Virus record (IMG/VR): IMGVR_UViG_3300011116_000834
Coordinates: 1-64,000 of that record
Reading direction: 5' to 3' (one strand)
Length of the DNA: 64,000 bases
From: a virus
Shown here: positions 1 through 64,000 of the stretch, piece by piece
Position numbering within the stretch: position 1 is the stretch's first letter
Layout: each line of letters begins with the position of its first letter
Notes under the pieces: model-generated
What the model was told of the DNA's origin: nothing
Seen by the model: only the letters and a program-made list of their open reading frames with translations
The model's database searches: none
Position numbers and translations under genes: made by a program

Positions 1-65
1 GCCCCTGTTGATAGTATCTGGTTATCGGACGGTCCGATAAAATACTATCAACTTTTATCGGACTT
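1..65. promoter_or_regulatory. Operator-like repeat cluster upstream of the first early gene
   Basis: Two short words recur on both strands: GTTGATAGTA at 7-16 and its complement TACTATCAAC at 43-52, and TTATCGGA/TCCGATAA at 22-29, 33-40 and 55-62. The 22-40 pair forms an inverted repeat. The same words occur between most genes up to 5250, always outside coding regions. They are probably binding sites for one or two regulators acting on the nearby early promoters; the protein is not identified. Confidence 0.6.
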
Positions 66-98
66 TATATTATCAGAAGCTAAATCGACAATGAAATG

Positions 99-153
99 CA
101 GAAATATCGTCTGAGGGATTTGCATCGAGCCGATTCGATGGCATACTTGTGGC
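99..153 (+). promoter_or_regulatory. Early promoter giving a leaderless transcript (gene at 154)
   Basis: An AGAAATATC-type box (about 100-108) is followed by -35 TTGCAT at 120-125, a 16-bp spacer, -10 CATACT at 142-147, and 6 nt before ATG at 154. With normal sigma-70 spacing, transcription would begin at the A of the start codon. Ten more promoters in the first 5.5 kb have the same geometry. Confidence 0.8.
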
Positions 154-420
154 ATGAGCAACGACTCCAACAACATCGGAACTAACCCTCTCGCAACTCC
201 CGCCAAGCGCGGACCCAAGCCGATCAAGACGCTTGATCAGCTGCAGGCAGCACTTCAGCAGGAAATCCTGATGACTGAGGTGCGCAAGATCGACAAGAAG
301 ATCGCGACCCATACGCGCGCACGCAAGCGCGCTCAGGCGCAGATCAGCGACTGCGACCGTGCAGTCGCGGAACTTACCGCGCTCCGCGCTGAGTTCCTCA
401 AGACCTACGGTCTTGCCTGA
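154..420 (+). CDS. Small basic/helical protein of unknown function
   Basis: An 88-residue protein with no recognised domain. An N-terminal low-complexity stretch contains KRGPKP (an AT-hook-like basic patch), followed by a long predicted helix or coiled coil rich in Ala, Arg, Lys and Gln (residues about 28-82). The basic patch and helix would suit a small nucleic-acid-binding protein, but this is inference. The ATG is fixed by the promoter: it lies 6 nt after the -10 box and has no ribosome binding site, so the mRNA is probably leaderless. GC content is higher than in the rest of the phage. The next gene follows after a 73-nt gap holding a strong GC hairpin. Confidence 0.75.
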   Translation: MSNDSNNIGTNPLATPAKRGPKPIKTLDQLQAALQQEILMTEVRKIDKKIATHTRARKRAQAQISDCDRAVAELTALRAEFLKTYGLA

Positions 421-435
421 CCCGACATTGGCAAG

Positions 436-470
436 GTGACGGGGGAGGGGAGAACCCCCTCCCCCACTCT
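436..470 (+). terminator. GC-rich intergenic hairpin
   Basis: A G-rich arm (about 440-451) pairs with a C-rich arm (about 456-467). No T tract follows, so it could be a weak terminator or an mRNA-stabilising hairpin between the genes at 154 and 494. Confidence 0.45.
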
Positions 471-493
471 ACACTTTCAACAGAAACGAGAAA

Positions 494-865
494 ATGGAAA
501 TGTTTGACCCAAAGAGCATGATTCAGGGGAAAAACCCCAACCTCGACAACGCGCAAGTTCTCGCTGCCTTCATGGATCTCGTACGGCTGAACCTTGGTGA
601 TGTTCTTCGGAACAATCGTCACAATATGCGCATGAGTTCGACCGATCTGATCGTTCTGTCGGCTGCGTGCCGAGTTCTGGCCAATATCAGGATTCAGATC
701 GGCGAGGGAAGCGAGTGGACTAGTTACGACCAGTCCAACCTTGGCATGGACATTCTCAGGTACTGCGAAGAGCAGGCTCTCAATGCAAAATCGGAAAATA
801 CTTCAGTTTCCGATGTTGCAGACCGCATCTTCAACGATCTCCGCAATGACGGACTGATCGGATAA
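494..865 (+). CDS. Hypothetical helical protein
   Basis: A 123-residue protein, predicted mostly helical, with no family I recognise. The start is not certain: ATG at 494 or 500 are both possible, with a weak purine-rich GAGAAA stretch just upstream. It has no promoter of the leaderless type and probably depends on readthrough from the gene at 154. A strong terminator follows at 887. Codon use is GC-rich like its neighbours. Function unknown; its position in the early block is the only clue. Confidence 0.7.
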   Translation: MEMFDPKSMIQGKNPNLDNAQVLAAFMDLVRLNLGDVLRNNRHNMRMSSTDLIVLSAACRVLANIRIQIGEGSEWTSYDQSNLGMDILRYCEEQALNAKSENTSVSDVADRIFNDLRNDGLIG

Positions 866-886
866 CAAATCGTTGTGGTTCATGTG

Positions 887-923
887 ACCCTCGTCCGATA
901 ACACGGACGGGGGTTGCTTTTTT
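887..923 (+). terminator. Rho-independent terminator
   Basis: A 10-bp stem (887-896 with 905-914) is followed by a TTTTTTATT tract. The loop contains one copy of the TCCGATAA word (894-901), so the operator-like word overlaps the terminator. Confidence 0.85.
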
Positions 924-1012
924 ATTATCGGTCAAGGTCCGATAACGGTTGATAGTATTTTATCGGATCGTCCGATAAGGAACTATCAACTTTTTATCAG
1001 ACCGTCCGATAA
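924..1012. promoter_or_regulatory. Dense operator-like repeat cluster
   Basis: TCCGATAA at 938-945, 971-978 and 1005-1012, TTATCGGA at 960-967, GTTGATAGTA at 948-957, and a partial ACTATCAAC near 982-990. The segment from about 938 to 978 reappears essentially unchanged at 3691-3731 upstream of another early gene, so this is a duplicated regulatory module. Confidence 0.65.
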
Positions 1013-1027
1013 AGCTAAATATCATGG

Positions 1028-1078
1028 AAATGTTCCTCAATGATTTGCTTCTCACGATTCTGATGGCATATTGTTGGT
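1028..1078 (+). promoter_or_regulatory. Early leaderless promoter (gene at 1079)
   Basis: -35 TTGCTT at 1045-1050, a 16-bp spacer, -10 CATATT at 1067-1072 and 6 nt to ATG 1079. A GAAATGTTC sequence replaces the usual upstream AGAAATATC box. Confidence 0.8.
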
Positions 1079-1351
1079 ATGAACAACTCTACCAAGTACC
1101 CCGACATCGTAGTGGATCTCTCCCGCGTCAGCGGGAACTCCTTCAGCATTTTGGGTGCAGTCACCCGTGCCATGAGGGAGGCAGGGATTCCCATCACGGC
1201 AATCGACAAGTTCCGCACCGAAGCCATGAGCGGCACTTACAACCACTTGATCTTCACGGTGACCAAGTGGGTTGCCGTCGAGGGGTTCACCCCCTACGCA
1301 GACGATGATGAGGATGAGGATGAGGATGAAGACGAGGAGGATCTTGACTGA
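1079..1351 (+). CDS. Hypothetical protein with acidic C-terminal tail
   Basis: A 90-residue protein: a mixed alpha/beta body (residues 1-74) followed by a run of Asp and Glu (residues about 75-90) ending DLD. No family recognised. Acidic tails on small early phage proteins can mediate binding to host nucleic-acid-binding proteins, but that is only a possibility here. The leaderless start is fixed by the promoter. The stop overlaps the next start as TGATG, so the downstream small gene is probably translationally coupled. Confidence 0.75.
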   Translation: MNNSTKYPDIVVDLSRVSGNSFSILGAVTRAMREAGIPITAIDKFRTEAMSGTYNHLIFTVTKWVAVEGFTPYADDDEDEDEDEDEEDLD

Positions 1352-1473
1352 TGACGAGATTCAACAAGGGAGATGCATGGTTCTTTCATCGGTTTCACGG
1401 AATGGACGATTCCGATGACCATGATGGGGCAGACGAGAGGGAAGAGGAAGAACCATGCAATGAGGATGAATAA
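1351..1473 (+). CDS. Very small acidic hypothetical protein
   Basis: A 40-residue ORF (starts MTRFNKGDAWFFHRFHG) whose second half is almost entirely acidic. Its ATG overlaps the preceding stop by one base. It ends just before a strong terminator, which suggests it is the second gene of a two-gene early operon. Function unknown; the acidic end echoes the tail of the preceding protein. Confidence 0.55.
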   Translation: MTRFNKGDAWFFHRFHGMDDSDDHDGADEREEEEPCNEDE

Positions 1474-1479
1474 TCCTCG

Positions 1480-1515
1480 ACCCCATGCACGGCGCGTGCG
1501 TGGGGTTTTTATTTG
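1480..1515 (+). terminator. Rho-independent terminator
   Basis: The stem ACCCCATGCACG pairs with CGTGCGTGGGGT and is followed by TTTTTATTT. It closes the operon starting at 1079. Confidence 0.85.
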
Positions 1516-1523
1516 CCTATGGG

Positions 1524-1533
1524 TACTATCAAC
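1524..1533. promoter_or_regulatory. Isolated operator-like word
   Basis: One copy of TACTATCAAC between two convergent terminators. Copies of this word also sit after terminators at 2394 and 4189. Confidence 0.5.
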
Positions 1534-1540
1534 TGGGAAT

Positions 1541-1581
1541 AATAAAAAACGCCCCCTGCCCGTCGTCAGGGCAGAGGGCGC
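1541..1581 (-). terminator. Terminator for the minus-strand operon 2013-1611
   Basis: On the minus strand, GCCCTCTGCCC pairs with GGGCAGGGGGC and is followed by GTTTTTTATT. Confidence 0.8.
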
Positions 1582-1610
1582 ATGAACCCCATGATTATGA
1601 GACGAAGTTG

Positions 1611-1808
1611 TTATTCGCCTCTCTGCGTTTGGCGAACTTGGTCTAGAAGGATCAGACCGATGCTGCCGATCATCACCCACGCCAAGAACGACCATCCGAT
1701 GTAAAGCAGGAAGGCGAACATGAGAGGAATGGCCGCAACGACGAGGATTCCGACGATCAGGCCGATGGCCACAAGCACGGTTTCGAGGATGTCTTTTGGG
1801 TTGGTCAT
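1611..1808 (-). CDS. Small membrane protein
   Basis: A 65-residue protein (starts MTNPKDILETVLVAIG) with two hydrophobic segments, about residues 9-33 and 36-57, and a short basic/polar C-terminus. It should lie in the host inner membrane as a hairpin. The start at 1808 is one base past the stop of the upstream gene, so the two are an operon from the leaderless promoter near 2020. Early phage membrane peptides can block superinfection or alter host transport, but nothing here identifies the function. A holin role is less likely given its early promoter. Confidence 0.7.
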   Translation of the reverse strand: MTNPKDILETVLVAIGLIVGILVVAAIPLMFAFLLYIGWSFLAWVMIGSIGLILLDQVRQTQRGE

Positions 1809-1809
1809 G

Positions 1810-2013
1810 TTAGGCCTTCCCCATTCCGAAGCAATGCCCACGCGAGAGAATGATCTCCGCGACTGGCGTGATCTCACCTGCGTCGATGCGGTCCATGCAG
1901 AGATCCCCGAAAGATTCGTCCGTAATCGTCAGGATACGGCATCCGTCGAGCGTGTTCCAAGTCTCCCCATCGGGGAAGACTACGATTGTGTGGTGCGTGT
2001 TCTTGTTGTCCAT
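1810..2013 (-). CDS. Hypothetical early protein
   Basis: A 67-residue protein (starts MDNKNTHHTIVVFPDG) of probable beta-rich fold with a central TWNTLDGCRILTITD segment. It resembles the small phage proteins that bind a ligand or another protein, but I do not recognise a family. The start is set by the leaderless promoter immediately upstream. It is followed by the membrane-protein gene with a 1-nt gap. Confidence 0.7.
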   Translation of the reverse strand: MDNKNTHHTIVVFPDGETWNTLDGCRILTITDESFGDLCMDRIDAGEITPVAEIILSRGHCFGMGKA

Positions 2014-2069
2014 GCCATGAGTATGCCATGTATTTAGCTCGAGGCAAATCATATCTACGATATTTTTGG
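2014..2069 (-). promoter_or_regulatory. Early leaderless promoter (minus strand, gene 2013-1810)
   Basis: Reading the minus strand: an AAAATATC box, -35 TTGCCT (2047-2042), 16 bp, -10 CATACT (2025-2020), 6 nt, ATG at 2013. Confidence 0.8.
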
Positions 2070-2077
2070 CTTTGTTG

Positions 2078-2095
2078 TTATCGGAGTTGATAGTA
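2078..2095. promoter_or_regulatory. Operator-like pair between divergent early promoters
   Basis: TTATCGGA at 2078-2085 directly abuts GTTGATAGTA at 2086-2095, midway between the promoter of the minus-strand operon (2013) and that of the plus-strand gene (2174). Confidence 0.6.
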
Positions 2096-2119
2096 TCGCG
2101 GTTCATAATAGATATTTTT

Positions 2120-2173
2120 GGAAATATCATGCGAGTGATTTGCTTTGCCTTGATCTGAACCTATATTTGTCGT
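2120..2173 (+). promoter_or_regulatory. Early leaderless promoter (gene at 2174)
   Basis: A GAAATATC box, -35 TTGCTT at 2140-2145, 16 bp, -10 TATATT at 2162-2167, 6 nt, ATG at 2174. Confidence 0.8.
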
Positions 2174-2362
2174 ATGAACTACCCCTTTGACGACTACTCA
2201 GATTTCGATGGTAGCTACTCAGATTTCGACGGTAGCTACAGCTACGGCCTGACTGAGAAGCAGATTCAGGATCGTATGGACTACGCGATCAACGGCAACG
2301 AGCTCGAGGATGATCTCGACTTCGGTGATCTTTTCGACGACGAAGACCCCGACGACGAGTAG
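2174..2362 (+). CDS. Small acidic Asp/Tyr-rich protein with a short tandem repeat
   Basis: A 62-residue protein. Near the N-terminus the unit YSDFDGS occurs twice in tandem. A short helix follows, then an acidic C-terminus (about residues 44-62, mostly Asp and Glu). The strong negative charge could mimic DNA, but function is not recognised. The start is fixed by the leaderless promoter. The end of the gene forms the left arm of its own terminator. Confidence 0.7.
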   Translation: MNYPFDDYSDFDGSYSDFDGSYSYGLTEKQIQDRMDYAINGNELEDDLDFGDLFDDEDPDDE

Positions 2363-2386
2363 ACCTCGTCTGTCGGGATTTTATCA
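2345..2386 (+). terminator. Terminator overlapping the stop codon
   Basis: CCCGACGACGAG pairs with CTCGTCTGTCGGG and is followed by ATTTTAT. The left arm is the last codons of the preceding gene. A TACTATCAAC word follows at 2394-2403. Confidence 0.75.
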
Positions 2387-2416
2387 TACCCCCTACTATC
2401 AACATGGGAAAATAAA

Positions 2417-2446
2417 AACAACAACCGCTTTCGCGGTTGTTGTGTG
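2417..2446 (-). terminator. Terminator for the minus-strand gene at 2468
   Basis: A perfect stem of CAACAACCGC and GCGGTTGTTG. The minus-strand side runs into TTTTTATTTT, so it serves mainly the leftward gene. Confidence 0.8.
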
Positions 2447-2467
2447 ATAATCGGTTTGTATCGTTTA

Positions 2468-2773
2468 TTACATCCGCGCTGCGACCAAATCATCAATGAT
2501 CTGATCAATCTTCTTGACACAGACCTTGCGGATCTCTTGAGGAACATCGTCGCCCTCAAAGAGGAAGTCGCCGTTCTCATCGACAACGACGAGGTGAAGA
2601 TCGAAACACTCGACCTCAGGAACAGTCTGAGTGCGACGACCAGCTGAAGCGAGGGGATAATCCCAAGCATCGGTGCGCTCGGTGTAGCTCACCATGATGT
2701 CTCCATAAACGAAGACCTGCTTGCCGTTGTAGACGATTGGCGCGAACTTGTTGTATTCGATTTCCATTTCCAT
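2468..2773 (-). CDS. Hypothetical early protein
   Basis: A 101-residue protein (starts MEMEIEYNKFAPIVYNG), beta-rich in the first two thirds with a C-terminal helix (about residues 78-101, IRKVCVKKIDQIIDDLV). No family recognised. The promoter fixes the start at 2773; an in-frame ATG 6 nt upstream would lie inside the promoter. It is a single-gene transcript ending at the hairpin near 2440. Confidence 0.7.
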   Translation of the reverse strand: MEMEIEYNKFAPIVYNGKQVFVYGDIMVSYTERTDAWDYPLASAGRRTQTVPEVECFDLHLVVVDENGDFLFEGDDVPQEIRKVCVKKIDQIIDDLVAARM

Positions 2774-2832
2774 ACCCACAATATGCCATGTATTTGGCTA
2801 GATGCAAATGCATTTAGCGATATTTCTGCATT
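2774..2832 (-). promoter_or_regulatory. Early leaderless promoter (minus strand, gene 2773-2468)
   Basis: Minus strand: an AGAAATATC box, -35 TTGCAT (2807-2802), 16 bp, -10 CATATT (2085-style element at 2785-2780), 6 nt, ATG at 2773. TCCGATAA (2844-2851) and TACTATCAAC (2855-2864) lie just upstream. Confidence 0.8.
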
Positions 2833-2843
2833 TCGTATAAAAG

Positions 2844-2864
2844 TCCGATAAGGGTACTATCAAC
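2844..2864. promoter_or_regulatory. Operator-like pair
   Basis: TCCGATAA at 2844-2851 and TACTATCAAC at 2855-2864, spaced as elsewhere in the early block, upstream of the promoter for the gene at 2773. Confidence 0.6.
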
Positions 2865-2891
2865 CCCGCCCCCCCATTCGGAGGGCGGGGT
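2864..2891 (-). terminator. GC-rich hairpin after the minus-strand gene 3219-2911
   Basis: CCCCGCCC pairs with GGGCGGGG around a short loop. There is no T tract, so termination is probable but not certain. Confidence 0.5.
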
Positions 2892-2910
2892 GGGTGAGGA
2901 AGACTGAGAG

Positions 2911-3219
2911 TTATTCGTGACCCCCCGTCGCGTAGAACTCATTCGACCACTCTTCAAAGAGTGGGTGCGTCGAGGTGAAGTCAACCACATTCTCCATCGG
3001 GGAGCAGGTGTGGTAACCATCCTGCAAGAGTGTGGCGCGTCCGATCTTCTCGCCATCCTTGAAGACGGTGAGGAAGCAGAGGTCATCGACCGCACGCACC
3101 TCCTCATATACGAGATCCGCGTTGTCGGAGCGGGAGAGGAGAAGATATCCCGCTCCGACGAGCGAGAAGGTGCATCCGTGATTGGCAAGGTGACGGGTGA
3201 GTGAGAGGATTGCGTTCAT
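2911..3219 (-). CDS. Hypothetical early protein
   Basis: A 102-residue alpha/beta protein (starts MNAILSLTRHLANHG). The central segment GAGYLLLSRSDNADLVYEEV looks like a compact beta-alpha unit; no family recognised. The leaderless promoter sets the start at 3219. It is transcribed divergently from the gene at 3362, with which it shares a perfect inverted-repeat promoter region. Confidence 0.7.
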   Translation of the reverse strand: MNAILSLTRHLANHGCTFSLVGAGYLLLSRSDNADLVYEEVRAVDDLCFLTVFKDGEKIGRATLLQDGYHTCSPMENVVDFTSTHPLFEEWSNEFYATGGHE

Positions 3220-3361
3220 GCCCATAGTATGCATTCAAATTAGCTCAATGCAAATCATCTTGGTGATATTTCTCAATATGATGTTATCTACCAATAAGCT
3301 AAAAGATAGAAATATCACCAAGATGATTTGCATCTTCAGAATTGGAATGCATACTGTTGGT
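3220..3361. promoter_or_regulatory. Divergent pair of early promoters on a 25-bp perfect inverted repeat
   Basis: Leftward: -10 CATACT (3231-3226), 16 bp, -35 TTGCAT (3253-3248). Rightward: -35 TTGCAT (3328-3333), 16 bp, -10 CATACT (3350-3355), 6 nt, ATG 3362. The blocks 3249-3273 and 3308-3332 are exact reverse complements. Each spans the -35 box and the upstream AGAAATATC box, which defines the conserved part of the promoter beyond the -10. Confidence 0.8.
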
Positions 3362-3616
3362 ATGAACACTCTTGAACGCAACACCGTGATCGCCGCTCTC
3401 CAGAACGGACTCTGCCGAGTCCAGTTTATCAAGGCAGATGGGACCGAGCGCGTGATGATCGCCACGCTCGCCGCATCGTACCTTCCCCAGACTACTGGCG
3501 GTACGCTCACCCGCTCTCCCGATCTCATCGTCTGCTTCGATACGGGAACCAACGCATGGCGTTCCTTTTATCTCCCCCGCGTGATTGAGTTCACGCCACT
3601 CTCAAAAGCGGCATAA
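3362..3616 (+). CDS. SH3-like beta-barrel protein (DUF2693-like)
   Basis: An 84-residue protein. A short N-terminal helix leads into GLCRVQFIKADGTERVMIATL, then an extended loop and WRSFYLPRV near the C-terminus. This pattern (GxCxVxFxKxDGTxRxMxxTL, later W-x-SF) is that of the small SH3-fold proteins found in many T4-like phages. A second member of the family is at 18849. The role in infection is unknown; the fold suggests protein or nucleic-acid binding. The leaderless start is fixed by the promoter. Followed by two hairpins. Confidence 0.75.
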   Translation: MNTLERNTVIAALQNGLCRVQFIKADGTERVMIATLAASYLPQTTGGTLTRSPDLIVCFDTGTNAWRSFYLPRVIEFTPLSKAA

Positions 3617-3642
3617 GCCGCAAAGGACAACTCTCCTTTGGC

Positions 3643-3673
3643 AAACCCCTGACACGGTGTTGGGGGTTTGTCT
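3643..3673 (+). terminator. Terminator
   Basis: CAAACCCC pairs with GGGGTTTG around a GC loop, with TCTGTTCCT downstream. A second small hairpin lies just before it (about 3617-3640). Confidence 0.65.
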
Positions 3674-3689
3674 GTTCCTATAATATAAA

Positions 3690-3731
3690 GTCCGATAACG
3701 GTTGATAGTATTTTATCGGATCGTCCGATAA
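3690..3731. promoter_or_regulatory. Operator-like cluster, duplicate of 938-978
   Basis: TCCGATAA (3691-3698), GTTGATAGTA (3701-3710), TTATCGGA (3713-3720) and TCCGATAA (3724-3731), in the same order, spacing and near-identical sequence as upstream of the gene at 1079. Confidence 0.65.
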
Positions 3732-3741
3732 CAACAAAGCC

Positions 3742-3795
3742 AGAAATATCGTGCAAGTGATTTGCATCGAGCCAAATACATGGCATACTGTTGGT
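3742..3795 (+). promoter_or_regulatory. Early leaderless promoter (gene at 3796)
   Basis: An AGAAATATC box, -35 TTGCAT at 3762-3767, 16 bp, -10 CATACT at 3784-3789, 6 nt, ATG at 3796. Confidence 0.8.
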
Positions 3796-4113
3796 ATGAA
3801 CACCGCAGCAACCACAATCGCCAACCGCATCATCATGACCATCAAAACCTTCTGGCTCCCGCGCGGGATGCGCGTCGAACGATGCGACGAGCGCATCGAC
3901 GGGTCTTTCGATCTTGAGATCCGCATCGGGCATGGCGAGTCGCTCATCATGGGCATCGACGGCAACTGGGCGAAGGAGCCGGGCGAGAGGAATGTGAGTG
4001 TTAATTTCTCGCTGAAGGTCGACCAGTTTCAGGGGCATGAGCAGATGCGCCAGCTCGCGCAGTTGCTGGGTACGATGGTCCGCATCGGTGATGTTCTTGA
4101 AGAGAACCTCTGA
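3796..4113 (+). CDS. Hypothetical early protein
   Basis: A 105-residue protein (starts MNTAATTIANRIIMTIK) with a beta-rich middle (residues about 20-75, including FDLEIRIGHGESLIMGIDGNW cut by loops) and a C-terminal helix (MRQLAQLLGTMVRIGDV). No family recognised. The leaderless start is set by the promoter. GC-rich codon use like the rest of this block. A strong terminator follows. Confidence 0.7.
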   Translation: MNTAATTIANRIIMTIKTFWLPRGMRVERCDERIDGSFDLEIRIGHGESLIMGIDGNWAKEPGERNVSVNFSLKVDQFQGHEQMRQLAQLLGTMVRIGDVLEENL

Positions 4114-4133
4114 AAGAGAACCTCTGACCATCT

Positions 4134-4186
4134 CCTGATTATCATCCTCTCCTCTCCCAAGCAAGGGGGAGGATGATAATCTTTAA
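4134..4186 (+). terminator. Rho-independent terminator
   Basis: A long stem, ATTATCATCCTC with GAGGATGATAAT plus an inner CCC/GGG, is followed by CTTT. TACTATCAAC (4189-4198) and TCCGATAA (4206-4213) follow directly. Confidence 0.75.
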
Positions 4187-4188
4187 AC

Positions 4189-4213
4189 TACTATCAACCG
4201 CCGCGTCCGATAA
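4189..4213. promoter_or_regulatory. Operator-like pair before the PEP-CTERM gene
   Basis: TACTATCAAC at 4189-4198 and TCCGATAA at 4206-4213. Confidence 0.6.
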
Positions 4214-4227
4214 CAAATAAAACACAA

Positions 4228-4278
4228 AATATCCCTCAAGCGATTTGCATTGAGCTAATCATGTGGCATACTCTTGGC
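4228..4278 (+). promoter_or_regulatory. Early leaderless promoter (gene at 4279)
   Basis: An AAAATATC box, -35 TTGCAT at 4245-4250, 16 bp, -10 CATACT at 4267-4272, 6 nt, ATG at 4279. Confidence 0.8.
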
Positions 4279-4893
4279 ATGAAGATTCTCATCTCACTCA
4301 CCGTTCTTGCGCTTTCACCTTTGGCATCTGCTTCCCTCACCTTTGAGGATCTTCCGATGCCTCCTGACCAGTACGCGACCATCCGCATTGCGGAGATGCC
4401 GCCCGCCTACAGCGGATTCACTTTCAGCAACTGGGGCTATTACACCGTCCCGAACGGCATCGACTTCAATGGTTTCGATGACGGCATCATCGGAACCCGT
4501 GCGCTCTACACTCCCACCAACAACGACAACGATGGGGGCGAGAATCGCTACACGATCTTTCGCTCTGAGCGGTTCACCTTCACTAGCGCAAGCGTGACGC
4601 AGTTGTTCGCTGCCGATAACGGTGGCGACGATTTCGGTGGCGATATCACTCGCCTCACGATCAAGGGATTCGTCGGTGACCATCAGGTCTACAGCGTCAA
4701 CCAGTACCTTGCGTATGCGGTTCGCCTGACTGTTACCGCTCCTGCGGTTGAGGTGGATCGGCTTGAGTTCTCGACGGATACGGGCGAAGGCTTCGCGATC
4801 GATAATCTCTATGCAGACCCGATTGTTCCTGCTCCTGCGTCGATCGCGCTCCTCGGTCTTGCAGGTCTGATCGGAAAGAGGAAGCGCAACTAA
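4279..4893 (+). CDS. Exported protein with PEP-CTERM-like C-terminal sorting signal
   Basis: A 204-residue protein. An N-terminal signal peptide (Lys, hydrophobic core, probable cut after SASA, residue about 18) is followed by a beta-rich ectodomain with many Asp, Asn and Gly residues. At the C-terminus VPAPAS is followed by a hydrophobic stretch (IALLGLAGLIG) and a basic end KRKRN. This tripartite tail is the PEP-CTERM type recognised by exosortases; the PAPA form is typical of planctomycetes. The protein should therefore be secreted and attached to the host surface or shed into the extracellular matrix. It starts at a leaderless early promoter, so the host surface may be altered soon after infection. 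A second such protein is at 23336. Confidence 0.85.
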   Translation: MKILISLTVLALSPLASASLTFEDLPMPPDQYATIRIAEMPPAYSGFTFSNWGYYTVPNGIDFNGFDDGIIGTRALYTPTNNDNDGGENRYTIFRSERFTFTSASVTQLFAADNGGDDFGGDITRLTIKGFVGDHQVYSVNQYLAYAVRLTVTAPAVEVDRLEFSTDTGEGFAIDNLYADPIVPAPASIALLGLAGLIGKRKRN

Positions 4894-4941
4894 ATCGGCA
4901 AAATGATTTGCCTTCGGTCGATTTGAGTGTATACTCTTGGC
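4890..4941 (+). promoter_or_regulatory. Early leaderless promoter (gene at 4942)
   Basis: -35 TTGCCT at 4908-4913, 16 bp, -10 TATACT at 4930-4935, 6 nt, ATG at 4942. The upstream box is weak here (TAAATCGG). The promoter begins at the stop codon of the PEP-CTERM gene. Confidence 0.8.
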
Positions 4942-5145
4942 ATGGACACCACTCAAATCGACAACTGCTCGGACAACTACCTCATCGACGCATTCATCGA
5001 CCTCGACGCAGACTTCGATCTCTGCGTCACGGCAGCAGAGCGCGCTCGTCACCAAGAACTCAGAAATGAGCTGAAGGAAGAGATTGAGGCGCGTGGCTAC
5101 ACCGTCCGCGCGATCAACGGCGGATGGGAAATCAAGCAGAAGTGA
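4942..5145 (+). CDS. Small acidic helical protein
   Basis: A 67-residue protein (starts MDTTQIDNCSDNYLID) with two acidic helices (about residues 12-30 and 31-52) and a short beta end, VRAINGGWEIKQK. The layout (two helices, then a strand) is seen in small phage proteins of unknown role. The leaderless ATG is fixed by the promoter. A terminator follows at 5169. Confidence 0.7.
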   Translation: MDTTQIDNCSDNYLIDAFIDLDADFDLCVTAAERARHQELRNELKEEIEARGYTVRAINGGWEIKQK

Positions 5146-5168
5146 CAAAACCGACATAAAAGGGATAG

Positions 5169-5202
5169 ACCCCCCAACCAGTAATGGTGGGGGGTTTATT
5201 AA
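5169..5202 (+). terminator. Rho-independent terminator
   Basis: ACCCCCC pairs with GGGGGGT and is followed by TTATTAATTT. Confidence 0.8.
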
Positions 5203-5231
5203 TTTAATAATTTATTATTTTTCACCCACAG

Positions 5232-5250
5232 TCCGATAATGTTGATAGTA
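5232..5250. promoter_or_regulatory. Last operator-like pair of the early block
   Basis: TCCGATAA at 5232-5239 directly followed by GTTGATAGTA at 5241-5250. No copies of either word stand out further right. Confidence 0.55.
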
Positions 5251-5257
5251 TGACAAA

Positions 5258-5283
5258 GATTATCCCATACATTGGGATAATCG
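5258..5283 (-). terminator. Hairpin after the minus-strand gene 5474-5304
   Basis: ATTATCCCA and TGGGATAAT form a 9-bp stem with a short loop; CTTTGTC follows on the minus strand. Confidence 0.55.
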
Positions 5284-5303
5284 GTGATCGTAACTCCTTT
5301 GGG

Positions 5304-5474
5304 TTAGATGGTGTTGAAAAGGTTACGGGACTCGAGCTCGGCAAGAATGCGAGCTCGCTCATCCTCTTGGGCGGGATCGCGAATGATCCACTCGAGCTGC
5401 TTGAGCACGCGAATCAGCTCAGCTTCGGTGCGCTGCGAGAGGGGGATGTACTTGTGTGCTTCGATGGTGTACAT
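5304..5474 (-). CDS. Small helical hypothetical protein
   Basis: A 56-residue protein (starts MYTIEAHKYIPLSQRT) with two charged helices (about 12-32 and 36-50). No family recognised. The evidence for it is the leaderless promoter immediately upstream on the minus strand, which fits the 10 other examples exactly. A plus-strand reading frame over the same bases has no promoter or ribosome binding site. It is the last gene of the early block. Confidence 0.7.
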   Translation of the reverse strand: MYTIEAHKYIPLSQRTEAELIRVLKQLEWIIRDPAQEDERARILAELESRNLFNTI

Positions 5475-5526
5475 GCCATGAGTATGCCATATGATTAGCT
5501 AAATGCAAGCGATTGTATTGATATTC
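5475..5526 (-). promoter_or_regulatory. Early leaderless promoter (minus strand, gene 5474-5304)
   Basis: Minus strand: a GAATATC box, -35 TTGCAT (5508-5503), 16 bp, -10 CATACT (5486-5481), 6 nt, ATG at 5474. Confidence 0.8.
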
Positions 5527-5717
5527 TTTGCTGGTGCATCTGGTACAGACCATCCAGGTAAACCAGAGGGGTCATCACACTATGGGAAAGCTAGAAGGGA
5601 CTTATTATGGGACCCAGGGCTAGCAATTTTTCCCGCTACCAAAATCCCCCTTCAAAGTTGATTCCCCGAATTCCAAAATTTTTTCGCTATGAAAATTGAG
5701 TTTCTATAAGTCGCATA
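5527..5717. other. Noncoding junction between GC-rich early block and AT-rich cassette
   Basis: About 190 bases with no convincing gene. A 52-codon frame on the plus strand begins at 5503, but that ATG lies inside the -35 box of the leftward promoter and has no ribosome binding site. Base composition changes across this stretch. Confidence 0.5.
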
Positions 5718-5750
5718 AAAAACCCCCCATTGCTGGGGGGTTTTGTTTTA
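5718..5750. terminator. Bidirectional terminator
   Basis: AACCCCCC pairs with GGGGGGTT, with A-rich sequence on the left and TTTTGTTTTA on the right. It ends the minus-strand gene 6248-5748. Confidence 0.85.
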
Positions 5751-6248
5751 TTGATCAACTGCAAATATGGGAATTTCACCCACATCACCCAATCCTCCTA
5801 CTCCGAGGAATGGATATTTCGGTATATTCGGAATTAATCCAAATAGAGAGTTTAAATCGTTTGATGTATCGATCCCTGCATTTACTATGCTTCTACCATT
5901 AATGGATCTTATGAATCTATTTTGTCCAGACAATGTTCTCTTTTGCATTTTTCCAGTGTTTAGATTGAAGAACCATACTGTTGGACGAACAACATAACCA
6001 GATCCAGTGCTATGGGAATAGTTTGGCATGTTAAGAGGTGAATCTGGTGAATTCGCTGGTATTGCTGGACCAATGTTCAAGTTTCCGTTTTCATTTACAA
6101 CCCAATAGAAGTCGTTGCCATCCAGAAACCATTTACCTCCACCATTGGGTGGATATTCCGATGGTGGGATATTATCCATATTAAGGTCTTCATTCAATAA
6201 GGATTCGATTAATCTTTCTCTGATTCTATTTTTCATTTGATCGTGCAT
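5748..6248 (-). CDS. Putative internal head protein, capsid-targeting N-terminus
   Basis: A 166-residue protein. Residues about 1-21 form a basic amphipathic helix ending SLLNE (MHDQMKNRIRERLIESLLNE), the form of T4 internal-protein propeptides cut after (L/I)-x-E by prohead protease gp21. The rest is Pro-, Gly- and Asn-rich with GGGKWFLDGNDFYWVVNENGN, a Trp/Tyr/Gly motif shared with neighbours. The function of the mature part is unknown; packaging into the head is inferred from the N-terminus. It is alone on the minus strand at the start of the cassette. A TATAAATA box for the rightward genes lies in its upstream region. Confidence 0.7.
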   Translation of the reverse strand: MHDQMKNRIRERLIESLLNEDLNMDNIPPSEYPPNGGGKWFLDGNDFYWVVNENGNLNIGPAIPANSPDSPLNMPNYSHSTGSGYVVRPTVWFFNLNTGKMQKRTLSGQNRFIRSINGRSIVNAGIDTSNDLNSLFGLIPNIPKYPFLGVGGLGDVGEIPIFAVDQ

Positions 6249-6262
6249 ATTCTTATATATTG

Positions 6263-6270
6263 TATAAATA
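6263..6270 (+). promoter_or_regulatory. T4-type late promoter
   Basis: An exact TATAAATA. The start codon at 6297 lies 26 nt downstream, with a GAAGGA ribosome binding site between. Confidence 0.7.
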
Positions 6271-6296
6271 TCCTATACAACCTGAAGGAAAAATAT

Positions 6297-6587
6297 ATGA
6301 ACTTAAAAGAATATTATAGAGCAAGATTAAGTAATCTACTCAGCGAAGAAAAAGCGAAAAAGCAAAGTTTGGAAAAACAGTCCGATACCGCATTGGGAGA
6401 TTTGGAGGGTTTGATTGACGATGCGCATGCTAGGATGAAAAGATCTAATGATCCTAGATTCGCTGCGCAGCATAAAACCTTAGCAAACCATTTCATGGAT
6501 GCATGGAATCACCATATGGTCGGTGAATACGACAAGGCAATTGAAGTTGCTCGTCGTGGAATAGCAGCAAAAAGTAAGAAAGATTGA
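6297..6587 (+). CDS. Small helical protein with capsid-targeting-like N-terminus
   Basis: A 96-residue, mostly helical protein. The N-terminus MNLKEYYRARLSNLLSEE is a basic amphipathic helix ending LLSE, as in the putative packaged proteins around it. The remainder has Lys/Glu-rich helices and no recognised domain. A good ribosome binding site (GAAGGA) sets the start. Its stop overlaps the TTG start of the next gene as TTGA, so the two are probably coupled. Confidence 0.7.
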   Translation: MNLKEYYRARLSNLLSEEKAKKQSLEKQSDTALGDLEGLIDDAHARMKRSNDPRFAAQHKTLANHFMDAWNHHMVGEYDKAIEVARRGIAAKSKKD

Positions 6588-7447
6588 ATAGAATTCTAAC
6601 CCAGATATCGTGTGAACTTGCTGCGTCTCCAGAAGAGCATCGCAGCGGTCTCATGCATAGAAGGAATCTTCCACCAGGAACTGGAATGCTCTTTCGGTTC
6701 GATGCACCAGACATTCTATCCTTCTGGGGAAGAAACACTCTCATTCCGCTCGACATTGCATTCATTGATGAGAATGGAATCATAGAGAGCATCGGAGCAA
6801 TTTCTCCACAGTCTCGGAATACCATTCGCAGCAATGGTCCATGTCTATATGCACTTGAGGTTTCTCGCGGAACATTCGATGAGCATGGTGTCCAAATAGG
6901 GAACTTCGTGCAAATGGAAAATAATAAATATGGAGTCGATGTTTCCATATATGAGGCATCAGAAAAAAATTTAAGGGAAAACACATTGAAAAGTTTAAAG
7001 ACTTTACTCAGGCAAAAATTAATAGAAAAGCAATTGTATAGTAATAATGCTCGTATAGAACAATTAAATCCTAACAATACAGGTAATAAAACAGAGGAAC
7101 CTGAATATTCACCTGAAGATCCAAATTGGCCTTCTTGGATTCCTATATTTCCTCCAGACCTTATAGAAAATGGTAGAGATATATGGATATTTAATCCCAA
7201 AGATGGATTATGGCATCATATACTTTATACTGGTTATGATACAATAATAATTAAAGATGAAATCCCATTTGGATTCCCACCAGGTGGTCATCTATATTGG
7301 AGACCAGGTATGGATGAACCTAGATTCCATTGGCCAATTATTGATAATGATAATTCATATGCTACAGAAATTAATTCACCTTCATCTACTCAAACATTAA
7401 AACCCAATTTTAATACATCACAAATAGTAGATACTAAAATAGATTGA
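6584..7447 (+). CDS. DUF192 domain fused to a Trp/Pro-rich segment
   Basis: A 287-residue protein. Residues about 8-110 match DUF192: SGLMHRRNLPPGTGMLFRF, then FWGRNTLIPLDIAFID and a conserved LEVSRGTF region. DUF192 is a small beta-fold found in exported bacterial proteins and archaea; function not settled. Residues about 130-150 (SLKTLLRQKLIEK) look like the capsid-targeting helix seen at the N-terminus of neighbours, here internal. Residues about 175-260 are Trp/Pro/Gly-rich (PNWPSWIPIF, WIFNPKDGLWHHI, YWRPGMDEP). The arrangement suggests two genes joined in frame. The start is TTG, overlapping the previous stop. Confidence 0.75.
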   Translation: MNRILTQISCELAASPEEHRSGLMHRRNLPPGTGMLFRFDAPDILSFWGRNTLIPLDIAFIDENGIIESIGAISPQSRNTIRSNGPCLYALEVSRGTFDEHGVQIGNFVQMENNKYGVDVSIYEASEKNLRENTLKSLKTLLRQKLIEKQLYSNNARIEQLNPNNTGNKTEEPEYSPEDPNWPSWIPIFPPDLIENGRDIWIFNPKDGLWHHILYTGYDTIIIKDEIPFGFPPGGHLYWRPGMDEPRFHWPIIDNDNSYATEINSPSSTQTLKPNFNTSQIVDTKID

Positions 7448-7459
7448 ATTGGAACTATA

Positions 7460-7948
7460 ATGAATCAGCAAATAAAAGATAAAATTAAGCGTAAAATATA
7501 TGAACATCTTTTAAAAGAACAAGAAATGCCTGAGGGGGAGGGCGATGGTTGGCTTGAAGACTGGCCTAACTGGATTCCTCATAATTTATATCCAGCTTCA
7601 GGTCCAGGAGTGGGTCCACATATTCCAATTTGGATTTGGAATCCAGATGATAACACATGGTATCAGGTTTATTATTCACATAATCCTCCAGGATGGGTTA
7701 GAATAATTGAGCAACGACCAGGTGATGTGGGGCACCCACCAAATGGTTTGTTTTGGAAGCCAGGAATGAAGTACCCAAAACTTCAGAATCCCGTACTACC
7801 TCGTATACCACCCACTATACCAAGACCCTCAAAACCATTAACAAATCCAAATCCATGGTATGATCCTAATGGTGAGTTTCCTTGGAATACACCATGGGAT
7901 CCGATTCAAAATAGGCCGCTCAAACCACTATCACAGCAACTAGATTAA
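7460..7948 (+). CDS. Putative internal head protein, Trp/Pro-rich
   Basis: A 162-residue protein. The N-terminal basic helix ends in HLLKEQ (about residue 21), matching the (L/I)-x-E cleavage pattern. The body is very rich in Trp, Pro, Gly and Asn, with WIWNPDDNTWYQVYY and GLFWKPGMKYP. These same blocks occur in the second half of the preceding protein, so the two are paralogues in part. No enzyme motif is visible. A terminator follows. Confidence 0.7.
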   Translation: MNQQIKDKIKRKIYEHLLKEQEMPEGEGDGWLEDWPNWIPHNLYPASGPGVGPHIPIWIWNPDDNTWYQVYYSHNPPGWVRIIEQRPGDVGHPPNGLFWKPGMKYPKLQNPVLPRIPPTIPRPSKPLTNPNPWYDPNGEFPWNTPWDPIQNRPLKPLSQQLD

Positions 7949-7954
7949 TACAAA

Positions 7955-7986
7955 CAAATCCCATCGAAAGGTGGGATTTGTTTTTA
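7955..7986 (+). terminator. Rho-independent terminator
   Basis: ACAAATCCCA pairs with TGGGATTTGT and is followed by TTTT. The next gene's late promoter begins at its edge. Confidence 0.85.
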
Positions 7987-7994
7987 CATAAATA
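7987..7994 (+). promoter_or_regulatory. Late-type promoter, 6 nt from the start codon
   Basis: CATAAATA, one base from the T4 late consensus, with 6 nt to ATG 8001. Transcription would start at or next to the ATG. Confidence 0.55.
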
Positions 7995-8000
7995 TGTAAT

Positions 8001-8342
8001 ATGGATTTTACAAAATATTATAAATTCAAACTTCAAGAGCAATTGATTAATCCACCAGGAACAATCAATCCACATCGACCAGGTTCTCCAGGTTATAATA
8101 GCAATCCTCAATTTCCAGGAACACCGCCAGGAACAGTTCCTCCCGTATCACCACCACCAGTTAATGATCATCCAGTATTTCAGGGTCCTAATGATAATCC
8201 TAACAATCGATCTCCTATATTGTGGGAACCACCACCATACTGGCATCCAATCTGGAATCCGAAAGGATATCATCCAATTTGGAATCCCCATGGTATAAAG
8301 GGAAACTGGGGACCATTACGACCAGGTGAAGATTATGTCTAA
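8001..8342 (+). CDS. Pro/Asn/Gly-rich hypothetical protein of the cassette
   Basis: A 113-residue protein. The short N-terminus MDFTKYYKFKLQEQ ends in LQE, resembling the capsid-targeting propeptides nearby. The rest is low-complexity and nearly a third Pro, with WEPPPYWHPIWNPKGYHPIWNP (two near-copies of a HPIWNP unit). No fold or function can be assigned. There is no clear ribosome binding site; the late-type box 6 nt upstream suggests a leaderless start. Confidence 0.65.
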   Translation: MDFTKYYKFKLQEQLINPPGTINPHRPGSPGYNSNPQFPGTPPGTVPPVSPPPVNDHPVFQGPNDNPNNRSPILWEPPPYWHPIWNPKGYHPIWNPHGIKGNWGPLRPGEDYV

Positions 8343-8345
8343 ATA
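8338..8345 (+). promoter_or_regulatory. Possible late-type promoter
   Basis: TCTAAATA overlaps the preceding stop codon and lies 6 nt before ATG 8352. A weaker match than 7987. Confidence 0.35.
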
Positions 8346-8351
8346 TACAAT

Positions 8352-9116
8352 ATGGAAAATATAACTCATAAATTTTGGTTGAAACCAGGCGGAACACTTC
8401 ATACTTTTGAAGATAGCATTACGCATCATCATATACATGAGGTTCTTGATCATCCAGAACAATTTGGTACTTCTATTCCCGAATTGACTGCAATTCATCA
8501 AGAAGGCAGAAAAGCAGGAATAGAGTCACATGATATCTCGCATCCTGATTTTACTTGGTCTGAAGGAATCCATAATTTTCTTGCAAAAAAGGGATTCATT
8601 CGTGGGTTAAACAACTCAAATAAACGGAAGAGTAGTTTTGATCTACAGTCGTCAAAGGGTCAACCACACCCAAGTGAATTCGTAGAACATGTTCGTGGTT
8701 TGGTTCAGCATATACCAAAAGACGACAGACCAATTTTAATTCATCTAGATTTTAATCCATTTGCAGATAAGGATGATCCTCATGGAACTTCAGTTGAAGA
8801 ATTTGACGACACTGCTAAAAAATTCTTAGAAGATCGTGGGATAGATAAAAAGCATTATAAAGATACAGGATCGATTCATCTTACAAGTTGGCAGGATATT
8901 CATAAATTTATAGGTGAATCTGGCGGAAAAAGAAGAAGAATTGGTGATATCGATGAACCCAATTCAGTTACAAGTGCTCATGTGCGAAATGCATTAGGTG
9001 CAAATCCAGGAAATGTTCCAAAGGCAATTTGGAATAACATGAGAAATTTTGGAGATTCCTATACTCCAAGCATATTGTCATTTAGATCTTTCCTAAAGGA
9101 AATGTATTCTAAATAA
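8352..9116 (+). CDS. Hypothetical protein, His-rich, with capsid-targeting-like C-terminus
   Basis: A 254-residue alpha/beta protein. The N-terminal part is His-rich (THHHIHEVLDHPEQFG). The central region HIPKDDRPILIHLDFNPFAD and SIHLTSWQDIHKFIGE reads like a Rossmann-type or nuclease-like core, but no family is recognised. The last residues, LSFRSFLKEMYSK, resemble the targeting helix that is N-terminal in the neighbours, which is unusual. Within the packaged-cargo cassette it is a candidate injected enzyme. No ribosome binding site is evident. Confidence 0.7.
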   Translation: MENITHKFWLKPGGTLHTFEDSITHHHIHEVLDHPEQFGTSIPELTAIHQEGRKAGIESHDISHPDFTWSEGIHNFLAKKGFIRGLNNSNKRKSSFDLQSSKGQPHPSEFVEHVRGLVQHIPKDDRPILIHLDFNPFADKDDPHGTSVEEFDDTAKKFLEDRGIDKKHYKDTGSIHLTSWQDIHKFIGESGGKRRRIGDIDEPNSVTSAHVRNALGANPGNVPKAIWNNMRNFGDSYTPSILSFRSFLKEMYSK

Positions 9117-9131
9117 TAGGGAAATTCATAT

Positions 9132-9731
9132 ATGGATATAAATCAATTCAAACAATCATTGCAAAATGTTTTCCTAAACGAAAACTCATATAATACCCAT
9201 GATATAAAAGCATGGCAAAGCGGAGTTCGAAGTGCACAACTTTCGGGTAATCCAAATTTCAGAACAGGATTACAAGCACATCCTTTGTTCCATGCTGGAT
9301 ATCAAGCAGGAATGCGTATTGGACCACATGCAGAAGATCCATCTCATATGGCAAATGCAGTAAGTCCAGAAAGACTTCGCTCATATCGGGATTCGACAAA
9401 AATACATGATCATATGGTAGCAAAGGTAGCAGATCACTTTGCTCCTATTCTTGCTGGTCAAGAACCAGATATGATTCCACATTATAAGAATCTAATATCT
9501 TCTCATCTTAATAATCACGAAAGTGGTCAATTCAAATCATCAAAAGATGCAGCAACTGCTGCATTGCAGATCTTTGGCAATCACCCAAACATGAGCAGAC
9601 GCTGGGATGATGTAATTACATCGTGGGAAGGCAGCACACATAATCCAAATTATAGATCTCGTAATTCGCAAGGAAGTCCATTCCGAAATGAGTCTGCTGC
9701 CAATCATTGGTATGCTCATACATTTTTCTGA
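9132..9731 (+). CDS. Putative internal head protein
   Basis: A 199-residue protein. The N-terminal helix MDINQFKQSLQNVFLNEN ends FLNE, the predicted prohead-protease site. The mature part is helical, His- and Ser-rich, and shows no recognised domain (for example KAWQSGVRSAQLSGNPNF, MVAKVADHFAPILAG). It overlaps no neighbour; a GGGA-type purine run precedes the start. Function unknown. Confidence 0.7.
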   Translation: MDINQFKQSLQNVFLNENSYNTHDIKAWQSGVRSAQLSGNPNFRTGLQAHPLFHAGYQAGMRIGPHAEDPSHMANAVSPERLRSYRDSTKIHDHMVAKVADHFAPILAGQEPDMIPHYKNLISSHLNNHESGQFKSSKDAATAALQIFGNHPNMSRRWDDVITSWEGSTHNPNYRSRNSQGSPFRNESAANHWYAHTFF

Positions 9732-9739
9732 GAACACAT

Positions 9740-10849
9740 ATGCTAACATTTAGAAATTTTATCGTTGAATCCGAAGAAAACAAATTATTTCTTGAAGATG
9801 AAAGATTTGGAGATTATCTCGTATATCTTTCTGAAGCACATCTATCTCTACTTTCAGAAGCACAGTTATCATTGAATGTGATAAATCCCCATGGAAACAA
9901 TCAACAAGTTTCATGGGGTAGTGTGAAGCAAGGATTTGATCAGGCATCAAATCGACAACAAAGAAGAAACCTTGCAAGGGAAGCAAGAAAGATTCGTCCT
10001 CAGAATCTACTTGGTGCTGAAGGATCAAATCCAAAACTTGCAAAGGAAGGTGAGAATGTTCCAGAATATGCAACCAAGGGACTTTCACTTACTCCATCGG
10101 ATGAATCTGGAAGAATCAATACTTGTTCATGTGCAACAGAAGAATGTCGCGCTGCTTGCTTGAATAAAGCAGGTCGTGGAGCAATGACATTCACACAAAA
10201 GGCAAGACTTGCGCGAACCAACTTCATGTTGGATCATCCTCAGCATTTCATGTCAATGCTTCATGATGAAATCGATGCACATGAAAAATCAGCAACCAAG
10301 AAGGGCAAGAAAGCAGCAGTTCGTCTGAACATCGTTTCCGATATTCCTTGGGAAAAACTACATCCTGAAGTCTTCAGTCAACATCCAAATACTCAGTTCT
10401 ATGATTATACCAAGATTGCAGGAAGAGTATTAAATCCAGATGGATCTAAGAAGCAACTTCCTTCAAATTATCACCTGACATTCTCTTCCACGGGTATACA
10501 TGATCGTGGAAACTGGGATGATGCAAGAAAGCATCTTGACAATGGTGGAGTCGTCGCAATGGTATTCAAAGTACCAGCAGCAAGAAATGGAAAGAAAGGT
10601 GGAGATCTTCCCACTCATGTAGTAGACCAGAAGACTGGAAAGAAGTATAGAGTAATTGATGGAGATCTTCACGATCATAGACATCTGGATCATGTTTATA
10701 ACGATGCATCACCAGATGAAGGATTGATTGCTGGTCTTCGTATCAAAGGTGGAAGGAAGATGGCAGAGAAAGCAGGAGATTTTGCTGTTTCCACAACTCC
10801 TGGACAAGATCATGTTGTTGTTCCAGATATTCAAAGGAAGAAAAAATGA
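9740..10849 (+). CDS. Conserved phage protein with CxC/YDYTK motifs, capsid-targeting N-terminus
   Basis: A 369-residue protein. The N-terminus MLTFRNFIVESEE has the short targeting pattern (FIVE). From about residue 105 it matches a family widespread in phages (I recall it as DUF7227-like): GLSLTPSD, INTCSCATEECRAACLNKAG, an AR-x-x-RT-NFML segment, VRLNIVSDIPWE, FYDYTKIAGR and VIDGDLHDHRHLD. The clustered Cys and the Asp/His end suggest metal binding and perhaps nucleic-acid processing, but the reaction is not known. The start at 9740 is preferred over one at 9707, which would overlap the upstream gene. Confidence 0.75.
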   Translation: MLTFRNFIVESEENKLFLEDERFGDYLVYLSEAHLSLLSEAQLSLNVINPHGNNQQVSWGSVKQGFDQASNRQQRRNLAREARKIRPQNLLGAEGSNPKLAKEGENVPEYATKGLSLTPSDESGRINTCSCATEECRAACLNKAGRGAMTFTQKARLARTNFMLDHPQHFMSMLHDEIDAHEKSATKKGKKAAVRLNIVSDIPWEKLHPEVFSQHPNTQFYDYTKIAGRVLNPDGSKKQLPSNYHLTFSSTGIHDRGNWDDARKHLDNGGVVAMVFKVPAARNGKKGGDLPTHVVDQKTGKKYRVIDGDLHDHRHLDHVYNDASPDEGLIAGLRIKGGRKMAEKAGDFAVSTTPGQDHVVVPDIQRKKK

Positions 10850-11568
10850 ATTACGAATTTAAAAATAAATTAAAAGCAAGATTGTATGAACAATTATTGA
10901 ATGAACAAATCGCCAAACCAATAAAAAACATTTTAGTAGATCCTTCTTTATGGATACCATGGATTAAGGGAATATTCAGAACGGATATAGAGCGTTTCGG
11001 TGTGCGTTTATTTTCTAATAAAGAAACTATTCAACGATTTCTTGGTAGAACTCTTACTGCTGAAGAAATGGCAGCAATGAGAGCAAATGGTACTTGGGAA
11101 AGATATCAGAATGCTTATAGAGATTCTACTGAATTCTGGCATATAATTGAAAATTGGGGAGGTGTAGGAAAATTTGGACTTAATAATTTTGATAATTTCT
11201 ATCTAACTCAGGAAGGTAGATATTTTGTACAAAATATAGAAAATGGAAAATGGTATGGTGTAGGAGTAAGAGGATATCCAAATCCCAGTCCTCCACCAGC
11301 AACTCTTGTTAGACTTTATCCAGAATTTGAAATGCCACCAGGCTGGAAACCAGGAATGGACTATCCTCATGATGTTGGAGGTGGGTCAGGAGTTGGAACA
11401 ATGAGAAATCCTAATAATGAAGAAATGGGACATGGAGTTGGAATCATTCGTAATGGACCTGGACCTGGATCTGGATCTGGACCTGGATCAATACCATCAG
11501 GTGAAAGACCAACTGAAGATCGTGGAATAGATCCATGGAATTCAGATACACCCTTTCAACAAGCATAA
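10846..11568 (+). CDS. Putative internal head protein, paralogue 1 of a Trp/Pro family
   Basis: A 240-residue protein. The N-terminal basic helix ends EQLLNEQ (about residue 20). The middle is a helical region, then a beta unit GRYFVQNIENGKWYGVGVRGY, then EMPPGWKPGMDYP. A Gly/Pro/Ser linker leads to the C-terminal tag EDRGIDPWNSDTPFQQA, shared with the proteins at 12729 and 13458. The ATG overlaps the previous stop as ATGA, with AAGGAAG upstream. Confidence 0.75.
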   Translation: MNYEFKNKLKARLYEQLLNEQIAKPIKNILVDPSLWIPWIKGIFRTDIERFGVRLFSNKETIQRFLGRTLTAEEMAAMRANGTWERYQNAYRDSTEFWHIIENWGGVGKFGLNNFDNFYLTQEGRYFVQNIENGKWYGVGVRGYPNPSPPPATLVRLYPEFEMPPGWKPGMDYPHDVGGGSGVGTMRNPNNEEMGHGVGIIRNGPGPGSGSGPGSIPSGERPTEDRGIDPWNSDTPFQQA

Positions 11569-11575
11569 TATTAAA

Positions 11576-11608
11576 AAACAACCCCCGCAAAACGGGGGTT
11601 GTTTTTAT
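11576..11608. terminator. Bidirectional terminator between convergent genes
   Basis: CAACCCCCG pairs with CGGGGGTTG, with A-rich and T-rich flanks; it serves 10846-11568 and the minus-strand gene 12679-11621. Confidence 0.85.
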
Positions 11609-11620
11609 TTCATTATTAAT

Positions 11621-12679
11621 TTATTCATACCATAGATCTGGTTTTCTTCCCCCTCTTGGTCGTTCTGGTCTTTGGGGTTCAATAGTTCTTACACTATCGT
11701 CTATCCACCATTCAGCACCTTCCGCTGGATTCTTTATCCATTGTCTATTTTCTCTATCCCAATAAAATGTATTTGGAGTATATCCTCGTATTAATCTCCA
11801 TTGTCCTCTATATTGTTCATATGCAGGATTTTGGATATAACGCCAATGACCCCCTTCGACATCCCATACCCATCCATCTGGCGGATGTGCATCTGGCGTT
11901 CCTTCTCCAGGCATACCCCATCCCCATGGATGCATTCCATGAACATATGGATTTTCATAACTTTCATCACCTGGATGTGATGTATATTGCCATCCTCTAT
12001 CTTCATAATACTGTCTGAATATATTATTAAGTGTTCCATCGGGATCTCTATAATCTAGTGGTGGAGCAGCTTCTTCGGGGGTCATTGGACCACCTTCGCG
12101 TAATCTCATTATTACTAATAGCATTCCAGCAATTCCCCACATCTGATTTCTAAATTTATCCGATAGTAAATATGCCATTGTTCCATCAGGATCCCATTGA
12201 CCACCTCCTTGATATAAATGTCTATGTTCATATAACCAATCAAATAAATCTTCAGCAGTACGAACTCCAGGAGCTAAGTGATCTCTTGTATTCATGCAAA
12301 GTTCTAATAAACTATGAGCTTTACGATAATAATCATGTCCAATTGGTGGAGGCCATGATACATTTGGTGGCCATCCTGGTGGAGCAAATGGAGGGTATGG
12401 AACAGGTGGTACTCTACCATTAGGATCAAATAACCAAGGCCATGCCGATGGGGGATTACCACTTCCATCCCATGAACCCCATCCTCCAAAATTTTCATCA
12501 GCAGATGGAGTCTGCCATGGATGCATTCCATGGAATCTATCCATCCAACCTGGTGGTGCATCTGGTGTTGCTTGTTGAGATCCTTGACCAATATTATATT
12601 CACCAGTATCTTGTGTTCCTAATGAATTGGGATCAGTGATTTCAAGAATAACTTTATAATGATTAGCTAGTTTTTTCAT
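11621..12679 (-). CDS. Large Trp/Pro/Gly-rich protein on the opposite strand
   Basis: A 352-residue protein. The short N-terminus MKKLANHYKVILEI ends VILE, the targeting pattern. Most of the chain is low-complexity Pro/Trp/Gly with repeated HGMHPW units and GHWRYIQNPAYEQYRGQW. A helical insert lies at about residues 115-205 (KAHSLLELCMNTRDHLAPG, FRNQMWGIAGMLLVIM). No enzyme family recognised. It is a single minus-strand gene within plus-strand neighbours, with its own late-type box. Confidence 0.7.
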   Translation of the reverse strand: MKKLANHYKVILEITDPNSLGTQDTGEYNIGQGSQQATPDAPPGWMDRFHGMHPWQTPSADENFGGWGSWDGSGNPPSAWPWLFDPNGRVPPVPYPPFAPPGWPPNVSWPPPIGHDYYRKAHSLLELCMNTRDHLAPGVRTAEDLFDWLYEHRHLYQGGGQWDPDGTMAYLLSDKFRNQMWGIAGMLLVIMRLREGGPMTPEEAAPPLDYRDPDGTLNNIFRQYYEDRGWQYTSHPGDESYENPYVHGMHPWGWGMPGEGTPDAHPPDGWVWDVEGGHWRYIQNPAYEQYRGQWRLIRGYTPNTFYWDRENRQWIKNPAEGAEWWIDDSVRTIEPQRPERPRGGRKPDLWYE

Positions 12680-12691
12680 AGTTCTATAGAT

Positions 12692-12699
12692 TATTTATA
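12692..12699 (-). promoter_or_regulatory. T4-type late promoter (minus strand)
   Basis: TATAAATA on the minus strand, 12 nt before the ATG at 12679, giving a very short leader at most. Confidence 0.6.
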
Positions 12700-12728
12700 A
12701 AAGATATATAATTGGTTGGAGATATTAT

Positions 12729-13448
12729 ATGTTTTATAAAAATCAAAATAAACTCACAGAACAAAATCGCAATTTATTGCAAAAAGGATTATTAAATAAA
12801 TCCTTTAAAAATAATAAAATTGATTTAAATGAACAATTAGCACCAAAAGGAAAAATGTATCAATGGCTTTTGGACAAAGTGCCAAGAGGAATATGGCATC
12901 CACTCATAGAACCTGGATGGGGGATATTCAAAATGTGGGAATCTACGGTGGAACGAGAATTACTTTCCATGACTCCCGAAGAATTTGCAGCATTATCAGA
13001 TGCAGCAAGAGCAGCATATAATGCAAGAAGGGCTGAAGCTATAAAATGGAGAGAAACTGCTGCTCTTTTAAAGCAAGAACGAAGGGGAATGTGGACTAAA
13101 TTTTTCACAACAAAAGACGGTAGAGTAATTGCATATAATGAAACAGAGGGAATATGGTATGGGTTAAGCAAAGAAGGATATAGGCGTCCCGATGGAACAA
13201 TTTATTATAGACCAGAACCAAGATTTCCAATGCCTGAAGGTTGGAAACCAGGAGATCAACCTCCCAACTTTACAGATACTCATCCAGTAGGACTAGGACC
13301 TGCTCCTTTATATAGTGGTGGAACAATCAATGTTGGCGACATAAACGATGATAGATTAGATACATTTGGTCCAGCAAGAGCTACTCCACCAACAGAAGAT
13401 CGTGGAATAGATCCATGGAATTCAGATACACCCTTTCAACAAGCATAA
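12729..13448 (+). CDS. Putative internal head protein, paralogue 2 of the Trp/Pro family
   Basis: A 239-residue protein. The N-terminus is longer than in its paralogues and ends KIDLNEQ (about residue 37), again (L)-x-E. It then shows the family features: a helical region with EREL and TAALLKQE, the unit GRVIAYNETEGIWYGLSKEGY, FPMPEGWKPGDQPP, and the C-terminal tag EDRGIDPWNSDTPFQQA. A GGAG ribosome binding site precedes the ATG. Confidence 0.75.
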   Translation: MFYKNQNKLTEQNRNLLQKGLLNKSFKNNKIDLNEQLAPKGKMYQWLLDKVPRGIWHPLIEPGWGIFKMWESTVERELLSMTPEEFAALSDAARAAYNARRAEAIKWRETAALLKQERRGMWTKFFTTKDGRVIAYNETEGIWYGLSKEGYRRPDGTIYYRPEPRFPMPEGWKPGDQPPNFTDTHPVGLGPAPLYSGGTINVGDINDDRLDTFGPARATPPTEDRGIDPWNSDTPFQQA

Positions 13449-13457
13449 GGATATTTT

Positions 13458-14177
13458 ATGAAAACAGATATTGCATCATTAAAGATATTACTAGAGAAAA
13501 AATTAAATGAAAAATTTAATTTACAAGAACAAACACCAAATTTCTGGAAAGGTCAGTGGTGGAGACCATTACGAGATGTTATTTATCCAAATCATCTTGG
13601 TCAGCGTCCATGGGAAGTTGTATCTCATTGGATAAAGGGTGAAGGAATGAGATTATGGGAAATGACCGAAGCTGAAATTCAGGCTCTATTACAGCAATAT
13701 AGAGAAAGAAATGATTTAGAGGGATATTCTAGAATTATAGGTCAATTGGTGAAAGATAAAAAATATATTACTTTAGCACGCGAATTAGAAGAATCTATGG
13801 TTGGATCACATTTTACTGAATTTACCATAACTAAAGATGGTAGATGGATAGCATTTAATGAAACAGATGGTAGATGGTATGGAATTGGAAAGATACAACA
13901 TGGATGGAACCAAGTTGTAGATGGAAGAGGTACAACAAATAGAGTTCCAGCATACACACACGAACCAAGATATCCAATGCCTGAAAATTGGAATCCAGGA
14001 GATCCAATTCCATATAGTCCACCACAACCAGGATCAAATAATGTAATTAGTCCAGGAATTGGTTCCAATAATCCATATGATGATTTTGATCATTTGGGTA
14101 GTACTCCCGCAGGTTCACCAACTGGAGATCGTGGAATAGATCCATGGAATTCAGATACACCATACCAACAAGCATAA
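13458..14177 (+). CDS. Putative internal head protein, paralogue 3 of the Trp/Pro family
   Basis: A 239-residue protein, same length as the preceding one. The N-terminal helix ends FNLQEQ (about residue 24). Shared blocks are GRWIAFNETDGRWYGIGK, YPMPENWNPGDPIP and the terminal tag GDRGIDPWNSDTPYQQA. The DNA of the tag is nearly identical in all three paralogues, pointing to recent duplication or selection on the end. AAGGA lies before the ATG. Confidence 0.75.
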   Translation: MKTDIASLKILLEKKLNEKFNLQEQTPNFWKGQWWRPLRDVIYPNHLGQRPWEVVSHWIKGEGMRLWEMTEAEIQALLQQYRERNDLEGYSRIIGQLVKDKKYITLARELEESMVGSHFTEFTITKDGRWIAFNETDGRWYGIGKIQHGWNQVVDGRGTTNRVPAYTHEPRYPMPENWNPGDPIPYSPPQPGSNNVISPGIGSNNPYDDFDHLGSTPAGSPTGDRGIDPWNSDTPYQQA

Positions 14178-14190
14178 TAAAGGAATCAAC

Positions 14191-15363
14191 ATGAAATATG
14201 ATTTATCAGAAAAAAGAATACAACCACCTAAAGATTTTTGGTGGAATCCAGGAGATGGTGAATATTTTGAAAGACCAGGACCACTAGATCCAATGGATTT
14301 TGATCCAATGGATCCTCCACCCGATCCCACCCATTGGGATTGGGAGATAAAACCAAATGGTATACCGCGCGGAAAGTGGTACGACACGGATACTAGGTAT
14401 AATGGTCCCGAGCGCTTTGGTCCTCGTCCCAATCCATCGAATCCTCCATCATGGTGGGGTGGGACTGCTGCTGCATGGGCAAGATATGCTCATTGGTTAA
14501 TCAGAGGTGTTGCGCTTATTCCATTATTCATAAATCAATCATGTGGAGGCGATTGTCAGGATGGAGTTGTTCCAGGAACCGCCTACCCTTTGCAACCAGG
14601 ATATGGTTGGAGATGGATTAATGATGGAGAATTTCTTAGGTACTACAAACCAGATGGAAATGGTGGATGGGTGGAAGCATCTGATGAAGATATCAACCTA
14701 TTCTTCAATATGCCTGGATTTCCATCTGGATGGTATCAGGGATGGGATCAAAATGGAAAACCTTGTATCTATAAACCAGATGGTACTGTAGCAACAGATC
14801 AAGAAATTCTTGATATTCAAAATAGACATCCAACTCCAGTTGGACCACCAGTAAATACTAAACCAACAGGTCCAGTAGCAAATGAACCAATTCAACTAAC
14901 TGCTCTTGAAGGATATGATCAAATGTCTATGAATAGATTACCAGAAAATAATAAATCTATAAACTTTAAATCATTACTTGAAGCAATTAAAGCAAACAAG
15001 GCAAAGAAAAAACTTGCCATGAGAAACTATACATCTCCAGCTAGTCTTCCTGATTCACCATTAGGTGGAGATAAAAACGCAGGAAATGCAGTTGGTCGTT
15101 CTCGCATAATCAATCAAGCAAAATCAACATGGCAAAGAGATTTCAATACTCGTTCAGCACAAAGAAAAGCAACAGATGCTGCATATACTGCAATGGGCGA
15201 ACCTGCTTCAATTGATCTTTATACTAAAGCAATGAAATTGGTAGCAGCAAAGAAAAGATCTGCACAACAATCTGGATTAGAATTCAATGCACAACATGCT
15301 GGACAAGATCTAATGAGAACTGTTACTTCGGTAAAACCTCATCATGGTGCATATACTTATTAA
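14191..15363 (+). CDS. Large Trp/Pro-rich N-terminus with basic C-terminal domain
   Basis: A 390-residue protein. The first half is Pro/Trp/Gly/Asp-rich (WWNPGDGEYF, GYGWRWINDGEFLRYYKPDGNGGW, MPGFPSGWYQGW). A hydrophobic stretch, HWLIRGVALIPLFIN, lies near residue 105, followed by CGGDC. The last 130 residues are basic and helical (SLLEAIKANKAKKKLAMRNY, AQRKATDAAYTAMG) and look like a separate domain. There is no clear (L/I)-x-E N-terminus, unlike its neighbours, although FKSLLEAIKANK at about residue 265 is similar. Function unknown. Confidence 0.65.
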   Translation: MKYDLSEKRIQPPKDFWWNPGDGEYFERPGPLDPMDFDPMDPPPDPTHWDWEIKPNGIPRGKWYDTDTRYNGPERFGPRPNPSNPPSWWGGTAAAWARYAHWLIRGVALIPLFINQSCGGDCQDGVVPGTAYPLQPGYGWRWINDGEFLRYYKPDGNGGWVEASDEDINLFFNMPGFPSGWYQGWDQNGKPCIYKPDGTVATDQEILDIQNRHPTPVGPPVNTKPTGPVANEPIQLTALEGYDQMSMNRLPENNKSINFKSLLEAIKANKAKKKLAMRNYTSPASLPDSPLGGDKNAGNAVGRSRIINQAKSTWQRDFNTRSAQRKATDAAYTAMGEPASIDLYTKAMKLVAAKKRSAQQSGLEFNAQHAGQDLMRTVTSVKPHHGAYTY

Positions 15364-15386
15364 ATAAATTTTTATTAAATATAAAA

Positions 15387-15416
15387 GAAAACCCCCCGTA
15401 AGGGGGGTTTTTGTTG
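15387..15416. terminator. Bidirectional terminator
   Basis: AACCCCCC pairs with GGGGGGTT, flanked by A and T runs, between convergent genes. Confidence 0.85.
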
Positions 15417-15452
15417 ATTAAGATCCACCACCTGGAGTATAAATTCCACTAT

Positions 15453-15962
15453 TTAACCATATGGATTTGCATATCCACCAAAGTCAGTTGGTTCGGATCT
15501 TCCACCCATTGGAAGTGATCTTGTTTGATATCCGCTATAGGGATCTACAGTTGGAGGAATGTATCTACCGTTATAATCAGTAGGTTGTGATCTTCTATCA
15601 CCCATTCCTATTCTTCTGTATTGATTACTATTATAATATGGATCTATGATTGGAGGAATTCCACCTTTGTAATCGGTAGGTTGTGATCTTCTATCACCCA
15701 TTCCTATTCTTCTGTATTGTGGAGATCCTGGTGGTAATGGTGAGGGAAATGGACTTGGTGTTGGTTCTGGTCTTGGATCTGGTCTTGGTGGGGATGGTGG
15801 GAAATCAGGTGGAAGATTTGGTGGTCCACTCATTCTTCTAAATGCACCTTGATTGTTGTTGCCACCATAAACTGGTCTGGCATATCCACCGTATCCTTGA
15901 TCTTCTGCGTAACCAATACCCTCGTTGAGCATTTTACGAATTGTTGTAGTTAATGATTCCAT
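15453..15962 (-). CDS. Repeat-containing putative internal head protein
   Basis: A 169-residue protein. The N-terminus MESLTTTIRKMLNEG ends MLNE. A Pro-rich linker (about residues 45-80) is followed by two near-perfect copies of a 32-residue unit containing RRIGMGDRRSQPTDY and a third degenerate copy (SLPMGGRSEPTDFGG). At DNA level 15580-15623 and 15676-15719 are identical. The protein looks unfolded or fibrous and may be cargo or structural. AAAGGA precedes the ATG. Confidence 0.7.
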   Translation of the reverse strand: MESLTTTIRKMLNEGIGYAEDQGYGGYARPVYGGNNNQGAFRRMSGPPNLPPDFPPSPPRPDPRPEPTPSPFPSPLPPGSPQYRRIGMGDRRSQPTDYKGGIPPIIDPYYNSNQYRRIGMGDRRSQPTDYNGRYIPPTVDPYSGYQTRSLPMGGRSEPTDFGGYANPYG

Positions 15963-15994
15963 TTAATTTTTTCCTTTTAATTTATTTATTTCCA

Positions 15995-16516
15995 TTACCA
16001 AGTCGATGGATTCCAAAGTTCTCTTTTTGGTGCCCATCGTTCACCAGGTACTGATCCACCTGGTTGTTCTATTGGATGATCTGGACTATCTGGTTTTGGT
16101 GTTCCTTGATGCACCACTCCATCTCCCGCTGGATCAACCCAATTGGATCCAGATGGCTGAATTTGTAGACCAGGACCATTTACAGTAATATCATTTGCTC
16201 CTGAACCATGGCGAACACACCACCAATATAAACCGCCAATTTTTACCCATAATCCACATCCTATACAGTTGGGGGGTATCCATGTAGGCCAATTATATCT
16301 TGGAGTTCCAGGTTCAGTTTCTGTTGGTCCTACTCTTGGTCCAGGATTGGGAGTAATTATTCTCGGACCACCAAGACCACCACCAGATGAACCAGAACCA
16401 GGAGGTCCTGGTGCTCTCACTCGAACTTTACCCCCATATGGATTATTTGGATTGAATTGTTCAGCAAATAATGATTCTACCAATCGTGATCTGATTATAT
16501 TTTTAATATTATTCAT
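15995..16516 (-). CDS. Putative internal head protein, Trp/Pro/Gly-rich
   Basis: A 173-residue protein. The N-terminal helix ends ESLFAEQ (about residue 20). A Gly/Pro/Ser-rich linker leads to NWPTWIPPNCIGCGLWVKIGGLYWW, a Trp/Cys motif like those in neighbours (NWPSWIP), followed by a Pro-rich tail. Not assigned to a family. It belongs to a minus-strand group with 15962-15453 and 17410-16526. Confidence 0.7.
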   Translation of the reverse strand: MNNIKNIIRSRLVESLFAEQFNPNNPYGGKVRVRAPGPPGSGSSGGGLGGPRIITPNPGPRVGPTETEPGTPRYNWPTWIPPNCIGCGLWVKIGGLYWWCVRHGSGANDITVNGPGLQIQPSGSNWVDPAGDGVVHQGTPKPDSPDHPIEQPGGSVPGERWAPKRELWNPSTW

Positions 16517-16525
16517 TTATTCTTT

Positions 16526-17410
16526 TTATTCCGTTGGATATTGATATTTATCATTATTAGTGGTTTCTTCTTCATCATTTTGTTCATCTGAACTATATTC
16601 AGAATCATAATCCGATTGTAAATTATCTTGAGCAATTAAATGATTTTTAGTATGTACGAGATCTGGAGAATGAAGACCTACATGAGTTAATTTAGAATGT
16701 ATATCGGTAAATCTTTCTTTAGCTCTTAATAAATTTGCTTGTCTGGAAAGATTCATTTTATCTTGCTTTTCCTTTTCTGCCTGCTTATCTTTCCATATTT
16801 GATACCAATTTTTTCCTTGATTTAGATCAGATTCGGTAGTTTTCCACTTTTGCATTTCGCCTTGTGCTTTTTCTAGTTGCTTCTTGAGATTTTGATCTAG
16901 ATTTAGCAAATACATTGCAGGATGCTTATTTACCTGATTTAACAAATGATCAGATGGTGGTTGTTGTGGACCACCCATTTGTGCTGCTCCTTGCGGTTGG
17001 GATTGTGCCTGACCCTGACCAACTCCAGATTGTTGCATTTTACGCATCATATCTGCTGGATTGCCACCAGCACCTGGTTGTTGTTGTTGTTGCTGTTTTT
17101 GCTGCATTGATTCTTGAGTTTCAATGTCTATACCATATAGTTTGGCAAGAGATATTAAATAATCTCTGGAATTCTTCTCTATATTGAAGCCTCCACCACC
17201 ATTGACTGTTCCATTTGCATTTTCTTGACCAGGATTTAGTGCATCCACATAGGGATTATAGATTGGCATATTTTTGGGTTGTCCGACACCAAAGAAATTA
17301 CCACTACCAATTGATATTTGAATTGGAGTTGCTAATGGATCCTGGGGTGGGAGATCCAGGTCTCCCCCTGGTTCTGCTTTTTCTAATATAAATTTCTTAA
17401 ATGATATCAT
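16526..17410 (-). CDS. Gln-rich putative virion protein with capsid-targeting N-terminus
   Basis: A 294-residue protein. The start MISFKKFILEKAEPGGD carries the classic short targeting helix ending FILE. Residues about 110-165 are Gln/Gly/Pro-rich low complexity. A charged coiled-coil region follows (about 170-245, LNLDQNLKKQLEKAQGEM and KDKQAEKEKQDKMNLSRQ), then an acidic tail. The layout (targeting helix, disordered Gln stretch, coiled coil, acid tail) would suit a scaffold or core protein of the prohead, but no homologue is recognised. The start at 17410 fits better than an upstream in-frame ATG. Confidence 0.65.
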   Translation of the reverse strand: MISFKKFILEKAEPGGDLDLPPQDPLATPIQISIGSGNFFGVGQPKNMPIYNPYVDALNPGQENANGTVNGGGGFNIEKNSRDYLISLAKLYGIDIETQESMQQKQQQQQQPGAGGNPADMMRKMQQSGVGQGQAQSQPQGAAQMGGPQQPPSDHLLNQVNKHPAMYLLNLDQNLKKQLEKAQGEMQKWKTTESDLNQGKNWYQIWKDKQAEKEKQDKMNLSRQANLLRAKERFTDIHSKLTHVGLHSPDLVHTKNHLIAQDNLQSDYDSEYSSDEQNDEEETTNNDKYQYPTE

Positions 17411-17481
17411 ATTATTATATATAAATTGTGTTGACAAGGATGTAGATGCTGATAGACTATTGAACAAATAGGAGTATGATT

Positions 17482-17805
17482 ATGAATCACCTAAATATTT
17501 TTGAAATTTATCCAAATTATTCTATTTTATCATTAATTGATGATGATTTTGATGATGATGAATTTGAAGAAGAGGAAGATGATGAGGATCTTGATGATGA
17601 CTTCGAAGACGATGATGACTTCGAAGACGATGAAGATTTTGAAGATGACGATGAAGAAGATTTCGACGATGATGATTTAGATGATGATGATTTAGATGAT
17701 GATGATTTAGATGATGATGATGATGATGATGATGAAAATGGATATGATGATGATGAACATCAAGAATATGAATATGAAACTGATGATGAAGATCCTTATC
17801 GGTAA
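17482..17805 (+). CDS. Extremely acidic Asp/Glu-repeat protein
   Basis: A 107-residue protein, of which about residues 17-107 are almost only Asp and Glu with a few Phe, Leu and Tyr. The DNA is a run of GAT/GAA repeats (for example a 15-base unit encoding DDDDL repeats near 17680-17715). The N-terminus MNHLNIFEIYPNYS keeps an IFE motif. The charge suggests a DNA mimic, a histone-like competitor or a counter-ion for packaged basic proteins; which is unknown. AGGAG precedes the ATG at 17482. The stop overlaps the next start. Confidence 0.7.
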   Translation: MNHLNIFEIYPNYSILSLIDDDFDDDEFEEEEDDEDLDDDFEDDDDFEDDEDFEDDDEEDFDDDDLDDDDLDDDDLDDDDDDDDENGYDDDEHQEYEYETDDEDPYR

Positions 17806-18032
17806 TGTCAGATAAATCATCAATATCAGAACAACTTACAAACTGCTATGAATATTTTGAACTATCTGAAAGAGCAGCGATAGATTGTGCTTTTGAAGAA
17901 AGCAATAATTATTGGATCAAGACAGTGAATGTTGCTAATAGTTTACTAAATAAGAATGAACATGGTTCTTTTTTAGATGAAGAATATCATTTTCTTGTTC
18001 AAGTTTCAAATTACTTTAAGGATGTAAATTAA
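17805..18032 (+). CDS. Small helical hypothetical protein
   Basis: A 75-residue protein of two or three helices (ISEQLTNCYEYFELSERAA, VANSLLNKNEHGSF). Not recognised. The ATG overlaps the last base of the preceding stop codon, so it is likely coupled to the acidic protein. Confidence 0.6.
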   Translation: MSDKSSISEQLTNCYEYFELSERAAIDCAFEESNNYWIKTVNVANSLLNKNEHGSFLDEEYHFLVQVSNYFKDVN

Positions 18033-18033
18033 A

Positions 18034-18411
18034 ATGCGTGACTATACTATTGAAGTTTTTCTAAATGAAGAGTATGGATATAAGACTTGGATTTGGAATC
18101 CAAATATGGGTGAAGATGAATTCGTTTCATGGTGGAATGATCTAACTGAATCTGATATCATCAAGTATTTTTTCAATATCAAAGCACTTCCAGGCACACT
18201 CAAAGAATATGTGGAAAAGTCCCCAGGAACTGTTTCTGTTAGAGAAACAGGCGATCCAACATCACATCGCCCATATTATTACTGCCATTTCCATGATGTG
18301 AATGATTCCTATATTTCAGTAGGAACAAATAATTATCGCTTCCGCAATCGTTCTCGTTACGATTGGAAGGAGCATTGGTTGGATCATCAATTGAGCAAGA
18401 ACAAGTCTTAA
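18034..18411 (+). CDS. Hypothetical protein with targeting-like N-terminus
   Basis: A 125-residue alpha/beta protein. The start MRDYTIEVFLNEEYGYKT carries FLNE, as in the cassette, although here it may simply be the first strand. Trp- and Tyr-rich (WIWNPNMGEDEFVSWW, HRPYYYCHFHDV). No family recognised. It follows the previous gene by 1 nt and converges on the minus-strand gene at 18408 with a 4-nt overlap. Confidence 0.6.
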   Translation: MRDYTIEVFLNEEYGYKTWIWNPNMGEDEFVSWWNDLTESDIIKYFFNIKALPGTLKEYVEKSPGTVSVRETGDPTSHRPYYYCHFHDVNDSYISVGTNNYRFRNRSRYDWKEHWLDHQLSKNKS

Positions 18412-18692
18412 GATATCAGTCCAATGACATCATAGGTTTGTGGAATTATGGCACTGACATGGACTGGAACTAATTGACTTGGACCTACGCTAACTTTTGC
18501 AAGTGAACCAAGTGTACTTCCATAATATGTAATTCCATATGCATTGGTAGCAGCATTTAGAGTGGTTCCCAAAAATGGACTTGCAAGTCCAACCATTTGT
18601 GCTGTTGCACCATTGATAAATCCCACATAACTTCCATAAGTGACTCCAGTGGAAGCGGGTATTATTCTTGTTCTCTTATAGGATTCAGCCAT
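18408..18692 (-). CDS. Small beta-rich, possibly structural protein
   Basis: A 94-residue protein rich in Gly, Ser, Thr and Val (starts MAESYKRTRIIPASTG), with the look of a decoration or fibre-associated virion protein. No charged helices. A GGAG site precedes the ATG and a CATAAATA late box lies about 21 nt upstream, which supports late expression. Confidence 0.6.
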   Translation of the reverse strand: MAESYKRTRIIPASTGVTYGSYVGFINGATAQMVGLASPFLGTTLNAATNAYGITYYGSTLGSLAKVSVGPSQLVPVHVSAIIPQTYDVIGLIS

Positions 18693-18713
18693 TATATTTC
18701 TCCGTGATACATA

Positions 18714-18721
18714 TATTTATG
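18714..18721 (-). promoter_or_regulatory. Late-type promoter (minus strand) for the gene at 18692
   Basis: CATAAATA on the minus strand, 21 nt before the ATG with a ribosome binding site between. Confidence 0.5.
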
Positions 18722-18937
18722 CAAAAACCAAATTGGCAGGAATTCGACTTTAAGGTGGCAAGCGATTATTCTCATGGAAGTCCTGAATATTATAGGGAAA
18801 CTCTCCGTAATATGATCGGTATGCCTACCAATTTACCTGGAGAGAAAAATGATAATCAAGAAGCAAAACCTAACACGCGAAATATTGGTAAAGTTTTTAA
18901 TGCAGGGAATATGTCAAGTTTCCTTCGAAAAACTTAA
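18719..18937 (+). CDS. Small hypothetical protein
   Basis: A 72-residue protein (starts MQKPNWQEFDFKVASD) of uncertain fold with a helix at YYRETLRNMIGM. It overlaps the next gene by 89 nt, which is long, so one of the two starts may lie elsewhere. No ribosome binding site is apparent. Confidence 0.45.
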   Translation: MQKPNWQEFDFKVASDYSHGSPEYYRETLRNMIGMPTNLPGEKNDNQEAKPNTRNIGKVFNAGNMSSFLRKT

Positions 18938-19283
18938 GGATGGAACCAATCGTATTCTTCTTTGCACCCTAGAACCATCGCTGATTCCTAGCAATTATCT
19001 CAGTAGTGTTAGGAAAGTGCTGGCACCATCGGGAAACACGGATATACTGCCTGTATGGGAAGTCAGTGAGGGTAAATGGAAAAGTTTCAAGATATCAAAC
19101 TTGAACGATTTCAGAACTCCCGATGAATTGCTAACTGCTGATAAACCAGGTCAGGATCTTGATTCAAATCAAAAGCAGATTATTGAAAAACTCAAGAAAG
19201 ATGCAGAGAAGAAGTTTCAAAAACTTGTGGCAGAACTAAAGCAAGAAGCCTTAGACGCAAAGAAAAAATTAAATGGAGAATAA
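18849..19283 (+). CDS. SH3-like beta-barrel protein (DUF2693-like) with coiled-coil tail
   Basis: A 144-residue protein. Residues about 10-85 match the same family as the gene at 3362: helix, GICQVSFEKLKDGTNRILLCTL, then WKSFKISNL. The C-terminal 50 residues are a charged coiled coil (IIEKLKKDAEKKFQKLVAEL) absent from the early paralogue. GGAGAG lies before the ATG at 18849. Function unknown; the tail suggests oligomerisation. Confidence 0.7.
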   Translation: MIIKKQNLTREILVKFLMQGICQVSFEKLKDGTNRILLCTLEPSLIPSNYLSSVRKVLAPSGNTDILPVWEVSEGKWKSFKISNLNDFRTPDELLTADKPGQDLDSNQKQIIEKLKKDAEKKFQKLVAELKQEALDAKKKLNGE

Positions 19284-19285
19284 TT

Positions 19286-19450
19286 ATGAATACCCCAGAT
19301 CGTGAAGTACTAATGAAGCATCGGGCAAAGAAGCGCAAGTGGACTGCAAAGAATCAAGCATCACTTGCTAATGCGAAGAAGAAGACTCTAGAAGATCTTT
19401 ATAAGCAAGGTCGTCTTCCCAAGGCATTCTTTTCGCGGATTGGTGTATGA
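19286..19450 (+). CDS. Small basic protein
   Basis: A 54-residue, Lys/Arg-rich protein (starts MNTPDREVLMKHRAKK, ends FFSRIGV). The charge suggests nucleic-acid binding. GGAG precedes the start and the stop overlaps the next ATG as ATGA. Not recognised. Confidence 0.65.
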   Translation: MNTPDREVLMKHRAKKRKWTAKNQASLANAKKKTLEDLYKQGRLPKAFFSRIGV

Positions 19451-19953
19451 ACATATTCGTTCTTGATGAAAATCCGCATATCGCAGCACATATGATGTGT
19501 GACAAGCATGTGGTAAAGATGATCGTGGAGGGATGTCAAATGCTCTCCACGAATCATCGTTTATCTGGCAGTCATGTTGTGTATGCGCCTATCAATTTGT
19601 ACAAGCAATCATTTCAAAATCACCCATGTACCATATGGGCGAGGCAGACTACCGATAATTATTTTTGGTTAGCAGAGCATACTCACGAATTATCGCTTGA
19701 GTATACTCGTCGTTACAATAAAATTCATTTGTCACATGCCATGACTGAATGGTTTAGATTTCATCCTCCTTTACAAATTCCAAGAGGAGATTTAACACCA
19801 TTTGCTCAGGCAATGCCAGAGGAATTTAAAGTTCCTGGGGATGCTGTTGCTGCGTATCGTAAATATTACATTGGGGCAAAGTCAAAGTTTGCTAAATGGA
19901 AATACACAAATCCTCCAGATTGGTACTTGACACGATCTGGAATGCTGGTATAG
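19447..19953 (+). CDS. Conserved phage protein, possibly a DNA-repair glycosylase-like enzyme
   Basis: A 168-residue protein. MNIFVLDENPHIAAHMMCDKH, VVKMIVEGCQMLSTNHR, HPCTIWARQTTDNYFWL and VPGDAVAAYRKYY are characteristic of a family common in T4-like cyanophages. Members are annotated either as hypothetical or as pyrimidine-dimer glycosylase-like; I cannot confirm the activity. Conserved Asp, His, Cys and Trp residues point to an enzyme. Full length. Two tRNA genes follow. Confidence 0.65.
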   Translation: MNIFVLDENPHIAAHMMCDKHVVKMIVEGCQMLSTNHRLSGSHVVYAPINLYKQSFQNHPCTIWARQTTDNYFWLAEHTHELSLEYTRRYNKIHLSHAMTEWFRFHPPLQIPRGDLTPFAQAMPEEFKVPGDAVAAYRKYYIGAKSKFAKWKYTNPPDWYLTRSGMLV

Positions 19954-19965
19954 TTGACATATAAC

Positions 19966-20039
19966 GCCTCCTTAGCTCAGTTTGGTAGAGCTGCAGACTT
20001 TTAATCTGTAGGTCGTAGGTTCAAATCCTACAGGGGGTA
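19966..20039 (+). tRNA. tRNA-Lys (anticodon TTT)
   Basis: A complete cloverleaf. The acceptor GCCTCCT pairs with AGGGGGT, the anticodon loop is CTTTTAA, and the T-loop has the TTCAAAT pattern. CCA is not encoded. Reads AAA/AAG. Confidence 0.92.
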
Positions 20040-20042
20040 TTT

Positions 20043-20114
20043 GCGAGCGTAACTCAGCGGTAGAGTCTCGGTTTTCCAAACCGATGGTCGAGGGTTCGAA
20101 TCCCTTCGTTCGCT
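20043..20114 (+). tRNA. tRNA-Gly (anticodon TCC)
   Basis: A complete cloverleaf. GCGAGCG pairs with CGTTCGC, the anticodon loop is TTTCCAA and the T-loop TTCGAAT. CCA is not encoded. Reads GGA. Confidence 0.92.
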
Positions 20115-20115
20115 T

Positions 20116-20286
20116 ATGAATGACAATAGACGACATGCAGCAGGAAAGGGAGATAAACCCCGTGAGGTTGACTACCAAAAATGGTCAGATAACTGGGATA
20201 AAATCTTCGGAAAGAAAACAAATGGCAAGCGATGCAGAAGTAAAATTTTATCTAGAAAGAAAAAAGATGCTGGAAAAGATTCTTGA
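20116..20286 (+). CDS. Small conserved phage protein (MNDNRRHAAGKGDKPR type)
   Basis: A 56-residue, very basic protein. Its start, MNDNRRHAAGKGDKPR, followed by DYQKWSDNWDKIFG, is a pattern I recall from many T4-like phages. Function unknown; probably nucleic-acid or protein binding. The ATG lies directly after tRNA-Gly, so it is read from the processed tRNA transcript. It overlaps the next small gene by 65 nt in another frame. Confidence 0.7.
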   Translation: MNDNRRHAAGKGDKPREVDYQKWSDNWDKIFGKKTNGKRCRSKILSRKKKDAGKDS

Positions 20287-20350
20287 ATCAAATAAAGAAT
20301 ATCAGCATTATATGATTTTACTGGATTATAATAAAAATGGAGCAGATTGA
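20222..20350 (+). CDS. Small helical protein
   Basis: A 42-residue, Lys/Glu-rich helix (starts MASDAEVKFYLERKK). GGAAAG lies before the ATG. It is probably real, as a downstream overlapping gene, but too short to classify. Confidence 0.5.
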   Translation: MASDAEVKFYLERKKMLEKILESNKEYQHYMILLDYNKNGAD

Positions 20351-20374
20351 TTTACATCAATTTGTCTATAATAT

Positions 20375-20638
20375 ATGAAAATTTCAAATTTTTTCAAATT
20401 ATTCTTAAATGAAGAAGATCCCCAACAGGTTCGTCTTTATAAGGAAAGATTGACCGAATGTATTCTTATTCAACTTCCAAAGGAAGCAAATAAAGGTGAT
20501 TTGAAAGAACTTCTTCATATTTCTCAAGTTATTTCGGATATGCAGAAAAATTCTGCAATTATTATTCCAGATTCTTGGAAAATTAGTAAAATTTCTGTTG
20601 ATGTTTCTCTCGGTGTTTATGTAAAACCCCAGGATTAA
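20375..20638 (+). CDS. Hypothetical protein with targeting-like N-terminus
   Basis: An 87-residue protein. The start MKISNFFKLFLNEEDPQQ shows the short basic helix ending FLNE seen in the putative packaged proteins. The rest is helical with a beta C-terminus (VDVSLGVYV). No family recognised. It stands apart from the main cassette, so its inclusion among packaged proteins is tentative. Confidence 0.6.
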   Translation: MKISNFFKLFLNEEDPQQVRLYKERLTECILIQLPKEANKGDLKELLHISQVISDMQKNSAIIIPDSWKISKISVDVSLGVYVKPQD

Positions 20639-20682
20639 TAAAATCATAACAAGAATCCTCCTACATACCGTGGAGGCATTTT

Positions 20683-20982
20683 ATGGTTCCAGAAGAAGAA
20701 GTCACAATAAGAATCAACAACAAAAATTGGAAGATTAAGATTGTAAAATCAACTGAACTTTCTCCAAATACCTGTGGAGAATGTGACGACCCAAAATACG
20801 CTAAACCCGAAATTTGGGTAAAACGAAGTCTAAAACCAATAGATCTCATGGATACAGTTATTCATGAAGTTCTTCATGCTATCCGTCCAGAATTGTCTGA
20901 GGAAGCGGTTTTGGAAACAGGAACCACAATTGCTAAGGCACTGTGGAAATTAAATTATAGAAAAATTTCAAACACAGAATAA
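20683..20982 (+). CDS. HExxH metalloprotease-like protein
   Basis: A 99-residue protein. A short N-terminal beta domain with TCGECDDPKYAKPEIWV is followed by DTVIHEVLHAI, an HExxH zinc motif, and an acidic SEEAVLE that could give the third ligand. Small HExxH proteins with this layout occur in many T4-like phages; the substrate is unknown. The C-terminal ALWKLNYRK is typical of the family. Confidence 0.75.
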   Translation: MVPEEEVTIRINNKNWKIKIVKSTELSPNTCGECDDPKYAKPEIWVKRSLKPIDLMDTVIHEVLHAIRPELSEEAVLETGTTIAKALWKLNYRKISNTE

Positions 20983-21011
20983 ACATTCTGTTGGAATTTA
21001 AAAAAAACAAC

Positions 21012-21072
21012 TTGACAATGTATTCACTGACTGTATAATTAGCACAGTCAATCGAACAAAGACTGACCCCCA
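21012..21072 (+). promoter_or_regulatory. Sigma-70-type promoter with inverted repeat, before the HTH gene
   Basis: TTGACA at 21012-21017, a 16-bp spacer and TATAAT at 21034-21039. GACTGT...ACAGTC flanks the -10 box as an inverted repeat, a likely operator. A GACTG further on can pair with the second half as an RNA hairpin in the roughly 75-nt leader. Confidence 0.8.
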
Positions 21073-21120
21073 ATGTTCGGTTTGGTTTCAATTGGGTCAT
21101 CAAAGGAATTGGTAATCTAT

Positions 21121-21396
21121 ATGCCAACGACAACTCTCTCAAAGAAGCGTAAGGTCCTCAACTATCTCGCAAGCGGCAAGTCACTTACCGCTGCTCAGGC
21201 AATGAGCCGTTTTGGAGTGCGTAATCTCCGTGCCACCATGAGCGACATTCGCGATCAGGTGGAACGCTATGGCAATTGGCAGGTCATGACCGAGATGACC
21301 AGCAATGGTCATGTTCGCTACATGATGGTCGATACTCATCCTGGTTGCCGTTCCTATGCATACAAGCCTGACGGTACTCGTTACCTCATTGGTTAA
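21121..21396 (+). CDS. Helix-turn-helix DNA-binding protein
   Basis: A 91-residue protein. Residues about 8-48 (KVLNYLASGKSLTAAQAMSRF then VRNLRATMSDIR) form a winged-helix or HTH-type unit of the kind seen in phage regulators, followed by a beta-hairpin wing (RYMMVDTHPG). It has its own strong promoter with an inverted repeat over the -10 box, so autoregulation is likely. The start at 21121 is the conserved one; an in-frame ATG at 21073 would add residues of no recognised kind. A terminator follows, so it is a single-gene unit. Confidence 0.75.
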   Translation: MPTTTLSKKRKVLNYLASGKSLTAAQAMSRFGVRNLRATMSDIRDQVERYGNWQVMTEMTSNGHVRYMMVDTHPGCRSYAYKPDGTRYLIG

Positions 21397-21407
21397 TCCA
21401 ACCCCCG

Positions 21408-21443
21408 ACATGATGAAGCAGAAATGCTTCATCATGTTTTTAT
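21408..21443 (+). terminator. Rho-independent terminator
   Basis: A 13-bp perfect stem, ACATGATGAAGCA with TGCTTCATCATGT, and a GAAA loop, followed by TTTTATAT. Confidence 0.9.
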
Positions 21444-21812
21444 ATGAAGAACATCAATACTATTTTGAATTATGCTTATCCTCTCTGCATGGAAATTCCA
21501 AGGCAGAAAAAGCATGTATCATTGATCTTTCACAAGAATAGATTGGTTTCAATTGGCAGAAATTGTTTCAAGACTCATCCTAAGGCAAAGGAGATTGGAT
21601 ATGCATATGAAGAGATGCACTCTGAACTTGATGCCTATCGAAGACTTCCACATAATCTTCGTGGAATGAAATTGAGTCTTGTCAATGTTCGTTACAATCG
21701 ATTCAAGGAACTTAGGATGTCACGACCATGTGAATTGTGCATGCCTTGGTGTCGTGAAGTCTTTAGCGATATATACTATACCAACAATCTAGGCATGGAA
21801 AAAATGGAGTAA
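21444..21812 (+). CDS. Cytidine/deoxycytidylate deaminase-like protein
   Basis: A 122-residue protein. The zinc-site pattern of the deaminase fold is present: HSELDA (normally HAE) and PCELCMPWC (PCxxC). The order and spacing fit dCMP-deaminase-like phage proteins. The Ser in place of Ala next to the catalytic Glu is also seen in some members. The likely role is nucleotide metabolism, but it is shorter than typical dCMP deaminase, so the substrate is unsure. Confidence 0.7.
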   Translation: MKNINTILNYAYPLCMEIPRQKKHVSLIFHKNRLVSIGRNCFKTHPKAKEIGYAYEEMHSELDAYRRLPHNLRGMKLSLVNVRYNRFKELRMSRPCELCMPWCREVFSDIYYTNNLGMEKME

Positions 21813-21814
21813 TT

Positions 21815-21970
21815 ATGAAAAAGTATATCCTCAAGGAAACTAAGGAAAGTTGTGAAATCGTAGAACGCTTCAAGGATCTTTTTGGAAACGACATGTGCAA
21901 GATCAAGACCGATTCAGGTATGATCATGGAAGTCGAAGTTTCTGATTTGATTCATTTTCTACAGGACTAA
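21815..21970 (+). CDS. Small hypothetical protein
   Basis: A 51-residue protein (starts MKKYILKETKESCEIV) with a beta-alpha-beta look and an acidic C-terminus. GGAG precedes the ATG. It lies between the deaminase-like gene and 21973 with 2-nt gaps, so it is part of one operon. Confidence 0.6.
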   Translation: MKKYILKETKESCEIVERFKDLFGNDMCKIKTDSGMIMEVEVSDLIHFLQD

Positions 21971-21972
21971 AC

Positions 21973-22281
21973 ATGCCTTACAGACTACACATCGATATTC
22001 CACTCAATATGAGTGAGGATGACGCTCGTCTTGCTTCTATTCAAATTCTAGGACTTCTTGCCGATGTCGATGAGAAGGCAGTCATTCTCAATGCAATTGG
22101 TGTCGAGGAGATCAATTATCGTCTTGGTCATGATGATGATCGTCAGAAGAGCAATTACCTTCAAAAGAATGAAAATGGCCATGTGAACAATAAGAAGTCA
22201 AGGATCACTGTTCCAAAAATGGAACAAATTGAAGCAATGCAAAAATTGGCAAAACTTGATGAAGAACTTGACATCCTATAG
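21973..22281 (+). CDS. Hypothetical protein
   Basis: A 102-residue, charged protein (starts MPYRLHIDIPLNMSED) with helices throughout and a basic segment NNKKSRITVPKMEQ. No family recognised. Its end carries the promoter for the tRNA pair that follows. Confidence 0.6.
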   Translation: MPYRLHIDIPLNMSEDDARLASIQILGLLADVDEKAVILNAIGVEEINYRLGHDDDRQKSNYLQKNENGHVNNKKSRITVPKMEQIEAMQKLAKLDEELDIL

Positions 22282-22295
22282 AAATCTGCTATAGT
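22268..22295 (+). promoter_or_regulatory. Sigma-70-type promoter for tRNA-Ile/tRNA-Glu
   Basis: TTGACA at 22268-22273, 16 bp, TATAGT at 22290-22295. The expected start near 22302 lies 2 nt before the tRNA. Confidence 0.75.
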
Positions 22296-22303
22296 ATGAA
22301 CAC

Positions 22304-22378
22304 GCGCTGTGGGAGGTCTTGGTTATCTCAGACCGACTTATAATCGGTTAAGACTTGGTTCGAATCCAAGACAGCGTA
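22304..22378 (+). tRNA. tRNA-Ile (anticodon TAT)
   Basis: The acceptor GCGCTGT pairs with ACAGCGT, the T arm is CTTGG/CCAAG, and the anticodon loop CTTATAA gives UAU, reading AUA. The D arm to anticodon junction has one extra base compared with a standard tRNA, so the fold should be verified. Confidence 0.8.
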
Positions 22379-22382
22379 TTAT

Positions 22383-22456
22383 GCCCTAATAGATTAACTG
22401 GCCAAATCCCTGCCCTTTCAAGGCAGTGAGTCGGGGTTCGAGTCCCCGTTAGGGTA
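22383..22456 (+). tRNA. tRNA-Glu (anticodon TTC)
   Basis: GCCCTAA pairs with TTAGGGT, the anticodon loop is CTTTCAA, and the T arm CGGGG/CCCCG carries a TTCGAGT loop. CCA is not encoded. Reads GAA. Confidence 0.92.
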
Positions 22457-22458
22457 TT

Positions 22459-22641
22459 ATGGATGATATTAAAACTAGATTGCACAAAGCAGCAATAAAT
22501 ACGAACAATTCAGAACTTGCTCAATTGCTTTCTGAAGCAAGAAGTAGAATTGAATTACTTGAAATTCAAAATAAAGAATTTCAAAGAAGTCGCGAAGAAT
22601 ATCGTACCCTTCATGGATGGGGTAAAGGAAAAGATGAATAA
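22459..22641 (+). CDS. Small coiled-coil protein
   Basis: A 60-residue protein that is almost one long helix (SELAQLLSEARSRIELLEIQ, NKEFQRSREEYRTL). It begins 2 nt after tRNA-Glu. Not recognised. Confidence 0.6.
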   Translation: MDDIKTRLHKAAINTNNSELAQLLSEARSRIELLEIQNKEFQRSREEYRTLHGWGKGKDE

Positions 22642-22643
22642 TC

Positions 22644-22955
22644 ATGACACTACCAAATGAATGGTTCATCTCAATGCGCAAGAATAGGGAATTCCTATTC
22701 GAATTGCTCAATCCTGGAAAGACTCCAAGGGTTTCAAAAGAAGTTCGCAAAAAGGCATCAGAATGCCTTAAACATTTTCCAATGAAGCATGAGATTGATG
22801 AATTGGAAAAAATGTACGAAACCAGTCATAAAGATAAAAACATTATCCTTGGTGAAATCAACAAGGAAATTCAAAGAACTGGTAATGAAATTTATATGGC
22901 ACAAGAGCGACTTAAGCGTCTAGCAGATGTTCTTAGTGCTTTTATATCCAAGTAA
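22644..22955 (+). CDS. BPSL0761-like protein
   Basis: A 103-residue protein. MTLPNEWFISMRKNREFLFEL, LNPGKTPRVSKEVRKKASEC and LKHFPMKHEIDELE follow the pattern of the BPSL0761 family, small proteins in proteobacteria and phages of unknown function. The C-terminal half adds a coiled coil (NKEIQRTGNEIYMAQERLK) not usual for the family. A terminator follows. Confidence 0.7.
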   Translation: MTLPNEWFISMRKNREFLFELLNPGKTPRVSKEVRKKASECLKHFPMKHEIDELEKMYETSHKDKNIILGEINKEIQRTGNEIYMAQERLKRLADVLSAFISK

Positions 22956-22972
22956 TAGATTTTATAAATCAA

Positions 22973-23001
22973 TCAACCCCCAGTAATGGGGGTTGTTCTT
23001 A
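22973..23001 (+). terminator. Rho-independent terminator
   Basis: CAACCCCC pairs with GGGGGTTG and is followed by TTCTTAT. Confidence 0.8.
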
Positions 23002-23076
23002 TACATATAGTGTATATACAGTACATGTAGTCTTATTTTGAATATTGTGGTTCCTAAAAATAAAAATGGAGCAGCA

Positions 23077-23394
23077 ATGGCAATAGAACCCCCGTGTGAC
23101 TGTTTAGATTATCAGGATCAACTCACAGAGTGTAAACAAGAAAAACACAAAAACTGCGAAGAACGATCCAAAGAACAATCAAATAAAATTTCAAGGTTGG
23201 AAAAGAAAATAATGACGATGACAATCATCGGTGCTATTTCTGTCACTCTAATTGGCAAGGAAATGGTAGATAAAGTTGTGGCATCTTTTAGTTTCTTCAA
23301 GCAAACTCAGAATTCATTACTTCAGGAGAATAAGAATGACACAAAAAATAGCAATAATAATACCAGTACTAACCCTCTTAGCAAACCAGAGTAA
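23077..23394 (+). CDS. Small membrane protein with coiled coil
   Basis: A 105-residue protein from the ATG at 23077 (a TTG at 23038 is also possible). N-terminal Cys-rich part (PPCDCLDYQ), charged coiled coil (residues about 25-48), one membrane span (about 49-62, TIIGAISVTLIG), and a polar Asn-rich tail. This layout resembles phage spanin or holin-accessory proteins, but no family is recognised. Its end overlaps the following PEP-CTERM gene by 59 nt. Confidence 0.6.
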   Translation: MAIEPPCDCLDYQDQLTECKQEKHKNCEERSKEQSNKISRLEKKIMTMTIIGAISVTLIGKEMVDKVVASFSFFKQTQNSLLQENKNDTKNSNNNTSTNPLSKPE

Positions 23395-23980
23395 TGCGGA
23401 TCTAGTTAACGGAAGTTTTGAGTCTTATAATCCTTTTGGTTATGATTTTTACTCTGGTTCTCTTCCAACCCAAAATTGGGCAACTACTGCTCCAGACAAT
23501 CTAATTGAAATCTGGAATGGACCAATAATGGGCGTTAATCCATATGATGGAACCAATTTTGCAGAATTAAATGCAAATTTTGCATCTGCTTTATATCAAG
23601 ATGTCAATGGACTTGGCGATTTCACTCCAATCAATTGGCATTTTGCTCATCGCGGAAGAGATGGAACAGATACCATGCGTCTCACCATAACCGATCTTGG
23701 ATGGGATCAAAGCGAAGGTGGTGATAATGATATCGTTCTATTTACTCAGGAATTCTCTACAGGAAATTCTGCATGGCAATTCTATTCTGGCACAATCACT
23801 TCAATTGGAAATCTAACAAGATTCTCATTTGAAGCAGTAAATGCTGTTGGTGGCAACACACAAGGAAATTTCATTGATGATGTTGGATTTGGTCAATATG
23901 CTATTCCTGCACCAGCTACATTGTCTATGCTTGCAGTTGCTGCTTTGGTGTCCAAGAAAACAAGAAGAAGAAGAAACTAA
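23336..23980 (+). CDS. Second exported protein with PEP-CTERM-like sorting signal
   Basis: A 214-residue protein. A signal peptide (MTQKIAIIIPVLTLLANQSNA) is followed by a beta-sandwich-like ectodomain with NGSFESYNP, DGTNFAELNANFASALYQDV and FIDDVGFGQ (carbohydrate-binding-module-like, as in many PEP-CTERM proteins). The C-terminus is IPAPATLSMLAVAALV followed by SKKTRRRRN. The tail is the tripartite PEP-CTERM signal in its PAPA form. AGGAG precedes the ATG. Unlike the one at 4279 it uses a ribosome binding site, is AT-rich, and sits next to a holin candidate. Confidence 0.85.
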   Translation: MTQKIAIIIPVLTLLANQSNADLVNGSFESYNPFGYDFYSGSLPTQNWATTAPDNLIEIWNGPIMGVNPYDGTNFAELNANFASALYQDVNGLGDFTPINWHFAHRGRDGTDTMRLTITDLGWDQSEGGDNDIVLFTQEFSTGNSAWQFYSGTITSIGNLTRFSFEAVNAVGGNTQGNFIDDVGFGQYAIPAPATLSMLAVAALVSKKTRRRRN

Positions 23981-24025
23981 TAAATATATTGCCTTTATGT
24001 CATGATTTATATGCAAGGATATAAA

Positions 24026-24397
24026 ATGCAGAATGATCCGCAAGATATAAGCAATGCAGAATCTTTTTTACACAAATATGGAATAGATATTGGATTTATT
24101 GTTTCTGGATTCTTTGGTGCTTTATTACTAGCATCTAAGAATAAAGGTCAAAGGATAAGTGCATCAATTGCAGCAATACTTGCTGGTACTGCTTGTGCTA
24201 ATTATTTGACTCCAGTGATATTGAATATGTTGCCAGAAAATATTAAAACCAATGGCAAATATGCAGTAGCATTCATGATGGGATATATGGGATTGAAGGG
24301 TCTTGAGATTGCTATTGAAATGGTAGTTCAATATTATGCGTCCAATAAAAAAATAAATAAAATAAAAAAGAAAAAACCTAAAAAGAAAATATCGTAA
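24026..24397 (+). CDS. Holin-like membrane protein
   Basis: A 123-residue protein. Three hydrophobic segments (about residues 20-40, 48-70 and 80-102) and a strongly basic C-terminus (KKINKIKKKKPKKK). This is the classical class I holin layout, so it is a candidate for membrane permeabilisation at lysis. AAGGAT lies 6 nt before the ATG at 24026. No lysin is seen next to it, so another membrane role is possible. Confidence 0.5.
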   Translation: MQNDPQDISNAESFLHKYGIDIGFIVSGFFGALLLASKNKGQRISASIAAILAGTACANYLTPVILNMLPENIKTNGKYAVAFMMGYMGLKGLEIAIEMVVQYYASNKKINKIKKKKPKKKIS

Positions 24398-24430
24398 TAT
24401 TTTGATATATAGATTACAATGGAGGTTCCT

Positions 24431-24664
24431 GTGCCGAAAGAAGTAAACAGAACAGAATTAATCCATATCCAAACAACCAAAGATGGTCGTTGCATTGATA
24501 TGCTTTTAACGATGAAGGAAATCGAAAAAGGTGTAAATCGCGCAATAGACCCAAAAAATATCAATATGATATCAACATGCTGTACATGTTGGCCTTTAGA
24601 AAAACCACCAAAATGTTCTTTTTGGGATAGGTTGCTTTTCAAATGTTCAGAAATTAAGGAGTAA
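24431..24664 (+). CDS. Small Cys-rich hypothetical protein
   Basis: A 77-residue protein, GTG start after GGAGG at optimal distance. The C-terminal half has CCTCW...KCSFW...KCSE, possibly a metal site. Not recognised. Confidence 0.55.
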   Translation: MPKEVNRTELIHIQTTKDGRCIDMLLTMKEIEKGVNRAIDPKNINMISTCCTCWPLEKPPKCSFWDRLLFKCSEIKE

Positions 24665-24667
24665 ATT

Positions 24668-24988
24668 ATGAGCGTGAAGATTATTCGTTTAATGAGTGGT
24701 GAAGAGATCATCTGCAACTATACCTTGCAGGAAACAACTCAAACTGTATTGCTAAAGGACCCATCAGTCCTTATTCCTTCACCTGAAGGAAAACTTCTTC
24801 TTGCCAGATGGTTGCCATATGCAAATACTGAAAATGGCGTAACTTTAGAGACTCGCCATATTGTTTTCGTTATTGATCCTCAGAAGGAACTTGCAGAACA
24901 TTATACCAATGTTATCGTCAATAACCTGGTCGTTCCTGGCAAGAAACTCATCGATCCAAGTGCATCTGGACTAAAACTTACAGTTTAA
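24668..24988 (+). CDS. LSM/SH3-like small phage protein
   Basis: A 106-residue protein. SVKIIRLMSGEEIICNYTLQ and VLLKDPSVLIP form an Sm-like beta-barrel pattern found in a conserved protein of T4-like cyanophages. The C-terminal segment EHYTNVIVNNLVVPG is also typical. Function unknown. GGAG precedes the ATG. Confidence 0.65.
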   Translation: MSVKIIRLMSGEEIICNYTLQETTQTVLLKDPSVLIPSPEGKLLLARWLPYANTENGVTLETRHIVFVIDPQKELAEHYTNVIVNNLVVPGKKLIDPSASGLKLTV

Positions 24989-24989
24989 C

Positions 24990-25017
24990 TTGACTTTGAG
25001 TTGCGGTATGCTATGAT
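24990..25017 (+). promoter_or_regulatory. Sigma-70-type promoter for tRNA-Arg
   Basis: TTGACT at 24990-24995, 16 bp, TATGAT at 25012-25017; the expected start at about 25024 is 2 nt before the tRNA. Confidence 0.7.
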
Positions 25018-25025
25018 TACGGCAT

Positions 25026-25099
25026 ATTCCCGTAGCTCAGTTGGATAGAGCATCGGTTTTCTAAACCGATGGTCGCTGGTTCGAGTCCAGCCGGGAATG
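25026..25099 (+). tRNA. tRNA-Arg (anticodon TCT)
   Basis: ATTCCCG pairs with CGGGAAT, the anticodon loop is TTTCTAA and the T-loop TTCGAGT. CCA is not encoded. Reads AGA. Confidence 0.92.
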
Positions 25100-25245
25100 T
25101 TATTATGAATAGACACAACACATCAATTCGTAGAGTTTCAAATAAATTATTGTGGCAACTCAAAATCAGGGGTAATAAGTGGGAATGGCATCCCTATTAT
25201 TACAAGGTTATTTCTAAGTACAATTATTTTAAAGGAATTTCATTT

Positions 25246-25569
25246 ATGAAGAATCGTAGTTTCATTATCGGACTTGCATTCGCAGGACTCGCAATGCAGG
25301 TATTCCCACTCATTTGCTCAGGTGCTCTCAAGCAGGGTTACATTGATGGGTTCAATGCTGCTTCAGTCATCACCCTCTTCACCGCATTCATTCTTGCTAT
25401 TTGGTCACAACCATGTCCAAAGGACAAGGATCGTGAGCGCGATGAGATCTATCGCGACTTTGATGCGGTGTATCGTCACATTGATGACACTGCGCGCGAT
25501 CTTCGCGATGAAGTCCGTGATTGTGCAAATCAAGTTTCACAATGCAAGATGCCTTGTGGAAAGAAGTGA
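25246..25569 (+). CDS. Small membrane protein with charged C-terminal helix
   Basis: A 107-residue protein from ATG 25246 (AAAGGAATT upstream). Two hydrophobic segments (about 4-25 and 36-55), then a strongly charged helix (DRERDEIYRDFDAVYRHI) and Cys-containing end. It could be anchored in the inner membrane with the helix in the cytoplasm or periplasm. An upstream in-frame extension from 25105 is basic and not obviously part of the protein. Confidence 0.6.
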   Translation: MKNRSFIIGLAFAGLAMQVFPLICSGALKQGYIDGFNAASVITLFTAFILAIWSQPCPKDKDRERDEIYRDFDAVYRHIDDTARDLRDEVRDCANQVSQCKMPCGKK

Positions 25570-25587
25570 TAAGATAAATAAAGATGA

Positions 25588-25806
25588 ATGCTCAAGGTAA
25601 ATTATACTTACTCATTTCTGGAGTTAAGTGGAAAACCTAAAAGATTTATAGAGTCATTGCATGACTGTACTATAAAGGGTTACGGTGTCGATAAAGATAC
25701 CGTAACCCTTTGTATTTTATATGAAACTACTGAAGCATTCAATCTTCACACGAAGAGTCTTCAGGACCGATTCGGAATCGTGCCTCGGGATATTCATTTC
25801 ATTTAG
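25588..25806 (+). CDS. Small hypothetical protein
   Basis: A 72-residue alpha/beta protein (starts MLKVNYTYSFLELSG). GATAAATA (25573-25580) lies just upstream. A terminator-like inverted repeat, GGGTTACGGTGTC with GATACCGTAACCC, is embedded in its middle (about 25677-25709). Not recognised. Confidence 0.55.
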   Translation: MLKVNYTYSFLELSGKPKRFIESLHDCTIKGYGVDKDTVTLCILYETTEAFNLHTKSLQDRFGIVPRDIHFI

Positions 25807-25814
25807 GAGGATAT

Positions 25815-25982
25815 ATGCACCTCTACACAGTTAAAGCAGAACAAACAATTTTTCATACCGTTTCACTTCTAGCAAAAAGCGAGAACGATGCCATCAATTA
25901 TGTCAATGAAATGATACAGGATAAGAAGATCTTCTCTACCAGTCAGCAGATAAAAATCAAAAACATAACAGAAGATAACTGA
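25815..25982 (+). CDS. Small hypothetical protein
   Basis: A 55-residue protein (starts MHLYTVKAEQTIFHTV) with a beta-alpha-beta layout. TAGGAGG lies 4 nt before the ATG. It ends one base before the convergent minus-strand gene at 25983. Confidence 0.6.
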   Translation: MHLYTVKAEQTIFHTVSLLAKSENDAINYVNEMIQDKKIFSTSQQIKIKNITEDN

Positions 25983-27020
25983 TCATCTTCCGTAGAATGC
26001 GCTCTTAAGATTTGAATTTTTCAATATGGGACCAGATGTCGATGACATTATCGATATGCTATTTGCCAAGGAATTGGTCACCTGAAGAAGATTGCTAGTG
26101 GTATCCGATTGAACAGCAGTTGTGGTATCGGGAGTATTGCAGAATGTTCCTATAGTTATTTCTGTCTTTATTCCCTTGCTATCGCTTGCTCGGAATCTAC
26201 ACTGTGAAAGTGTATGATTGTTTGTGCATGACACATATACACCATTTAGATATTCTATGCATGCTCCTACATCTATTTCCTGTAGGTTTGGTTCTACAGA
26301 ATATGAATCAGGAACTAAAAGATATACAAGAAGAGTAGTTTGAATTTCAGTCATATCTCCTGTTGAGATATCTGCATCGATTATGATATATTCATTTCCA
26401 TCAGAATCAATATCCATCTTTAGAATTTTTGCAGGTGAACTCATTTCATTTACCCTGACATAATCTCCGACCTTGATGCCAAAGTAATTAAATGAATTTT
26501 TTGTATCTTTTCCAAATCTATTTTTAATGATTGTTTTATTATCAGTAATTGCTAGAGAAGCAACTGTGATATATGGAATTTGTTCAAATCTATTTCGATC
26601 ATATCTATTTATTTTTTCCGCCAATGATGTGACTGTTGATACTTTTGCTTCAACAATTCCTTTATAATATCCTCTAAATTGATAGGTTCCTGTAATATCA
26701 GCATATGAATTTAGATTTGGATCAGTATATGATCCATTATATACACCAAAAGTAACTCCACTCTCCATCTGTCCAAAAAAATCTCGAATAGATGATTCTA
26801 TTTCAGAATTTGTTTGATTGGTATAGTCGATAAGACATTTGGTATTATTATCATAAAATACAAAGGTGGGTGTGGAAGTTATTCCTCTATTGAGAGATGT
26901 TGTTTCTTCCTTGTATTTTTCAATGACAAGACCATACAGAATACCTTCTCGGACCAAGACAAGTTTGTCTTTTTTGATCTGAGATCTATTATTGGAAATG
27001 TTTAATTTTCTATGATTCAC
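25983..27020 (-). CDS. Probable virion protein
   Basis: A 345-residue, mostly beta protein with many Thr, Ser and Asn residues (for example FGVYNGSYTDPNLNSYADIT). The region at about 185-215 (GIKVGDYVRVNEMSSPAKIL) has a KOW/SH3-like look. No family recognised. Its ATG overlaps the stop of the upstream gene (27017) by 4 nt, so the pair are one operon, probably tail- or capsid-associated. Confidence 0.6.
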   Translation of the reverse strand: MNHRKLNISNNRSQIKKDKLVLVREGILYGLVIEKYKEETTSLNRGITSTPTFVFYDNNTKCLIDYTNQTNSEIESSIRDFFGQMESGVTFGVYNGSYTDPNLNSYADITGTYQFRGYYKGIVEAKVSTVTSLAEKINRYDRNRFEQIPYITVASLAITDNKTIIKNRFGKDTKNSFNYFGIKVGDYVRVNEMSSPAKILKMDIDSDGNEYIIIDADISTGDMTEIQTTLLVYLLVPDSYSVEPNLQEIDVGACIEYLNGVYVSCTNNHTLSQCRFRASDSKGIKTEITIGTFCNTPDTTTAVQSDTTSNLLQVTNSLANSISIMSSTSGPILKNSNLKSAFYGR

Positions 27021-28261
27021 GATCCTATGTATGCCAATGTTGCTGTACCACTTGCTGCTCTCAGGAATATAGAACCAAGAGCACCAACTTCTAGATATAT
27101 GATTTCACCAGGACTTAGTATATAACCAGTAGTTGCTGAAACTGCCAAGGAATTTCCAACATAGATATCGACTGCATTTGTCGATGGTGACTTTAGAGTC
27201 ACTCCTACACTCAATTGATCGGTTGCAAGAATTACAGGAGTAGTAGTAAGTGATTTTTGTCCATGTAGGAATCTCTTTGGTCTTGTAGTCGAAATTACAT
27301 TAACCTTTGCTCCAACACCTGTTGCATTTACAAGATTTAAAATATCCAGTGCATATCCAGCATTGGATGCAACCGTGTCTATATTGGTCTTGAGACTATC
27401 GATTTCAGATATAAGATCAGCATCATCAATTGAAACTGTTCCAGAAACACCAACAGGAATTGATGTGTATGCACCAATTTCAACTGCTCCACCTGCTAGA
27501 CTTCCCTGTATAGTTACTGGATAACCACCAGTCTTTCCTGCAATTCGCAGTGCTGATGTAGAAGTATCATTCGTAACTCCAATTGTCGATGACAGAGAAA
27601 CCGCAAAAGTAAATCCTGTATTTGTTACAGCAACCTTTAGTGCATCCCCAGAACGACCAAGAGCAAATCCAGATACATTCAGATTGGTTTCCACATAAGT
27701 TGCTCCACCAGGACCATATACCGAAACAGAATCGTCTATTGCAGTTAGTTGGAATCCTCCACTAATTCCAACACTTCCCTGAACAGTGACGCTATCAGTA
27801 GTTGCATTTAATTTTCGTCCACCAGTAACTGCAATTGCAGTTGCTCCTGATATACCAAATATACCAATGTTATTGAGAATATTTACATATCCAGTAACAC
27901 CAACTGGAGTTCCATTTGCTATACCTTGTATTGTTCCAGTTACTCCAACCTTGGCATCTGTTGTAAAAGTCGAACCAATTACAACTAGCGGAATACCAGC
28001 ATTGGTTTTCACATAAAAACTACCAGTTCCTGCCACGGTTCCACTTACACTTACTGCTGTACCTGTTGATCCATAGATCTTAACTGGTGTGGGATAGGAT
28101 TCGGTTACCCTATAAGTGTTATTCTCATCGCCCCATGCTAACTTGGCAATCTGTGCGTGTGCTGCACTAAAACCAACTGCTCCACTAGTACCATAGTCTG
28201 TAGCGACGACAGCAGTTCCAGTAGCAATCGTTATTTCAATGTTATCAGCGGTATATGGCAT
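27017..28261 (-). CDS. Fibre-like beta-repeat virion protein
   Basis: A 414-residue protein. Residues about 50-280 are Gly/Val/Thr/Ser-rich repeats (for example VKIYGSTGTAVSVSGTVAG, VTVQGSVGISGG, VTIQGSLAGG), like the shaft of a phage fibre or decoration protein. The C-terminal 100 residues form a more compact beta domain (ILATDQLSVGVTLKSP). The exact virion location is unknown. Confidence 0.65.
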   Translation of the reverse strand: MPYTADNIEITIATGTAVVATDYGTSGAVGFSAAHAQIAKLAWGDENNTYRVTESYPTPVKIYGSTGTAVSVSGTVAGTGSFYVKTNAGIPLVVIGSTFTTDAKVGVTGTIQGIANGTPVGVTGYVNILNNIGIFGISGATAIAVTGGRKLNATTDSVTVQGSVGISGGFQLTAIDDSVSVYGPGGATYVETNLNVSGFALGRSGDALKVAVTNTGFTFAVSLSSTIGVTNDTSTSALRIAGKTGGYPVTIQGSLAGGAVEIGAYTSIPVGVSGTVSIDDADLISEIDSLKTNIDTVASNAGYALDILNLVNATGVGAKVNVISTTRPKRFLHGQKSLTTTPVILATDQLSVGVTLKSPSTNAVDIYVGNSLAVSATTGYILSPGEIIYLEVGALGSIFLRAASGTATLAYIGS

Positions 28262-28295
28262 ATAATATTTCCTTTAATAATATATATACCAATAG

Positions 28296-28323
28296 TTGAC
28301 ATTACTAAATATGGCGATATACT
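28296..28323 (+). promoter_or_regulatory. Sigma-70-type leaderless promoter of gene 33
   Basis: TTGACA at 28296-28301, 16 bp, TATACT at 28318-28323, 6 nt, ATG at 28330. The geometry is the same as in the early block. Confidence 0.75.
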
Positions 28324-28329
28324 CCAATC

Positions 28330-28557
28330 ATGATATTTAACATCTCAAAAGAAGATTTCTCAAAAAGAGTAGAAAATTATGTCAAAGAATGGAATGTCTC
28401 CTATAGGGAGGCAACCACTCACTTCTTTGAAGAATATTCTTTTGATTTTTCTCTTGCTCCTAAACTTTTAACTCAACCATTATTGGAAAAGTTAGAACAA
28501 GAATATAGAGATATGAATTATCTTCCAAAAATTAAAAATAAATTGCCATTTGATTGA
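28330..28557 (+). CDS. 33: Late-transcription coactivator gp33-like
   Basis: A 75-residue protein. FSKRVENYVKEWNVSYREA, a negative central region, and LAPKLLTQPLLEKLEQEY follow the pattern of short gp33-like proteins of cyanophage-type T4 relatives, which lie close to gene 32. In T4, gp33 links the sliding clamp and gp55 to RNA polymerase at late promoters. This is shorter than T4 gp33 (112 residues). It starts leaderless from a strong promoter; gene 32 follows with its own promoter. Confidence 0.7.
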   Translation: MIFNISKEDFSKRVENYVKEWNVSYREATTHFFEEYSFDFSLAPKLLTQPLLEKLEQEYRDMNYLPKIKNKLPFD

Positions 28558-28581
28558 CATGGCATGATCAAGATATATACT
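28554..28581 (+). promoter_or_regulatory. Sigma-70-type promoter of gene 32
   Basis: TTGACA at 28554-28559 overlapping the end of gene 33, 16 bp, TATACT at 28576-28581. The expected start is at about 28588. Confidence 0.75.
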
Positions 28582-28587
28582 ATTGTA

Positions 28588-28647
28588 GTGGGTAGTTCCC
28601 ACTGGTATTTCAAGTCCGAAGGAGATCTTCGGGGAAAGTAGAAAAAT
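28588..28647 (+). promoter_or_regulatory. Structured leader of gene 32
   Basis: Two hairpins: GTGGG/CCCAC (28588-28602), beginning at the expected first base of the transcript, and CCGAAG/CTTCGG (28616-28632) with the GGAG ribosome-binding sequence in its loop. T4 gp32 represses its own translation by binding a structured leader; this arrangement would allow the same. Confidence 0.6.
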
Positions 28648-29550
28648 ATGGGTTATCTAGACGATCTTAAGAAGAAGTCAACATCTGGTCAGGGCATTCA
28701 GGATCTCATCAAGAAGATGGAAGATCAAACCAAGTCCAAGGATAGTTACAAGGATGATCGCTTTTGGCGACCAGAACAGGATAAGTCAGGAAACGGATTT
28801 GCAATTATTCGTTTCCTTCCACCTGTTGAGGGAGAGGAAACTCCCTTTGTAAAGGTCTACAACCATGCATTCCAGGGAACTGGTGGTTGGTATATTGAGA
28901 ATTCTCTTACAACAATTGGTCAAAAGGACCCTGTTGGTGAACTCAACAATCAACTCTGGAATTCTGGTCTTGAATCGGATAAGGATCTTGCTCGCATTCG
29001 TAAGCGAAAGTTGACATATACATCCAATGTTTATATTGTATCGGATCCTGCAAATCCTCAAAATGAGGGTAAGGTCTTTCTCTATAAGTACGGAACCAAG
29101 ATCTTTGAGAAGATTCAGGAAGCAGCAAACCCACAGTTCAATGATGAACCCAAGGTAGATGCTTTTGATCTTTGGAAGGGCGGAAACTTCCGAATCAAGA
29201 TTCGTAAGGTTGGTGGATTCACCAATTATGACAAGTCTGAATTTGATTCTCCTTCCGTTCTTTTGGAAGATAAGGCCAAGTTGGAGCGCATTCTCAAGTC
29301 AATGCATCCACTCCAACCATTCCTTGATTCTTCCAACTTCAAGTCATACGATGAACTCAAGACTCGTCTCTTTGAGGTTCTTGGTGGAGATGTTCGTGGT
29401 GCTGCGCCAAACACGCAGAAGACTGCGGAAGATATCGGTGAGGAATTGACCGAGAAGAAGCCAAGTCTCAAGTCAAAGAAGCCTGTTGAACAGGATGTGG
29501 ATGACGAATCTGATGCCTTCAGTTACTTCCAGAAGCTTGCTTCGGAATAA
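28648..29550 (+). CDS. 32: Single-stranded DNA-binding protein gp32
   Basis: A 300-residue protein (T4: 301). The N-terminal basic region (KKKSTSGQGIQDLI) for cooperativity is followed by the OB-fold core with FVKVYNHAFQGTGGWYIENS, SDPANPQNEGKVFLYKYG and KIRKVGGFTNYDKS, and an acidic C-terminus for partner binding. It coats ssDNA in replication, recombination and repair. The T4 zinc site is not kept: the His of the NH motif remains but the three Cys positions are not Cys, as I recall for cyanophage gp32. It has its own promoter and leader. Confidence 0.95.
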   Translation: MGYLDDLKKKSTSGQGIQDLIKKMEDQTKSKDSYKDDRFWRPEQDKSGNGFAIIRFLPPVEGEETPFVKVYNHAFQGTGGWYIENSLTTIGQKDPVGELNNQLWNSGLESDKDLARIRKRKLTYTSNVYIVSDPANPQNEGKVFLYKYGTKIFEKIQEAANPQFNDEPKVDAFDLWKGGNFRIKIRKVGGFTNYDKSEFDSPSVLLEDKAKLERILKSMHPLQPFLDSSNFKSYDELKTRLFEVLGGDVRGAAPNTQKTAEDIGEELTEKKPSLKSKKPVEQDVDDESDAFSYFQKLASE

Positions 29551-29565
29551 CCAAGACAATTCATT

Positions 29566-30549
29566 TTAACCAAGAACAGTCCTCCAAATCGGGGGACTGT
29601 TCATTTTTTCAACAAATGATCCTATGGTGTTTGATCTTGTGGTCATGTTGATGAAGTCTCTAGGACCACTATCTGGTTGTTTATTTGCTCCAGAAAGCAT
29701 CTCTGCCTGAGTGGGAGCATTTGCATCCTTCATATCTTCCATTTCTGCACCCATATTTACTTTTTTCTTTTTGTCATCTGCCATCTCATGTAGAGTTTCT
29801 TCTTTTTCTTTGGCACGATTGATATCACGCTTTTCGCTTTCTTGGATTACTTTATCAAGTTGATCGTATCGATTTGTTGGTTGTGAATCTACCCTTACTG
29901 TAGATGCTTCAAAGAAATCTATTGTGGATTCCATCTCATCTTTGGCAAAACTATTTTGAACTGCACTATTTGGAAGTACCGTCATATTTGTATAATTGTG
30001 TATGCTATTTGCACTTATATCATGAAGAATTCCAAGATTTTTCTGTATAGTGGTATCTCTTGCCTTTAGAGGAGATTCCGAATAATTATATTCTGATGGA
30101 GTATCTGCTGTGACAAAATCCAATCTTCTCATGTCTAGGGATGGTGCAGGACTTCCACGATCTATTGCTTTGTGCAATATTTCCATCTTACTTTCAGAGT
30201 CCTTATCAAGTAATTTTGGTATATTGTGATTATCTTCTCCAGTTTTTGCGAAAAGCGGATTGGAGTTTTTTTTTAATTCATCACTTGTTGCAATAGTATC
30301 TGAACGCAATACATTATTCACTATAGTTCTTGCATTTTGAGTTGGATTTGATGTCTTTGATTCACTGGTTCCATTGATATTTACATTCACATTATAATTA
30401 TTGGTAGTGGATGTTCCTGATAATTCATCGGTTGCTTCAGGAGCGGAAAGTTCCACAAAATTGCTGGAATCGTTTTTATTCAGATAGAATAGATTTGAAT
30501 CGAATTCATTCTTGAGTTCTTGATTTGCAATTTCTCTTTTATCGTTCAT
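29566..30549 (-). CDS. Hypothetical protein of the minus-strand baseplate operon
   Basis: A 327-residue, polar, mostly disordered or helical protein with a basic coiled segment (about residues 230-265, NRAKEKEETLHEMADDKKKKV). The end NTIGSFVEKMNSPPIWRTVLG is more ordered. No family recognised. It starts inside the end of the small IPWERD gene (11-nt overlap). Its place after gene 26 suggests a baseplate-hub or tail-assembly role. Confidence 0.6.
   Translation of the reverse strand: MNDKREIANQELKNEFDSNLFYLNKNDSSNFVELSAPEATDELSGTSTTNNYNVNVNINGTSESKTSNPTQNARTIVNNVLRSDTIATSDELKKNSNPLFAKTGEDNHNIPKLLDKDSESKMEILHKAIDRGSPAPSLDMRRLDFVTADTPSEYNYSESPLKARDTTIQKNLGILHDISANSIHNYTNMTVLPNSAVQNSFAKDEMESTIDFFEASTVRVDSQPTNRYDQLDKVIQESEKRDINRAKEKEETLHEMADDKKKKVNMGAEMEDMKDANAPTQAEMLSGANKQPDSGPRDFINMTTRSNTIGSFVEKMNSPPIWRTVLG
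29574..29609 (+). terminator. Rho-independent terminator of gene 32
   Basis: GAACAGTCCTCC pairs with GGGGGACTGTTC and is followed by ATTTTTT. The hairpin lies inside the 3' end of the convergent gene 30549-29566. Confidence 0.85.
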
Positions 30550-30697
30550 ATCTGTTCGCCTTTGCTTGTAGTGTCTTTAGATTCTGCTCTTCGATATGAT
30601 GCCTCAGTTGTTCTACGAATAAATCTCTTTCCCAGGGTATCATGCTTTCTATATCTTGCAGCGTATGATTGTGCACATGCATGAGATTGAAGTTCAT
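30539..30697 (-). CDS. Small IPWERD-motif tail/hub assembly protein
   Basis: A 52-residue protein (starts MNFNLMHVHNHTLQDI) with SMIPWERDLFVEQLRHHIEEQ. The IPWERD-x-(Y/F) motif is conserved in short proteins of T4-like cyanophages near gene 26 and resembles tail-assembly chaperones. It is often missed because of its size. It lies 35 nt downstream of gene 26 and overlaps the next gene by 11 nt, so it is coupled. Confidence 0.7.
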   Translation of the reverse strand: MNFNLMHVHNHTLQDIESMIPWERDLFVEQLRHHIEEQNLKTLQAKANRYER

Positions 30698-30732
30698 CTT
30701 GAAGATGCTGGTGAGAGAAGTATAGCTGAGGC

Positions 30733-31431
30733 TTATCGAAAAAAATCCTTGATGCCTTTTAATATGATTTTTCTTTCAATGTCGTCGGAGGTCGTGTATT
30801 TCAATTCCTTTTCGATTCTAGGCATCGATTTAAAGAAATTGACTAGTTTCTTGAACTGATCCTTTGTCAGCAAATCGATAAATTCCAATAATTGTTCTCT
30901 TGAAGTATTGCTGGATTCTATCAATTCGTTTGGGGTTTCTATAGTAGAGATCGAATCTACCAGCAGATCATAGTAATCCATATTTTCCTTCCTTTGGATA
31001 AAATCCGATAAGGTTGGATATTTCATCGTGACAATCATGTTTTGTAGTTCTATTTTTCTAGAATGATCAATTGATGATGTTGGTTCGATTTCATCTAGAT
31101 TGAGGGTAATGTTAATTTTTTCTCCAGTAACTGGACAGATGATTGTAGAATCGATCAATTCGCCAATAGATTTACATCTAAGTTTGAGGAAAAAATATTC
31201 GACATCAAATAACGGCAATTGTTTGCAATCTACTTGCAGATCAAAACACACATTGATCGTGTCTGCAAGAGTCGTTAGGAAATCCTCATATGTTCCAGTA
31301 TCATTCGCCATCAATAATGCTTTTTCTTCACGCACTGTGAATGGTCTAAATATTACTTTTTTCCCAGTTGAAGGTTGTATGGCATTGTATCTGGGCAATG
31401 CCTTTTTCATAGAATCAAGAAGATCTTTCAT
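30733..31431 (-). CDS. 26: Baseplate hub subunit gp26-like
   Basis: A 232-residue protein (T4 gp26: 208). GKKVIFRPFTVREEKALLMAN near the N-terminus and the ICPVTGEKINITLNLDEIE segment are characteristic. In T4, gp26 is part of the central baseplate hub assembly. The gene lies 8 nt after the tail-tube-like gene and shares its transcript. Confidence 0.8.
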   Translation of the reverse strand: MKDLLDSMKKALPRYNAIQPSTGKKVIFRPFTVREEKALLMANDTGTYEDFLTTLADTINVCFDLQVDCKQLPLFDVEYFFLKLRCKSIGELIDSTIICPVTGEKINITLNLDEIEPTSSIDHSRKIELQNMIVTMKYPTLSDFIQRKENMDYYDLLVDSISTIETPNELIESSNTSREQLLEFIDLLTKDQFKKLVNFFKSMPRIEKELKYTTSDDIERKIILKGIKDFFR

Positions 31432-31439
31432 AATTTACC

Positions 31440-32117
31440 TCATATGTAATCATAATCGTTGAATTGAAATGCCACGCTAAAAGTTGGATATCCAGAACCA
31501 TCTGATGCTAAAGACAATGGACTAATCGAAACTGGATATGCTTCTTTTAATATTAATGACTTATTTGGAAGACGAGTTTGACTATTAAGTGCATTGATTT
31601 TTATCTGTCCAATTCCACCATAATAATCAACATAATCATTGAATTTGCTTATTCCAAAATTAGCATCGGTTCCCTGTGGTCCACCTGTTGAAAGCGAATC
31701 CGAGATCTGATTTACTTCCGATGCTGATAATTGAGGAGCATCTGGACTTACTGTATTTGGTTTTGCATCTATTGCAATTTGCTGATCGATGGTTCTATTA
31801 TCATGTCTTACTATTGAATTCATCCATGATTCTATAAATGTTTTTTCTGCCCAATCCTGGTATATGACAAAGGTCATGTTGCATTGGGTATATGCACGCT
31901 TATATGGAACTTTGCGGGATGGACCCCATAGATCATGATCGTAAAGCACAAATAGACGACCTGGAAGCACTACACTAAGTGGATAGCATTGCATTGGAGT
32001 GGATAGTCCATGAGACATTATCACTTCATACAATCCCGATATCTGTGGTCCACCTCTAGAAAGCACATCAGATCTGAATTGATTTATCGTATTACTAATT
32101 TTAGGAATTGCCATCAA
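31440..32117 (-). CDS. Tail-tube-fold baseplate protein (gp19/gp54 family)
   Basis: A 225-residue protein; the start is 32117 or 32114. FRSDVLSRGGPQISGLYEVIM, the central PGRLFVLYDHDLWGPSRKVPY, and TFVIYQDWAEKTFIESWMNSI show the tube-protein pattern. In T4 the family includes tube protein gp19 and the tube initiator gp54. The position between head-completion gp4 and hub gp26, on the baseplate operon, favours a gp54-type initiator. Its start overlaps the end of gene 4 by about 17 nt. Confidence 0.65.
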   Translation of the reverse strand: MMAIPKISNTINQFRSDVLSRGGPQISGLYEVIMSHGLSTPMQCYPLSVVLPGRLFVLYDHDLWGPSRKVPYKRAYTQCNMTFVIYQDWAEKTFIESWMNSIVRHDNRTIDQQIAIDAKPNTVSPDAPQLSASEVNQISDSLSTGGPQGTDANFGISKFNDYVDYYGGIGQIKINALNSQTRLPNKSLILKEAYPVSISPLSLASDGSGYPTFSVAFQFNDYDYI

Positions 32118-32547
32118 ATAACTCTTTTTCTGTTAGAATTACAAATTTCCATGAATTAGATTCGCAAAATTTCTTTGCTGCTTCCCACTTACTAGTATTT
32201 ATAGCATAAGTTATATTTTCATTCAAAAATGATCTTTTTGATTTTCTTTTGCCTAAAGTGGGTTCTTTTGTTTGTTTTGCTGGTTTGATTTCGATCACCA
32301 TAGTTTCAATTTCCCCAGACTTGGTTTTTTTCTCCACTATGAAATCAGGAAGATATAGATGTGGTAGGTTGTCAACTGGGGAAAGATATGGAATCTTGAG
32401 AGTTTCAAACGACCATCTGAGAATATTTTGGTTTTCGTCCAAAAATTTACAAAATTTTCGTTCCCACAACGAACGACATATTATGTTATTTGGATCGCCT
32501 ATATATTTTGTAGTGTTTTTTGGTTTAAATCTGGTTTTATATGGCAT
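32101..32547 (-). CDS. 4: Head-completion protein gp4-like
   Basis: A 148-residue protein (T4 gp4: 150). CRSLWERKFCKFLDEN and LPDFIVEKKTKSGEIETMVIEIKPAKQ show the (D)-(ExK) nuclease-like pattern of this family. In T4 it is needed to complete the packaged head before tail joining. The start at 32547 (MPYKTRFKPKN) is the conserved one. It is the first gene of the minus-strand operon, transcribed divergently from gene 48. Confidence 0.85.
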   Translation of the reverse strand: MPYKTRFKPKNTTKYIGDPNNIICRSLWERKFCKFLDENQNILRWSFETLKIPYLSPVDNLPHLYLPDFIVEKKTKSGEIETMVIEIKPAKQTKEPTLGKRKSKRSFLNENITYAINTSKWEAAKKFCESNSWKFVILTEKELFDGNS

Positions 32548-32568
32548 GAAAATATTTAGGAGAAGCAA

Positions 32569-33531
32569 ATGCCAGGTATTGGAAGTAATCCAGTAAGTTT
32601 AGCCGAAGGAACAACCTCATATCTATTTCCAGGCGATCCAGATATGATTGATTCTATTCCTTTGTGGATGAAATTTTACTGCTTTGAATATTCTAGTTCT
32701 GCTGCTAATCGTGTTGGAGCATATTTAAGAGCGCAAAATATGGCAAATGTGCCTTTGCTATCGAACATGAAAGCACAAATCTATGTTCCAGCACCCACAG
32801 CATTTGAATCCTCGACTTCTCTTTCATATAATAGATCTGCGACTACTGCTGGAAATGCACTTCCAGGAATGTTGAATAAATTGGTCGATATTGCATCTGG
32901 ATCCACGAATCCATGGGTTAAAATGGTGGCAAGTACGATCAAAGGCATCAAAGACGATGCAATGGATGCCCAAGAAGCAATTTCTAAATTGGTAGGCGGT
33001 GGATTTGGATATGGTCAGACCATTCCATTAGATCTGAATGATCTTACTTTTGTGGGAACTGGTTCTTATAGATCTTTCGATATTCGTCTATATCTGCCAT
33101 GCCTATCAGTAGAAGATTCCAAACGAGCAGGAGATCTCATCAGAGCATTTGAGGCATTATGTCTGCCTACTGCTTTGGGTGTTGGTGGTATATTTTCAAC
33201 TAGATATTATCATCCACCACTTTGGATCTTTGGAGTCGGACCTATTGATAGTATGAAATTTGATCCAGATTGGACTGGATATCCACAATTATCAGTATTG
33301 CAGGCAGTGAAGGTAAGAAAAACAGCAGTAGATGCAAATTCAATTGCTGCATTTTATCAGCAATCTTCATTTAAACCTGTTGCATATACTCTGAGTTTGC
33401 TTTTTAGAGAATTGGAACCAGCAATTAGAGTAACCTCAGTTGGTGGAGATTTAGGCACAACAATCACAAATCGCTCAGGTGCAATTATTGGAACTGGTAC
33501 AAATATAGCAGCAAAGGTAACCAACCAATAA
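32569..33531 (+). CDS. 48: Baseplate tail-tube cap gp48-like
   Basis: A 320-residue protein (T4: 364). LWMKFYCFEYS near the N-terminus, IYVPAPTAFES..SYN, and a C-terminal tube-like domain (LSVLQAVKVRKTAVDANSI) fit gp48. It caps the baseplate and starts tube polymerisation. AGGAG lies 7-9 nt before the ATG. It is the first gene of the long plus-strand virion operon; gene 53 follows after 1 nt. Confidence 0.75.
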   Translation: MPGIGSNPVSLAEGTTSYLFPGDPDMIDSIPLWMKFYCFEYSSSAANRVGAYLRAQNMANVPLLSNMKAQIYVPAPTAFESSTSLSYNRSATTAGNALPGMLNKLVDIASGSTNPWVKMVASTIKGIKDDAMDAQEAISKLVGGGFGYGQTIPLDLNDLTFVGTGSYRSFDIRLYLPCLSVEDSKRAGDLIRAFEALCLPTALGVGGIFSTRYYHPPLWIFGVGPIDSMKFDPDWTGYPQLSVLQAVKVRKTAVDANSIAAFYQQSSFKPVAYTLSLLFRELEPAIRVTSVGGDLGTTITNRSGAIIGTGTNIAAKVTNQ

Positions 33532-33532
33532 T

Positions 33533-34483
33533 ATGTTATTTAAAAACTATCCAACCATTTCATACACTTTTGGAAGTAAAACCGTAACCTTGGTTGATAT
33601 CTTTAAAAATGTATCATTCACCAATACAGATAATAACAATGCATTTGATGATTATTACATTCAGGATGGCGAAACTCCTGAAATGATATCATCAAAACGA
33701 TATGGAACTACTGGATATGCTTGGTTAGTTTTATTGACAAACAATATACTTGATATAAAGAATGATTGGTTCATAAGTGCATTTGAATTCAATCAAAAAA
33801 CCGAAACAAACTTTGGTGGAGATGCTGTCTATATTCCCGCTCTTCCAGATCTACAAGAAAACGATATCATGGTGAAGGTGACTGCACACAATAGCACCAA
33901 TGCAACAGCAATAAACAATCAAGCATATCGACATGTGTCGAGTTTTGATCCATATTTCAGAGTTGTTAGGGGAATCTGCGGTGGTGGTACTTTTGCTAAT
34001 GGTGATTATATTCTATTTGCAAGAAAGAACAATGATGGATCTGTAACTCCATTGACTTTTGATAATCAGGATATTTCTCCGTCAAAAGTCGATTATACAA
34101 ATATTCTTTATATTGAAGAATATAAAAACAGCATCGATTATATCATCACTGGAAATGGTGTCATTCTCACCCCATATACAAATGTCACATATCCAGGTGG
34201 AACAGCAATAGAGTCCAAGACATCATATCTGGATACTGAAAATCTCGATGTGCAAATAGAGAAAAATTTTGCAAATACATTAATCTATTATTATGGAAGT
34301 CATCATGGTTCATTGCCATCAGGAATTTCCAAAGTTGCATTAGCTACGGGCAATTATAATAAATATATCAAGAAGCAAAAGATAAGATTGCTTAAACCAG
34401 AATTATTGATTTCTGTTGTATCTGCTATTCAAAATGCATTGAATGGTGACAATGTCGGTAAGATTTTTAAAGTTGAAATATAA
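33533..34483 (+). CDS. 53: Baseplate wedge protein gp53-like
   Basis: A 316-residue protein (T4: 196). FKNYPTISYTF, DDYYIQDGETPEMISSKRYG and YAWLVLLTNNILDIKNDW are the gp53 signature. The C-terminal half is extra. In T4 it is part of the outer face of the wedge. Its stop overlaps the next start by one base (TAATG). Confidence 0.85.
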   Translation: MLFKNYPTISYTFGSKTVTLVDIFKNVSFTNTDNNNAFDDYYIQDGETPEMISSKRYGTTGYAWLVLLTNNILDIKNDWFISAFEFNQKTETNFGGDAVYIPALPDLQENDIMVKVTAHNSTNATAINNQAYRHVSSFDPYFRVVRGICGGGTFANGDYILFARKNNDGSVTPLTFDNQDISPSKVDYTNILYIEEYKNSIDYIITGNGVILTPYTNVTYPGGTAIESKTSYLDTENLDVQIEKNFANTLIYYYGSHHGSLPSGISKVALATGNYNKYIKKQKIRLLKPELLISVVSAIQNALNGDNVGKIFKVEI

Positions 34484-37400
34484 TGGCAAAAGAATTTGAA
34501 ACAATAACAAATATTAACAATGCCCAGCAGGGATCAACGACTCCCTCTGATGATGCTTTATCATCAAATGGCAATTTCATCAAATCAACTGAATCTAAGA
34601 TCATTGAACTCACTCTCACAAAAACTAATAGTTCTGGAGATGAGATAAAGTTTCAAATTCTTCCATGGGATGCCCAGGTATCGGTAACGAGTCCATTATC
34701 AAGTATAGGATTTAAAGAATCTTTGTTCAATGGATGTATATTTGGAAGTCTAATCGTATTTGATATACGAAATTGGACAGATGAATTTTTATTCAATGGA
34801 AATGAAAAGGTAAATATTAAATTCAAGATTGGAAAATCTGATAAAACCATAGACCTTTCATTTCACATATATGATGCCAAGGATATAACAGATGCTGCCA
34901 ACCAAATGGAAACGATGGCAGGAAATGAAAGAACTTCCATATGGGAACTTCATTTCATCAGTTCTGAATTATTTCTTCCAAACTACAATCAAACATTCCT
35001 AGAAGTCGATGAAGACTTTGTCGGAAAGATGGCAACAAAGGAAAATACTAAATCGCCCGATAAATCTCTCATTAATGAAATTTTTGATAGATTTGGATTT
35101 AAAACACATAAGATAGATCCATCAAATACTGGTGTCTGGTTAAAATATGATAATATATCATATCCCTGGATGAAGAGAAAAGGGCAAATGAGAATATCTC
35201 AATTGCTCAAGTATCTTGCAAATTATGCTCAAGCAGATTTCAATTATAGTCCTGATTTTTATTGCTGGGAAGATAGAAATGGTTGGAACTTTCGTTCAAT
35301 CAATAGCATCATAAATGAACAAAGTTCAGATGGCAAAATCAAACCAGTCGATGGATTTGCTATAACAATAGATGAAGCAAATCCCAATAGAATTCTCACA
35401 TTGCAAGTAATTACTGAATATAATATTCAGAATCTACTAGAAAATGGTGCATTGTTCTCAAACTATACAAGATATGAACCAAGTTATGATGATCCATATA
35501 TTGATTTCATATCTGCAAATGCAAATGGTGGATATACCGCCACCAATCAGTCTTACGACTACACCAAAGATGGTCCAGTAATAAAGAAAATTGATGATTA
35601 TCCATTAGTTTCCAAATTCTTCAAGACTAGTGCTTTAACTGCAAATAACACTCCAAAACCATCTGCAAGAATAGATGATGAAATTTACGGCAATTTTAAT
35701 TCTAATTTTTTAAACAGTCCAACTCAACAGGACTGGGACATCTATGCAAATACCAATAGTGGAGTATGGTCTAATAAATCCTGGCAACCACAATTTGATA
35801 TAACAAGTTCTGGATTTACTGATTTTAAGAAAATCTATACAAAAATTAGAAAACCATTGAAAGACAAGCGCAAGGAATATGCGCTGAAAAAAGATATAAA
35901 AAGAAAATGGGAAGTATATCGTTGCACTGTCTGCTGTCATGAAAATGGCGCACTTGGATCAACTGCTGATATTGCTTTACTTCAGAATCCTGGACCAGTG
36001 GATGGTTACACATATAATGCGCTTTATGGTCCTACTGGAATATATGCACAAACAGATAAAGAATATAAAGTAATTGCTGCTGGATCTTTTACAGATCTTC
36101 TCAATTATCAATCTGGAAATACTTTTTATGAACGAGGATTGACTTATTCGTATGATCTGACCAAAGCACCATACAATGAATCTCTTGGACAATTCTTCAA
36201 TATAACTGGTCCAGAAGCACCAGAAGCATATACGAAGTATGTGATAAAAAGAGCAACTCAGCAATATCAGATTATAATTGATAAATTAAATTCAAGAATT
36301 GCCGATCTTACCAATTTTACAACTCAGCGTGTTTTGTCTTATAAGCAAAATGCAGATGCTGTATTTGCTCAAGTGCAGATTACTAAAATTGGTGAACCCC
36401 AGAGAGATCTAAAGGCATCGACTACACGACCAGTAGATCTATTATTGGGAATATCAAATAGATTCATTGGTGATGCTATTCCAGGTGAAGTATTAACTGA
36501 TTGGCCAATCACTTCATACGAATTCGGAATGGTACCACATTCCAGACTTGAACCAAATCATGGTCTTGCTCAAGTGGTATTTGGTAGTAATCCAAATGCA
36601 TTGACTTCTCCTTCTATAACCTTTAGATCTGTAAATGGAACATATGCAACAAAAGCAACATGTGGTCCATCATCATATACTCGTTGGTGTGGATGTTGTG
36701 TAAATGGAACAAAGGTGTATACTCAAGTATGCATTCCATTTGAACCGCTGGATACTCTTACCGATAGAATCAATCAAGCAACAATCGATTGTAAAAATCA
36801 AGATTTCTGCAATTGTGCATTGACAGAATTTGTCGCAGATCCACCATCTGGACAATCATGTGAAATGTATGAATTGGTCGGTGGTGCCTGTTCTGCTGTT
36901 ATTGGGGATAATGGGTGCAGAACCAATCATGTTCCATGTTGTAGATCATCAAATAGTTTCTGTGGATGCCTACCACCTTCAGAATGCGCTGCTATAGGTG
37001 GATCTGAAATATCGAATATTTCAAATTGCTCTACATGTGGACCTGATGCTGGCGGTGGCGGTGGCGGTGGTGGTGGCGGTGGTGGAGGCATTCAAGGTCC
37101 ACCAGGACCCCCAGGACCCCCAGGTCCAACTGGTCCTACTGGTCCTACTGGACCCACTGGTCCAAGTTCTCTTCCAACTCCAGCAGATGTCAAGTATATC
37201 GATCCATGTTCATATAAGAATTGCTCCAATGATCCTGTTGTTCGTGGTTATATCAAGCATACTACAGCATCTGCTGGAGCAATCAGTCCAATCTATGGAT
37301 ATGCTGCATCTTATCTCTGGGATGATAATGAAGTCAGTGATTGGTCATTCTACGAATATGGTACTGATTCTGGATTAATTCCAGGAGTCGTTGATCCAGA

Positions 37401-40029
37401 TATCAAAGCAAAAACTCAATCATGTTTGAATCAATGCAATTGCTATAATACCACATGCTTGAGTTCTGTAGCACTGGAAGTTCTTAGAAGAACATGTGTT
37501 GCTGAAATTCAACTTCTAAAGGTTGAAGTTGAATTGATGACTTCACTGATGAATAAGATTGCGGATGAATATGAGACAAAATGGAAGAATTCATACTATG
37601 AATGGTATTCCAGAAATTCATTCTTCTTCTCAAAGAAACCAGGATCATCTATTTTTAAAAATGATTCCAAGGATACAGTACAGTCTCCATTATCATTGCA
37701 AAACATCAAATCAATCACCAGAAAGGAAGTTCGTGGAAGTAGATATGAACTTCTTGCCAGAAAGGTAGGATTGACTGGAGCAGAGGTTGGTCCGTGGATG
37801 TATGACATTTATTTTGGAGGATTAACTGCATCCACTGCTCATCCATATTACGATCAGCAATATGCAACAGATTCATACATTACTTCAAGAAAACCACATG
37901 CATGGTTTGGGTATCAAGATGCCGATGCAACGGATGATCCCACATTCTTTGATGATTCTGGATTTGCATATACTGGTCAACAATTGAATTCGACTCCCGA
38001 TTATAAGGGATCTGAATATGTTGAAAATGCTGTATTGCATATAGGCACAAATGATATTCAGGATATAAGCAATGCAAGTGGTATGAATAATTACGGATAT
38101 GCACAATCTGATCTATCCAAACAAGATGGGAATGCATCCATATCATCGGTAAATGATATTACTAAATTTAGAAATACCTTTAATTTCTTTGATACCAATG
38201 GTAAGAAACCACCAAATATAAAAAAGGAAGAAATATCCTCTTATGTTCGCATAGAGTTTTCAACTCCAATTGGGTTGGATAGAGCAAAGGATTTTCCAAA
38301 TGGATTTATTCGAGATGCTGGAGTGGAGTATTTCCTTCCATATCTGGTGAATCTAACAACTGGTCCGTTTGGAAGACAAGGCGTTAAGTACAACTGCGCT
38401 GTCATTGGAATGGATCCATATGGATTTGATGTTGCTGTTAAGAAAATCAAAGATGATCTTCCAACCAATAGAAAACTACAGGGCATAGACAAGGGCAACT
38501 ATTACAACTGGTGGAATCATGATACAGGTTCTGTCTTATCGAAGACGACCTATTTGACTTCCGATTACAATGGAATGGATCTATGGCCTGAAGCAGGATT
38601 CGAAACAGAATTCCCATATTATTCATATGATGCAAGTCAGGAAGATCTCCATGGTGGTGGATATGACATGGATTTCCATATGGGTGGTGGATATTACTTT
38701 GAGAATGAATCTCAGAATTGGATGGAATCTCTCTATCATTATGGCATGAGCAGCAACAAGCAATTTGATCCATTATATCGAACTTCGGTGGTTGGATCAT
38801 ATGTTCTACCCAATAGTTACAGAAAACTCAAACCACATCGTTCTTGGTGGTCATTGTTTATTCCTAGAAATCTTTTTATACCAATTCGTTTTGCAAATAT
38901 GTTTAAGACACCAAATACCAAGGCAAGAGATTTATTTGGTGGAAAGGCAATATTTACAATATCTCCCAATTATTGGAGAACTTGGTATGGAAGTGAATTC
39001 TCAAATTGGATAAATCTATCCAAATCGGCAGTGACTCCAATTCTAGATTCACTGGCACCAGATCTTAATTTCCTTGTCGATGATCATGATGAAGTTGCTG
39101 GAAATACTCAAAAGACTTACATCTCCGCACATACGGAAGATTCTGCCGTAACTGGTTATTTCCGTGATTCATTGATGCATTATCTTGCTGGAAACTATAT
39201 TCTTTATAGACCATCTCTTGTAGTCACAGACATATGGAAATACGATCTTAGTGGAGAAACTGAATATGGATTGGTAACTCCACCAGTTGATACTGAATAT
39301 GATTTCTTTGATCGTAATTTTGCATTACAGTTCACGGTATTTGGAAGAAGCAGTAGAACATGTGAAGATCTTGGACTTAAGTGTGCAAATCCAAATGCAA
39401 TAAAGAATGGACCAATTGCCTCGTCATCTAGTTGCAATCAAGCACCATATTGCAATTGTCCAGCAAAATCTGTAATGCCTAAGGAAGCAGAACCAACATA
39501 TCTTGAACTGTATAGATTGAAGAATGAAATTAATGAATGTTCATTGATTGAGCAGAATCTAGGCAAAGAGTACCTTGGATGTGAATACGCAGATCCTTCG
39601 TCATCTTGTAGTTGCAATTGTCCAGAGCAAGGAAGCAAGTTCAAGGATTATCTTAAATACAATAGAACTTATGCTACATTCTGGGATGTTTCTGAAAATC
39701 TACCCCTACGAAGAATTGCTGCAACGAATCAGTTGCAAGCACAGAAGATAAAAATTAAAATTGCACCAAATGATAAGATTGAAATTGGTTCAATAGTTGA
39801 GATCATAAGTCAAAACGATCTGCCATCTGAAACTGCAAATCAATACAAGAAAATATCGGGTAGATGGATGATCGTAGAGATTGAACATCTCATGGCAGGA
39901 ACCATTGGATATGTAATGACTGTTACTCTTGTAAGAAATAGTCTACATTATGATCCCAATTTACCCCAACAACCATTGGCAGTATTTGGTAAATTAGATG
40001 AAAAGAAAAATAACGATACTACGGGATAA
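34483..40029 (+). CDS. Giant baseplate hub protein (gp27-like ends with a 1300-residue insertion)
   Basis: A 1848-residue protein. Residues about 30-330 resemble a gp27-type hub (PWDAQVSVTSPLSSIGFKE, SLLEN-type strands), and the last 120 residues carry the hub end GRWMIVEIEH...YVMTVTLVRNSL. T4 gp27 is only 391 residues. Between them lie Cys-rich modules (from about 480), a Gly run (about 857-868), a collagen-like GPP/GPT stretch (about 870-895), a long helical pair with Cys residues, and a large beta domain. The insertion could project from the baseplate as an adhesin or needle shield. Starts one base into the preceding stop; full length without frameshift. Confidence 0.75.
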   Translation: MAKEFETITNINNAQQGSTTPSDDALSSNGNFIKSTESKIIELTLTKTNSSGDEIKFQILPWDAQVSVTSPLSSIGFKESLFNGCIFGSLIVFDIRNWTDEFLFNGNEKVNIKFKIGKSDKTIDLSFHIYDAKDITDAANQMETMAGNERTSIWELHFISSELFLPNYNQTFLEVDEDFVGKMATKENTKSPDKSLINEIFDRFGFKTHKIDPSNTGVWLKYDNISYPWMKRKGQMRISQLLKYLANYAQADFNYSPDFYCWEDRNGWNFRSINSIINEQSSDGKIKPVDGFAITIDEANPNRILTLQVITEYNIQNLLENGALFSNYTRYEPSYDDPYIDFISANANGGYTATNQSYDYTKDGPVIKKIDDYPLVSKFFKTSALTANNTPKPSARIDDEIYGNFNSNFLNSPTQQDWDIYANTNSGVWSNKSWQPQFDITSSGFTDFKKIYTKIRKPLKDKRKEYALKKDIKRKWEVYRCTVCCHENGALGSTADIALLQNPGPVDGYTYNALYGPTGIYAQTDKEYKVIAAGSFTDLLNYQSGNTFYERGLTYSYDLTKAPYNESLGQFFNITGPEAPEAYTKYVIKRATQQYQIIIDKLNSRIADLTNFTTQRVLSYKQNADAVFAQVQITKIGEPQRDLKASTTRPVDLLLGISNRFIGDAIPGEVLTDWPITSYEFGMVPHSRLEPNHGLAQVVFGSNPNALTSPSITFRSVNGTYATKATCGPSSYTRWCGCCVNGTKVYTQVCIPFEPLDTLTDRINQATIDCKNQDFCNCALTEFVADPPSGQSCEMYELVGGACSAVIGDNGCRTNHVPCCRSSNSFCGCLPPSECAAIGGSEISNISNCSTCGPDAGGGGGGGGGGGGGIQGPPGPPGPPGPTGPTGPTGPTGPSSLPTPADVKYIDPCSYKNCSNDPVVRGYIKHTTASAGAISPIYGYAASYLWDDNEVSDWSFYEYGTDSGLIPGVVDPDIKAKTQSCLNQCNCYNTTCLSSVALEVLRRTCVAEIQLLKVEVELMTSLMNKIADEYETKWKNSYYEWYSRNSFFFSKKPGSSIFKNDSKDTVQSPLSLQNIKSITRKEVRGSRYELLARKVGLTGAEVGPWMYDIYFGGLTASTAHPYYDQQYATDSYITSRKPHAWFGYQDADATDDPTFFDDSGFAYTGQQLNSTPDYKGSEYVENAVLHIGTNDIQDISNASGMNNYGYAQSDLSKQDGNASISSVNDITKFRNTFNFFDTNGKKPPNIKKEEISSYVRIEFSTPIGLDRAKDFPNGFIRDAGVEYFLPYLVNLTTGPFGRQGVKYNCAVIGMDPYGFDVAVKKIKDDLPTNRKLQGIDKGNYYNWWNHDTGSVLSKTTYLTSDYNGMDLWPEAGFETEFPYYSYDASQEDLHGGGYDMDFHMGGGYYFENESQNWMESLYHYGMSSNKQFDPLYRTSVVGSYVLPNSYRKLKPHRSWWSLFIPRNLFIPIRFANMFKTPNTKARDLFGGKAIFTISPNYWRTWYGSEFSNWINLSKSAVTPILDSLAPDLNFLVDDHDEVAGNTQKTYISAHTEDSAVTGYFRDSLMHYLAGNYILYRPSLVVTDIWKYDLSGETEYGLVTPPVDTEYDFFDRNFALQFTVFGRSSRTCEDLGLKCANPNAIKNGPIASSSSCNQAPYCNCPAKSVMPKEAEPTYLELYRLKNEINECSLIEQNLGKEYLGCEYADPSSSCSCNCPEQGSKFKDYLKYNRTYATFWDVSENLPLRRIAATNQLQAQKIKIKIAPNDKIEIGSIVEIISQNDLPSETANQYKKISGRWMIVEIEHLMAGTIGYVMTVTLVRNSLHYDPNLPQQPLAVFGKLDEKKNNDTTG

Positions 40030-40032
40030 ATA
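40025..40032 (+). promoter_or_regulatory. Possible late promoter before gene 25
   Basis: GATAAATA with only 5 nt to ATG 40038, so any transcript would be leaderless. Weaker than the others because it overlaps the previous stop codon region. Confidence 0.35.
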
Positions 40033-40037
40033 CTAAT

Positions 40038-40433
40038 ATGCTAAAGAAACAAATCAGTTATATTGATATTCCATTCTTCATTAGCAAGAATTCATTTACA
40101 AATGATTTCAATGTCACCCGTGATTTGAATGCCATTCGTCAATCTTTGAAAAACATCATCTTAACAAATACTGGTGAGCGATCATTTGATTATAAATTTG
40201 GATGCAGCATCTATGATTTTCTTTTTGACAATTTTACAATGGATCTTGTTATTAAGGCGCAATCAACAATTGCTGGAAATATTCAAAGATATGAAGGCAA
40301 TAGAGTTGGAATAAACGATGTTCGTGTTCTTAATGTGCCTAAGGAAAATAAAATAAATATCGTAGTAGATTTTAATATTCCAGATGTGGGAATTTCAGAT
40401 ATCCTAACAGTTAGTATATTAAGGACAAGATAA
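40038..40433 (+). CDS. 25: Baseplate wedge protein gp25
   Basis: A 131-residue protein (T4: 132). DLNAIRQSLKNIILTNTGER followed by FDYKFGCSIYDFLFDNF is the signature of the gp25 family (also present in type VI secretion). It forms part of the wedge core with gp6 and gp7. Its stop overlaps the ATG of gene 6 by one base. Confidence 0.95.
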   Translation: MLKKQISYIDIPFFISKNSFTNDFNVTRDLNAIRQSLKNIILTNTGERSFDYKFGCSIYDFLFDNFTMDLVIKAQSTIAGNIQRYEGNRVGINDVRVLNVPKENKINIVVDFNIPDVGISDILTVSILRTR

Positions 40434-42205
40434 TGGCAAATACACCAACAACATTGGGCAATCTAGAATTTTCCCAAATAAAAACAAGTCTAACTAATTA
40501 TTTAAAAGATCAGTCAGTTTTTAGTGGTTATAATTTTGAAGGTAGTGCCATGCAGACGATCATAGATCTGATGGCATATAATACATTCTATTATGCCTAC
40601 TATGCTAATATGATAAATGCAGAAGCATTTTTGGATAGTGCTCAAAAAGAAGATTCAATCATATCTCTTTGCAAGCCACTTGGGTATACTGTTCCATCAA
40701 AATCTTCTTCTATTTCAAATATAACCATTAGTGGCACTTCAGTCACTGGTATTACTAGTGGAACTCTGTTTCTAACAAAGAATGCAGATGGACTTCCATA
40801 TAACTTTTACAATATAGATTATATTCCCGTTACTGATGGAGTTAGCGATTCATTTCCAATATATGAAGCAACAACTTATGTCCAGTTTGAAGCAATTCCG
40901 ACATTCAATTATGAAAATCAGACAATTTCAATTGCTGCTGAAGATTTTGATCTTGACACATTAAAGGTGACTATTACTGAACAAGTTGATGAGACCACAA
41001 CTCTTACTTCCGATTGGGTCAAGTTGAATAACATTGGATACACTTCTCAGATAAATGAAAACATCTATTTTGTAGAGAGAACATCAACTGGATTCATTAT
41101 TAGATTTGGTTCTGAAAATTCAGTTGGACGAACAATCGATACCACCATCACAAGCATAATTATTCGATATCTAAAGACCAGTGGAACTGCTGGAAACGGA
41201 TTATCAATATTCACATGCCCAAGTCTTTCAAGTGCGGTGATCACCACAAATTCAACCTCAACTGGAGGCAAAGATAAACCAAATCTAGATACAATAAGAT
41301 TTGTAGCACCCAAATATTTTGCTTCACAAGAACGAGCAGTTACGGTAAATGACTACAAAGCATTGTTGATTGAAGCGGGATATTTTACAGATGAAAGCGA
41401 ATTCAATGTTTTTGGTGGTCAAGATCTGTCTCCAGCAAGATTTGGTAGAGTATTTGTCACCACAAACAATCCATTGAATGATTCACAAATTGATCAATTT
41501 ATAAATTTCTTGAAGGAACGAAGTATTATAACGATTCTTCCAGAATATGTAACATCAAATAATTTAAGTATAATGGTTGATGTTACATATTCTTTGGGTG
41601 CAAATACTCAAAATACTGGAACAAATAGATTAACCAGTATGCAGTTAATACGATCAATATTTAATCAAAATTATTCACAGACAAACAAATATAATGTAGC
41701 ATTCAGTTCTACTGATTTTGTGGATTATATCAAACAAACAGATAATTCAATTCTTCAAGGACTGAAGATACAACCAGATAATTTTAACATATATGTTTCG
41801 CAGACATTAGCATCCGATAATGAATACATCTTTAATATTGGAAATGAACTTTATCTTCCTTTAGCAACTCCTGTTGCAATAACAGAACCTTTCGATTCAG
41901 AAGTTGATGGAATCAATAGCAGCACTACAGGTAAAAAAGCAATTCTTAAGATGTACGCCACTAGTATGGCATCTAAGAATAATCAATTAAATTTGCAATT
42001 ATGGTCTGTTGATTCTTATGGAACTGAACTTCAAGTCGCTGGAACCTCATATGGATCATTCATAGCATATAAAGGTGTAATAAAAATTCCATCAGGTTTA
42101 ATCAGTACCACCGCATCTTTGATCGTCTCATTCAAGAGTAAGAGCGTAAATATAGGATTGAATAACTTAGTTAATCTTTCCATAAACAATATAACGATAA
42201 TCTAA
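40433..42205 (+). CDS. 6: Baseplate wedge protein gp6
   Basis: A 590-residue protein (T4: 660). FSQIKTSLTNYLKDQ, FEGSAMQTIIDLMAYNTFYY and the AFLDSAQKEDSI segment are the conserved N-terminal core; VAPKYFASQERAVTVNDYK is the central motif. It is a dimer linking neighbouring wedges. One-base overlaps with genes on both sides show tight coupling. Confidence 0.93.
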   Translation: MANTPTTLGNLEFSQIKTSLTNYLKDQSVFSGYNFEGSAMQTIIDLMAYNTFYYAYYANMINAEAFLDSAQKEDSIISLCKPLGYTVPSKSSSISNITISGTSVTGITSGTLFLTKNADGLPYNFYNIDYIPVTDGVSDSFPIYEATTYVQFEAIPTFNYENQTISIAAEDFDLDTLKVTITEQVDETTTLTSDWVKLNNIGYTSQINENIYFVERTSTGFIIRFGSENSVGRTIDTTITSIIIRYLKTSGTAGNGLSIFTCPSLSSAVITTNSTSTGGKDKPNLDTIRFVAPKYFASQERAVTVNDYKALLIEAGYFTDESEFNVFGGQDLSPARFGRVFVTTNNPLNDSQIDQFINFLKERSIITILPEYVTSNNLSIMVDVTYSLGANTQNTGTNRLTSMQLIRSIFNQNYSQTNKYNVAFSSTDFVDYIKQTDNSILQGLKIQPDNFNIYVSQTLASDNEYIFNIGNELYLPLATPVAITEPFDSEVDGINSSTTGKKAILKMYATSMASKNNQLNLQLWSVDSYGTELQVAGTSYGSFIAYKGVIKIPSGLISTTASLIVSFKSKSVNIGLNNLVNLSINNITII

Positions 42206-43347
42206 TGTTATCCACAATATTAAACTCTCAGCAACCAACAGTAAGATCCAAACTTGCAGAACTTGCAAGTGTGATCGATGAATTGCAATTATTGGTATTT
42301 GATACAGGAACCTGTGGGGTTCAATACGATATAACTAATCAGATTCCTCTATGGGTCATATTTGAAAAACAAGATAGAGAAGCAGCAAATCAAGATGGAT
42401 TGTCCATCTTTGATTTTGTTCAGAAGTATTATGATTGGTTATATTGTGATAATACTACTGGTGCTGGGTATGAGTTGAGTTCAAATTTTTTAGATCTAAT
42501 TGATATCGAAAAAACAAGAACTACCTTTCTGGAAAGATTATCACAAACATATGTTGATGGGTTTGATCTGAAGGGTCTTGAACACAATGGTGGACTTATA
42601 ACTGCCGACAATCTGACCAAGTTCATGAAAGGCGTGCGAAGAACATTCTATCATAAAAAAACCACTGAAGATGGAATTCGATATTTTTTCAAGACTTTAT
42701 TTGGAATAGATGAAGAAGATGTGAAAATACAAGTTCCAAAGAAAATAATATTAAGACTCAATGGTGGTAGATTCTATGATGAGAATTTTAAATTCTCTGG
42801 AAGAACTGGTTCATATGATCTTATTGGAACTCTCAGTGGAAGTTATCTAAATGGTTCAAGAATACAGGATGGCAATTGGATTCAGGATTGGTCATATCTT
42901 CTAAGTGTCGGTATACTTGCCAACGAATATAAAAATTCATATCTAAATATTGCTCATCCAGCAGGCATGAAAGTCGTCTTCGAGAAGACTCTTGCAGATT
43001 ATCAAGGTCCAACATTTGATGAAACCATACCATTTGTATGCGAATTGCCACGCTTGGGCAATTATGCTCCATATGGAATTTCCTATGACTATAAAGGACG
43101 CACTGCTGGAATCTATGGACCTGCTGGATCTTGGTCTGGATCGGGAATAACATTTGTAGGAATTACAGCAAATACAGGATGCTGTGCAACCCTCTATAAT
43201 GGATTCACAGGACCAAGTTACTTATTTCCAAACTGGACTGATCAGCATGATGTTTATAATTTTAAAGATCTATATATTGGTACAATGTTGGAATTATGTT
43301 ATCCATCCGATATAGGATCACCCAATGCTGGTGCTGCATGTTCATAA
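42205..43347 (+). CDS. Baseplate wedge protein, gp7-like N-terminus
   Basis: A 380-residue protein. FVQKYYDWLYC, the FMKGVRRTFYHKKTTEDGIRY pattern, and FKTLFGIDEEDVKIQVPK correspond to the conserved start of gp7-type wedge initiators (T4 gp7 is 1032 residues). The remaining chain is shorter and ends in a Gly/Cys-rich tail. It probably joins gp25 and gp6 in the wedge core. Gene order 25-6-7-8 supports this. Confidence 0.65.
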   Translation: MLSTILNSQQPTVRSKLAELASVIDELQLLVFDTGTCGVQYDITNQIPLWVIFEKQDREAANQDGLSIFDFVQKYYDWLYCDNTTGAGYELSSNFLDLIDIEKTRTTFLERLSQTYVDGFDLKGLEHNGGLITADNLTKFMKGVRRTFYHKKTTEDGIRYFFKTLFGIDEEDVKIQVPKKIILRLNGGRFYDENFKFSGRTGSYDLIGTLSGSYLNGSRIQDGNWIQDWSYLLSVGILANEYKNSYLNIAHPAGMKVVFEKTLADYQGPTFDETIPFVCELPRLGNYAPYGISYDYKGRTAGIYGPAGSWSGSGITFVGITANTGCCATLYNGFTGPSYLFPNWTDQHDVYNFKDLYIGTMLELCYPSDIGSPNAGAACS

Positions 43348-43358
43348 AGCGATAAAAG

Positions 43359-45107
43359 ATGAGTACAAAAAGTCAAAATACTAAAAACTTCATAAATCAA
43401 ACAGGTGTTCAAAAACAACTGTTTGTCTTTGTAGGATCCGATACCACAAATAGCACCTCAAATTCAACTCAAACAGCAATTGATATATGGAACCATTCAG
43501 ATTTTGCTTTGCGAGTTGGACAAAATAGTGTTTCGGCAGTTGTTCCAAATTACAAATGGATTGCTAAAAGAGCATATACTCCATGGTCTTCGGAAAATTC
43601 AAACACTGGCAATTTTTACGCATATAATGATCAAAATGGATATGTCTATGTCTGCATATCTGATAATGCCAGTAATATTGTCACAACTTATAAAAATATC
43701 TCCAACATCAGACCTACGCATATTTCTGGAATTGAAACATATTCAGATGGATATTCCTGGTTGTGTTTATATAAGATTACTCCATCTTACGAGAGATTCA
43801 TAACATCAAAATGGATTCCTGTATTTTCATTTGATACATTTGATGCCACGGAACAGCAAACTCAATTGCAACAAACTCAAACATTTTGCGATTCTTCTAC
43901 TGGAGAAATTGGAAAATGTGCGATCTATGCAAAACTTGCTTTAAGCACAGATGATGATGCTGGAACAATTGAATATCAATCTGGAGCATTGTTTACTATT
44001 GCAGAAAACATAACATGCAGTGATTGTTACTATTTGATGTATAACAATGATAAATTTACATCAGTATTCTATTCCATCTCCGATACTATACCATCAACCA
44101 TGGTTGTAAAGGATGCATATGAGCAAGTGGGAGATCTTATACTTGAAAATCAATTATCAAGCGCATCTCCATATTATTATCTGTATAACATCAATGAAAA
44201 TTCAAATCTAAATGATGGATGTATACTTTCTGCATTTCTAGATCTTAGATCATTCACAAATGATCAATTAATCGTCAATCAAGAAAATCCAGAATTTACA
44301 ATTTCTAGCAATACTGGTTCTGATGGCAGAATTAGATTACTTACAAATATAATTCAAGATTCATATGTTATAACTGGAATTGAAGTCATTTCTAGGGGAT
44401 CCAATTATAAAGAAATCATTCTTGATATGAATGATTCAATTTTCAATGGTATAAGTGCCTCCACATTGATTGATAAAATCAATGTCAATTTGGATAAAAT
44501 CGATCATATCGGAATAGATCCAGTTTCTGTTCTAGGTGCTGAACATGCGATGATTGATGCTAGAATAGAAAAGAAAACATTAACAGATGCGGGAATAGGA
44601 ATTCCTCAAGTTGTAAATTTCTTTGGTCTTATTGAAAATCCTATCGGAATATCTGGATCGATTGAAGTTATTTCGGGAAGTGATTTTAATAAAAAAGTAG
44701 ATATATTATATCGAACTACTATAAAGGCAGGAATTTCAGTTTTGGGATCAAGTAGTATTTTGCCAATTACTGATGAAGTATATGATACAACAACACCAAA
44801 AGGAGAACCAATTAGCGATTTGACTATAGGTGGAATTGATAATATCATCAGTGGTGTTACTTCTAGTTGTGTGGCAGAAATTAAAAATGTCCCATATCAA
44901 AATGCAACAGATTTAATCGATTCTGTATTGGTTGGTCCTATTGGAGGATTTCCAAAAACAGGTTCAACTATAGACACAATAGAAGAAATTCCAACATTTG
45001 TTCAATATACTGGAAGTATATTATCGACTACTAAGTTGACATCAGATCTTCCAATATCTGATGTAGATTCTATAATTATTCGTATAAATATGGTTAGAGG
45101 AATGTAA
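43359..45107 (+). CDS. Baseplate wedge protein, gp8-like
   Basis: A 582-residue protein (T4 gp8: 334). DIWNHSDFALRVGQNSVSAVV, WIAKRAYTPWSS, GYVYVCISDN and SDGYSWLCLYKITPSYERF follow the order of gp8 motifs. The C-terminal half is a long beta-rich extension. In T4 gp8 supports the outer wedge. Gene order after the gp7-like gene supports this. Overlaps the next start by one base. Confidence 0.6.
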   Translation: MSTKSQNTKNFINQTGVQKQLFVFVGSDTTNSTSNSTQTAIDIWNHSDFALRVGQNSVSAVVPNYKWIAKRAYTPWSSENSNTGNFYAYNDQNGYVYVCISDNASNIVTTYKNISNIRPTHISGIETYSDGYSWLCLYKITPSYERFITSKWIPVFSFDTFDATEQQTQLQQTQTFCDSSTGEIGKCAIYAKLALSTDDDAGTIEYQSGALFTIAENITCSDCYYLMYNNDKFTSVFYSISDTIPSTMVVKDAYEQVGDLILENQLSSASPYYYLYNINENSNLNDGCILSAFLDLRSFTNDQLIVNQENPEFTISSNTGSDGRIRLLTNIIQDSYVITGIEVISRGSNYKEIILDMNDSIFNGISASTLIDKINVNLDKIDHIGIDPVSVLGAEHAMIDARIEKKTLTDAGIGIPQVVNFFGLIENPIGISGSIEVISGSDFNKKVDILYRTTIKAGISVLGSSSILPITDEVYDTTTPKGEPISDLTIGGIDNIISGVTSSCVAEIKNVPYQNATDLIDSVLVGPIGGFPKTGSTIDTIEEIPTFVQYTGSILSTTKLTSDLPISDVDSIIIRINMVRGM

Positions 45108-45814
45108 TGAAAGCACCATTTGGAACACTACCGCTATCTGAAGCACCATTTTTAAGTAGAATATCTACTCAATATGATAATGGAAAAAACTATTATTTAA
45201 CAGGATTCAATCCTGGATATGCATTGCAGGCATCAGAATTGAATGAACTTCAAGAATCTTTTTTCTTAAATTCTAGTCTTATGCATAGATCTCATGCTTC
45301 TTGGGTGAATCAGGGATATAACATTCCAGTATGGGATGGATGTGTTCCATTTGATCCTACCAGCATTATTGTTACAGTAAATAGTGTTGGTGCTTCTACT
45401 GCTAATTTTACAGTTACAATTCCAAATGGATGGTTTCTATGGACAGAAAAAACTTCAGGATTGAATTTTTGGGTCTATAATAATCTCACAGATACGGAAT
45501 TTTCCTTTACAACTACATCTGGAATAGGTTCCACCGAATATGTGGGATTTATGATTTCAAATGATACCATCAATTGCTGTCAGGCAGGCAATTGCTTGGA
45601 AAATCAAGATGCTACTTTACGAGACAATTCATCAGGATTGACTGATACTTATTATACATGTGGTGCTTCTCGTAAGAAAGCAACCTTTGATGATGCTGTA
45701 ATACTCACAAGCACTACAGCATCTGATTTTTATCCATTGCTAAAGATAACAATAGACACGATATCCAGTGCGAGTTTTGCATTCATTGATGATCAATCCA
45801 TAACTGTAGGATAA
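45107..45814 (+). CDS. Baseplate/fibre attachment protein
   Basis: A 235-residue protein. FNPGYALQASELNELQESFF is a motif found near the N-terminus of many phage baseplate and fibre-linking proteins. Beta-rich beyond, with a Cys pair (CCQAGNC). It probably joins fibre proteins to the wedge. Confidence 0.6.
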   Translation: MKAPFGTLPLSEAPFLSRISTQYDNGKNYYLTGFNPGYALQASELNELQESFFLNSSLMHRSHASWVNQGYNIPVWDGCVPFDPTSIIVTVNSVGASTANFTVTIPNGWFLWTEKTSGLNFWVYNNLTDTEFSFTTTSGIGSTEYVGFMISNDTINCCQAGNCLENQDATLRDNSSGLTDTYYTCGASRKKATFDDAVILTSTTASDFYPLLKITIDTISSASFAFIDDQSITVG

Positions 45815-45831
45815 CATAGTAGGAAATTGAA

Positions 45832-48144
45832 ATGGCTTTTAACACCACAATAAATCAATTAACAGGTACTTCGACATTCTATGATTGGTTCATAAAAGAG
45901 AACAATGAAATCATTGCTAAACTCAATCAGGCAACCGTATCTGGAGTTACTAGTGGAGATGGTGTTCTTGCATCGCTCAACTCTACCAGTGGATTGGTGA
46001 CAGTTTCAATAGGTGGAACTTCTGGTAATATTCAGTCTGGTCTTACTTTCTCTGGATCTGTAAATTTCTTAGGAGAGACCATTGTTCCAAATGCTTCCTT
46101 CAAGATATACGGAATTACATCTGGAACTTCTGGTTATAGTTTTGGTTCAGTAGTTCGTGTGACCAGCACTGGATATACTCTTGCACTTGCAAATAATCCA
46201 GATTCGGCAGAAATGATTGGTATTCTATCTGGAATCACAAATGCCTATTCAGTTGTCACTGTTTCTGGAAAAGTCTCTGGTAATTTTACCTCAGTTGCTG
46301 GATCTACTCTTTCAACTGGATGTGTATATTTCTTAAGTCCTTCATCTGCTGGACAAATAACCACAAGCGAACCAAGTACAATTGGATATGTCTCAAAACC
46401 AGTTCTTATTGGTCTGGGTGAAACAGCAGGAATGGTTGTCCAATATCGTGGCAATTACCTAAATTCAACAACAAGTGGTGGTCTCTCTGGAACAAATAAG
46501 ATCTATATAACTCTTCCTGCATCCTCGAATCCAGGATCATATGGATTTTCCGCTGGTAATTTCTTATCCTATGCCGCAGATCAAATGGTTGGAAATACCT
46601 ATTTTCACAAATATCTCATCGATACTGGAAGAACAGCAATAAATGGATGGTTCCTTTCGGGATCAAGCAATTTTACAAATACCACTCCTCTTACCATGGC
46701 AGAATATGGAATAAATGGTGAGGAGGATTTTGTTGTAGGAATGGTTGAAGGAGTCAGTACTAGTGGTGCCAATCTCATCTATCAATTGGTAACTCATGGC
46801 GCATCAACAGTAATTCCATATAGCATTAGTTCCACTGCAACCTCCAAGGTCGGAACCTGGTTGACAAAGGGTACCACATATAATATATCTGGAACTGGCA
46901 TAACTCAGATGGCAAAGGTCACATACAATCAATATAATCCAAGTCTCAGATTGGGATTTGTATTTGATGAGACCATTCCATATTGGTATATCGATATTGC
47001 CAAGGTCAATTTGAATTCAGCTGGATCTGTTCTATCTTCATTGACTGGAACCTCCTCAATGGCAAATGCTCAAAATTATGCCTTCAACGGTAATTTTGAA
47101 ATATGGCAAAGAAATGTTGGAAAATCTGCATATACTACAGCAGGTAATGTGTATTTTGCTGATAATTGGATTCGTCGTCAATCTGGTCTTGCTGGAGCAG
47201 TTCAAAGCATTCTTCGTCAAACCAATTCAACCACAAGTACTGATATAGAAGGAAATCCAACTTATTATGTTGATGTAAAGTGTGTTGCGGATCCAGGTGG
47301 CAGTACTCCTGCTTCGGATACCTACTCAATTGGACATGTAATTGAAAATATCAATACATTCAATGGTTCTAATATCACTGTAAGTTTCTACGCTAAATGT
47401 GCATTATCTGGTTATAGTGCGAATGTATATTTCGCTCGTTATTCTGGTGGTGTTCTTGTAAGCAAGTCCACAATAGAAACTATAGATCTTGCTACTTCAT
47501 GGACCAAATATACATCATCATATGAAGTTCCAACATTAACGGGAACTCCTCCATTTAGCGATGATTATGTTGAAATTGGAATTGATCTCATTCCGACAGT
47601 ACAACGAGCATATGACCTTTCATTATCAACGGGAACAAATTTAACTGTAAGTGTTGCATCATTTACAGTATATGATGGTATCTACAATTCACCATCTCAT
47701 ACCTTTGATAAGGTTGAAAATCAACTCAAAAAATGTCAAAAATTCTATTATTCGACATATTCCAATACGCAGACGATTGGAACACAAACTATGCTTGCCA
47801 ATGGTGAACCTGTTTTAAATTCCTATGTGTTCTCCTATCTTCCAAATACACCATTCTCTGTTGCAAAACTTCCAGTGGATATGCGTGCAGAACCTTCTGT
47901 GACAATCTATTCACCTCAAAGTGGCATTTCAACTGAAATGTATAACTACACATCAGGAAGAGATCTTCGTTATAGTGGAAGAACAGTTGGATATAACAAC
48001 CAAAGCAGAATTCCAACTCTTGGATCACCATCTGTAAGCACAGTCCAAGATACAACATCTATTCGAATTAATATTGGTGCGGGTGCGGTTCCTTATGATG
48101 TGTTAAATTGTCACATTGTCGCAGATGCCAGTTATCCCATCTAA
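45832..48144 (+). CDS. Tail fibre protein
   Basis: A 770-residue protein. The N-terminal attachment part (FNTTINQLTGTSTFYDWF) is followed by a repetitive beta shaft with Ser, Thr and Gly, then a C-terminal carbohydrate-binding-like domain beginning FNGNFEIWQRNVG (residue about 415), common in phage fibres. It likely binds host surface polysaccharide. TAGGAAATTG precedes the ATG. Confidence 0.7.
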   Translation: MAFNTTINQLTGTSTFYDWFIKENNEIIAKLNQATVSGVTSGDGVLASLNSTSGLVTVSIGGTSGNIQSGLTFSGSVNFLGETIVPNASFKIYGITSGTSGYSFGSVVRVTSTGYTLALANNPDSAEMIGILSGITNAYSVVTVSGKVSGNFTSVAGSTLSTGCVYFLSPSSAGQITTSEPSTIGYVSKPVLIGLGETAGMVVQYRGNYLNSTTSGGLSGTNKIYITLPASSNPGSYGFSAGNFLSYAADQMVGNTYFHKYLIDTGRTAINGWFLSGSSNFTNTTPLTMAEYGINGEEDFVVGMVEGVSTSGANLIYQLVTHGASTVIPYSISSTATSKVGTWLTKGTTYNISGTGITQMAKVTYNQYNPSLRLGFVFDETIPYWYIDIAKVNLNSAGSVLSSLTGTSSMANAQNYAFNGNFEIWQRNVGKSAYTTAGNVYFADNWIRRQSGLAGAVQSILRQTNSTTSTDIEGNPTYYVDVKCVADPGGSTPASDTYSIGHVIENINTFNGSNITVSFYAKCALSGYSANVYFARYSGGVLVSKSTIETIDLATSWTKYTSSYEVPTLTGTPPFSDDYVEIGIDLIPTVQRAYDLSLSTGTNLTVSVASFTVYDGIYNSPSHTFDKVENQLKKCQKFYYSTYSNTQTIGTQTMLANGEPVLNSYVFSYLPNTPFSVAKLPVDMRAEPSVTIYSPQSGISTEMYNYTSGRDLRYSGRTVGYNNQSRIPTLGSPSVSTVQDTTSIRINIGAGAVPYDVLNCHIVADASYPI

Positions 48145-48155
48145 TGGAGTAAACC

Positions 48156-49286
48156 ATGCCTAGTTGCAGTAATAGTTCCAATATCCAATCATCGATCAAT
48201 TCTCTTAGCGTAGTGCAAGGAGGATCTAGACTTCTGGTATCTATTCCATATACCGCAGGTCTGACCACTGGAAGCGTGGTTCGTTATGATGTGCCAACTT
48301 CTGGATTCACTGCATCAAAAGCAAATCTAGCAGAAACCTCCGAAGTATTTGGAGTTATTGAAACCTATGACTCCACCACTTCATTGTTTGGCGTTGTTAT
48401 TTATGGATCTATTTCCTTGGATTCTTCCAAATTTGCAGATATGGGCAGTGGTGGTGGTTCTGGAGGAAATGACATCTACTTTTTAAGTGGATTGACCGCT
48501 GGCAAATTACAAAATCTAGCACCAACTGATCTTGAACATGTTGTAAAACCAGTATATCAAGTATCTCCACATGGTTCATATACTGGTGTGATTGTAAATT
48601 ACCTTGGTTACAAGATAGGTGGAGATATACAGGCAAGTTATAAAAATGCCGAAGTAATTGGTAATATTCAGATAGTTGTAGGAGATGCCACCTTTGAAGA
48701 AGGTTATGTGGATGCTTCCATAGCACATGCATTACCAGTTTCGGATTATCCTGAATATTATGAAAAATATGGAACTAAGTATGGATATATTGAAAAGGTA
48801 ACTACTACTGATTCTATCCCTGGATCTGTTGTTCCGAATCAGATTGCTTCGCAATCATCATCTTCATATAAAGGAACAGTTGTATCGATAGATTATGGGA
48901 ATAAAGACATCTATTTGTATAAAGAAGCATTGACCGATCTTGCCTCGACTACTAAACAATTAGCAGTTAATACAAGTGCATCTACTAGTTCAAAACTAAC
49001 GATAGATTCGCTTGAAATATATTCCGTATATACTCCAATTGTCACTCTTACCCAACCACTTTCCGTAACTGGAAAAAATGGTGAGAATGTATCTATAACT
49101 CAACAAATTAAAATTGGATTTAAAGTTAAACCAATTGGAGTTCAAGTGTCAATTCCAACCAATGTAACCACAGAATCTTTAGCAACTACAACATTAGCAC
49201 TTGGAACATCTGGAGATGATGTAGAAACCATATTGAATGACTTTGAATCAAGAATATCAGCTATTGAATCAAGATTGAGAATGTAA
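48156..49286 (+). CDS. Tail fibre-associated protein
   Basis: A 376-residue protein. N-terminal region similar in style to the fibre before it (a beta shaft with a Gly/Ser-rich turn, DMGSGGGSGGN). It ends in a short coiled coil (ETILNDFESRISAIESRLRM) that could trimerise. Function within the tail is inferred from position. Confidence 0.6.
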   Translation: MPSCSNSSNIQSSINSLSVVQGGSRLLVSIPYTAGLTTGSVVRYDVPTSGFTASKANLAETSEVFGVIETYDSTTSLFGVVIYGSISLDSSKFADMGSGGGSGGNDIYFLSGLTAGKLQNLAPTDLEHVVKPVYQVSPHGSYTGVIVNYLGYKIGGDIQASYKNAEVIGNIQIVVGDATFEEGYVDASIAHALPVSDYPEYYEKYGTKYGYIEKVTTTDSIPGSVVPNQIASQSSSSYKGTVVSIDYGNKDIYLYKEALTDLASTTKQLAVNTSASTSSKLTIDSLEIYSVYTPIVTLTQPLSVTGKNGENVSITQQIKIGFKVKPIGVQVSIPTNVTTESLATTTLALGTSGDDVETILNDFESRISAIESRLRM

Positions 49287-49287
49287 T

Positions 49288-52200
49288 ATGATTATAGGTA
49301 GTAGTCCATATCTTCAAAGAAAAATATTAGGAATAACTGGTCCAACTGGAGCAACTGGAATCACTGGTCCAGATGGTCATATTGGTGCCACTGGATATCA
49401 GGGAAACACTGGAAATACAGGTGGTAGTGTAGTTGGAATGACTTTGTCAAATTCAACTGTAATTACTACATTTTCCGATAATACTACATTTGTAGGAAGC
49501 AATATTCTAGGAGAAACTGGAAATTATTATATTTCAGTTGGTGCTGAAAATATTTCTGGAAATGGTATTGGAGTTGTTGCTGGAGTTTCATATTCAACAT
49601 TATCCAATGGAAATCTTCTAGGAAATGTCCGTATTCGTGGATTTACGACTTCGTCTTCCAGAACTGGAAATGCAGTTGTATCGATAAATGGTTCATTTGA
49701 TTCTCCAAATATTGGAATAACCTACAATTTAACAAATATTGCATATCTTGGTATATGTGGTGGTTCCAATGGTGAACTTATTGTTTATAAATCTGGTACA
49801 GAATTTTATGGATTGACTGGAACATATTACGATAGTACAGATAAAACTGTCGATATGCAAGTCATGAATTATGGTGAAAGAGTTCACTTTGTTCAACCAA
49901 TTAAAAAATCAATATATGATCCAGATACTGGAAATCAAACTGTTGGTAGATATTTCTATTGGCCTATTGATTGGGAAAAGGCAAATGTATTTGTATTGAA
50001 TTCCTTTGAAAGTAGTATAATTCCAGGTGAAAGAATCGATGGGCAAATTGTATTAGTACGCAATCCCCCATCTGGCGATGTTGCTAAAGGCATCACTATA
50101 GTAGTTCCTTCTGGCGTTACATCATCGAATAGTATCTTAACAAAATATGCAGTTACTGATACATTATCGACAGGAATTACTCTTGATATTGGAACATATT
50201 CCATTTCATGGCCATTATCCTATCCTCCATGTCTTACAACTGGAACTGATGTAATCAATATGATTTCATTGGATAATATCTGGTATGCAAATTTTGGTAA
50301 ATATAATAGTGGAACAGAACAAGTTCAATGGAACGCAGATTATTCTAATTGCTTAGGATCATTGAATCTTCAAGATGATCAAGTCACAAATCCAAATATT
50401 GGAACAGGAACACAGGGACCTCCACTTGATCCAATTTGTGGAACCAATCTCAATACCATAGGATTATGTTGCATTGCATGTTCATCTGGAGATTCCACCG
50501 TTACAACTTGTGAAGCGTGCAAACCACTTATTCAACAAGGTGTTGCTAGATTCTTCCCAGATCAAGGTGATGGATATCTAGGATGCACAGCAGAAACAGA
50601 TGTTAGAGGTATTTGCTGCTATAAAGATGTAAATGGCAATATAGTCAAGGATAGCGATCCACTTGGAATTCGTCTATGCGACTGCACAAGAAAAGCAAAT
50701 GCTTTTGTGGGACGACCTTGGTACAATTGGGAAGAATTCAGCGACTGTGTGCCCAACATTGATGCAATTAATTGTCAAAATTCATATGATAATGTAGGAG
50801 CATGTTGCGATGGATCTGGCAATTGCACATCCACAACTCAGGCAAACTGCACAAAATATTGGCAAGGAAAAGGTCGTGCTTGTTCATATTCTAATGGATT
50901 CAACACGATCTCTCCATGTCGTCAAGGTGCTGGTGGTTGCTGCAAGAATGGAATATGCAATGATGTAGTCGATGGTCAGACGAATTGCATTGATACTAAC
51001 GGTAAATTCTTTGGTTGTAATAATTACTGTGGTTCATTTGAATGTTCCATTGCATATAAGGGATGTTCTTGTGGCACCTCATTGACAGAAGATGCTTTCG
51101 TGGTTGAACAGCATTTATCATCTTCTAATGCTATATTACCAGATACCTGGGCATTCGAGCAACAAGGCAATCCAGCAGGAAGTGGAACTCTTACTCATCA
51201 ACTTAAGATTGGTGATGAATTTGCTGGAGGAATCGTCGCTGGTATTTTTAAACCAAAGGGAACTAGATGCTTTGGATCAACTGCAATGGGTGGTGTCCCT
51301 GCTGCTTATACTCCAGCAAAGAATGATGATAGTATTGCTTCTCACAATTTATTCAATTTTTTGAATACTTCATCTGAATCTAGTTGCGATTATTATTATA
51401 GTCAATACGATCCTTCTGGATATGGTTTCACTTTGCCAAGTGGACATAATGGCGATGAAGATGGTTGGTTATTGATTGTTAGTAAATTTCCAGTAATTAT
51501 AGATCAATATTATAATAATATACACAATACTGTAACATCTGGCGTAAATGGAAACCATCAGGCAGTTCCTTCTTCAGTTTTAAGTGGAACTGCTCCTGCA
51601 TTTCCTGCTACTACAAATTATGAAAATGGCACACCAACAACACTGAATGTCAATACAGGATCTCAATCAAATCAAGCAAGATATATCTATTCAAAGAATT
51701 TTAGATTAACTCATGGTGGAACTGCATTCTCATCCGTAGCATTTGATAAATTTACAGCTACAGCACCATCTACAACAGAACAATCAAGATCAAATTGGAA
51801 TCTTTGTGATTCACATCATCCAGGATCAAATATTCCACACGATGGTACATATGGAACAATAGGTGCTACTTATTGGGCAAATACCACCACATTCAATGAC
51901 TGTGCGGATACTCAATATACATGCAATGAATGCGCTGATTATCCGTTTGCCAGATCTAGAAGAGGTTGGGAATCTACTAAGGCAAGTCAGAATGGTAATT
52001 TCAGTAGAAATTGGGGATTATTTAATACAATAAGAATTATTAATTCTGATATATCTGAAATATATCTTCGACCTGGAAATGGTTTATATCCTGATTCTAA
52101 TAGAATTTTCTATGGCGGAAGACCATATACAGGTCTAGATCCAGATCCAGGATATACAGGACTATTTCAAATGGCAGGAACATTTGGATATACTCTTGCA

Positions 52201-53112
52201 TATCAATTAACTACTGCTGGAGAAGCATGTTCAATTTGGAATCGTTATTATTATCCATCTGATATTCCACCAAATCCAACATCTCCAACATTAACAAGTT
52301 TTGTTGCAGGAAAACAATTTGTTCCAAATGCAAATCGTCCAGATGGAACTCAATACAATAATGCAATCATTGGAAACACTCAATGGCTGGGAACTTTATA
52401 TCCTCAATTATCAAGATGGTATATTCCCAGCATTGATGAATTGGCATTCATTGCCGCACAATGCGTAGATCCTGTTGTGAATCTACAACAGAAAATTGCC
52501 GATGCTAAGGGAATAAGAATAGGAAATCTATTTGCAAATTCCACAACGCAAAATGCATTACCATCAACAGATGCAAATGCTGGATATGTATGGTCTTCTA
52601 CCATGACATTCAATGAAGTAGTGACTGCACAATATCTACAACCAGTAAATATAAGTCAACCTGGTGCAACTTCTGGTGGAGCATATACTGCGGCACAATT
52701 GACTAATGCTCATTTTACTAAAGCTTGGGCAATGAAATTCGATACTGGAACTGCTGCTGTTCTTCCAAATACTACTGCATTTAAAGTTGCAAAACGCAAT
52801 TCACAAAAATTATTAAATGATAATACAAATAATAGATTTGAATTGCGTTTAGTAAGACAGATAAGATGTGATCGTAAATTCTATTGGAATGGCGATAATA
52901 CAAGATATAGAAATACATTCTGGGCAGTTCCACGACTCACGCCATCAGATGTAGTCACTGGAATGCCTTTTGAAAATGCAGGACCTGTTGGATCTGCTGG
53001 ATTTACATTCCCAAATGCTACAAATCTTTCTTCATATATCAATGACCTAAATACTTTTATTGGAACTATTCATAAGAATAATATAAACAATACTGGTACT
53101 ATAACAGGATAA
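49288..53112 (+). CDS. Collagen-like, Cys-rich tail adhesin with Lcl/DUF1566-type domain
   Basis: A 1274-residue protein. A short N-terminus is followed by a collagen-like GxT/GxD stretch (about 13-45), a beta region, Cys modules with CC-x-x-G-x-C (about 390-590) and a C-terminal domain with SRWYIPSIDELAFIAAQ, VWSSTMTFNE and FELRLVRQIRC (about 1043-1195), as in the Lcl_C/DUF1566 fold. That fold binds glycans in some bacterial adhesins. It starts one base after the previous stop. Confidence 0.75.
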   Translation: MIIGSSPYLQRKILGITGPTGATGITGPDGHIGATGYQGNTGNTGGSVVGMTLSNSTVITTFSDNTTFVGSNILGETGNYYISVGAENISGNGIGVVAGVSYSTLSNGNLLGNVRIRGFTTSSSRTGNAVVSINGSFDSPNIGITYNLTNIAYLGICGGSNGELIVYKSGTEFYGLTGTYYDSTDKTVDMQVMNYGERVHFVQPIKKSIYDPDTGNQTVGRYFYWPIDWEKANVFVLNSFESSIIPGERIDGQIVLVRNPPSGDVAKGITIVVPSGVTSSNSILTKYAVTDTLSTGITLDIGTYSISWPLSYPPCLTTGTDVINMISLDNIWYANFGKYNSGTEQVQWNADYSNCLGSLNLQDDQVTNPNIGTGTQGPPLDPICGTNLNTIGLCCIACSSGDSTVTTCEACKPLIQQGVARFFPDQGDGYLGCTAETDVRGICCYKDVNGNIVKDSDPLGIRLCDCTRKANAFVGRPWYNWEEFSDCVPNIDAINCQNSYDNVGACCDGSGNCTSTTQANCTKYWQGKGRACSYSNGFNTISPCRQGAGGCCKNGICNDVVDGQTNCIDTNGKFFGCNNYCGSFECSIAYKGCSCGTSLTEDAFVVEQHLSSSNAILPDTWAFEQQGNPAGSGTLTHQLKIGDEFAGGIVAGIFKPKGTRCFGSTAMGGVPAAYTPAKNDDSIASHNLFNFLNTSSESSCDYYYSQYDPSGYGFTLPSGHNGDEDGWLLIVSKFPVIIDQYYNNIHNTVTSGVNGNHQAVPSSVLSGTAPAFPATTNYENGTPTTLNVNTGSQSNQARYIYSKNFRLTHGGTAFSSVAFDKFTATAPSTTEQSRSNWNLCDSHHPGSNIPHDGTYGTIGATYWANTTTFNDCADTQYTCNECADYPFARSRRGWESTKASQNGNFSRNWGLFNTIRIINSDISEIYLRPGNGLYPDSNRIFYGGRPYTGLDPDPGYTGLFQMAGTFGYTLAYQLTTAGEACSIWNRYYYPSDIPPNPTSPTLTSFVAGKQFVPNANRPDGTQYNNAIIGNTQWLGTLYPQLSRWYIPSIDELAFIAAQCVDPVVNLQQKIADAKGIRIGNLFANSTTQNALPSTDANAGYVWSSTMTFNEVVTAQYLQPVNISQPGATSGGAYTAAQLTNAHFTKAWAMKFDTGTAAVLPNTTAFKVAKRNSQKLLNDNTNNRFELRLVRQIRCDRKFYWNGDNTRYRNTFWAVPRLTPSDVVTGMPFENAGPVGSAGFTFPNATNLSSYINDLNTFIGTIHKNNINNTGTITG

Positions 53113-53126
53113 TTGGAAACAATAAA

Positions 53127-56100
53127 ATGATATATGGGTCATCTCGCATCAAACAAACCATAACAGGAACAGTTCCTGGTGCTGTACAAGGTTCAACTGG
53201 ACATATAGGTCCAACTGGCAATACTGGTCCAACTGGTCCTACAGGACCTATAGGTGCCACAGGTGCAACAGGAAATGGAATCACTGGAGCAACTGGAATT
53301 TCCACGGGAATTACATTTTATGGTAATGGGTTATCCTTTTCATTTTTAAATTTAAAGGGATCTGCGGGATCTGCTAATGGTAGCGAATATTATCAAGTAA
53401 TTGGACTTGGCATCGATTCAGCACAAATATCAACAAATATAGTTTATGGAGATGTTATACAAGTTGGTGCTGGACAGACAGCGTATTTCAAGAGTATATC
53501 GATTTCAGGGCAAGCACCAATTCCAAATGTATCTCCGTTTGTTGGTGTTAGTACTGATAATATCTCGGTAGTTTACATTTATGGTGCTACGGTATCAGAT
53601 GCAAATATGCCATTGGGTAATACTGGCGAATTGCTTTATGTAAATAGCAATGCTGGATTTGGATTAGGAACATTAAAGGCATCATCAGCACCTAGTACCA
53701 ATTGGATTCCATCTCAAAGACAACTTATAATAGATCAAAAAGCATTTAGGGAAGCAATATTCTCTAATAAAAATTGGTCTACAGTTGGATCTGATCCATT
53801 CTTATATTATACAACTCCTGTTGATTTTTCATATTATGGAACTCTAACTGGAGAAACATATGGAACATCCAATCTAGAAAACAATATAACTCCAAATTTT
53901 ATATACTATTCTGGATCTGGGTTGGATTCTTATGGATTAGTCAATGATCCAAACACATATCAAGACATATCAATTGGTCAGACAATAGTCCTTGGGTTGA
54001 CTAGTGGCGCAACAATGGAAAGAATAGATTTCATTAGTGCCACTGGGATTACATTTTCAAATACATATCTCCCCCAGAATATAGTCAGAAGTGATATTGG
54101 TTCCTGTTGTTTCTGCAATATGATCGATAAACAAAGAGTGTGCGTGGATTATGTCTCATCTTCATTCTGTTCAGCTCTTTCTGGAACCTTTGATACCAAT
54201 TCATGCAATGATAGAACTAGTGGATCTGATTGCTTCACTGAAGGTGCTTGCTGCATATATGATATTGAAACTGGATCAACTAGATGCATCAATACTACAA
54301 GAGAAAAATGCTCAACATACAATGGATATTTCAATGAATCAAAACAATGCGATAATGTTTGGGTAAATGGACAACTATTTTCATGCCCAACCAGTTTCTG
54401 CAATATAGGAACACGACAACTTGGCAAATGTTGCGTCCAAGGCAATTGCTTTAACTTAACAAAAGCAGATTGTGCTTCCGTATTTGGTTCTGTATTCTTT
54501 GCTGGTCAGACCTGCACATCCCAGACTAGTGATGCATCATGCTGCGGAACATTAGATCTTCGAGGATCATGCTGCGTACAAGGTAATTGTGTTGGCAATG
54601 TCACAGCACAACAATGTTCAACAACATATAATGGTATATTCCAAGGATCTGGAACCAAGTGCACAGAAGTCAATTGTTGCGGTTATTCATTCTCGGATGA
54701 TTATTTCAAAGGATCTTGTGCAGATTCATGCAAGGCATATGGATCACAACAGATCTATTCTTGCCTGAATATAGGCGATAAGATTGGTGGTGGATATTTT
54801 GCGGGATTTGTCGGTATGCCAAATCCGTGCAATAATTTTTCAACTCCAAATCTTGCATATGGTGAACCATTGGAATGCATGATATTCCCCCGAGGAGAAC
54901 TTGCAAATGTGCCTACATGGTATCTAAAGACATGCAATGGTACCGATGGTACAAATAATGAAGGGTGTATTGATTATTTTGCACGAACATATCCAATAAC
55001 ACTTCCAAAGAATTCATTGGATTCGCGGTGTATGCTCAAGGCAGGAGTTCCATTTGTTCAGCAAGCATACGCACTTGATGGAATCACATGGCCTTCTGAA
55101 ATGATGTTTAGTGGTGGATATCAATATAGCAGAAATCGTGGTGCATTCTCATACTCATTAGTTGGTTCTGGTCTTGCTGTTGAATACTTAGATGGCACAG
55201 AAACCAATCTATATCGTTATCTTGCATCAAAGGTTTATGGAAATAATGACATTCAAATCTTATGGGCATTGATTATTGCTCCTGAAGATGTTGAATTGGG
55301 AAGCGGTGAAAGGTCCTTATCATGGGGCATGATGCAAGGATGTCATAATCCTGATTCTTCTGGAATTCCGCAACAATTGGTTATTGAAGAAATTCCAACA
55401 TATCCAACTGATGGATTATTAACTACAAGATTGCACGATTCATCTTCCAAAAACAATGCAGATTATTGGTTCAGGGGAACAACTGATTCAAATGCATATA
55501 ATAGATTTAATTTTGGAAATGGACCAGCATGGGATATTGGAACAGATAAGACTACTATAACCACAAATAAGACTGAATTTTTAACTGCTTACAGCAAGAT
55601 GTGGGATAAAAAGAATCCTTTGGATTCTGCACTTCGCCAGATCTCCAATATAAATGAGAATTCAACATATGGATATAATGATTGGTATATTCCAAGCATA
55701 ATTGAATTGAATTATATTCAAGCAAACTCTGCTACATTAAATGCAGCTTTGGCGGTAAATGGGGATCAGATAATTGGTGGTTATGAATATTGGTCATCCA
55801 CCAGTGTAAGTAGACTTGCATCATGGGATGCTACCGATCCTCTCAACAAAGATTTATATCGGTTGGAAAATATTAGTTCTCAAATTGAACCATATCTAAG
55901 CGATCATAGAATAACCAGCAGTGATTCATTTGGACTCACTGAAGATGAAGCATATAAATTTACGCTTGCTGTATCCAATGGTCAAAAAATGCTTACTCAG
56001 GTATTTAATTCATTGCAAAACGATCAAATTGGTAGAATGATTTCTAGAAGTAGAGATAGCAAGATTGCCAATCTTCGTCCAGTTAGAAGAATACCACTTG

Positions 56101-56213
56101 TGGTAACTTGCAATGGATTCTATTATAGCAATAGAATTCTAAATAATTATTGGAGTTCAGGTAGCACAGGATGTGCTTCTTGCCTGGATGTCGCGGAAGG
56201 AATGTGTTCGTGA
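53127..56213 (+). CDS. Collagen-like, Cys-rich tail adhesin, paralogue
   Basis: A 1028-residue protein with the same order as the preceding one. Collagen-like GPTGPT stretch (about 27-55), beta region, Cys modules (about 325-525, for example GACCIYDIETGS, GKCCVQGNCFNL, GSCCVQGNC), and the C-terminal domain with NDWYIPSIIELNYIQ, YWSSTSVSR and ANLRPVRRI (about 851-981). The pair are diverged duplicates. Its stop overlaps the GTG start of the next gene as GTGA. Confidence 0.75.
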   Translation: MIYGSSRIKQTITGTVPGAVQGSTGHIGPTGNTGPTGPTGPIGATGATGNGITGATGISTGITFYGNGLSFSFLNLKGSAGSANGSEYYQVIGLGIDSAQISTNIVYGDVIQVGAGQTAYFKSISISGQAPIPNVSPFVGVSTDNISVVYIYGATVSDANMPLGNTGELLYVNSNAGFGLGTLKASSAPSTNWIPSQRQLIIDQKAFREAIFSNKNWSTVGSDPFLYYTTPVDFSYYGTLTGETYGTSNLENNITPNFIYYSGSGLDSYGLVNDPNTYQDISIGQTIVLGLTSGATMERIDFISATGITFSNTYLPQNIVRSDIGSCCFCNMIDKQRVCVDYVSSSFCSALSGTFDTNSCNDRTSGSDCFTEGACCIYDIETGSTRCINTTREKCSTYNGYFNESKQCDNVWVNGQLFSCPTSFCNIGTRQLGKCCVQGNCFNLTKADCASVFGSVFFAGQTCTSQTSDASCCGTLDLRGSCCVQGNCVGNVTAQQCSTTYNGIFQGSGTKCTEVNCCGYSFSDDYFKGSCADSCKAYGSQQIYSCLNIGDKIGGGYFAGFVGMPNPCNNFSTPNLAYGEPLECMIFPRGELANVPTWYLKTCNGTDGTNNEGCIDYFARTYPITLPKNSLDSRCMLKAGVPFVQQAYALDGITWPSEMMFSGGYQYSRNRGAFSYSLVGSGLAVEYLDGTETNLYRYLASKVYGNNDIQILWALIIAPEDVELGSGERSLSWGMMQGCHNPDSSGIPQQLVIEEIPTYPTDGLLTTRLHDSSSKNNADYWFRGTTDSNAYNRFNFGNGPAWDIGTDKTTITTNKTEFLTAYSKMWDKKNPLDSALRQISNINENSTYGYNDWYIPSIIELNYIQANSATLNAALAVNGDQIIGGYEYWSSTSVSRLASWDATDPLNKDLYRLENISSQIEPYLSDHRITSSDSFGLTEDEAYKFTLAVSNGQKMLTQVFNSLQNDQIGRMISRSRDSKIANLRPVRRIPLVVTCNGFYYSNRILNNYWSSGSTGCASCLDVAEGMCS

Positions 56214-58762
56214 GTAGTAGCGCAATAATCAATTTTATTGTATCTGGTTTATCTGGAAATGATGGTGCTGCTGGTCCAACTGGACCCACAGGATCAACAG
56301 GATCGACTGGTCCAACTGGTCCAACTGGTCCTCTTGGACGATATTTTGTATCGTCTGTTGCATCAGGTAATTCATTGATTCTTACATTTTCCGATGGAAC
56401 AACTGCTTCATTAGTAGGAAGTTTCAAGGGAGCAACTACTGCTGATAAATCTGCTGGAATTGTTCGTGGAGGAAATACAGGAACAAATACAACCAATGGT
56501 GGATTGCTGTACAGTGTCTCTGGAGGAACATTTAGTTTTAAAGGTGTATGTGCTTATGGTTCTTTACGAGCATCTTTGACTGGTGCCAATTCAGAATATA
56601 TTTCAATCGATAGCATTTATTATGGCAAGGATGTTCTTGGAAATTATACACCCGCGACTCTTGTAGCGCGCGATCTATTGTATATTGGTGAAAAAACTAG
56701 TGCATATGGTGCAAATCTAAAACATAGAAGCGATATAGGATTTGCAGGTCTATGCGGTGCATTTGATTTTTCATACACACAATACAATGCGGGAGCAAGT
56801 GCAGATACCAGCACACATTTAAACGCTGGTTCCAAGATATATTCATATGGTCCATTACGCAGAGGAAGCGTGATTGATGGAAGCACTCTGGGAATTATTG
56901 TTGATGCACAAAAAGGTGGTGTATTCAATCTAAGAACACCAATTGGCATACAAGGAATAACAGGAAACTTCAAAGTAAATGAAGTTGCTTCGATCACTCT
57001 TGTCATTGATTCTGATAATGTCTGGCATTTCCCAGAAAACATATACTTTGGACCAGATGAAAATTATCTTTCTTGTGGTAAGAACATAATAGGTCTTCTT
57101 ACATATGATGGAGGAAAGACCTGGTTGGCAACCCCATCTCATCGTGGTCATGGAATAGAAAACATTGGAAGACAATGCATTCCTGGTGCTTTATATGGAT
57201 CATGTTGCTATACAAAAGCAGATGGCACGCTCAATTGCAAGGATTATACCACTTCCGAGGAATGTGATAAATTTTTTGGAACATTCCATGCAGCACAATC
57301 ATGTGAACAAACATGTGGCGATGTCAATAGTATTTGTTGTGCAAATGGAAATTGTATTTCTGGAGTATCAGTTACTGAATGTGAAAAATTCGGTGGCGAT
57401 TACTGGTCGAATGTAACATGCGATGATTATAATCCAAATGGTTCCAATATACCAGATCAGGTTCTTTATATCAGTCCAGAGGATGTAAAGGCACAAGGAA
57501 GATTCTGCTATGATCCTTGCGGTGAACCAACAGTATGCTGCAAAGATGGTAGATGTCTTGGCAACTACACTAGAATTCAATGTGAATTTTTTCTTGGTGG
57601 AAAATCCTTAACTGGTGCTAGCTGCAATGATGTTGATTGCTGCAACCATACTTCAATACCAGGAGCATGCTGTACCTGTACAACAAATCCAGATTCCACA
57701 ATTACTTCTTCGTGTGCATCCAACCTAACTTACACACAATGCAAGGAAACTGGTGGAGTATTCATGGGTCCAGGAAAACAATGTAATGAAGTAAGTTGTG
57801 GGTGTGTATGCAGTGGAAGCAGTGGCGGAACTCCAACAGATACAGGTGCATGTTGCAATGCATCTCTTGGCATATGCAATGATGGAGTGACTATAAATCA
57901 ATGCACTGCTGCTGGATTTATTTTCACACAAGGAGCAGCATGTTCTGATGTGTGTTCATCGTCTACTAATGGAATTTGCTGTAAAGATGGAACATGTCTT
58001 TCTACTGCAACAAATAGTGCTTCTTGCATTAGTGCTGGTGGCAATTGGTTGGGTCCAGTTCAATTTGCATATAATGGCACAGTTAAAAATTATGTTTTTG
58101 GTTCAAATGAAAACGATTGTGAACTATGTGCATTATCTAGACCATATTTTAGCATAATCGATCCTGGTAGTTGTTATCCAAATATAGAATTTGGAAGAAT
58201 TCCTACAGATATATCATTTATCGATGCAACCTATAGTTCCGATATACTTTATAGCGGGTTATTGAATATTTATGGTACTGTGTACACCAATACAAGAGAT
58301 CAACTGATTGAGATCTTAACATGTCCAAGTACTGATGCAATTGATGCTGCCATATATTCTGCGGCAACACTTATTTTTAATAATTCTGGGTGGTCTGTGG
58401 GAATGGGATGTCCAAAATCGTGCTGTCAATGCAATGGAGCAAGTGCTGTAAATTGCGGACCATATGGAACAGCAACATCACTTGATCAGATATGCAATAG
58501 TCAAGACTTGTGTTCACCTGGATATTTAGCAATTGCACCTGGAGAATCATGTGGTGGACTTGGGCAAGCTGGTGGTGGAGGAGGAGGCGGTGGTCATTCT
58601 CCATGCTCACCATCCTCATCGTGTGCGAATGAATATATTCCTCCGCCAAATTCTGGATTCCTTGATGCGTATGTGAAGAATGTAAAAGTAACCATAAATA
58701 ATGAAGTACTTTGTCTTCCAATTATTTGCGATGATTGCACTGGTTACGAATTCTGCGAGTAA
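56210..58762 (+). CDS. Collagen-like, Cys-rich tail adhesin
   Basis: An 850-residue protein from the GTG at 56210. Hydrophobic start, collagen-like GPTGPTGSTGSTGPTG (about 20-45), beta region, then six Cys modules of the type CC-x-(2,3)-G-x-C...C...G (about 330-630; examples SICCANGNC, TVCCKDGRC, GICCKDGTC), and a Gly run (about 790). No Lcl-type domain is visible. The Cys pattern is common in exported proteins of planctomycetes, as I recall. Confidence 0.7.
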   Translation: MSSSAIINFIVSGLSGNDGAAGPTGPTGSTGSTGPTGPTGPLGRYFVSSVASGNSLILTFSDGTTASLVGSFKGATTADKSAGIVRGGNTGTNTTNGGLLYSVSGGTFSFKGVCAYGSLRASLTGANSEYISIDSIYYGKDVLGNYTPATLVARDLLYIGEKTSAYGANLKHRSDIGFAGLCGAFDFSYTQYNAGASADTSTHLNAGSKIYSYGPLRRGSVIDGSTLGIIVDAQKGGVFNLRTPIGIQGITGNFKVNEVASITLVIDSDNVWHFPENIYFGPDENYLSCGKNIIGLLTYDGGKTWLATPSHRGHGIENIGRQCIPGALYGSCCYTKADGTLNCKDYTTSEECDKFFGTFHAAQSCEQTCGDVNSICCANGNCISGVSVTECEKFGGDYWSNVTCDDYNPNGSNIPDQVLYISPEDVKAQGRFCYDPCGEPTVCCKDGRCLGNYTRIQCEFFLGGKSLTGASCNDVDCCNHTSIPGACCTCTTNPDSTITSSCASNLTYTQCKETGGVFMGPGKQCNEVSCGCVCSGSSGGTPTDTGACCNASLGICNDGVTINQCTAAGFIFTQGAACSDVCSSSTNGICCKDGTCLSTATNSASCISAGGNWLGPVQFAYNGTVKNYVFGSNENDCELCALSRPYFSIIDPGSCYPNIEFGRIPTDISFIDATYSSDILYSGLLNIYGTVYTNTRDQLIEILTCPSTDAIDAAIYSAATLIFNNSGWSVGMGCPKSCCQCNGASAVNCGPYGTATSLDQICNSQDLCSPGYLAIAPGESCGGLGQAGGGGGGGGHSPCSPSSSCANEYIPPPNSGFLDAYVKNVKVTINNEVLCLPIICDDCTGYEFCE

Positions 58763-58765
58763 AAC

Positions 58766-60283
58766 ATGTCAATTCAATTTCGATCAAGAATCACTCCAGC
58801 AATAGATTATTCAACTATCTTGACAAACTATGGATGGTGTTGCAGCACTACGCAACCTGGTCTTCCAATTCAAAAAACTTATGTTGAATGCATCACTGAA
58901 GGTGGTTATTTCATGCAAGGAGCATCTGGTCAGCAAGTAGTATGTCCAGATGCCGATACGGAACTTGGATGCTGCTGTGCGTGTTCATATGTTGATCCAA
59001 ATGATTATGATCAAATCGAAGCATATCCTCCAACCACACCATATCTTTCATCAGGAACAAGAAGTCAAACAACTAGATGCGAATGCAATAGACTTGGTGG
59101 AATCTGGTCTCCAACAAGTGATGGAAATTGTGAAGCATTGACTTCTTCAAATTGGGAGACTTTTTGTGTAAGACCAGATGCAACAAATCCCACAGTAAAC
59201 ATAGATGTAAGATCTCCAAGATCGTGCTGTCATCTTGTATTCGATACAGTCACTGGATTCCCAACTGGTGTTTCTTGTAAGGATGTCTGCACTTCTGGCG
59301 ATTGTGCTTTACTTTCCACCGAAACATACCCATCAGTATTTGATTCGACAAAAAGATGTTCAGTTGCACTGAATTCTGCACATCAAAATACTGCAAATTG
59401 CGCTTCACCAACCAATCTTGCATTCCTTGCAAATGCTCCTATGTACCAGGATTTTGATATGGGATCTTGCTATACATTGGAGGATATCAATGGAACTCTT
59501 GAGTATACTTGTCAGATAACGCCACAATCACTCTGTTCTGGACATTGGATAATTCAACAAGATTCAGATAATGCATTTTGTCTAAATGCACTTCAACCAA
59601 CAAATCCAGTCAAATCAAATAATGTATATCAACCTCAGACCATGAATCTAGAAGATTTCAATGCACTAGGATTGACTGCTGGAGATGAATATCTGGGTGG
59701 AATATACATTGGTACTTTCAATTCTGGATTGGATGGAAGAAGTAGCATAGTCTATGGAAATCTTAGTTTTGGAACTCCAACTGAAACTAGATTTGTAAAT
59801 GATCAAAATGGTGGAACTGCGTCAACCTGGGCATTGATTGTAGATCCAACACCATATACAGTTTCATTCCTACTAAGTGATGAGATAGATGCAGACTGTG
59901 CAACATCATTATGGGATGGTTATTATAACATATACGGAAACGGATCACAGTTTGATGGTATAAAGACAGCACTTGCAACCACAATCAAATATACGGATAG
60001 AAATGCATTTATCGATTATTACCTTCCATCCATATATGAACTCCAATTCTATGCACACTATTTGAATAGAAACAATATAAAAACAATTGGAAATCTGATA
60101 TCTTCATCCATATTCAATACTAAATACCTGAATAACAGATCATCTAGAGCAAAGATAAATGGCAATTCGTTTGTATATGGATTGGGCATAAATGAAAATT
60201 ATAGTGTTAATTACAAGACATTACTAATTGATAAAAAGACTACAGAAACTGCTTTATTCTTTAGACGAATAATCCTTACTTAA
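58766..60283 (+). CDS. Cys-rich tail adhesin with Lcl/DUF1566-type end
   Basis: A 505-residue protein. Many Cys (GWCCSTTQPG, GCCCACSYVD) in the first half; the second half has FIDYYLPSIYELQFYAHYL and ends TALFFRRIILT, as in the two large adhesins. It lacks a collagen-like part. It closes the adhesin block. Confidence 0.65.
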   Translation: MSIQFRSRITPAIDYSTILTNYGWCCSTTQPGLPIQKTYVECITEGGYFMQGASGQQVVCPDADTELGCCCACSYVDPNDYDQIEAYPPTTPYLSSGTRSQTTRCECNRLGGIWSPTSDGNCEALTSSNWETFCVRPDATNPTVNIDVRSPRSCCHLVFDTVTGFPTGVSCKDVCTSGDCALLSTETYPSVFDSTKRCSVALNSAHQNTANCASPTNLAFLANAPMYQDFDMGSCYTLEDINGTLEYTCQITPQSLCSGHWIIQQDSDNAFCLNALQPTNPVKSNNVYQPQTMNLEDFNALGLTAGDEYLGGIYIGTFNSGLDGRSSIVYGNLSFGTPTETRFVNDQNGGTASTWALIVDPTPYTVSFLLSDEIDADCATSLWDGYYNIYGNGSQFDGIKTALATTIKYTDRNAFIDYYLPSIYELQFYAHYLNRNNIKTIGNLISSSIFNTKYLNNRSSRAKINGNSFVYGLGINENYSVNYKTLLIDKKTTETALFFRRIILT

Positions 60284-60302
60284 TTTAAATTAGGAATTTA
60301 TT

Positions 60303-60872
60303 ATGGGTTGCAATTGCAATAAAAACAAAAAAAGTGAACCTCCTGCATCAGAACCAAAAGCATCACCAGCAGAGGCATCTCCTACAACCTTTAGAAAAGA
60401 AGAAATAGTCAAAGAAGGTGGTATCAAGGAAAAATTGACGATGATGCAAAGTTTTGCTTCTGCAATTACTTCCCGTGGATTTAATAATGAGAAAGTGACT
60501 ATTCCGATGAAGCAACTTCGAGTAATCAGTTGCTTTGGAAATAAGGATCAAGGTGGAGTTCTCCCACCATGCGAACATCTGAAGGAAAGCAGCACTCCAG
60601 GTAAGTTTTTCTGTGGTGGATGCGGATGTGGTGATCGAAAAGCAACTTGGTTAATTGCCGATGACACTGAGTATGGTAAATTGGATTACCCTCGCCTAAA
60701 CTGCCCTCTACAGATGCCTGGATTTTCCAATTATACTAAATCCAAACCAGATGAGGCAAATATGCCTATAACTAGAAGATATTATATCGAACAACTTCCG
60801 TATACGGAAATTGAAAAATTCAAGGTTTCCACGAATGAACCACCAGTGAACCCAACGAATCCAGAAAAATAA
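60303..60872 (+). CDS. Cys-rich metal-binding protein
   Basis: A 189-residue protein. A short N-terminus MGCNCNKNKKS is followed by an Ala/Pro-rich linker, and in the centre CEHLKE...KFFCGGCGCGD... LNCPLQMPG. The clustered Cys resemble a rubredoxin- or zinc-ribbon-like site. Unlike neighbours it has no fibre or baseplate look. TAGGAA lies before the ATG. Possible redox or assembly role; unknown. Confidence 0.65.
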   Translation: MGCNCNKNKKSEPPASEPKASPAEASPTTFRKEEIVKEGGIKEKLTMMQSFASAITSRGFNNEKVTIPMKQLRVISCFGNKDQGGVLPPCEHLKESSTPGKFFCGGCGCGDRKATWLIADDTEYGKLDYPRLNCPLQMPGFSNYTKSKPDEANMPITRRYYIEQLPYTEIEKFKVSTNEPPVNPTNPEK

Positions 60873-60878
60873 TAAAAA

Positions 60879-60913
60879 ACTCTCCTTATAAATAACATAA
60901 GGAGAGTTTTCAT
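60879..60913 (+). promoter_or_regulatory. Hairpin with late promoter in its loop and RBS in its right arm (gene 13)
   Basis: ACTCTCCTTAT pairs with ATAAGGAGAGT (11 bp) followed by TTTT, a terminator-like hairpin. TATAAATA at 60887-60894 lies across the left arm and loop. The GGAGAG ribosome binding site is in the right arm. Transcripts begun at the late promoter (expected start at about 60901) lack the left arm and leave the site open. Confidence 0.7.
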
Positions 60914-61726
60914 ATGTCAATGTCTTCAGCAGCACCCAACTCACGACAAACACTCATCGATTATTGCCTTAGAACTCTAGGCGCACCAGTCATTGAAATA
61001 AATGTGGACCAGCAACAATGCCAAGACCGTTTGGATGAAGCATTGCAATATTTTGTTACGCGACATTTCGATGGTGTGCAGAAAGTCTATTTTAAATATC
61101 TTTTGAATTCTACGGATCTAGATCGTGGATTTATTCATACTGGAGATATAGGAACTCCTTCTGGAGATCCTGATGGACCCACAGGAAATGACATCGTCTC
61201 AGTGATCAAAGTTTTTAGATTTGGAACTCTTTCTGGTGTTAATATGTTTGATGTTAGATATCAACTGGCATTGACAGATTACTTCGGCATCAATCGTGGA
61301 TTGAATGGAAGTCAATCAACGCCTCTTGCTGGTTATCAAACAACCATGCAATATATTAGTCTTCTTGAACAATTCTTCAGTCCTGAAAAATCAATTAGAT
61401 TCAGTCAAGTGACTGACAAAATCTATGTTGATGCATTTTCTCAAGATATAGATCCAGGAAACTATCTTGTAATAGAAGCATATGCAATATTGGATCCCGA
61501 TCTTCACACAAAAATCTATAATGACCGAATGCTTAAGAAATATGTCACCGCTCTCATTAAAAGGCAATGGGGAGCAAATATGCTTAAATACGATGGTGTG
61601 CAACTTCCAGGTGGAATCACATTCAAAGGTCAACAAATATATGATCAGGCAAATCAAGAAATAGCACTGATAGAGCAAGAATTTGAACGAGCATATGAAC
61701 TTCCAATTGATTTCATGATCGGATAA
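60914..61726 (+). CDS. 13: Neck protein gp13
   Basis: A 270-residue protein (T4: 309). LIDYCLRTLGAPVIEINVD, QDRLDEALQYFVTRHFDGV and YLVIEAYAILDPD are the gp13 signature. It closes the packaged head and joins the neck. Preceded by the hairpin/late-promoter control region; gene 14 follows after 3 nt. Confidence 0.93.
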   Translation: MSMSSAAPNSRQTLIDYCLRTLGAPVIEINVDQQQCQDRLDEALQYFVTRHFDGVQKVYFKYLLNSTDLDRGFIHTGDIGTPSGDPDGPTGNDIVSVIKVFRFGTLSGVNMFDVRYQLALTDYFGINRGLNGSQSTPLAGYQTTMQYISLLEQFFSPEKSIRFSQVTDKIYVDAFSQDIDPGNYLVIEAYAILDPDLHTKIYNDRMLKKYVTALIKRQWGANMLKYDGVQLPGGITFKGQQIYDQANQEIALIEQEFERAYELPIDFMIG

Positions 61727-61729
61727 TCC

Positions 61730-62650
61730 ATGGCAACAAATCCATACTTCAAAGAATATATCGGAGAACAAAATCTATTGGATAGTCTGGTCGTGGAAAC
61801 GATCAAGACCATGGGTCGTGACATGATCTATATTCCAAGAGAATACTACAATAAAGACATCATCTTTGGAGAGGATGTGACTTCTAAATTCAATACTGGA
61901 TATACGATTGAAATGTACATTCAGAATGTGACTTCATTTGGCGGACAGATGAATATTATCAATAAATTTGGTATTAACATAACCGATAGAATCACACTTC
62001 AGGTTGCAAAAACCAGATTTAATACCGAAGTGGTTGGAAAGACCAGTTTAAAAACACCAAGAGAAGGCGATTTAATTTATTTTCCATTTAATAAAAATTT
62101 ATTTGAAATAAATTATGTTGAAGACAAGATTCCCTTCTTCCAATTTGGGCAATTATACACATATACGCTCACCTGCGAACTGTTCACATATACACAAGAA
62201 ACCATCAATACTGGTATTAGTGAAATCGATGAGGTGGAAGAACTCAGAAAAAACAATATTCTTTCATTGACATTATCTGGATCTCCAGTCACTGGATCTA
62301 CAGTACTCAAGCGAGGCGAAAAGGTATATCAGGTAAATGGAGTAACTGGCACAACTGCATCATATGCAAATGCAACTGCTGAAGGTACTATAATTGAATA
62401 TACTGGAAATACCACATATCTCAAGGGAGCAAGTGGATCGTTCCACTATGGCAGTGCTGGTACTCAATCAATAAAGGGTGTGGAAAGCGGAACAGAATAT
62501 TATGTTCTTGGTGTTACATCTACAAATATCAATATATCAATTGACCCAATTTCTGGTGTTGATGAATTAGAAAATGATGTATATGGTGAAAAAGCAGACA
62601 CAGAGATTAATTTCTCTCGCGATAATCCATTTTCCGAGGAGTGTAATTAA
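61730..62650 (+). CDS. 14: Neck protein gp14
   Basis: A 306-residue protein (T4: 256). NPYFKEYIGEQNLLDSLVVE, MIYIPREYYNKDIIFGED and FGQLYTYTLTCELFTYT fit gp14. With gp13 it forms the neck. A low-complexity Gly/Thr insertion (about 180-260) accounts for the extra length. One-base overlap with gene 15. Confidence 0.9.
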   Translation: MATNPYFKEYIGEQNLLDSLVVETIKTMGRDMIYIPREYYNKDIIFGEDVTSKFNTGYTIEMYIQNVTSFGGQMNIINKFGINITDRITLQVAKTRFNTEVVGKTSLKTPREGDLIYFPFNKNLFEINYVEDKIPFFQFGQLYTYTLTCELFTYTQETINTGISEIDEVEELRKNNILSLTLSGSPVTGSTVLKRGEKVYQVNGVTGTTASYANATAEGTIIEYTGNTTYLKGASGSFHYGSAGTQSIKGVESGTEYYVLGVTSTNINISIDPISGVDELENDVYGEKADTEINFSRDNPFSEECN

Positions 62651-63399
62651 TGTTTAGCGTTAATCAATCATACTATAATGAATCAATACGAAAAATAGTA
62701 ATTGCATTTGGATCGTTATTTGAATCAATATATGTGACTCGTCTAGACGAAAATGGAAATGAAAAAGAAAAACTTAGAGTTCCAATTGCATATGGAAGCA
62801 AGGAAAAATATATCTGGAGACTTTCTCAGGAAAGCAGTCTATCCAAGAATACTAAAGTTCAAATCACCTTACCAAAAATTGGATTTGAGATAACCACAAT
62901 GCTATACGATCCAAGTCGTAAGCTAAACAGAACATTGCAGAGAAGCGAACTAGTAAATGGAACTGTTAAAAAAGCATATTCTGAAGTTCCATATGTGATA
63001 AATTTTTCCATGTATTGTTTCACTAGAACCATGGATGACATGTTGCAAATAATTGAACAAATAGTTCCTTATTTTGCTCCAGATTACACTGTCACAATTA
63101 AAATGAATGATTTAAATCCTACTGTCGATATACCATTTGTATTGAATACAGTTTCTCTTAATGAGAACTATGAAGGAACATTCGACACTCGAAGAGCATT
63201 AATCAGTACTTTTGATTTTAGCGTCAAGACTTACATCTATCCAAATATTTGTGGTTCTGCTGGAAATATAATCGAAAGAACTGATCTAAATTTTTATGAT
63301 GATCTTGGTGCTACTGCGGCAAATTATGTTGGAGATGTAGGATACACTGGTGATGTATACACTGGTTCTATAACTGAAGTGAATGGAAATTGGCCATGA
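62650..63399 (+). CDS. 15: Tail completion / sheath terminator gp15
   Basis: A 249-residue protein (T4: 272). VAFGSLF-type start (IVIAFGSLFESIYVTR), RVPIAYGSKEKYIWRL, ITLPKIGFEITTMLYDPSRK and FSMYCFTRTMDDMLQIIEQI are characteristic. It caps the tail at the head end. Its stop overlaps the ATG of gene 16 as ATGA. Confidence 0.93.
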   Translation: MFSVNQSYYNESIRKIVIAFGSLFESIYVTRLDENGNEKEKLRVPIAYGSKEKYIWRLSQESSLSKNTKVQITLPKIGFEITTMLYDPSRKLNRTLQRSELVNGTVKKAYSEVPYVINFSMYCFTRTMDDMLQIIEQIVPYFAPDYTVTIKMNDLNPTVDIPFVLNTVSLNENYEGTFDTRRALISTFDFSVKTYIYPNICGSAGNIIERTDLNFYDDLGATAANYVGDVGYTGDVYTGSITEVNGNWP

Positions 63400-63878
63400 A
63401 TACACATAAAACTGCGGAAGAAAAATTATCTGAAGTTCTTGATATTGAATTATCAAAGACACCAGATTCTCCTCCAGAACTAAAACAAGTTGATTCCTTT
63501 ATCAAGGAAGTCAAGATTAAAAGAAAAGCACAAGTAAAGCAGGATTTTGATTCTGCAAGAAAGAACATGAAAGAATTGATTAATATTGGGTTTGAAGCAA
63601 TCGATGGAATCATGAGGGTTGCGGAGGCAGGAGATTCTCCCAGAGCATATGAAGTTGCTTCTGTGCTTATAAAGACCGTTAGTGAAATAAATACAGATAT
63701 GATGACAATGCATAAGACGAATGCAGAAGCACTTGGGGTGAACAAGGTCATCAAGAGCAATACTACAAATAATTCTATTTTTGTTGGTTCTACTCGGGAT
63801 TTGCAAAATATTATAAATCAATCCAGAAGTCAATTGAAAGTTATTAAGAATGATGATGTGACCAATGACGAAAGCTAA
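63396..63878 (+). CDS. 16: Small terminase subunit gp16
   Basis: A 160-residue protein (T4: 164). The central FDSARKNMKELINIGFEAID, DSPRAYEVASVLIKTVSEIN and LGVNKVIKS follow gp16. It recognises the DNA for packaging and stimulates gp17. The ATG at 63396 is used (not TTG 63390); it overlaps gene 17 by 14 nt. Confidence 0.9.
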   Translation: MNTHKTAEEKLSEVLDIELSKTPDSPPELKQVDSFIKEVKIKRKAQVKQDFDSARKNMKELINIGFEAIDGIMRVAEAGDSPRAYEVASVLIKTVSEINTDMMTMHKTNAEALGVNKVIKSNTTNNSIFVGSTRDLQNIINQSRSQLKVIKNDDVTNDES

Positions 63879-64000
63879 AGACGGATATTTAGGCAATCCA
63901 AATCTTAAACCTGTTGGTGTACAGCAACAATTTACACCACATCAGGTTGAGGAATATATAAAATGTTCCAATGATCCAGGATATTTTGTAAAAAACTATG
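63865..64000 (+). CDS. 17: Large terminase subunit gp17 (partial, 5' end)
   Basis: The first 45 residues only; the gene runs off the window. MTKAKDGYLGNPNLKPVG, FTPHQVEEYIKC and DPGYFVKNY are the conserved start of gp17. It is the ATPase/nuclease of the packaging motor. The catalytic domains lie beyond the window. Confidence 0.9.
   Translation, partial: MTKAKDGYLGNPNLKPVGVQQQFTPHQVEEYIKCSNDPGYFVKNY

Follow-up and report, generated by a model that had tools for sequence, protein, structure and literature searches.

The closest described counterpart of the locus reported here is the PEP-CTERM/exosortase system (EpsH, PF09721; signal model TIGR02595; Haft et al. 2006, PMC1569441). Its substrates combine a signal peptide, a diverse ectodomain, a PxP motif, a hydrophobic helix and a basic cluster at the C-terminus. 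In Zoogloea, PEP-CTERM proteins are required for floc formation (PMC9012009). Two proteins of the same design, here called P0001 and P0002, are encoded in a 108,402-bp virus record, of which the first 64,000 nucleotides form the stretch of DNA analysed here (the window). The explanation that we favour, with confidence somewhat above even, is that the genome of a freshwater T4-like phage includes two or more genes whose products are secreted and bear exosortase (PEP-CTERM) signals, the genes having most likely been acquired from a Planctomycetota-type host, and that the proteins are sorted by the host for display at its surface.

A sequence-only reading of the window had proposed that an open reading frame at 4279-4893 joins a signal peptide to a VPAPAS / hydrophobic helix / KRKRN end and thereby has the complete exosortase-type architecture, which was confirmed:

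4279 to 4893, plus strand: P0001, PEP-CTERM-type protein 1, 204 amino acids, ATG start, frame open throughout.
4825 to 4890, plus strand: PEP-CTERM sorting signal of P0001, VPAPAS / hydrophobic helix / KRKRN.

P0001 is composed of a signal peptide (residues 1-18), a beta-rich ectodomain and the tail VPAPASIALLGLAGLIGKRKRN (residues 183-204). By hydropathy the N-terminus is a Sec-type signal with an AxA-type site, MKILISLTVLALSPLASA being followed by SLTFEDL, and the protein ends in GFAIDNLYADPIVPAPASIALLGLAGLIGKRKRN. Upstream, an in-frame ATG at 4261 adjoins the -10 hexamer of the promoter (4267-4272), which makes 4279 the more plausible start. The protein was also compared with PEP-CTERM profile models, the check named in the same reading, and its refuting outcome, no model hit, did not occur. 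With the NCBIfam model TIGR02595 the last 22 residues scored 16.4 bits against a curated cut-off of 16, a narrow pass (library E 0.012), and a search of the record gave a match at 4825-4887 with 19.3 bits (E 3.7e-4), also above the cut-off; the model matched in 0 of 14 control genomes. The Pfam model PF07589 gave 15.7 bits, under its cut-off of 20.7, and NF038120 (PEP_CTERM_QFxxD), with a cut-off of 80, matched at 20 bits and only over the C-terminal part. A PDB sequence search returned no credible match, and AlphaFold models of P0001 and P0002 made without alignment had pLDDT values of 38 and 34, too poor for use.

The second protein lies 19 kb from P0001, directly 5' of a predicted holin gene:

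23336 to 23980, plus strand: P0002, second PEP-CTERM-like protein, 214 amino acids, with signal peptide MTQKIAIIIPVLTLLANQSNA, ectodomain and tail IPAPATLSMLAVAALVSKKTRRRRN, and an AGGAG Shine-Dalgarno sequence upstream.
24002 to 24397, plus strand: predicted holin (phrog_2359, E 2.9e-10), directly downstream of P0002.

The N-terminus of P0002 is signal-like. The signal peptide is followed by DLVNGSFE, and the protein closes with YAIPAPATLSMLAVAALVSKKTRRRRN, a tail of the form IPAPA / helix / KKTRRRRN. P0002 stays below the cut-offs of TIGR02595 and Pfam alike, scoring 12.2 bits with TIGR02595 (cut-off 16) while covering the full profile (1-24). In both proteins the motif is followed by a hydrophobic stretch of transmembrane length and then by a C-terminal basic cluster (SIALLGLAGLIGKRKRN in P0001 and LSMLAVAALVSKKTRRRRN in P0002). 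The motif itself is P-A-P in both (VPAPAS and IPAPAT) and thus departs from the near-invariant Pro-Glu-Pro. PAP and PSP are frequent among the planctomycete PEP-CTERM members found here (VPAPAS, IPAPAS, VPSPGS), so a literal PEP is a weak criterion in Planctomycetota.

In a six-frame scan for the tail pattern, defined as PxP followed by a hydrophobic stretch or helix and a terminal basic cluster, exactly two instances were found in the 108-kb record, P0001 and P0002; about 700 kb of related phage DNA gave no instance. The record thus holds several copies by the tail pattern (two) and one by TIGR02595 at E <= 0.001, that of P0001 being its sole match at this threshold. For the tail alone, chance gives about 0.2 per record, as estimated from 60 dinucleotide shuffles (11 hits) and from residue shuffles (0.206). 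For the tail together with a signal-like N-terminus, about 0.004 are expected and 2 were observed, a Poisson P of about 8e-6 under ad hoc heuristics. Since P0002, in the T4-like part of the record, has the same design as P0001, chance is a very unlikely explanation. A sub-threshold TIGR02595 match in one of 50 related phage records (G015) is a short frame lying over other genes and was rejected as chance.

The relatives of P0001 point to a candidate host group. A GTDB-wide contig scan with its last 49 residues confirmed two loci, one in Phycisphaera sp. NORP138 and one in a MAG labelled Kuenenia, which are both Planctomycetota MAGs, and matches to P0001 were found in 33 of the 392 planctomycete genomes searched, most of them spanning the tail. 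The best homologue, a planctomycete PEP-CTERM protein of genome G303 (L107:1354-2091), aligns with residues 17-203 (E 2.3e-7, 33% identity) and still scored above 2000 shuffles when the tail was removed. Without its tail, P0001 had a match at E <= 0.01 in a single genome among 400 of the order, which shows a divergent ectodomain. Planctomycete homologues of P0002, at E 6e-5 and 9e-4, span most of the protein. Exosortase (PF09721) was detected in all 12 tested genomes with P0001 homologues, versus 2 of 10 without, and counts of PEP-CTERM proteins in planctomycete genomes ranged from 3 to 77 per genome; no exosortase was found in the phage record. Sequence comparison therefore supports the view that the relatives of P0001 are surface proteins of exosortase-encoding Planctomycetota. 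As the whole-protein searches of bacterial genomes with P0001 and P0002 were confined to Planctomycetota, the planctomycete assignment is the best lead, short of proof.

Among viral and mobile sequences the two proteins stand apart. No close relatives of P0001 were found in IMG/VR, INPHARED, plasmids or GTDB contigs by an 8-mer scan, the 49-residue C-terminal query found none in IMG/VR, a search there with P0002 found none, and neither protein matches a PHROG family. In phage records P0001 had no match, and the sole match of P0002 was to an LPxTG surface protein whose contigs are deposited as Listeria phage. These contigs were rejected as true phages, as they look like bacterial chromosome deposited as phage; one of them, L163 (OR848176.1, 'Listeria phage LM 4-14-1'), has chromosomal-looking genes including the LPxTG surface protein. 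The ectodomain of P0002 is 33.6% identical to this sortase-anchored protein of the Listeria-type contig, and its recurrence in an LPxTG-anchored protein is independent evidence for a surface-protein domain.

These data also bear on a simpler proposal, namely that the tails are ordinary C-terminal membrane anchors of bitopic phage membrane proteins that undergo no exosortase processing. The marginal or sub-threshold HMM scores, PAP in place of PEP, and the position of P0002 beside a holin gene, where membrane proteins are common, would suit such anchors. We nevertheless judge this improbable, because in both proteins PxP marks the border of a short helix and the extreme C-terminus is a basic tail, because the same tail is present on homologues in exosortase-encoding genomes, and because P0001 passes the TIGR02595 cut-off.

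P0001 lies in a part of the record that differs in composition from the remainder:

1 to 5530 (right edge approximate), both strands: GC-rich early-type block of 13 short genes, GC3 70%, with 11 leaderless-type promoters.
1079 to 1351, plus strand: phrog_1933 small phage protein, E 5.9e-18, with relatives in 180 phage records.
3362 to 3616, plus strand: WYL_2 / SH3 beta-barrel protein, PF10902 E 3.2e-12, phrog_1086, 37% identity to T4-group phages.
4227 to 4278, plus strand: P0001 promoter, with an AAATATC box (4227-4233), -35 TTGCAT (4245-4250), 16-bp spacer, -10 CATACT (4267-4272) and 6 nt to the ATG.
18849 to 19283, plus strand: second WYL_2 protein (phrog_1086), in the AT-rich T4-like body, with a counterpart at 11460-11678 in the relative G005.

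The same sequence-only reading had placed P0001 under an early promoter. The promoter part of this statement stands (TTGCAT, 16 bp, CATACT, 6 nt, ATG), and early timing is suggested by gene type and layout. The arrangement of -10 box, 6 nt and ATG is common to 11 starts on both strands of window 1-5.5 kb and, as a set, is not found elsewhere. Because the -10 box ends at -7, transcription would begin on the A of the ATG and the block mRNAs should be leaderless; the 11 block transcripts, that of P0001 included, are thus predicted to lack a leader. Two scans of IMG/VR, which may leave out the record itself and near copies, returned no instance of the early promoter pattern. In window 119-5509 the AAATATC box is conserved 5' of the -35 in most of the 11 block genes whose -10 lies exactly 6 nt before the ATG. 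Repeats of the types TTGATAGTA and TCCGATAA, partly palindromic (TTATCGGACGGTCCGATAA), occur near starts and ends of block genes (window 1-60, 938-1013, 3691-3732, 4189-4213 and 5232-5250). The block holds 10 of the 11 copies of the former and 15 of the 21 copies of the latter; they are possible operators or terminators.

The WYL_2 protein at 3362-3616, a relative of T4 early-region proteins, and the phrog_1933 protein are phage signatures; a search for the latter in relatives found none. By this content the block is early phage DNA, which belongs to this phage or to a different one that misassembly has attached. That it is instead host chromosome, with P0001 as one of the host's own PEP-CTERM genes, would fit a composition unlike that of the phage and the abundance of PEP-CTERM genes in Planctomycetota. 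This is hardly credible for a stretch densely packed with tiny genes in both orientations, which share a promoter and include those of the two phage proteins, and in which P0001 has the same promoter as the other block genes and a GC3 (0.67) like that of its neighbours.

Misassembly has more weight. The contig may be a chimera, in which case the assembler fused window 1-5.5 kb, the early region of another, GC-richer phage, with an AT-rich T4-like phage. To this we give a considerable chance, though one below even; P0001 would then lie outside this genome, yet still be phage-encoded and exosortase-tagged. GC3 is 61-79% across all 13 block genes versus 26% for the body (highest body gene 53%), nothing in the collinear relative G005 corresponds to the block, the body already has a WYL_2 gene of its own, and the promoter hexamers are TTGCAT/CATACT in the block versus TTGACA/TATAAT in the body. 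A DUF192 neighbour scan on the junction gave one relative, at 33%, which favours neither side. Against a chimera, the 16-bp spacer and 6-nt gap are shared by clean leaderless promoters outside the block, though these are few: among the cleanest TTGACA/TATAAT-type promoters of the T4-like body and of G005, four have this geometry, two in the body (G000 28296 and 107658) and two in G005 (108723 and 112386). The stretch of the body at 5.7-17 kb is also largely without counterparts in G005, so variable regions are normal here. P0002 lies in the AT-rich body, so the exosortase-tag trait is independent of the block being genuine, and a chimera would have to join two unrelated phages that both carry a rare trait.

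By its gene content, the virus record is a T4-like phage, its T4-type core genes being collinear with those of a relative. Its gp23 is 55% identical to cyanophage gp23, an ssDNA-binding protein (phrog_224) is present, and closely related portal proteins occur in many IMG/VR contigs. The record is collinear with the 117.8-kb relative G005 between about 17.8 and 108 kb, and a single weak match starts at 8.35 kb. A DUF192 protein (window 6584-7447, E 6.8e-26) and a GP88 protein (9707-10849, E 7.1e-38) are encoded in the variable left part of the body. Several proteins encoded in window 5748-11568 have an N-terminus like MNxxxKxKxxxRLxExLLxE, and MKSFKQxITE is found in the same zone of G005; we take these N-termini to resemble the capsid-targeting peptides of T4 internal head proteins. 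At record 106185-108231 (L004 2185-4231) the DNA polymerase frame stops just 5' of genes for a TrmH-like methyltransferase and tRNAs, and in G005 the C-terminal part of the polymerase resumes past these genes. The TrmH-like protein is 98% identical to that of G005 and the neighbouring proteins 68-85%; the region is possibly a mobile insert that splits the polymerase gene.

The reading of P0001 and P0002 as phage-encoded exosortase substrates is well supported by their tails, their relatives and their phage-gene surroundings, which are the early-type block for P0001 and the holin gene for P0002. In the mechanism that we propose, host sigma-70 RNA polymerase would produce an early, leaderless P0001 mRNA, and Sec would export the protein, whose C-terminal helix would anchor it in the inner membrane. 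Host exosortase would then cleave it and pass it to the cell surface or the exopolysaccharide layer, after the model in PMC1569441. The ectodomain would most likely mask or alter the surface and so reduce adsorption by further phages. Surface remodelling or superinfection exclusion may thus be the outcome. Superinfection exclusion is the best fit to early synthesis of a surface protein, yet this step taken alone is rather unlikely to be the right one; the nearest alternative is a change of the matrix, since floc formation in Zoogloea needs PEP-CTERM proteins. For P0002, next to the holin gene, a late role is possible. In its fullest form, put forward tentatively, the proposal is a lytic T4-like planctomycete phage with a set of exosortase substrates, an early leaderless one and a holin-adjacent one, that uses the exosortase of its host to display two different ectodomains on the cell surface, each at its own stage of infection.

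The phage proteins might also act as decoys that occupy the host exosortase and so lower the display of host PEP-CTERM proteins or matrix. An early promoter of its own would suit P0001 for such competition, and the candidate host genomes contain many substrates. Whole ectodomains, needless for a decoy, have been kept, and the two are different, which makes this highly unlikely.

In the papers found by full-text search on PEP-CTERM/exosortase with phage, auxiliary metabolic genes and planctomycete prophages, judged by title or abstract, no phage-encoded exosortase substrates were found, nor did the phage collections searched yield any. The sorting system is known; what appears to be new is that a lytic phage carries substrates for it. 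If the favoured reading is true, phages exploit the exosortase system, tied to floc or matrix at least in Zoogloea (PMC9012009), for changing the host surface. The PEP-CTERM tail would then also help, as a sequence marker, to connect uncultivated phages with hosts that have exosortase, for example Planctomycetota. Like the described PEP-CTERM/exosortase systems, the phage pair is present in several copies per genome and has relatives in exosortase-encoding planctomycetes; unlike them, it is phage-encoded without an exosortase of its own, has PAP for PEP and weak HMM scores, and numbers two copies instead of tens. To our knowledge, few phages of Planctomycetota have been described.

P0001 shares with the planctomycete PEP-CTERM protein of G303, over residues 17-203, the blocks LDFEDLP, GF, GFVGD, VDR and tail (33-35% identity), whereas the planctomycete protein is about 40 residues longer, chromosomal and GC-rich. 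Superinfection-exclusion and surface proteins such as T4 Imm and Sp, T5 Llp and TP-J34 Ltp are small, early or lysogenic, and act at the host envelope; they use Sec plus membrane or lipoprotein anchoring, unlike the tails of P0001 and P0002, and we know of none with an exosortase signal. Homology among exclusion proteins is not to be expected in every case. The LPxTG/sortase proteins of Gram-positive bacteria resemble P0001 and P0002 in the logic of a C-terminal sorting tail, whereas enzyme, tail and envelope differ.

What the first reader, a model, noticed from the sequence alone, without database searches (positions are those of the whole stretch)
5748..20638. A large cassette of proteins with prohead-protease-type N-terminal propeptides
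At least 14 products begin with a short basic or amphipathic helix ending (L/I/F/V)-x-E: SLLNE, LLSE, HLLKE, KLQE, FLNE, FIVE, QLLNE, VILE, DLNE, NLQE, MLNE, LFAE, FILE, plus FLNE at 18034 and 20375. The rest of each sequence differs. T4 internal proteins are directed into the head by such a leader and cut by gp21 after (L/I)-x-E. This would be an unusually large set of packaged, injected proteins.
Basis: partly seen in the sequence, partly recalled or inferred. Interest (0 to 1): 0.88.

Follow-up and report, generated by a model that had tools for sequence, protein, structure and literature searches.

The report
Phage arsenal of capsid-tagged injected proteins
An uncultured T4-like phage and its relatives carry a block of a dozen or so unrelated proteins that share a short detachable tag like the one phage T4 uses to load proteins into its head, so the tag probably marks a large kit of proteins injected into the host, and it can be used to find more of them.

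Summary
Confirmed in substance, with corrections. The window is bases 1-64000 of a 108-kb uncultured T4-like phage record that encodes a gp21-type prohead protease, gp22 and gp23. In the 5.7-17.5 kb block, 8 of 16 genes begin with a strict leader (hydrophobic-x-x-hydrophobic-hydrophobic-x-Glu, Glu at residue 8-24) against 6 of 98 elsewhere (P = 5e-5; shuffles give 0.7). In T4 the stricter Glu-10 form picks exactly IPI, IPII and IPIII. Its fixed positions (4, 7, 8, 10) are those reported to matter for targeting and cleavage of T4 IPIII. Relatives carry the same kind of block at the same place with different bodies. Among 81 leader-bearing proteins found by a DNA pattern there are 44 unrelated bodies, including SAM lyase, ADP-ribosyltransferase, RNA-ligase and methyltransferase types. 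A cyanophage enzyme with this leader (S-SM1 cytidyltransferase) is reported in purified virions. So: T4-type capsid-targeting leaders on an unusually large, exchangeable set of packaged, probably injected proteins. Corrections: 18034 is probably not a leader, 20375 is uncertain, the amphipathic-helix claim fails, and three proteins may carry the leader internally or at the C-terminus. Packaging, cleavage and injection remain untested in this phage.

The parts
5748..6236 (-). Leader protein, MKNRIRERLIESLLNE^DLNMD; Trp/Pro/Gly-rich body (longer start possible at 6248)
   Evidence: strict motif
6297..6587 (+). Leader protein, MNLKEYYRARLSNLLSE^EKAKK; late-promoter-like TATAAATA upstream
   Evidence: strict motif; first 37 aa resemble L318 1237; TATAAATA
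6584..7447 (+). DUF192 domain followed by a body related to that of 7460; possible degenerate leader (..LLRQKLIE^KQLYS) between them
   Evidence: PF02643 E 6.8e-26; body 36% identical to 7460 over 81 aa; the leader reading is by eye
7460..7948 (+). Leader protein, MNQQIKDKIKRKIYEHLLKE^QEMPE; Trp/Pro-rich body
   Evidence: strict motif; significant similarity to 10846 only over the first 21 aa
8001..8342 (+). Probable leader protein, MDFTKYYKFKLQE^QLINP; Pro-rich body
   Evidence: same YYKxxLxEQL class as G015 35382 and 36015
8352..9116 (+). Protein with the leader-like site at its C-terminus (SFRSFLKE^MYSK)
   Evidence: site aligned in homologues G001 4584, L318 2256 and L317 5047, where another module follows it
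9132..9731 (+). Possible leader protein, MDINQFKQSLQNVFLNE^NSYN
   Evidence: loose motif only
9740..10849 (+). GP88-family protein with N-terminal leader MLTFRNFIVE^SEEN
   Evidence: PF17338 E 7.1e-38; full-length relatives L086-L088; leader found in 3 of 80 GP88 loci by the strict rule, plus L088 by eye
10846..11568 (+). Leader protein, MNYEFKNKLKARLYEQLLNE^QIAKP; C-terminal tail DRGIDPWNSDTPFQQA
   Evidence: strict motif; paralogues 12729 and 13458
11621..12679 (-). Probable leader protein, MKKLANHYKVILE^ITDP; Trp/Pro/Tyr-rich body; TATAAATA upstream
   Evidence: leader class shared with L317 11524 and L320 1792; TATAAATA
12729..13448 (+). Probable leader protein, ..NNKIDLNE^QLAPK; same C-terminal tail
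   Evidence: aligned with 10846 and 13458
13458..14177 (+). Probable leader protein, ..KLNEKFNLQE^QTPNF; same C-terminal tail
   Evidence: aligned with 10846 and 12729
14191..15363 (+). Two-part protein: residues 1 to about 250 Trp/Pro-rich, residues 259-390 homologous to a protein that stands alone with leader MKKFKEILTE in L323
   Evidence: E 4e-9 to L323 3353; E 8e-7 of the N-terminal part to L317 5047
15453..15962 (-). Leader protein, MESLTTTIRKMLNE^GIGYA; repeats GDRRSQPTDY
   Evidence: strict motif
15995..16516 (-). Leader protein, MNNIKNIIRSRLVESLFAE^QFNPN
   Evidence: strict motif
16526..17410 (-). Leader protein, MISFKKFILE^KAEPG; orthologues keep M1, F4, K5, E10 and differ at once after E10
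   Evidence: alignment A5 with L317 8481 and L320 4271
18034..18411 (+). Conserved syntenic marker gene; its FLNE is probably not a leader
   Evidence: N-terminus conserved with the body in relatives
20375..20638 (+). Possible isolated leader protein, MKISNFFKLFLNE^EDPQ
   Evidence: strict motif only

Best explanation
The block encodes about 12-15 head-internal proteins of a T4-like phage. Each is made with a removable capsid-targeting leader, usually at the N-terminus (short form with Glu at residue 10, or a longer form with Glu at about 13-20), sometimes between two modules or at the C-terminus. The leader binds the assembling prohead core, the gp21-type protease cuts after the Glu, the mature body stays in the head and is probably ejected into the host with the DNA, where it acts before phage gene expression, most likely against restriction or other first-line defences or to take over host enzymes. 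Shown by computation: the leader, its enrichment, the protease and matching head-protein sites, conservation of leader against body, and the same leader on many unrelated enzymes. Inferred: targeting, cleavage, ejection and the function of each body.
For: gp21, gp22 and gp23 are present and head proteins carry conserved phi-x-E sites. Enrichment in the window, and over nine records 36/96 block genes against 8/610 others (P 7e-27; block limits were set by eye). T4 positive control recovers IPI, IPII, IPIII, Alt, gp24, gp68; the strict Glu-10 form gives exactly the three IPs in T4. Positions 4, 7, 8, 10 are those found by mutation to govern targeting and processing of IPIII (PMC9026906). Syntenic blocks in relatives with changed bodies. 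In 16526 orthologues F4 and E10 are fixed and the next residues vary. GP88 appears without a leader in most other phages. Near-identical leader DNA on unrelated bodies in G001. Leader search blind to gene content: 44 body clusters in 81 proteins, 50/80 loci T4-like, bodies with SAM lyase, ART, RNA ligase and methyltransferase domains. S-SM1 virion enzyme MKKFSAFLNE.
Against: No virion proteomics for this phage. Only half of the block genes meet the strict motif. The bodies in the window, apart from GP88 and DUF192, match no family, so their function is unknown. One T4-like record (G038/L139) has a GP88 without a leader. The leaders are not significantly amphipathic. The virion detection in S-SM1 shows presence, not cleavage or injection. 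Internal sites are not enriched by count. Block limits were drawn with knowledge of the leaders.
Confidence: 0.82

Rival explanations
1. The proteins are packaged and cleaved but are structural or condensing head-core components (like T4 gp67, gp68, IPIII) rather than injected effectors.
For: The gp67-like and gpX proteins beside gp21 carry the same kind of leader; many bodies in the window are Trp/Pro/Gly-rich without a known domain.
Against: Bodies change between close relatives, unlike core head proteins; in relatives the same leader is on enzymes such as NUDIX, methyltransferase, nucleotidyltransferase, SAM lyase and ART.
Confidence: 0.25
2. The shared N-terminus is a binding tag for another phage complex (replisome, tail or membrane), not a capsid leader.
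For: Short conserved tags with variable bodies can serve any scaffold (inference; no tool result favours this).
Against: Same residues as the proven T4 tag, Glu preferred over Asp and Lys at residue 10, virion detection of a tagged enzyme in S-SM1.
Confidence: 0.06
3. The motif is a chance or compositional product of helix-rich N-termini.
For: The loose L-x-E motif occurs in a third of other genes.
Against: Shuffle and Fisher tests, T4 control, orthologue conservation of F4 and E10, near-identical leaders on unrelated bodies.
Confidence: 0.04

Closest known systems
T4 internal proteins IPI, IPII, IPIII and Alt with their capsid-targeting sequence (Mullaney and Black; reviewed in PMC9026906)
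   Same: Leader pattern with key residues 4, 7, 8 and 10; gp21-type protease with L/I-x-E specificity in the genome; unrelated variable bodies; variable locus between related phages
   Different: T4 has three IPs plus Alt; here 12-15 in one block, two leader lengths, internal and C-terminal leaders, bodies without detected relation to T4 IPs, and phages far from the enterobacterial T-evens
T4-GC190 cytidyltransferase of cyanophages (S-SM1, P-SSM2, Syn9)
   Same: Leader MK(K/S)FSxFLxE on an enzyme body; found in purified S-SM1 virions (PMC3037559)
   Different: Single gene, not a block; the passages of the paper read here do not describe the leader
phiKZ-type giant phage head proteins cleaved by a gp21 relative (PMC10052503)
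   Same: Many head proteins with propeptides cut after a short motif ending in Glu; 19 cleaved proteins in phiKZ and in 201phi2-1; ejected proteins
   Different: Propeptides in SPN3US mostly 111-254 residues, different cleavage motif, largely conserved head proteins rather than an exchangeable set
Polyvalent proteins (PMC5512222)
   Same: Proteins thought to be injected with phage DNA, including ART domains
   Different: Many domains in one chain; here mostly separate small proteins each with its own tag, with a few joined by an internal leader

Membership tests
T4-type internal proteins with capsid-targeting sequence | N-terminal leader with hydrophobic/aromatic residues at 4, 7, 8 and Glu at 10 (or equivalent spacing) | tested here: met
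   9740 and 16526 exactly; six more by the anchored motif with a longer leader
T4-type internal proteins with capsid-targeting sequence | gp21-type protease and scaffold in the same genome | tested here: met
   Peptidase_S77 E 7.8e-38 and Gp23 E 2.6e-138; gp22 at L003 7873-8919 by position and alignment with relatives
T4-type internal proteins with capsid-targeting sequence | Body diverges or is replaced while the leader is kept | tested here: met
T4-type internal proteins with capsid-targeting sequence | Late expression | tested here: inconclusive
   TATAAATA upstream of 6297 and 11621, related octamers upstream of 8001 and 15453; 5 of 19 in G017
T4-type internal proteins with capsid-targeting sequence | Presence in virions, cleavage after Glu, ejection into the host | not testable with these tools
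   Only indirect: S-SM1 enzyme with this leader in virions
T4-type internal proteins with capsid-targeting sequence | Sequence relation of bodies to T4 IPI, IPII, IPIII or Alt (not required of members, since the T4 IPs themselves differ in their bodies) | tested here: not met
   No Pfam or PHROG family for most bodies; only GP88 and DUF192 reach a curated cut-off
GP88 family (PF17338), gene 9740 | Profile match over the domain | tested here: met
   E 7.1e-38, residues 107-329 of the longer ORF
Polyvalent proteins | Several enzymatic domains in one polypeptide | tested here: not met
   At most two recognisable parts per protein here

The most novel reading that the evidence does not exclude
In this phage group the leader is a free-moving module that also sits between two bodies or at a C-terminus, so that gp21 cuts some products into two packaged effectors: a phage 'polyprotein' of injected proteins, built by recombination at near-identical leader DNA.
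Probability: 0.4. Interest if true: 0.78.

Novelty: new variant of a known kind. Interest (0 to 1): 0.62.

Why it matters
Phage proteins that enter the cell with the DNA meet host defence first, but apart from T4 and a few others they are hard to recognise. A ten-residue tag tied to a T4-type protease would let such proteins be found from sequence alone in uncultured phages, and already points to SAM lyase, ADP-ribosyltransferase, RNA ligase, NUDIX and type I specificity-like bodies. It also suggests a ready route by which new proteins are recruited into the head: copy the leader in front of any gene.

Tried and rejected
Loose L-x-E motif as evidence: too common. Amphipathic-helix test: not significant. 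Close relatives of the 10846 body in viral contigs: none. DNA similarity to cultured phages: none. Structure predictions for the 8352 and 12729 families: mean pLDDT 44 and 41, too poor for a fold search. Counting internal leader sites: no overall enrichment (7 in 18,198 aa against 31 in 123,761; P 0.21), so internal leaders rest on individual homology cases. ARAGORN tRNA-Thr at 6012-6095, which would overlap gene 5748, is not supported by Rfam. PADLOC search of the window's own bodies: nothing.
Full report
What the window is. It is bases 1-64000 of a 108,402-base virus record. The record encodes a gp21-type prohead protease (Peptidase_S77, E 7.8e-38) and gp23 (E 2.6e-138), with portal, core and scaffold genes in T4 order. 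The nearest cultured phages by gp23 are marine Synechococcus, Prochlorococcus and Pelagibacter T4-like phages at about 54-56% identity. Host unknown.

The observation. The quoted N-termini exist. The bare L-x-E motif is not enough, since a third of other genes have it in the same place. With the pattern phi-x-x-phi-phi-x-E, Glu at residue 8-24, 8 of 16 genes in 5.7-17.5 kb have it against 6 of 98 elsewhere (P 4.6e-5), and shuffled N-termini give 0.7 on average. One of the outside hits is the gp67-like head-core gene directly before gp21. Pooling block genes of five records and four further loci, a short-form pattern gives 36/96 against 8/610 (P 7e-27); the block limits were set by eye, so the P value is optimistic.

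Why it is a capsid leader. In T4 the same rule recovers IPI, IPII, IPIII, Alt, gp24 and gp68 (the gene names are assigned from my knowledge of T4), and the strict Glu-10 form gives exactly the three IPs. The review PMC9026906 reports that in T4 IPIII residues 4 and 7 matter for targeting, 8 and 10 for processing, and that gp21 cuts after L/I-x-E; these are the positions fixed here. In the 16526 family, F4 and E10 are invariant in three orthologues and the sequence varies directly after E10. Head proteins of the same phage group carry conserved phi-x-E sites: gp23 RSAGNLFE 54/54, TAVLLE 76/76; gp67-like IVNALLKE 37/52.

The leader moves independently of the body. Proteins 7460 and 10846 share 11 of their first 21 residues and no other significant similarity. 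In G001, a relative with 82% gp23 identity, ATGAAATCCTTTAAGCAATWCATTACCGAA is repeated almost letter for letter before unrelated bodies. GP88 proteins in other phages usually start at or near the domain; among 80 loci only L086, L087 and L089 pass the strict leader rule, and L088 carries a longer leader ending ISDVIVE by eye. So the same body occurs with the short and the long leader form, which suggests that the two forms are equivalent. A search of viral contigs for a leader DNA pattern, blind to gene content, gave 81 testable proteins in 44 unrelated body clusters, and 50 of 80 loci have T4 core genes although most are fragments. Body domains include S-AdoMet lyase, ART-PolyVal, HD, RNA ligase, methyltransferase and lytic transglycosylase; in G001 and G017 also NUDIX, nucleotidyltransferase and VanY.

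Blocks in relatives. The marker gene 18034 brought ten loci. Seven were examined, and five of these (L317, L318, L319, L320, L323) have leader genes beside the marker, with both leader forms; L324 and L325 have few or none. G001 carries nine Glu-10 leaders by the strict rule, plus MKSFKQCILE, and its contig is cut inside the block. G017 carries ten. T4 has three, P-SSM2 three, Syn9 one, Cr30 one under the same rule.

External support for packaging. The S-SM1 cytidyltransferase (T4-GC190) begins MKKFSAFLNE^AERS, and PMC3037559 reports its detection in purified S-SM1 virions. This shows presence in virions of one tagged enzyme in another phage, not cleavage.

Internal and C-terminal leaders. Protein 8352 ends ..SFRSFLKEMYSK. 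Its homologues G001 4584 and L318 2256 carry MKSFKQILWE at the N-terminus and FSSFIQE at the aligned place, followed by a type I specificity-like tail (PADLOC E 8e-6 for G001 4584). L317 5047 joins an 8352-like part to a 14191-like part through AFDKLLVE. The last third of 14191 is homologous to a protein that stands alone with leader MKKFKEILTE in L323. G001 7935 contains a complete second leader MKSFKDFLSE ending at residue 256. By count such internal sites are not enriched, so this remains a reading of individual cases.

18034 is probably not a leader, because its N-terminus is conserved straight into the body. 20375 and 9132 are weak. The starts of 9740 and 16526 lie inside longer ORFs and are fixed by orthologues. 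Amphipathicity is not supported. The number of credible leader genes in the window is about 12, or 15 with internal and C-terminal cases.

Prior work. Capsid-targeting leaders on variable internal proteins are known in T-even phages, with at least ten different IPs reported across relatives and anti-restriction roles for IPI, IP2 and IP3 (PMC12373910; PMC9391042). I found no paper in the held library that describes blocks of this size, such leaders outside the enterobacterial T-evens, or internal leaders; most subscription papers are not held. Hence 'new variant of a known kind'.

Noticed in passing
window 1-5700: At least ten copies of a 40-nt element GATTTGC-N17-(C/T)ATACT-NTTGG(C/T)-ATG, seven on + and at least three on -, each ending exactly at the start codon of a small gene. 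The -10-like hexamer lies 6-7 nt before ATG, which suggests leaderless early mRNAs from a repeated promoter.
   Followed up: partly
window about 5700: G+C falls from about 0.50 to 0.37 at the edge of the leader block; L317, L318 and L319 show a similar step beside their blocks, so it is probably genuine and not a chimeric join.
   Followed up: partly
window 20-40, 958-978, 992-1012, 3711-3731: Repeated palindrome of the form TTATCGGACNGTCCGATAA in the early region, a possible operator or terminator.
   Followed up: no
window 4261-4893 and 23276-23980: Two proteins ending in PEP-CTERM-like sorting tails (VPAPASIALLGLAGLIGKRKRN; IPAPATLSMLAVAALVSKKTRRRRN); the first matches PF07589 only below its cut-off (E 0.016). 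May hint at a host with exosortase.
   Followed up: partly
window 17476-17805: Extremely acidic Asp/Glu-rich protein beside the block, present at the same place in G001, L317, L318, L319, L320 and L323; a DNA-mimic candidate.
   Followed up: no
window 11514-11568, 13394-13448, 14123-14177: Three paralogues with diverged bodies end in an almost identical tail DRGIDPWNSDTP(F/Y)QQA; function of the tail unknown.
   Followed up: no
L166 4584-5771: C-terminal module resembling type I restriction specificity subunits downstream of an internal leader site; possible packaged anti-restriction decoy.
   Followed up: partly
window 6012-6095: ARAGORN tRNA-Thr call antisense to gene 5748 that Rfam does not support; tRNAs at 19966, 20043, 22382 and 25025 are supported.
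   Followed up: yes
window 49288-60283: Large tail-region proteins with collagen-like GPTGPTG stretches and repeated Cys-rich CC-x-G-x-C modules.
   Followed up: no
window 19447-19953: Pyrimidine dimer DNA glycosylase family match (PF03013, E 3.9e-9) near the block.
   Followed up: no

Follow-up and report, generated by a model that had tools for sequence, protein, structure and literature searches.

For contractile tails, the textbook device that punctures the cell is the pair of gp27 and gp5. The gp27 trimer of T4 forms a hollow cylinder around three N-terminal domains of gp5; D1 of gp27 comprises residues 2-111, its second barrel residues 207-239 plus 307-368 (PMC3004832). In T4-like phages the hub family phrog_350 is flanked by gp53 and gp5, and a hub of this kind forms a pseudo-sixfold trimeric ring on the tail tube. 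These hubs follow gp53 directly in avDM6, phiN3 and PhiW-14 and occupy a comparable place in Syn2; those sampled from cultured phages are 416-487 aa long. Larger hubs are already known. The hub gp15 of Anabaena myophage A-1(L), of ~900 aa, carries extra domains around its barrel, recognisably lysozyme, endoglucanase and peptidase, and this phage has kept a separate OB/needle spike, gp25 (PMC10966104). T5 pb3, lambda gpL/gpJ and the RcGTA hub/megatron likewise carry domains inserted into those of the hub; a Cys-bound iron-sulfur cluster is held by gpL and by the RcGTA hub, and the tube of siphophages and RcGTA is closed by the hub or by neighbouring domains (PMC10721106, PMC7296036). In phage Milano disulfides occur throughout the tail (PMC10811340). 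VgrG of type VI secretion, a gp27-gp5 fusion, combines hub and tip in one chain.

The window, i.e., the whole stretch of 64,000 nucleotides analysed here, is part of a 108 kb record and contains at 34483-40029 an uninterrupted ATG ORF of 1848 aa according to ORF call and translation. We designate its product the giant hub. With the phrog_350 hubs (avDM6, phiN3, PhiW-14, P-SSM2, HTVC008M) and, by fold, with T4 gp27 it shares the D1-D2-D3 fold, the sequence family and the place after gp53; those hubs, however, have no insert and are accompanied by gp5 in the same genome, a usual though not strictly defining trait. Across its clade the hub reaches three- to fivefold the ordinary size. An earlier note on this DNA had put hubs normally near 400 residues, which agrees with the phrog_350 hubs sampled but not with the larger A-1(L) and T5 pb3 proteins. 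T5 pb3, gpL/gpJ and the RcGTA proteins differ in that they belong to non-contractile tails and have their insertion elsewhere (HDII); no sequence match to them was found. VgrG is a good match to the hub fold, yet its tip is C-terminal to a complete hub, whereas the giant hub has its extra part inside the hub and neither an OB domain nor a needle repeat was found in it. A hub-spike fusion of the VgrG type does not agree with the last hub strands, which come only after the insert and end the protein. We consider it probable, if by no means certain, that in this T4-type hub the role of spike or tip has passed to the insert. In the literature searched we found neither a T4-like hub carrying an insert of this kind nor a T4-like clade devoid of recognisable gp5 described.

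The features of the locus are the following:

33533..34483, + strand: gp53-like wedge gene directly upstream of the giant hub (phrog_232, PF11246)
34483..40029, + strand: giant hub ORF, 1848 aa (ORF, translation; 55 non-identical full-length relatives)
34573..35814, + strand: hub D1, D2 and first part of D3, gp27-like, aa 31-444 (phrog_350; Foldseek/VIA match to T4 gp27 4-290)
35815..36402, + strand: start of the insert, two long helices and CxxCC (C481, C484, C485), aa 445-640 (helices from the model; the three Cys invariant in 45/45)
36583..37050, + strand: variable Cys-rich linker, aa 701-856 (whole linker 0-403 aa across the family)
37051..37167, + strand: 13 Gly, then 8 Gly-Pro-X triplets, collagen-like, aa 857-895 (residue count; only in the lineage around the window)
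37168..39342, + strand: conserved insert core without a recognised fold, aa 896-1620 (703-859 aa in all full-length relatives)
39343..39687, + strand: nine-Cys module, return of the chain to the hub, aa 1621-1735 (its nine Cys unchanged in 54-55 of 54-55 sequences; length 109-121 aa)
39688..40026, + strand: end of hub D3 (last barrel strands) and tail, aa 1736-1848 (phrog_350 positions 341-429; VIA last-barrel matches to VgrG, MuSo2 and Mu gp44)
40038..40433, + strand: gp25, directly downstream of the giant hub, at the slot where gp5 is expected first (phrog_261, PF04965)

The hub parts and their gene neighbourhood

The gene is embedded in a T4-like baseplate cluster. A gene at 32569, marginally matching a tube cap family, is followed by gp53 (33533), the giant hub, gp25 (40038), gp6 (40433) and more wedge genes; beyond these lie large fibre-type ORFs and neck genes, and the remainder of the record encodes a T4-type terminase, sheath, tube, portal and major head protein. 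By head protein the closest cultured relatives are cyanophages and pelagiphages, at ~55% identity. The virus is an uncultured T4-like myovirus of a widespread aquatic group. The order of genes is constant: gp53 is the upstream neighbour of the giant hub in 54/54 relatives, and the next recognised gene is gp25 or gp6 in 53/53. Boxes resembling the T4 late promoter, TATAAATA, stand at 45083-45090 and 60887-60894 of the window, directly before ORFs at 45107 and 60914; the window does not hold more of them than expected by chance.

Both ends of the product match the phrog_350 profile independently. Residues 64-392 correspond to profile positions 27-320, a match found in 41/42 family members, and residues 1736-1822 to positions 341-429 of 436, found in 47/53. 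In the reverse direction, HMMs built from the giant family alone match ordinary hubs of 416-452 aa at both ends, and a profile of the second half, run against 14 cultured phage genomes, gave significant matches only at the hub C-terminus. T4 gp27 itself is too diverged for a phrog_350 match, so that its link to the giant hub rests on the fold. An AlphaFold model of residues 1-850, computed from a 42-sequence alignment of loci gathered in this analysis, has a pLDDT of ~65-85 over most of the hub part. Compared by fold, residues 29-444 of this model come closest to T4 gp27 (Foldseek E 9e-7; Z 11.2 over gp27 4-286). The last D3 strands are missing from the N-terminal model, the two hub parts having been modelled apart; in the model of the second half the last barrel, 1736-1821, matches the final barrels of VgrG, MuSo2 and Mu gp44 with Z ~5, weak by itself but consistent. 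The earlier note had claimed gp27-type ends around a giant insertion, and the profiles in both directions and the fold comparison bear this out; the contrary proposition, ends unlike gp27, was examined and found no support. We regard the identity of the product as a hub as secure. By homology, residues 31-444 and 1736-1821 would together form a hub which continues the tail tube. In S-SKS1 (NC_020851.1, 182670-183958) the hub is unannotated and split over two frames, by sequencing error or as a real split.

Composition and conservation of the insert

The hub matches end at residue 444 and resume at 1736, thus the insert spans ~445-1735, about 1290 residues, and breaks the hub fold near the T4 D2/D3 boundary; measured by the published T4 gp27 limits it is placed where D2 returns to the second barrel (PMC3004832). 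The size of about 1300 residues given in the earlier note stands, its limits of 330-1730 do not. The Cys, poly-Gly and collagen-like elements noticed previously are all present: the giant hub has 41 Cys, 13 Gly at 857-869 and 8 Gly-Pro-X triplets at 872-895. The latter form a Pro-rich Gly-X-Y run and are collagen-like in this sense; they could form a triple helix.

Structure prediction succeeded for the gp27-like N-terminal half, less so for the second half, with a mean pLDDT of 51; the large beta domains put forward in the earlier note found no confirmation in it. The insert core, 896-1620, has no match in Pfam or PHROG, and a comparison of its fold with the PDB gave nothing significant, using a low-confidence model dominated by the final barrel. 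In a BFVD fold search the named significant or near-significant matches were tail- or hub-type fragments. A sequence search of solved structures with the giant hub returned only collagen VI or noise.

Altogether 55 non-identical full-length giant hubs were collected, the copy of the window included. They are 1535-2179 aa long, are all uncultured and from viral metagenome contigs, and share one architecture with the parts in the same order: D1D2, the helical CxxCC block (block 1), core, Cys module and last barrel. Across the group the insert amounts to roughly 1,000-1,300 aa. The lengths of the parts differ in their latitude: block 1 with its flank has 190-345 aa, the linker 0-403, the core 703-859 and the Cys module 109-121. 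Further relatives exist, as the Cys module has 238 matches and block 1 has 138. Shorter intermediates, suggested as a search target, were not found; the only other proteins combining D1D2 with the last barrel are ordinary hubs. The second half was not found in cultured phages, and no relatives of the giant hub were found in bacterial or archaeal genomes.

Wherever the respective sequence is present 14 Cys are invariant, i.e., 481, 484, 485, 914, 992 and the nine of the Cys module. For close pairs dN/dS is ~0.06-0.09 over the whole gene, and the quarter which bears the core is among its most constrained parts. Judged from these ratios, the insert is under purifying selection.

A different picture emerges for the collagen repeats. 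They are restricted to the clade to which the window belongs; distant clades (in a tree without printed support values) lack them and keep the remaining parts of the insert. Their confinement to one clade marks them as an addition, not as the basis of the design; the collagen/Cys part, emphasised in the earlier note, is not the essential one. By its distribution, the collagen/Cys-rich linker (~701-895) is a lineage-specific add-on, and the shared insert consists of the helical CxxCC block, the core and the nine-Cys module. For the same reason collagen as an essential spike was rejected. In other clades (L082:5062-11556; L086:5035-11571; L081, L091, L109) the linker site holds ~200-400 aa, Cys-rich and free of collagen. 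With such different contents per clade, additional domains seem to be accommodated at this site. The virus of the window makes frequent use of collagen-like modules: its record contains four large fibre-type ORFs which have Gly-X-Y runs of 8-17 triplets as well (window 49288-53112, 53127-56213 and 56171-58762; L117:10591-13410), in three of them near the N-terminus.

The missing gp5 and the proposed tail tip

In avDM6 and phiN3 gp5 lies between the hub and gp25. In the giant-hub records, all of them fragments of at most 157 kb, no gp5 was recognised. The profile phrog_694, which found gp5 in T4, in pelagiphages and altogether in 14/15 cultured phages, matched in 0/15 giant-hub records; its single miss in the control is a single-cell record likewise without a hub match. 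Neither phrog_430 nor phrog_1922 found gp5 in these fragments. A custom gp5 profile, which in a separate control test found every known gp5 in the set and nothing else among the loci, gave no match in 25 giant-hub records, again fragments. The PAAR tip (PF05488) was without a match in 15 records, T4-like PAAR proteins not being among the controls; a search with PF06714, silent in its control, was uninformative. We also asked whether gp5 is fused into the insert, and reject this. The OB-fold N-terminal domain of gp5 was not matched in the giant-hub family by phrog_430, 694 or 1922, hhalign of 14 gp5s against both halves of the giant hub gave probabilities near 0, and the octapeptide repeats of the gp5C-type needle, seen in gp5 of T4, avDM6 and phiN3, are absent from all ORFs of the window's record.

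The previous suggestion that the insertion replaces gp5 functions thereby gains strong circumstantial support, as gp5 is found neither where it normally stands nor in any of the records searched; the replacement itself is what we infer. More tentatively, the clade as a whole may have given up the gp5 spike, its tip then being the giant hub insert, novel in fold, furnished with conserved Cys clusters and, in a single lineage, also with a collagen triple helix. The insert leaves the hub fold at the gp27 D2 to D3 passage via a long helix and the CxxCC motif, and re-enters it via the nine-Cys module. The position of Cys clusters at both exit and re-entry suggests a stapled base, and the conserved Cys could pin it by metal, an Fe-S cluster or disulfide bonds. 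If the giant hub is trimeric like T4 gp27, three inserts would be brought side by side, sealing the tube and most likely serving as the tip instead of the missing gp5. A collagen run requires three chains, which fits a trimer, and in the lineage of the window the short triple helix of 8 triplets could join them. A common aquatic clade which has so large a hub and lacks a recognisable gp5 suggests that the tail tube is closed and opened, and the envelope breached, in some other manner, and it raises a testable question, namely which part forms the tip in giant-hub tails.

Possible, though in our estimate unlikely, is that the hub is real and its insert a sideways or outward arm, binding receptors or contacting the wedges, with a strongly diverged spike encoded elsewhere. 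As the records are fragments, room for such a spike exists, and PhiW-14 and nACB2 encode gp5 away from the hub; moreover, the linker differs between lineages, as parts in contact with the host often do. Yet the gp5 profiles remained without a match in all 15-25 records, and the core is more conserved than the first half of the hub, unlike typical receptor-binding domains.

That the insert is mainly an envelope-digesting enzyme borne on the hub has a precedent in A-1(L) (PMC10966104), and T4 gp5 carries a lysozyme which the giant-hub viruses lack together with gp5. Nevertheless, a search of 53 or 42 family members revealed no Pfam enzyme domain save two borderline matches, each in a single member, and no hydrolase is among the significant fold matches of the admittedly poor model, which makes an enzyme improbable. 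That two genes were joined by a sequencing or assembly error, as a few broken ORFs among the relatives might hint, has a negligible likelihood, and chance or artefact is rejected: 55 non-identical ORFs are intact and stem from many samples, the gene order is constant, and purifying selection extends along the entire gene.

Apparent splits of the gene are due to a run of N in L090 and L119 and to one stop in L085. The giant hub genes at L256:5648-12540 and L261:4544-13424 are split into three ORFs. The first encodes the hub N-terminal part, block 1 and most of the core; the second, in another frame, a Cys-rich product of 620 and 918 aa, respectively; the third, with its own ATG, the end of the core, the Cys module and the last barrel. 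In this arrangement the last hub strands would be a separate chain. The T4 late-promoter box TATAAATA stands just before the second and the third ORF in both loci.
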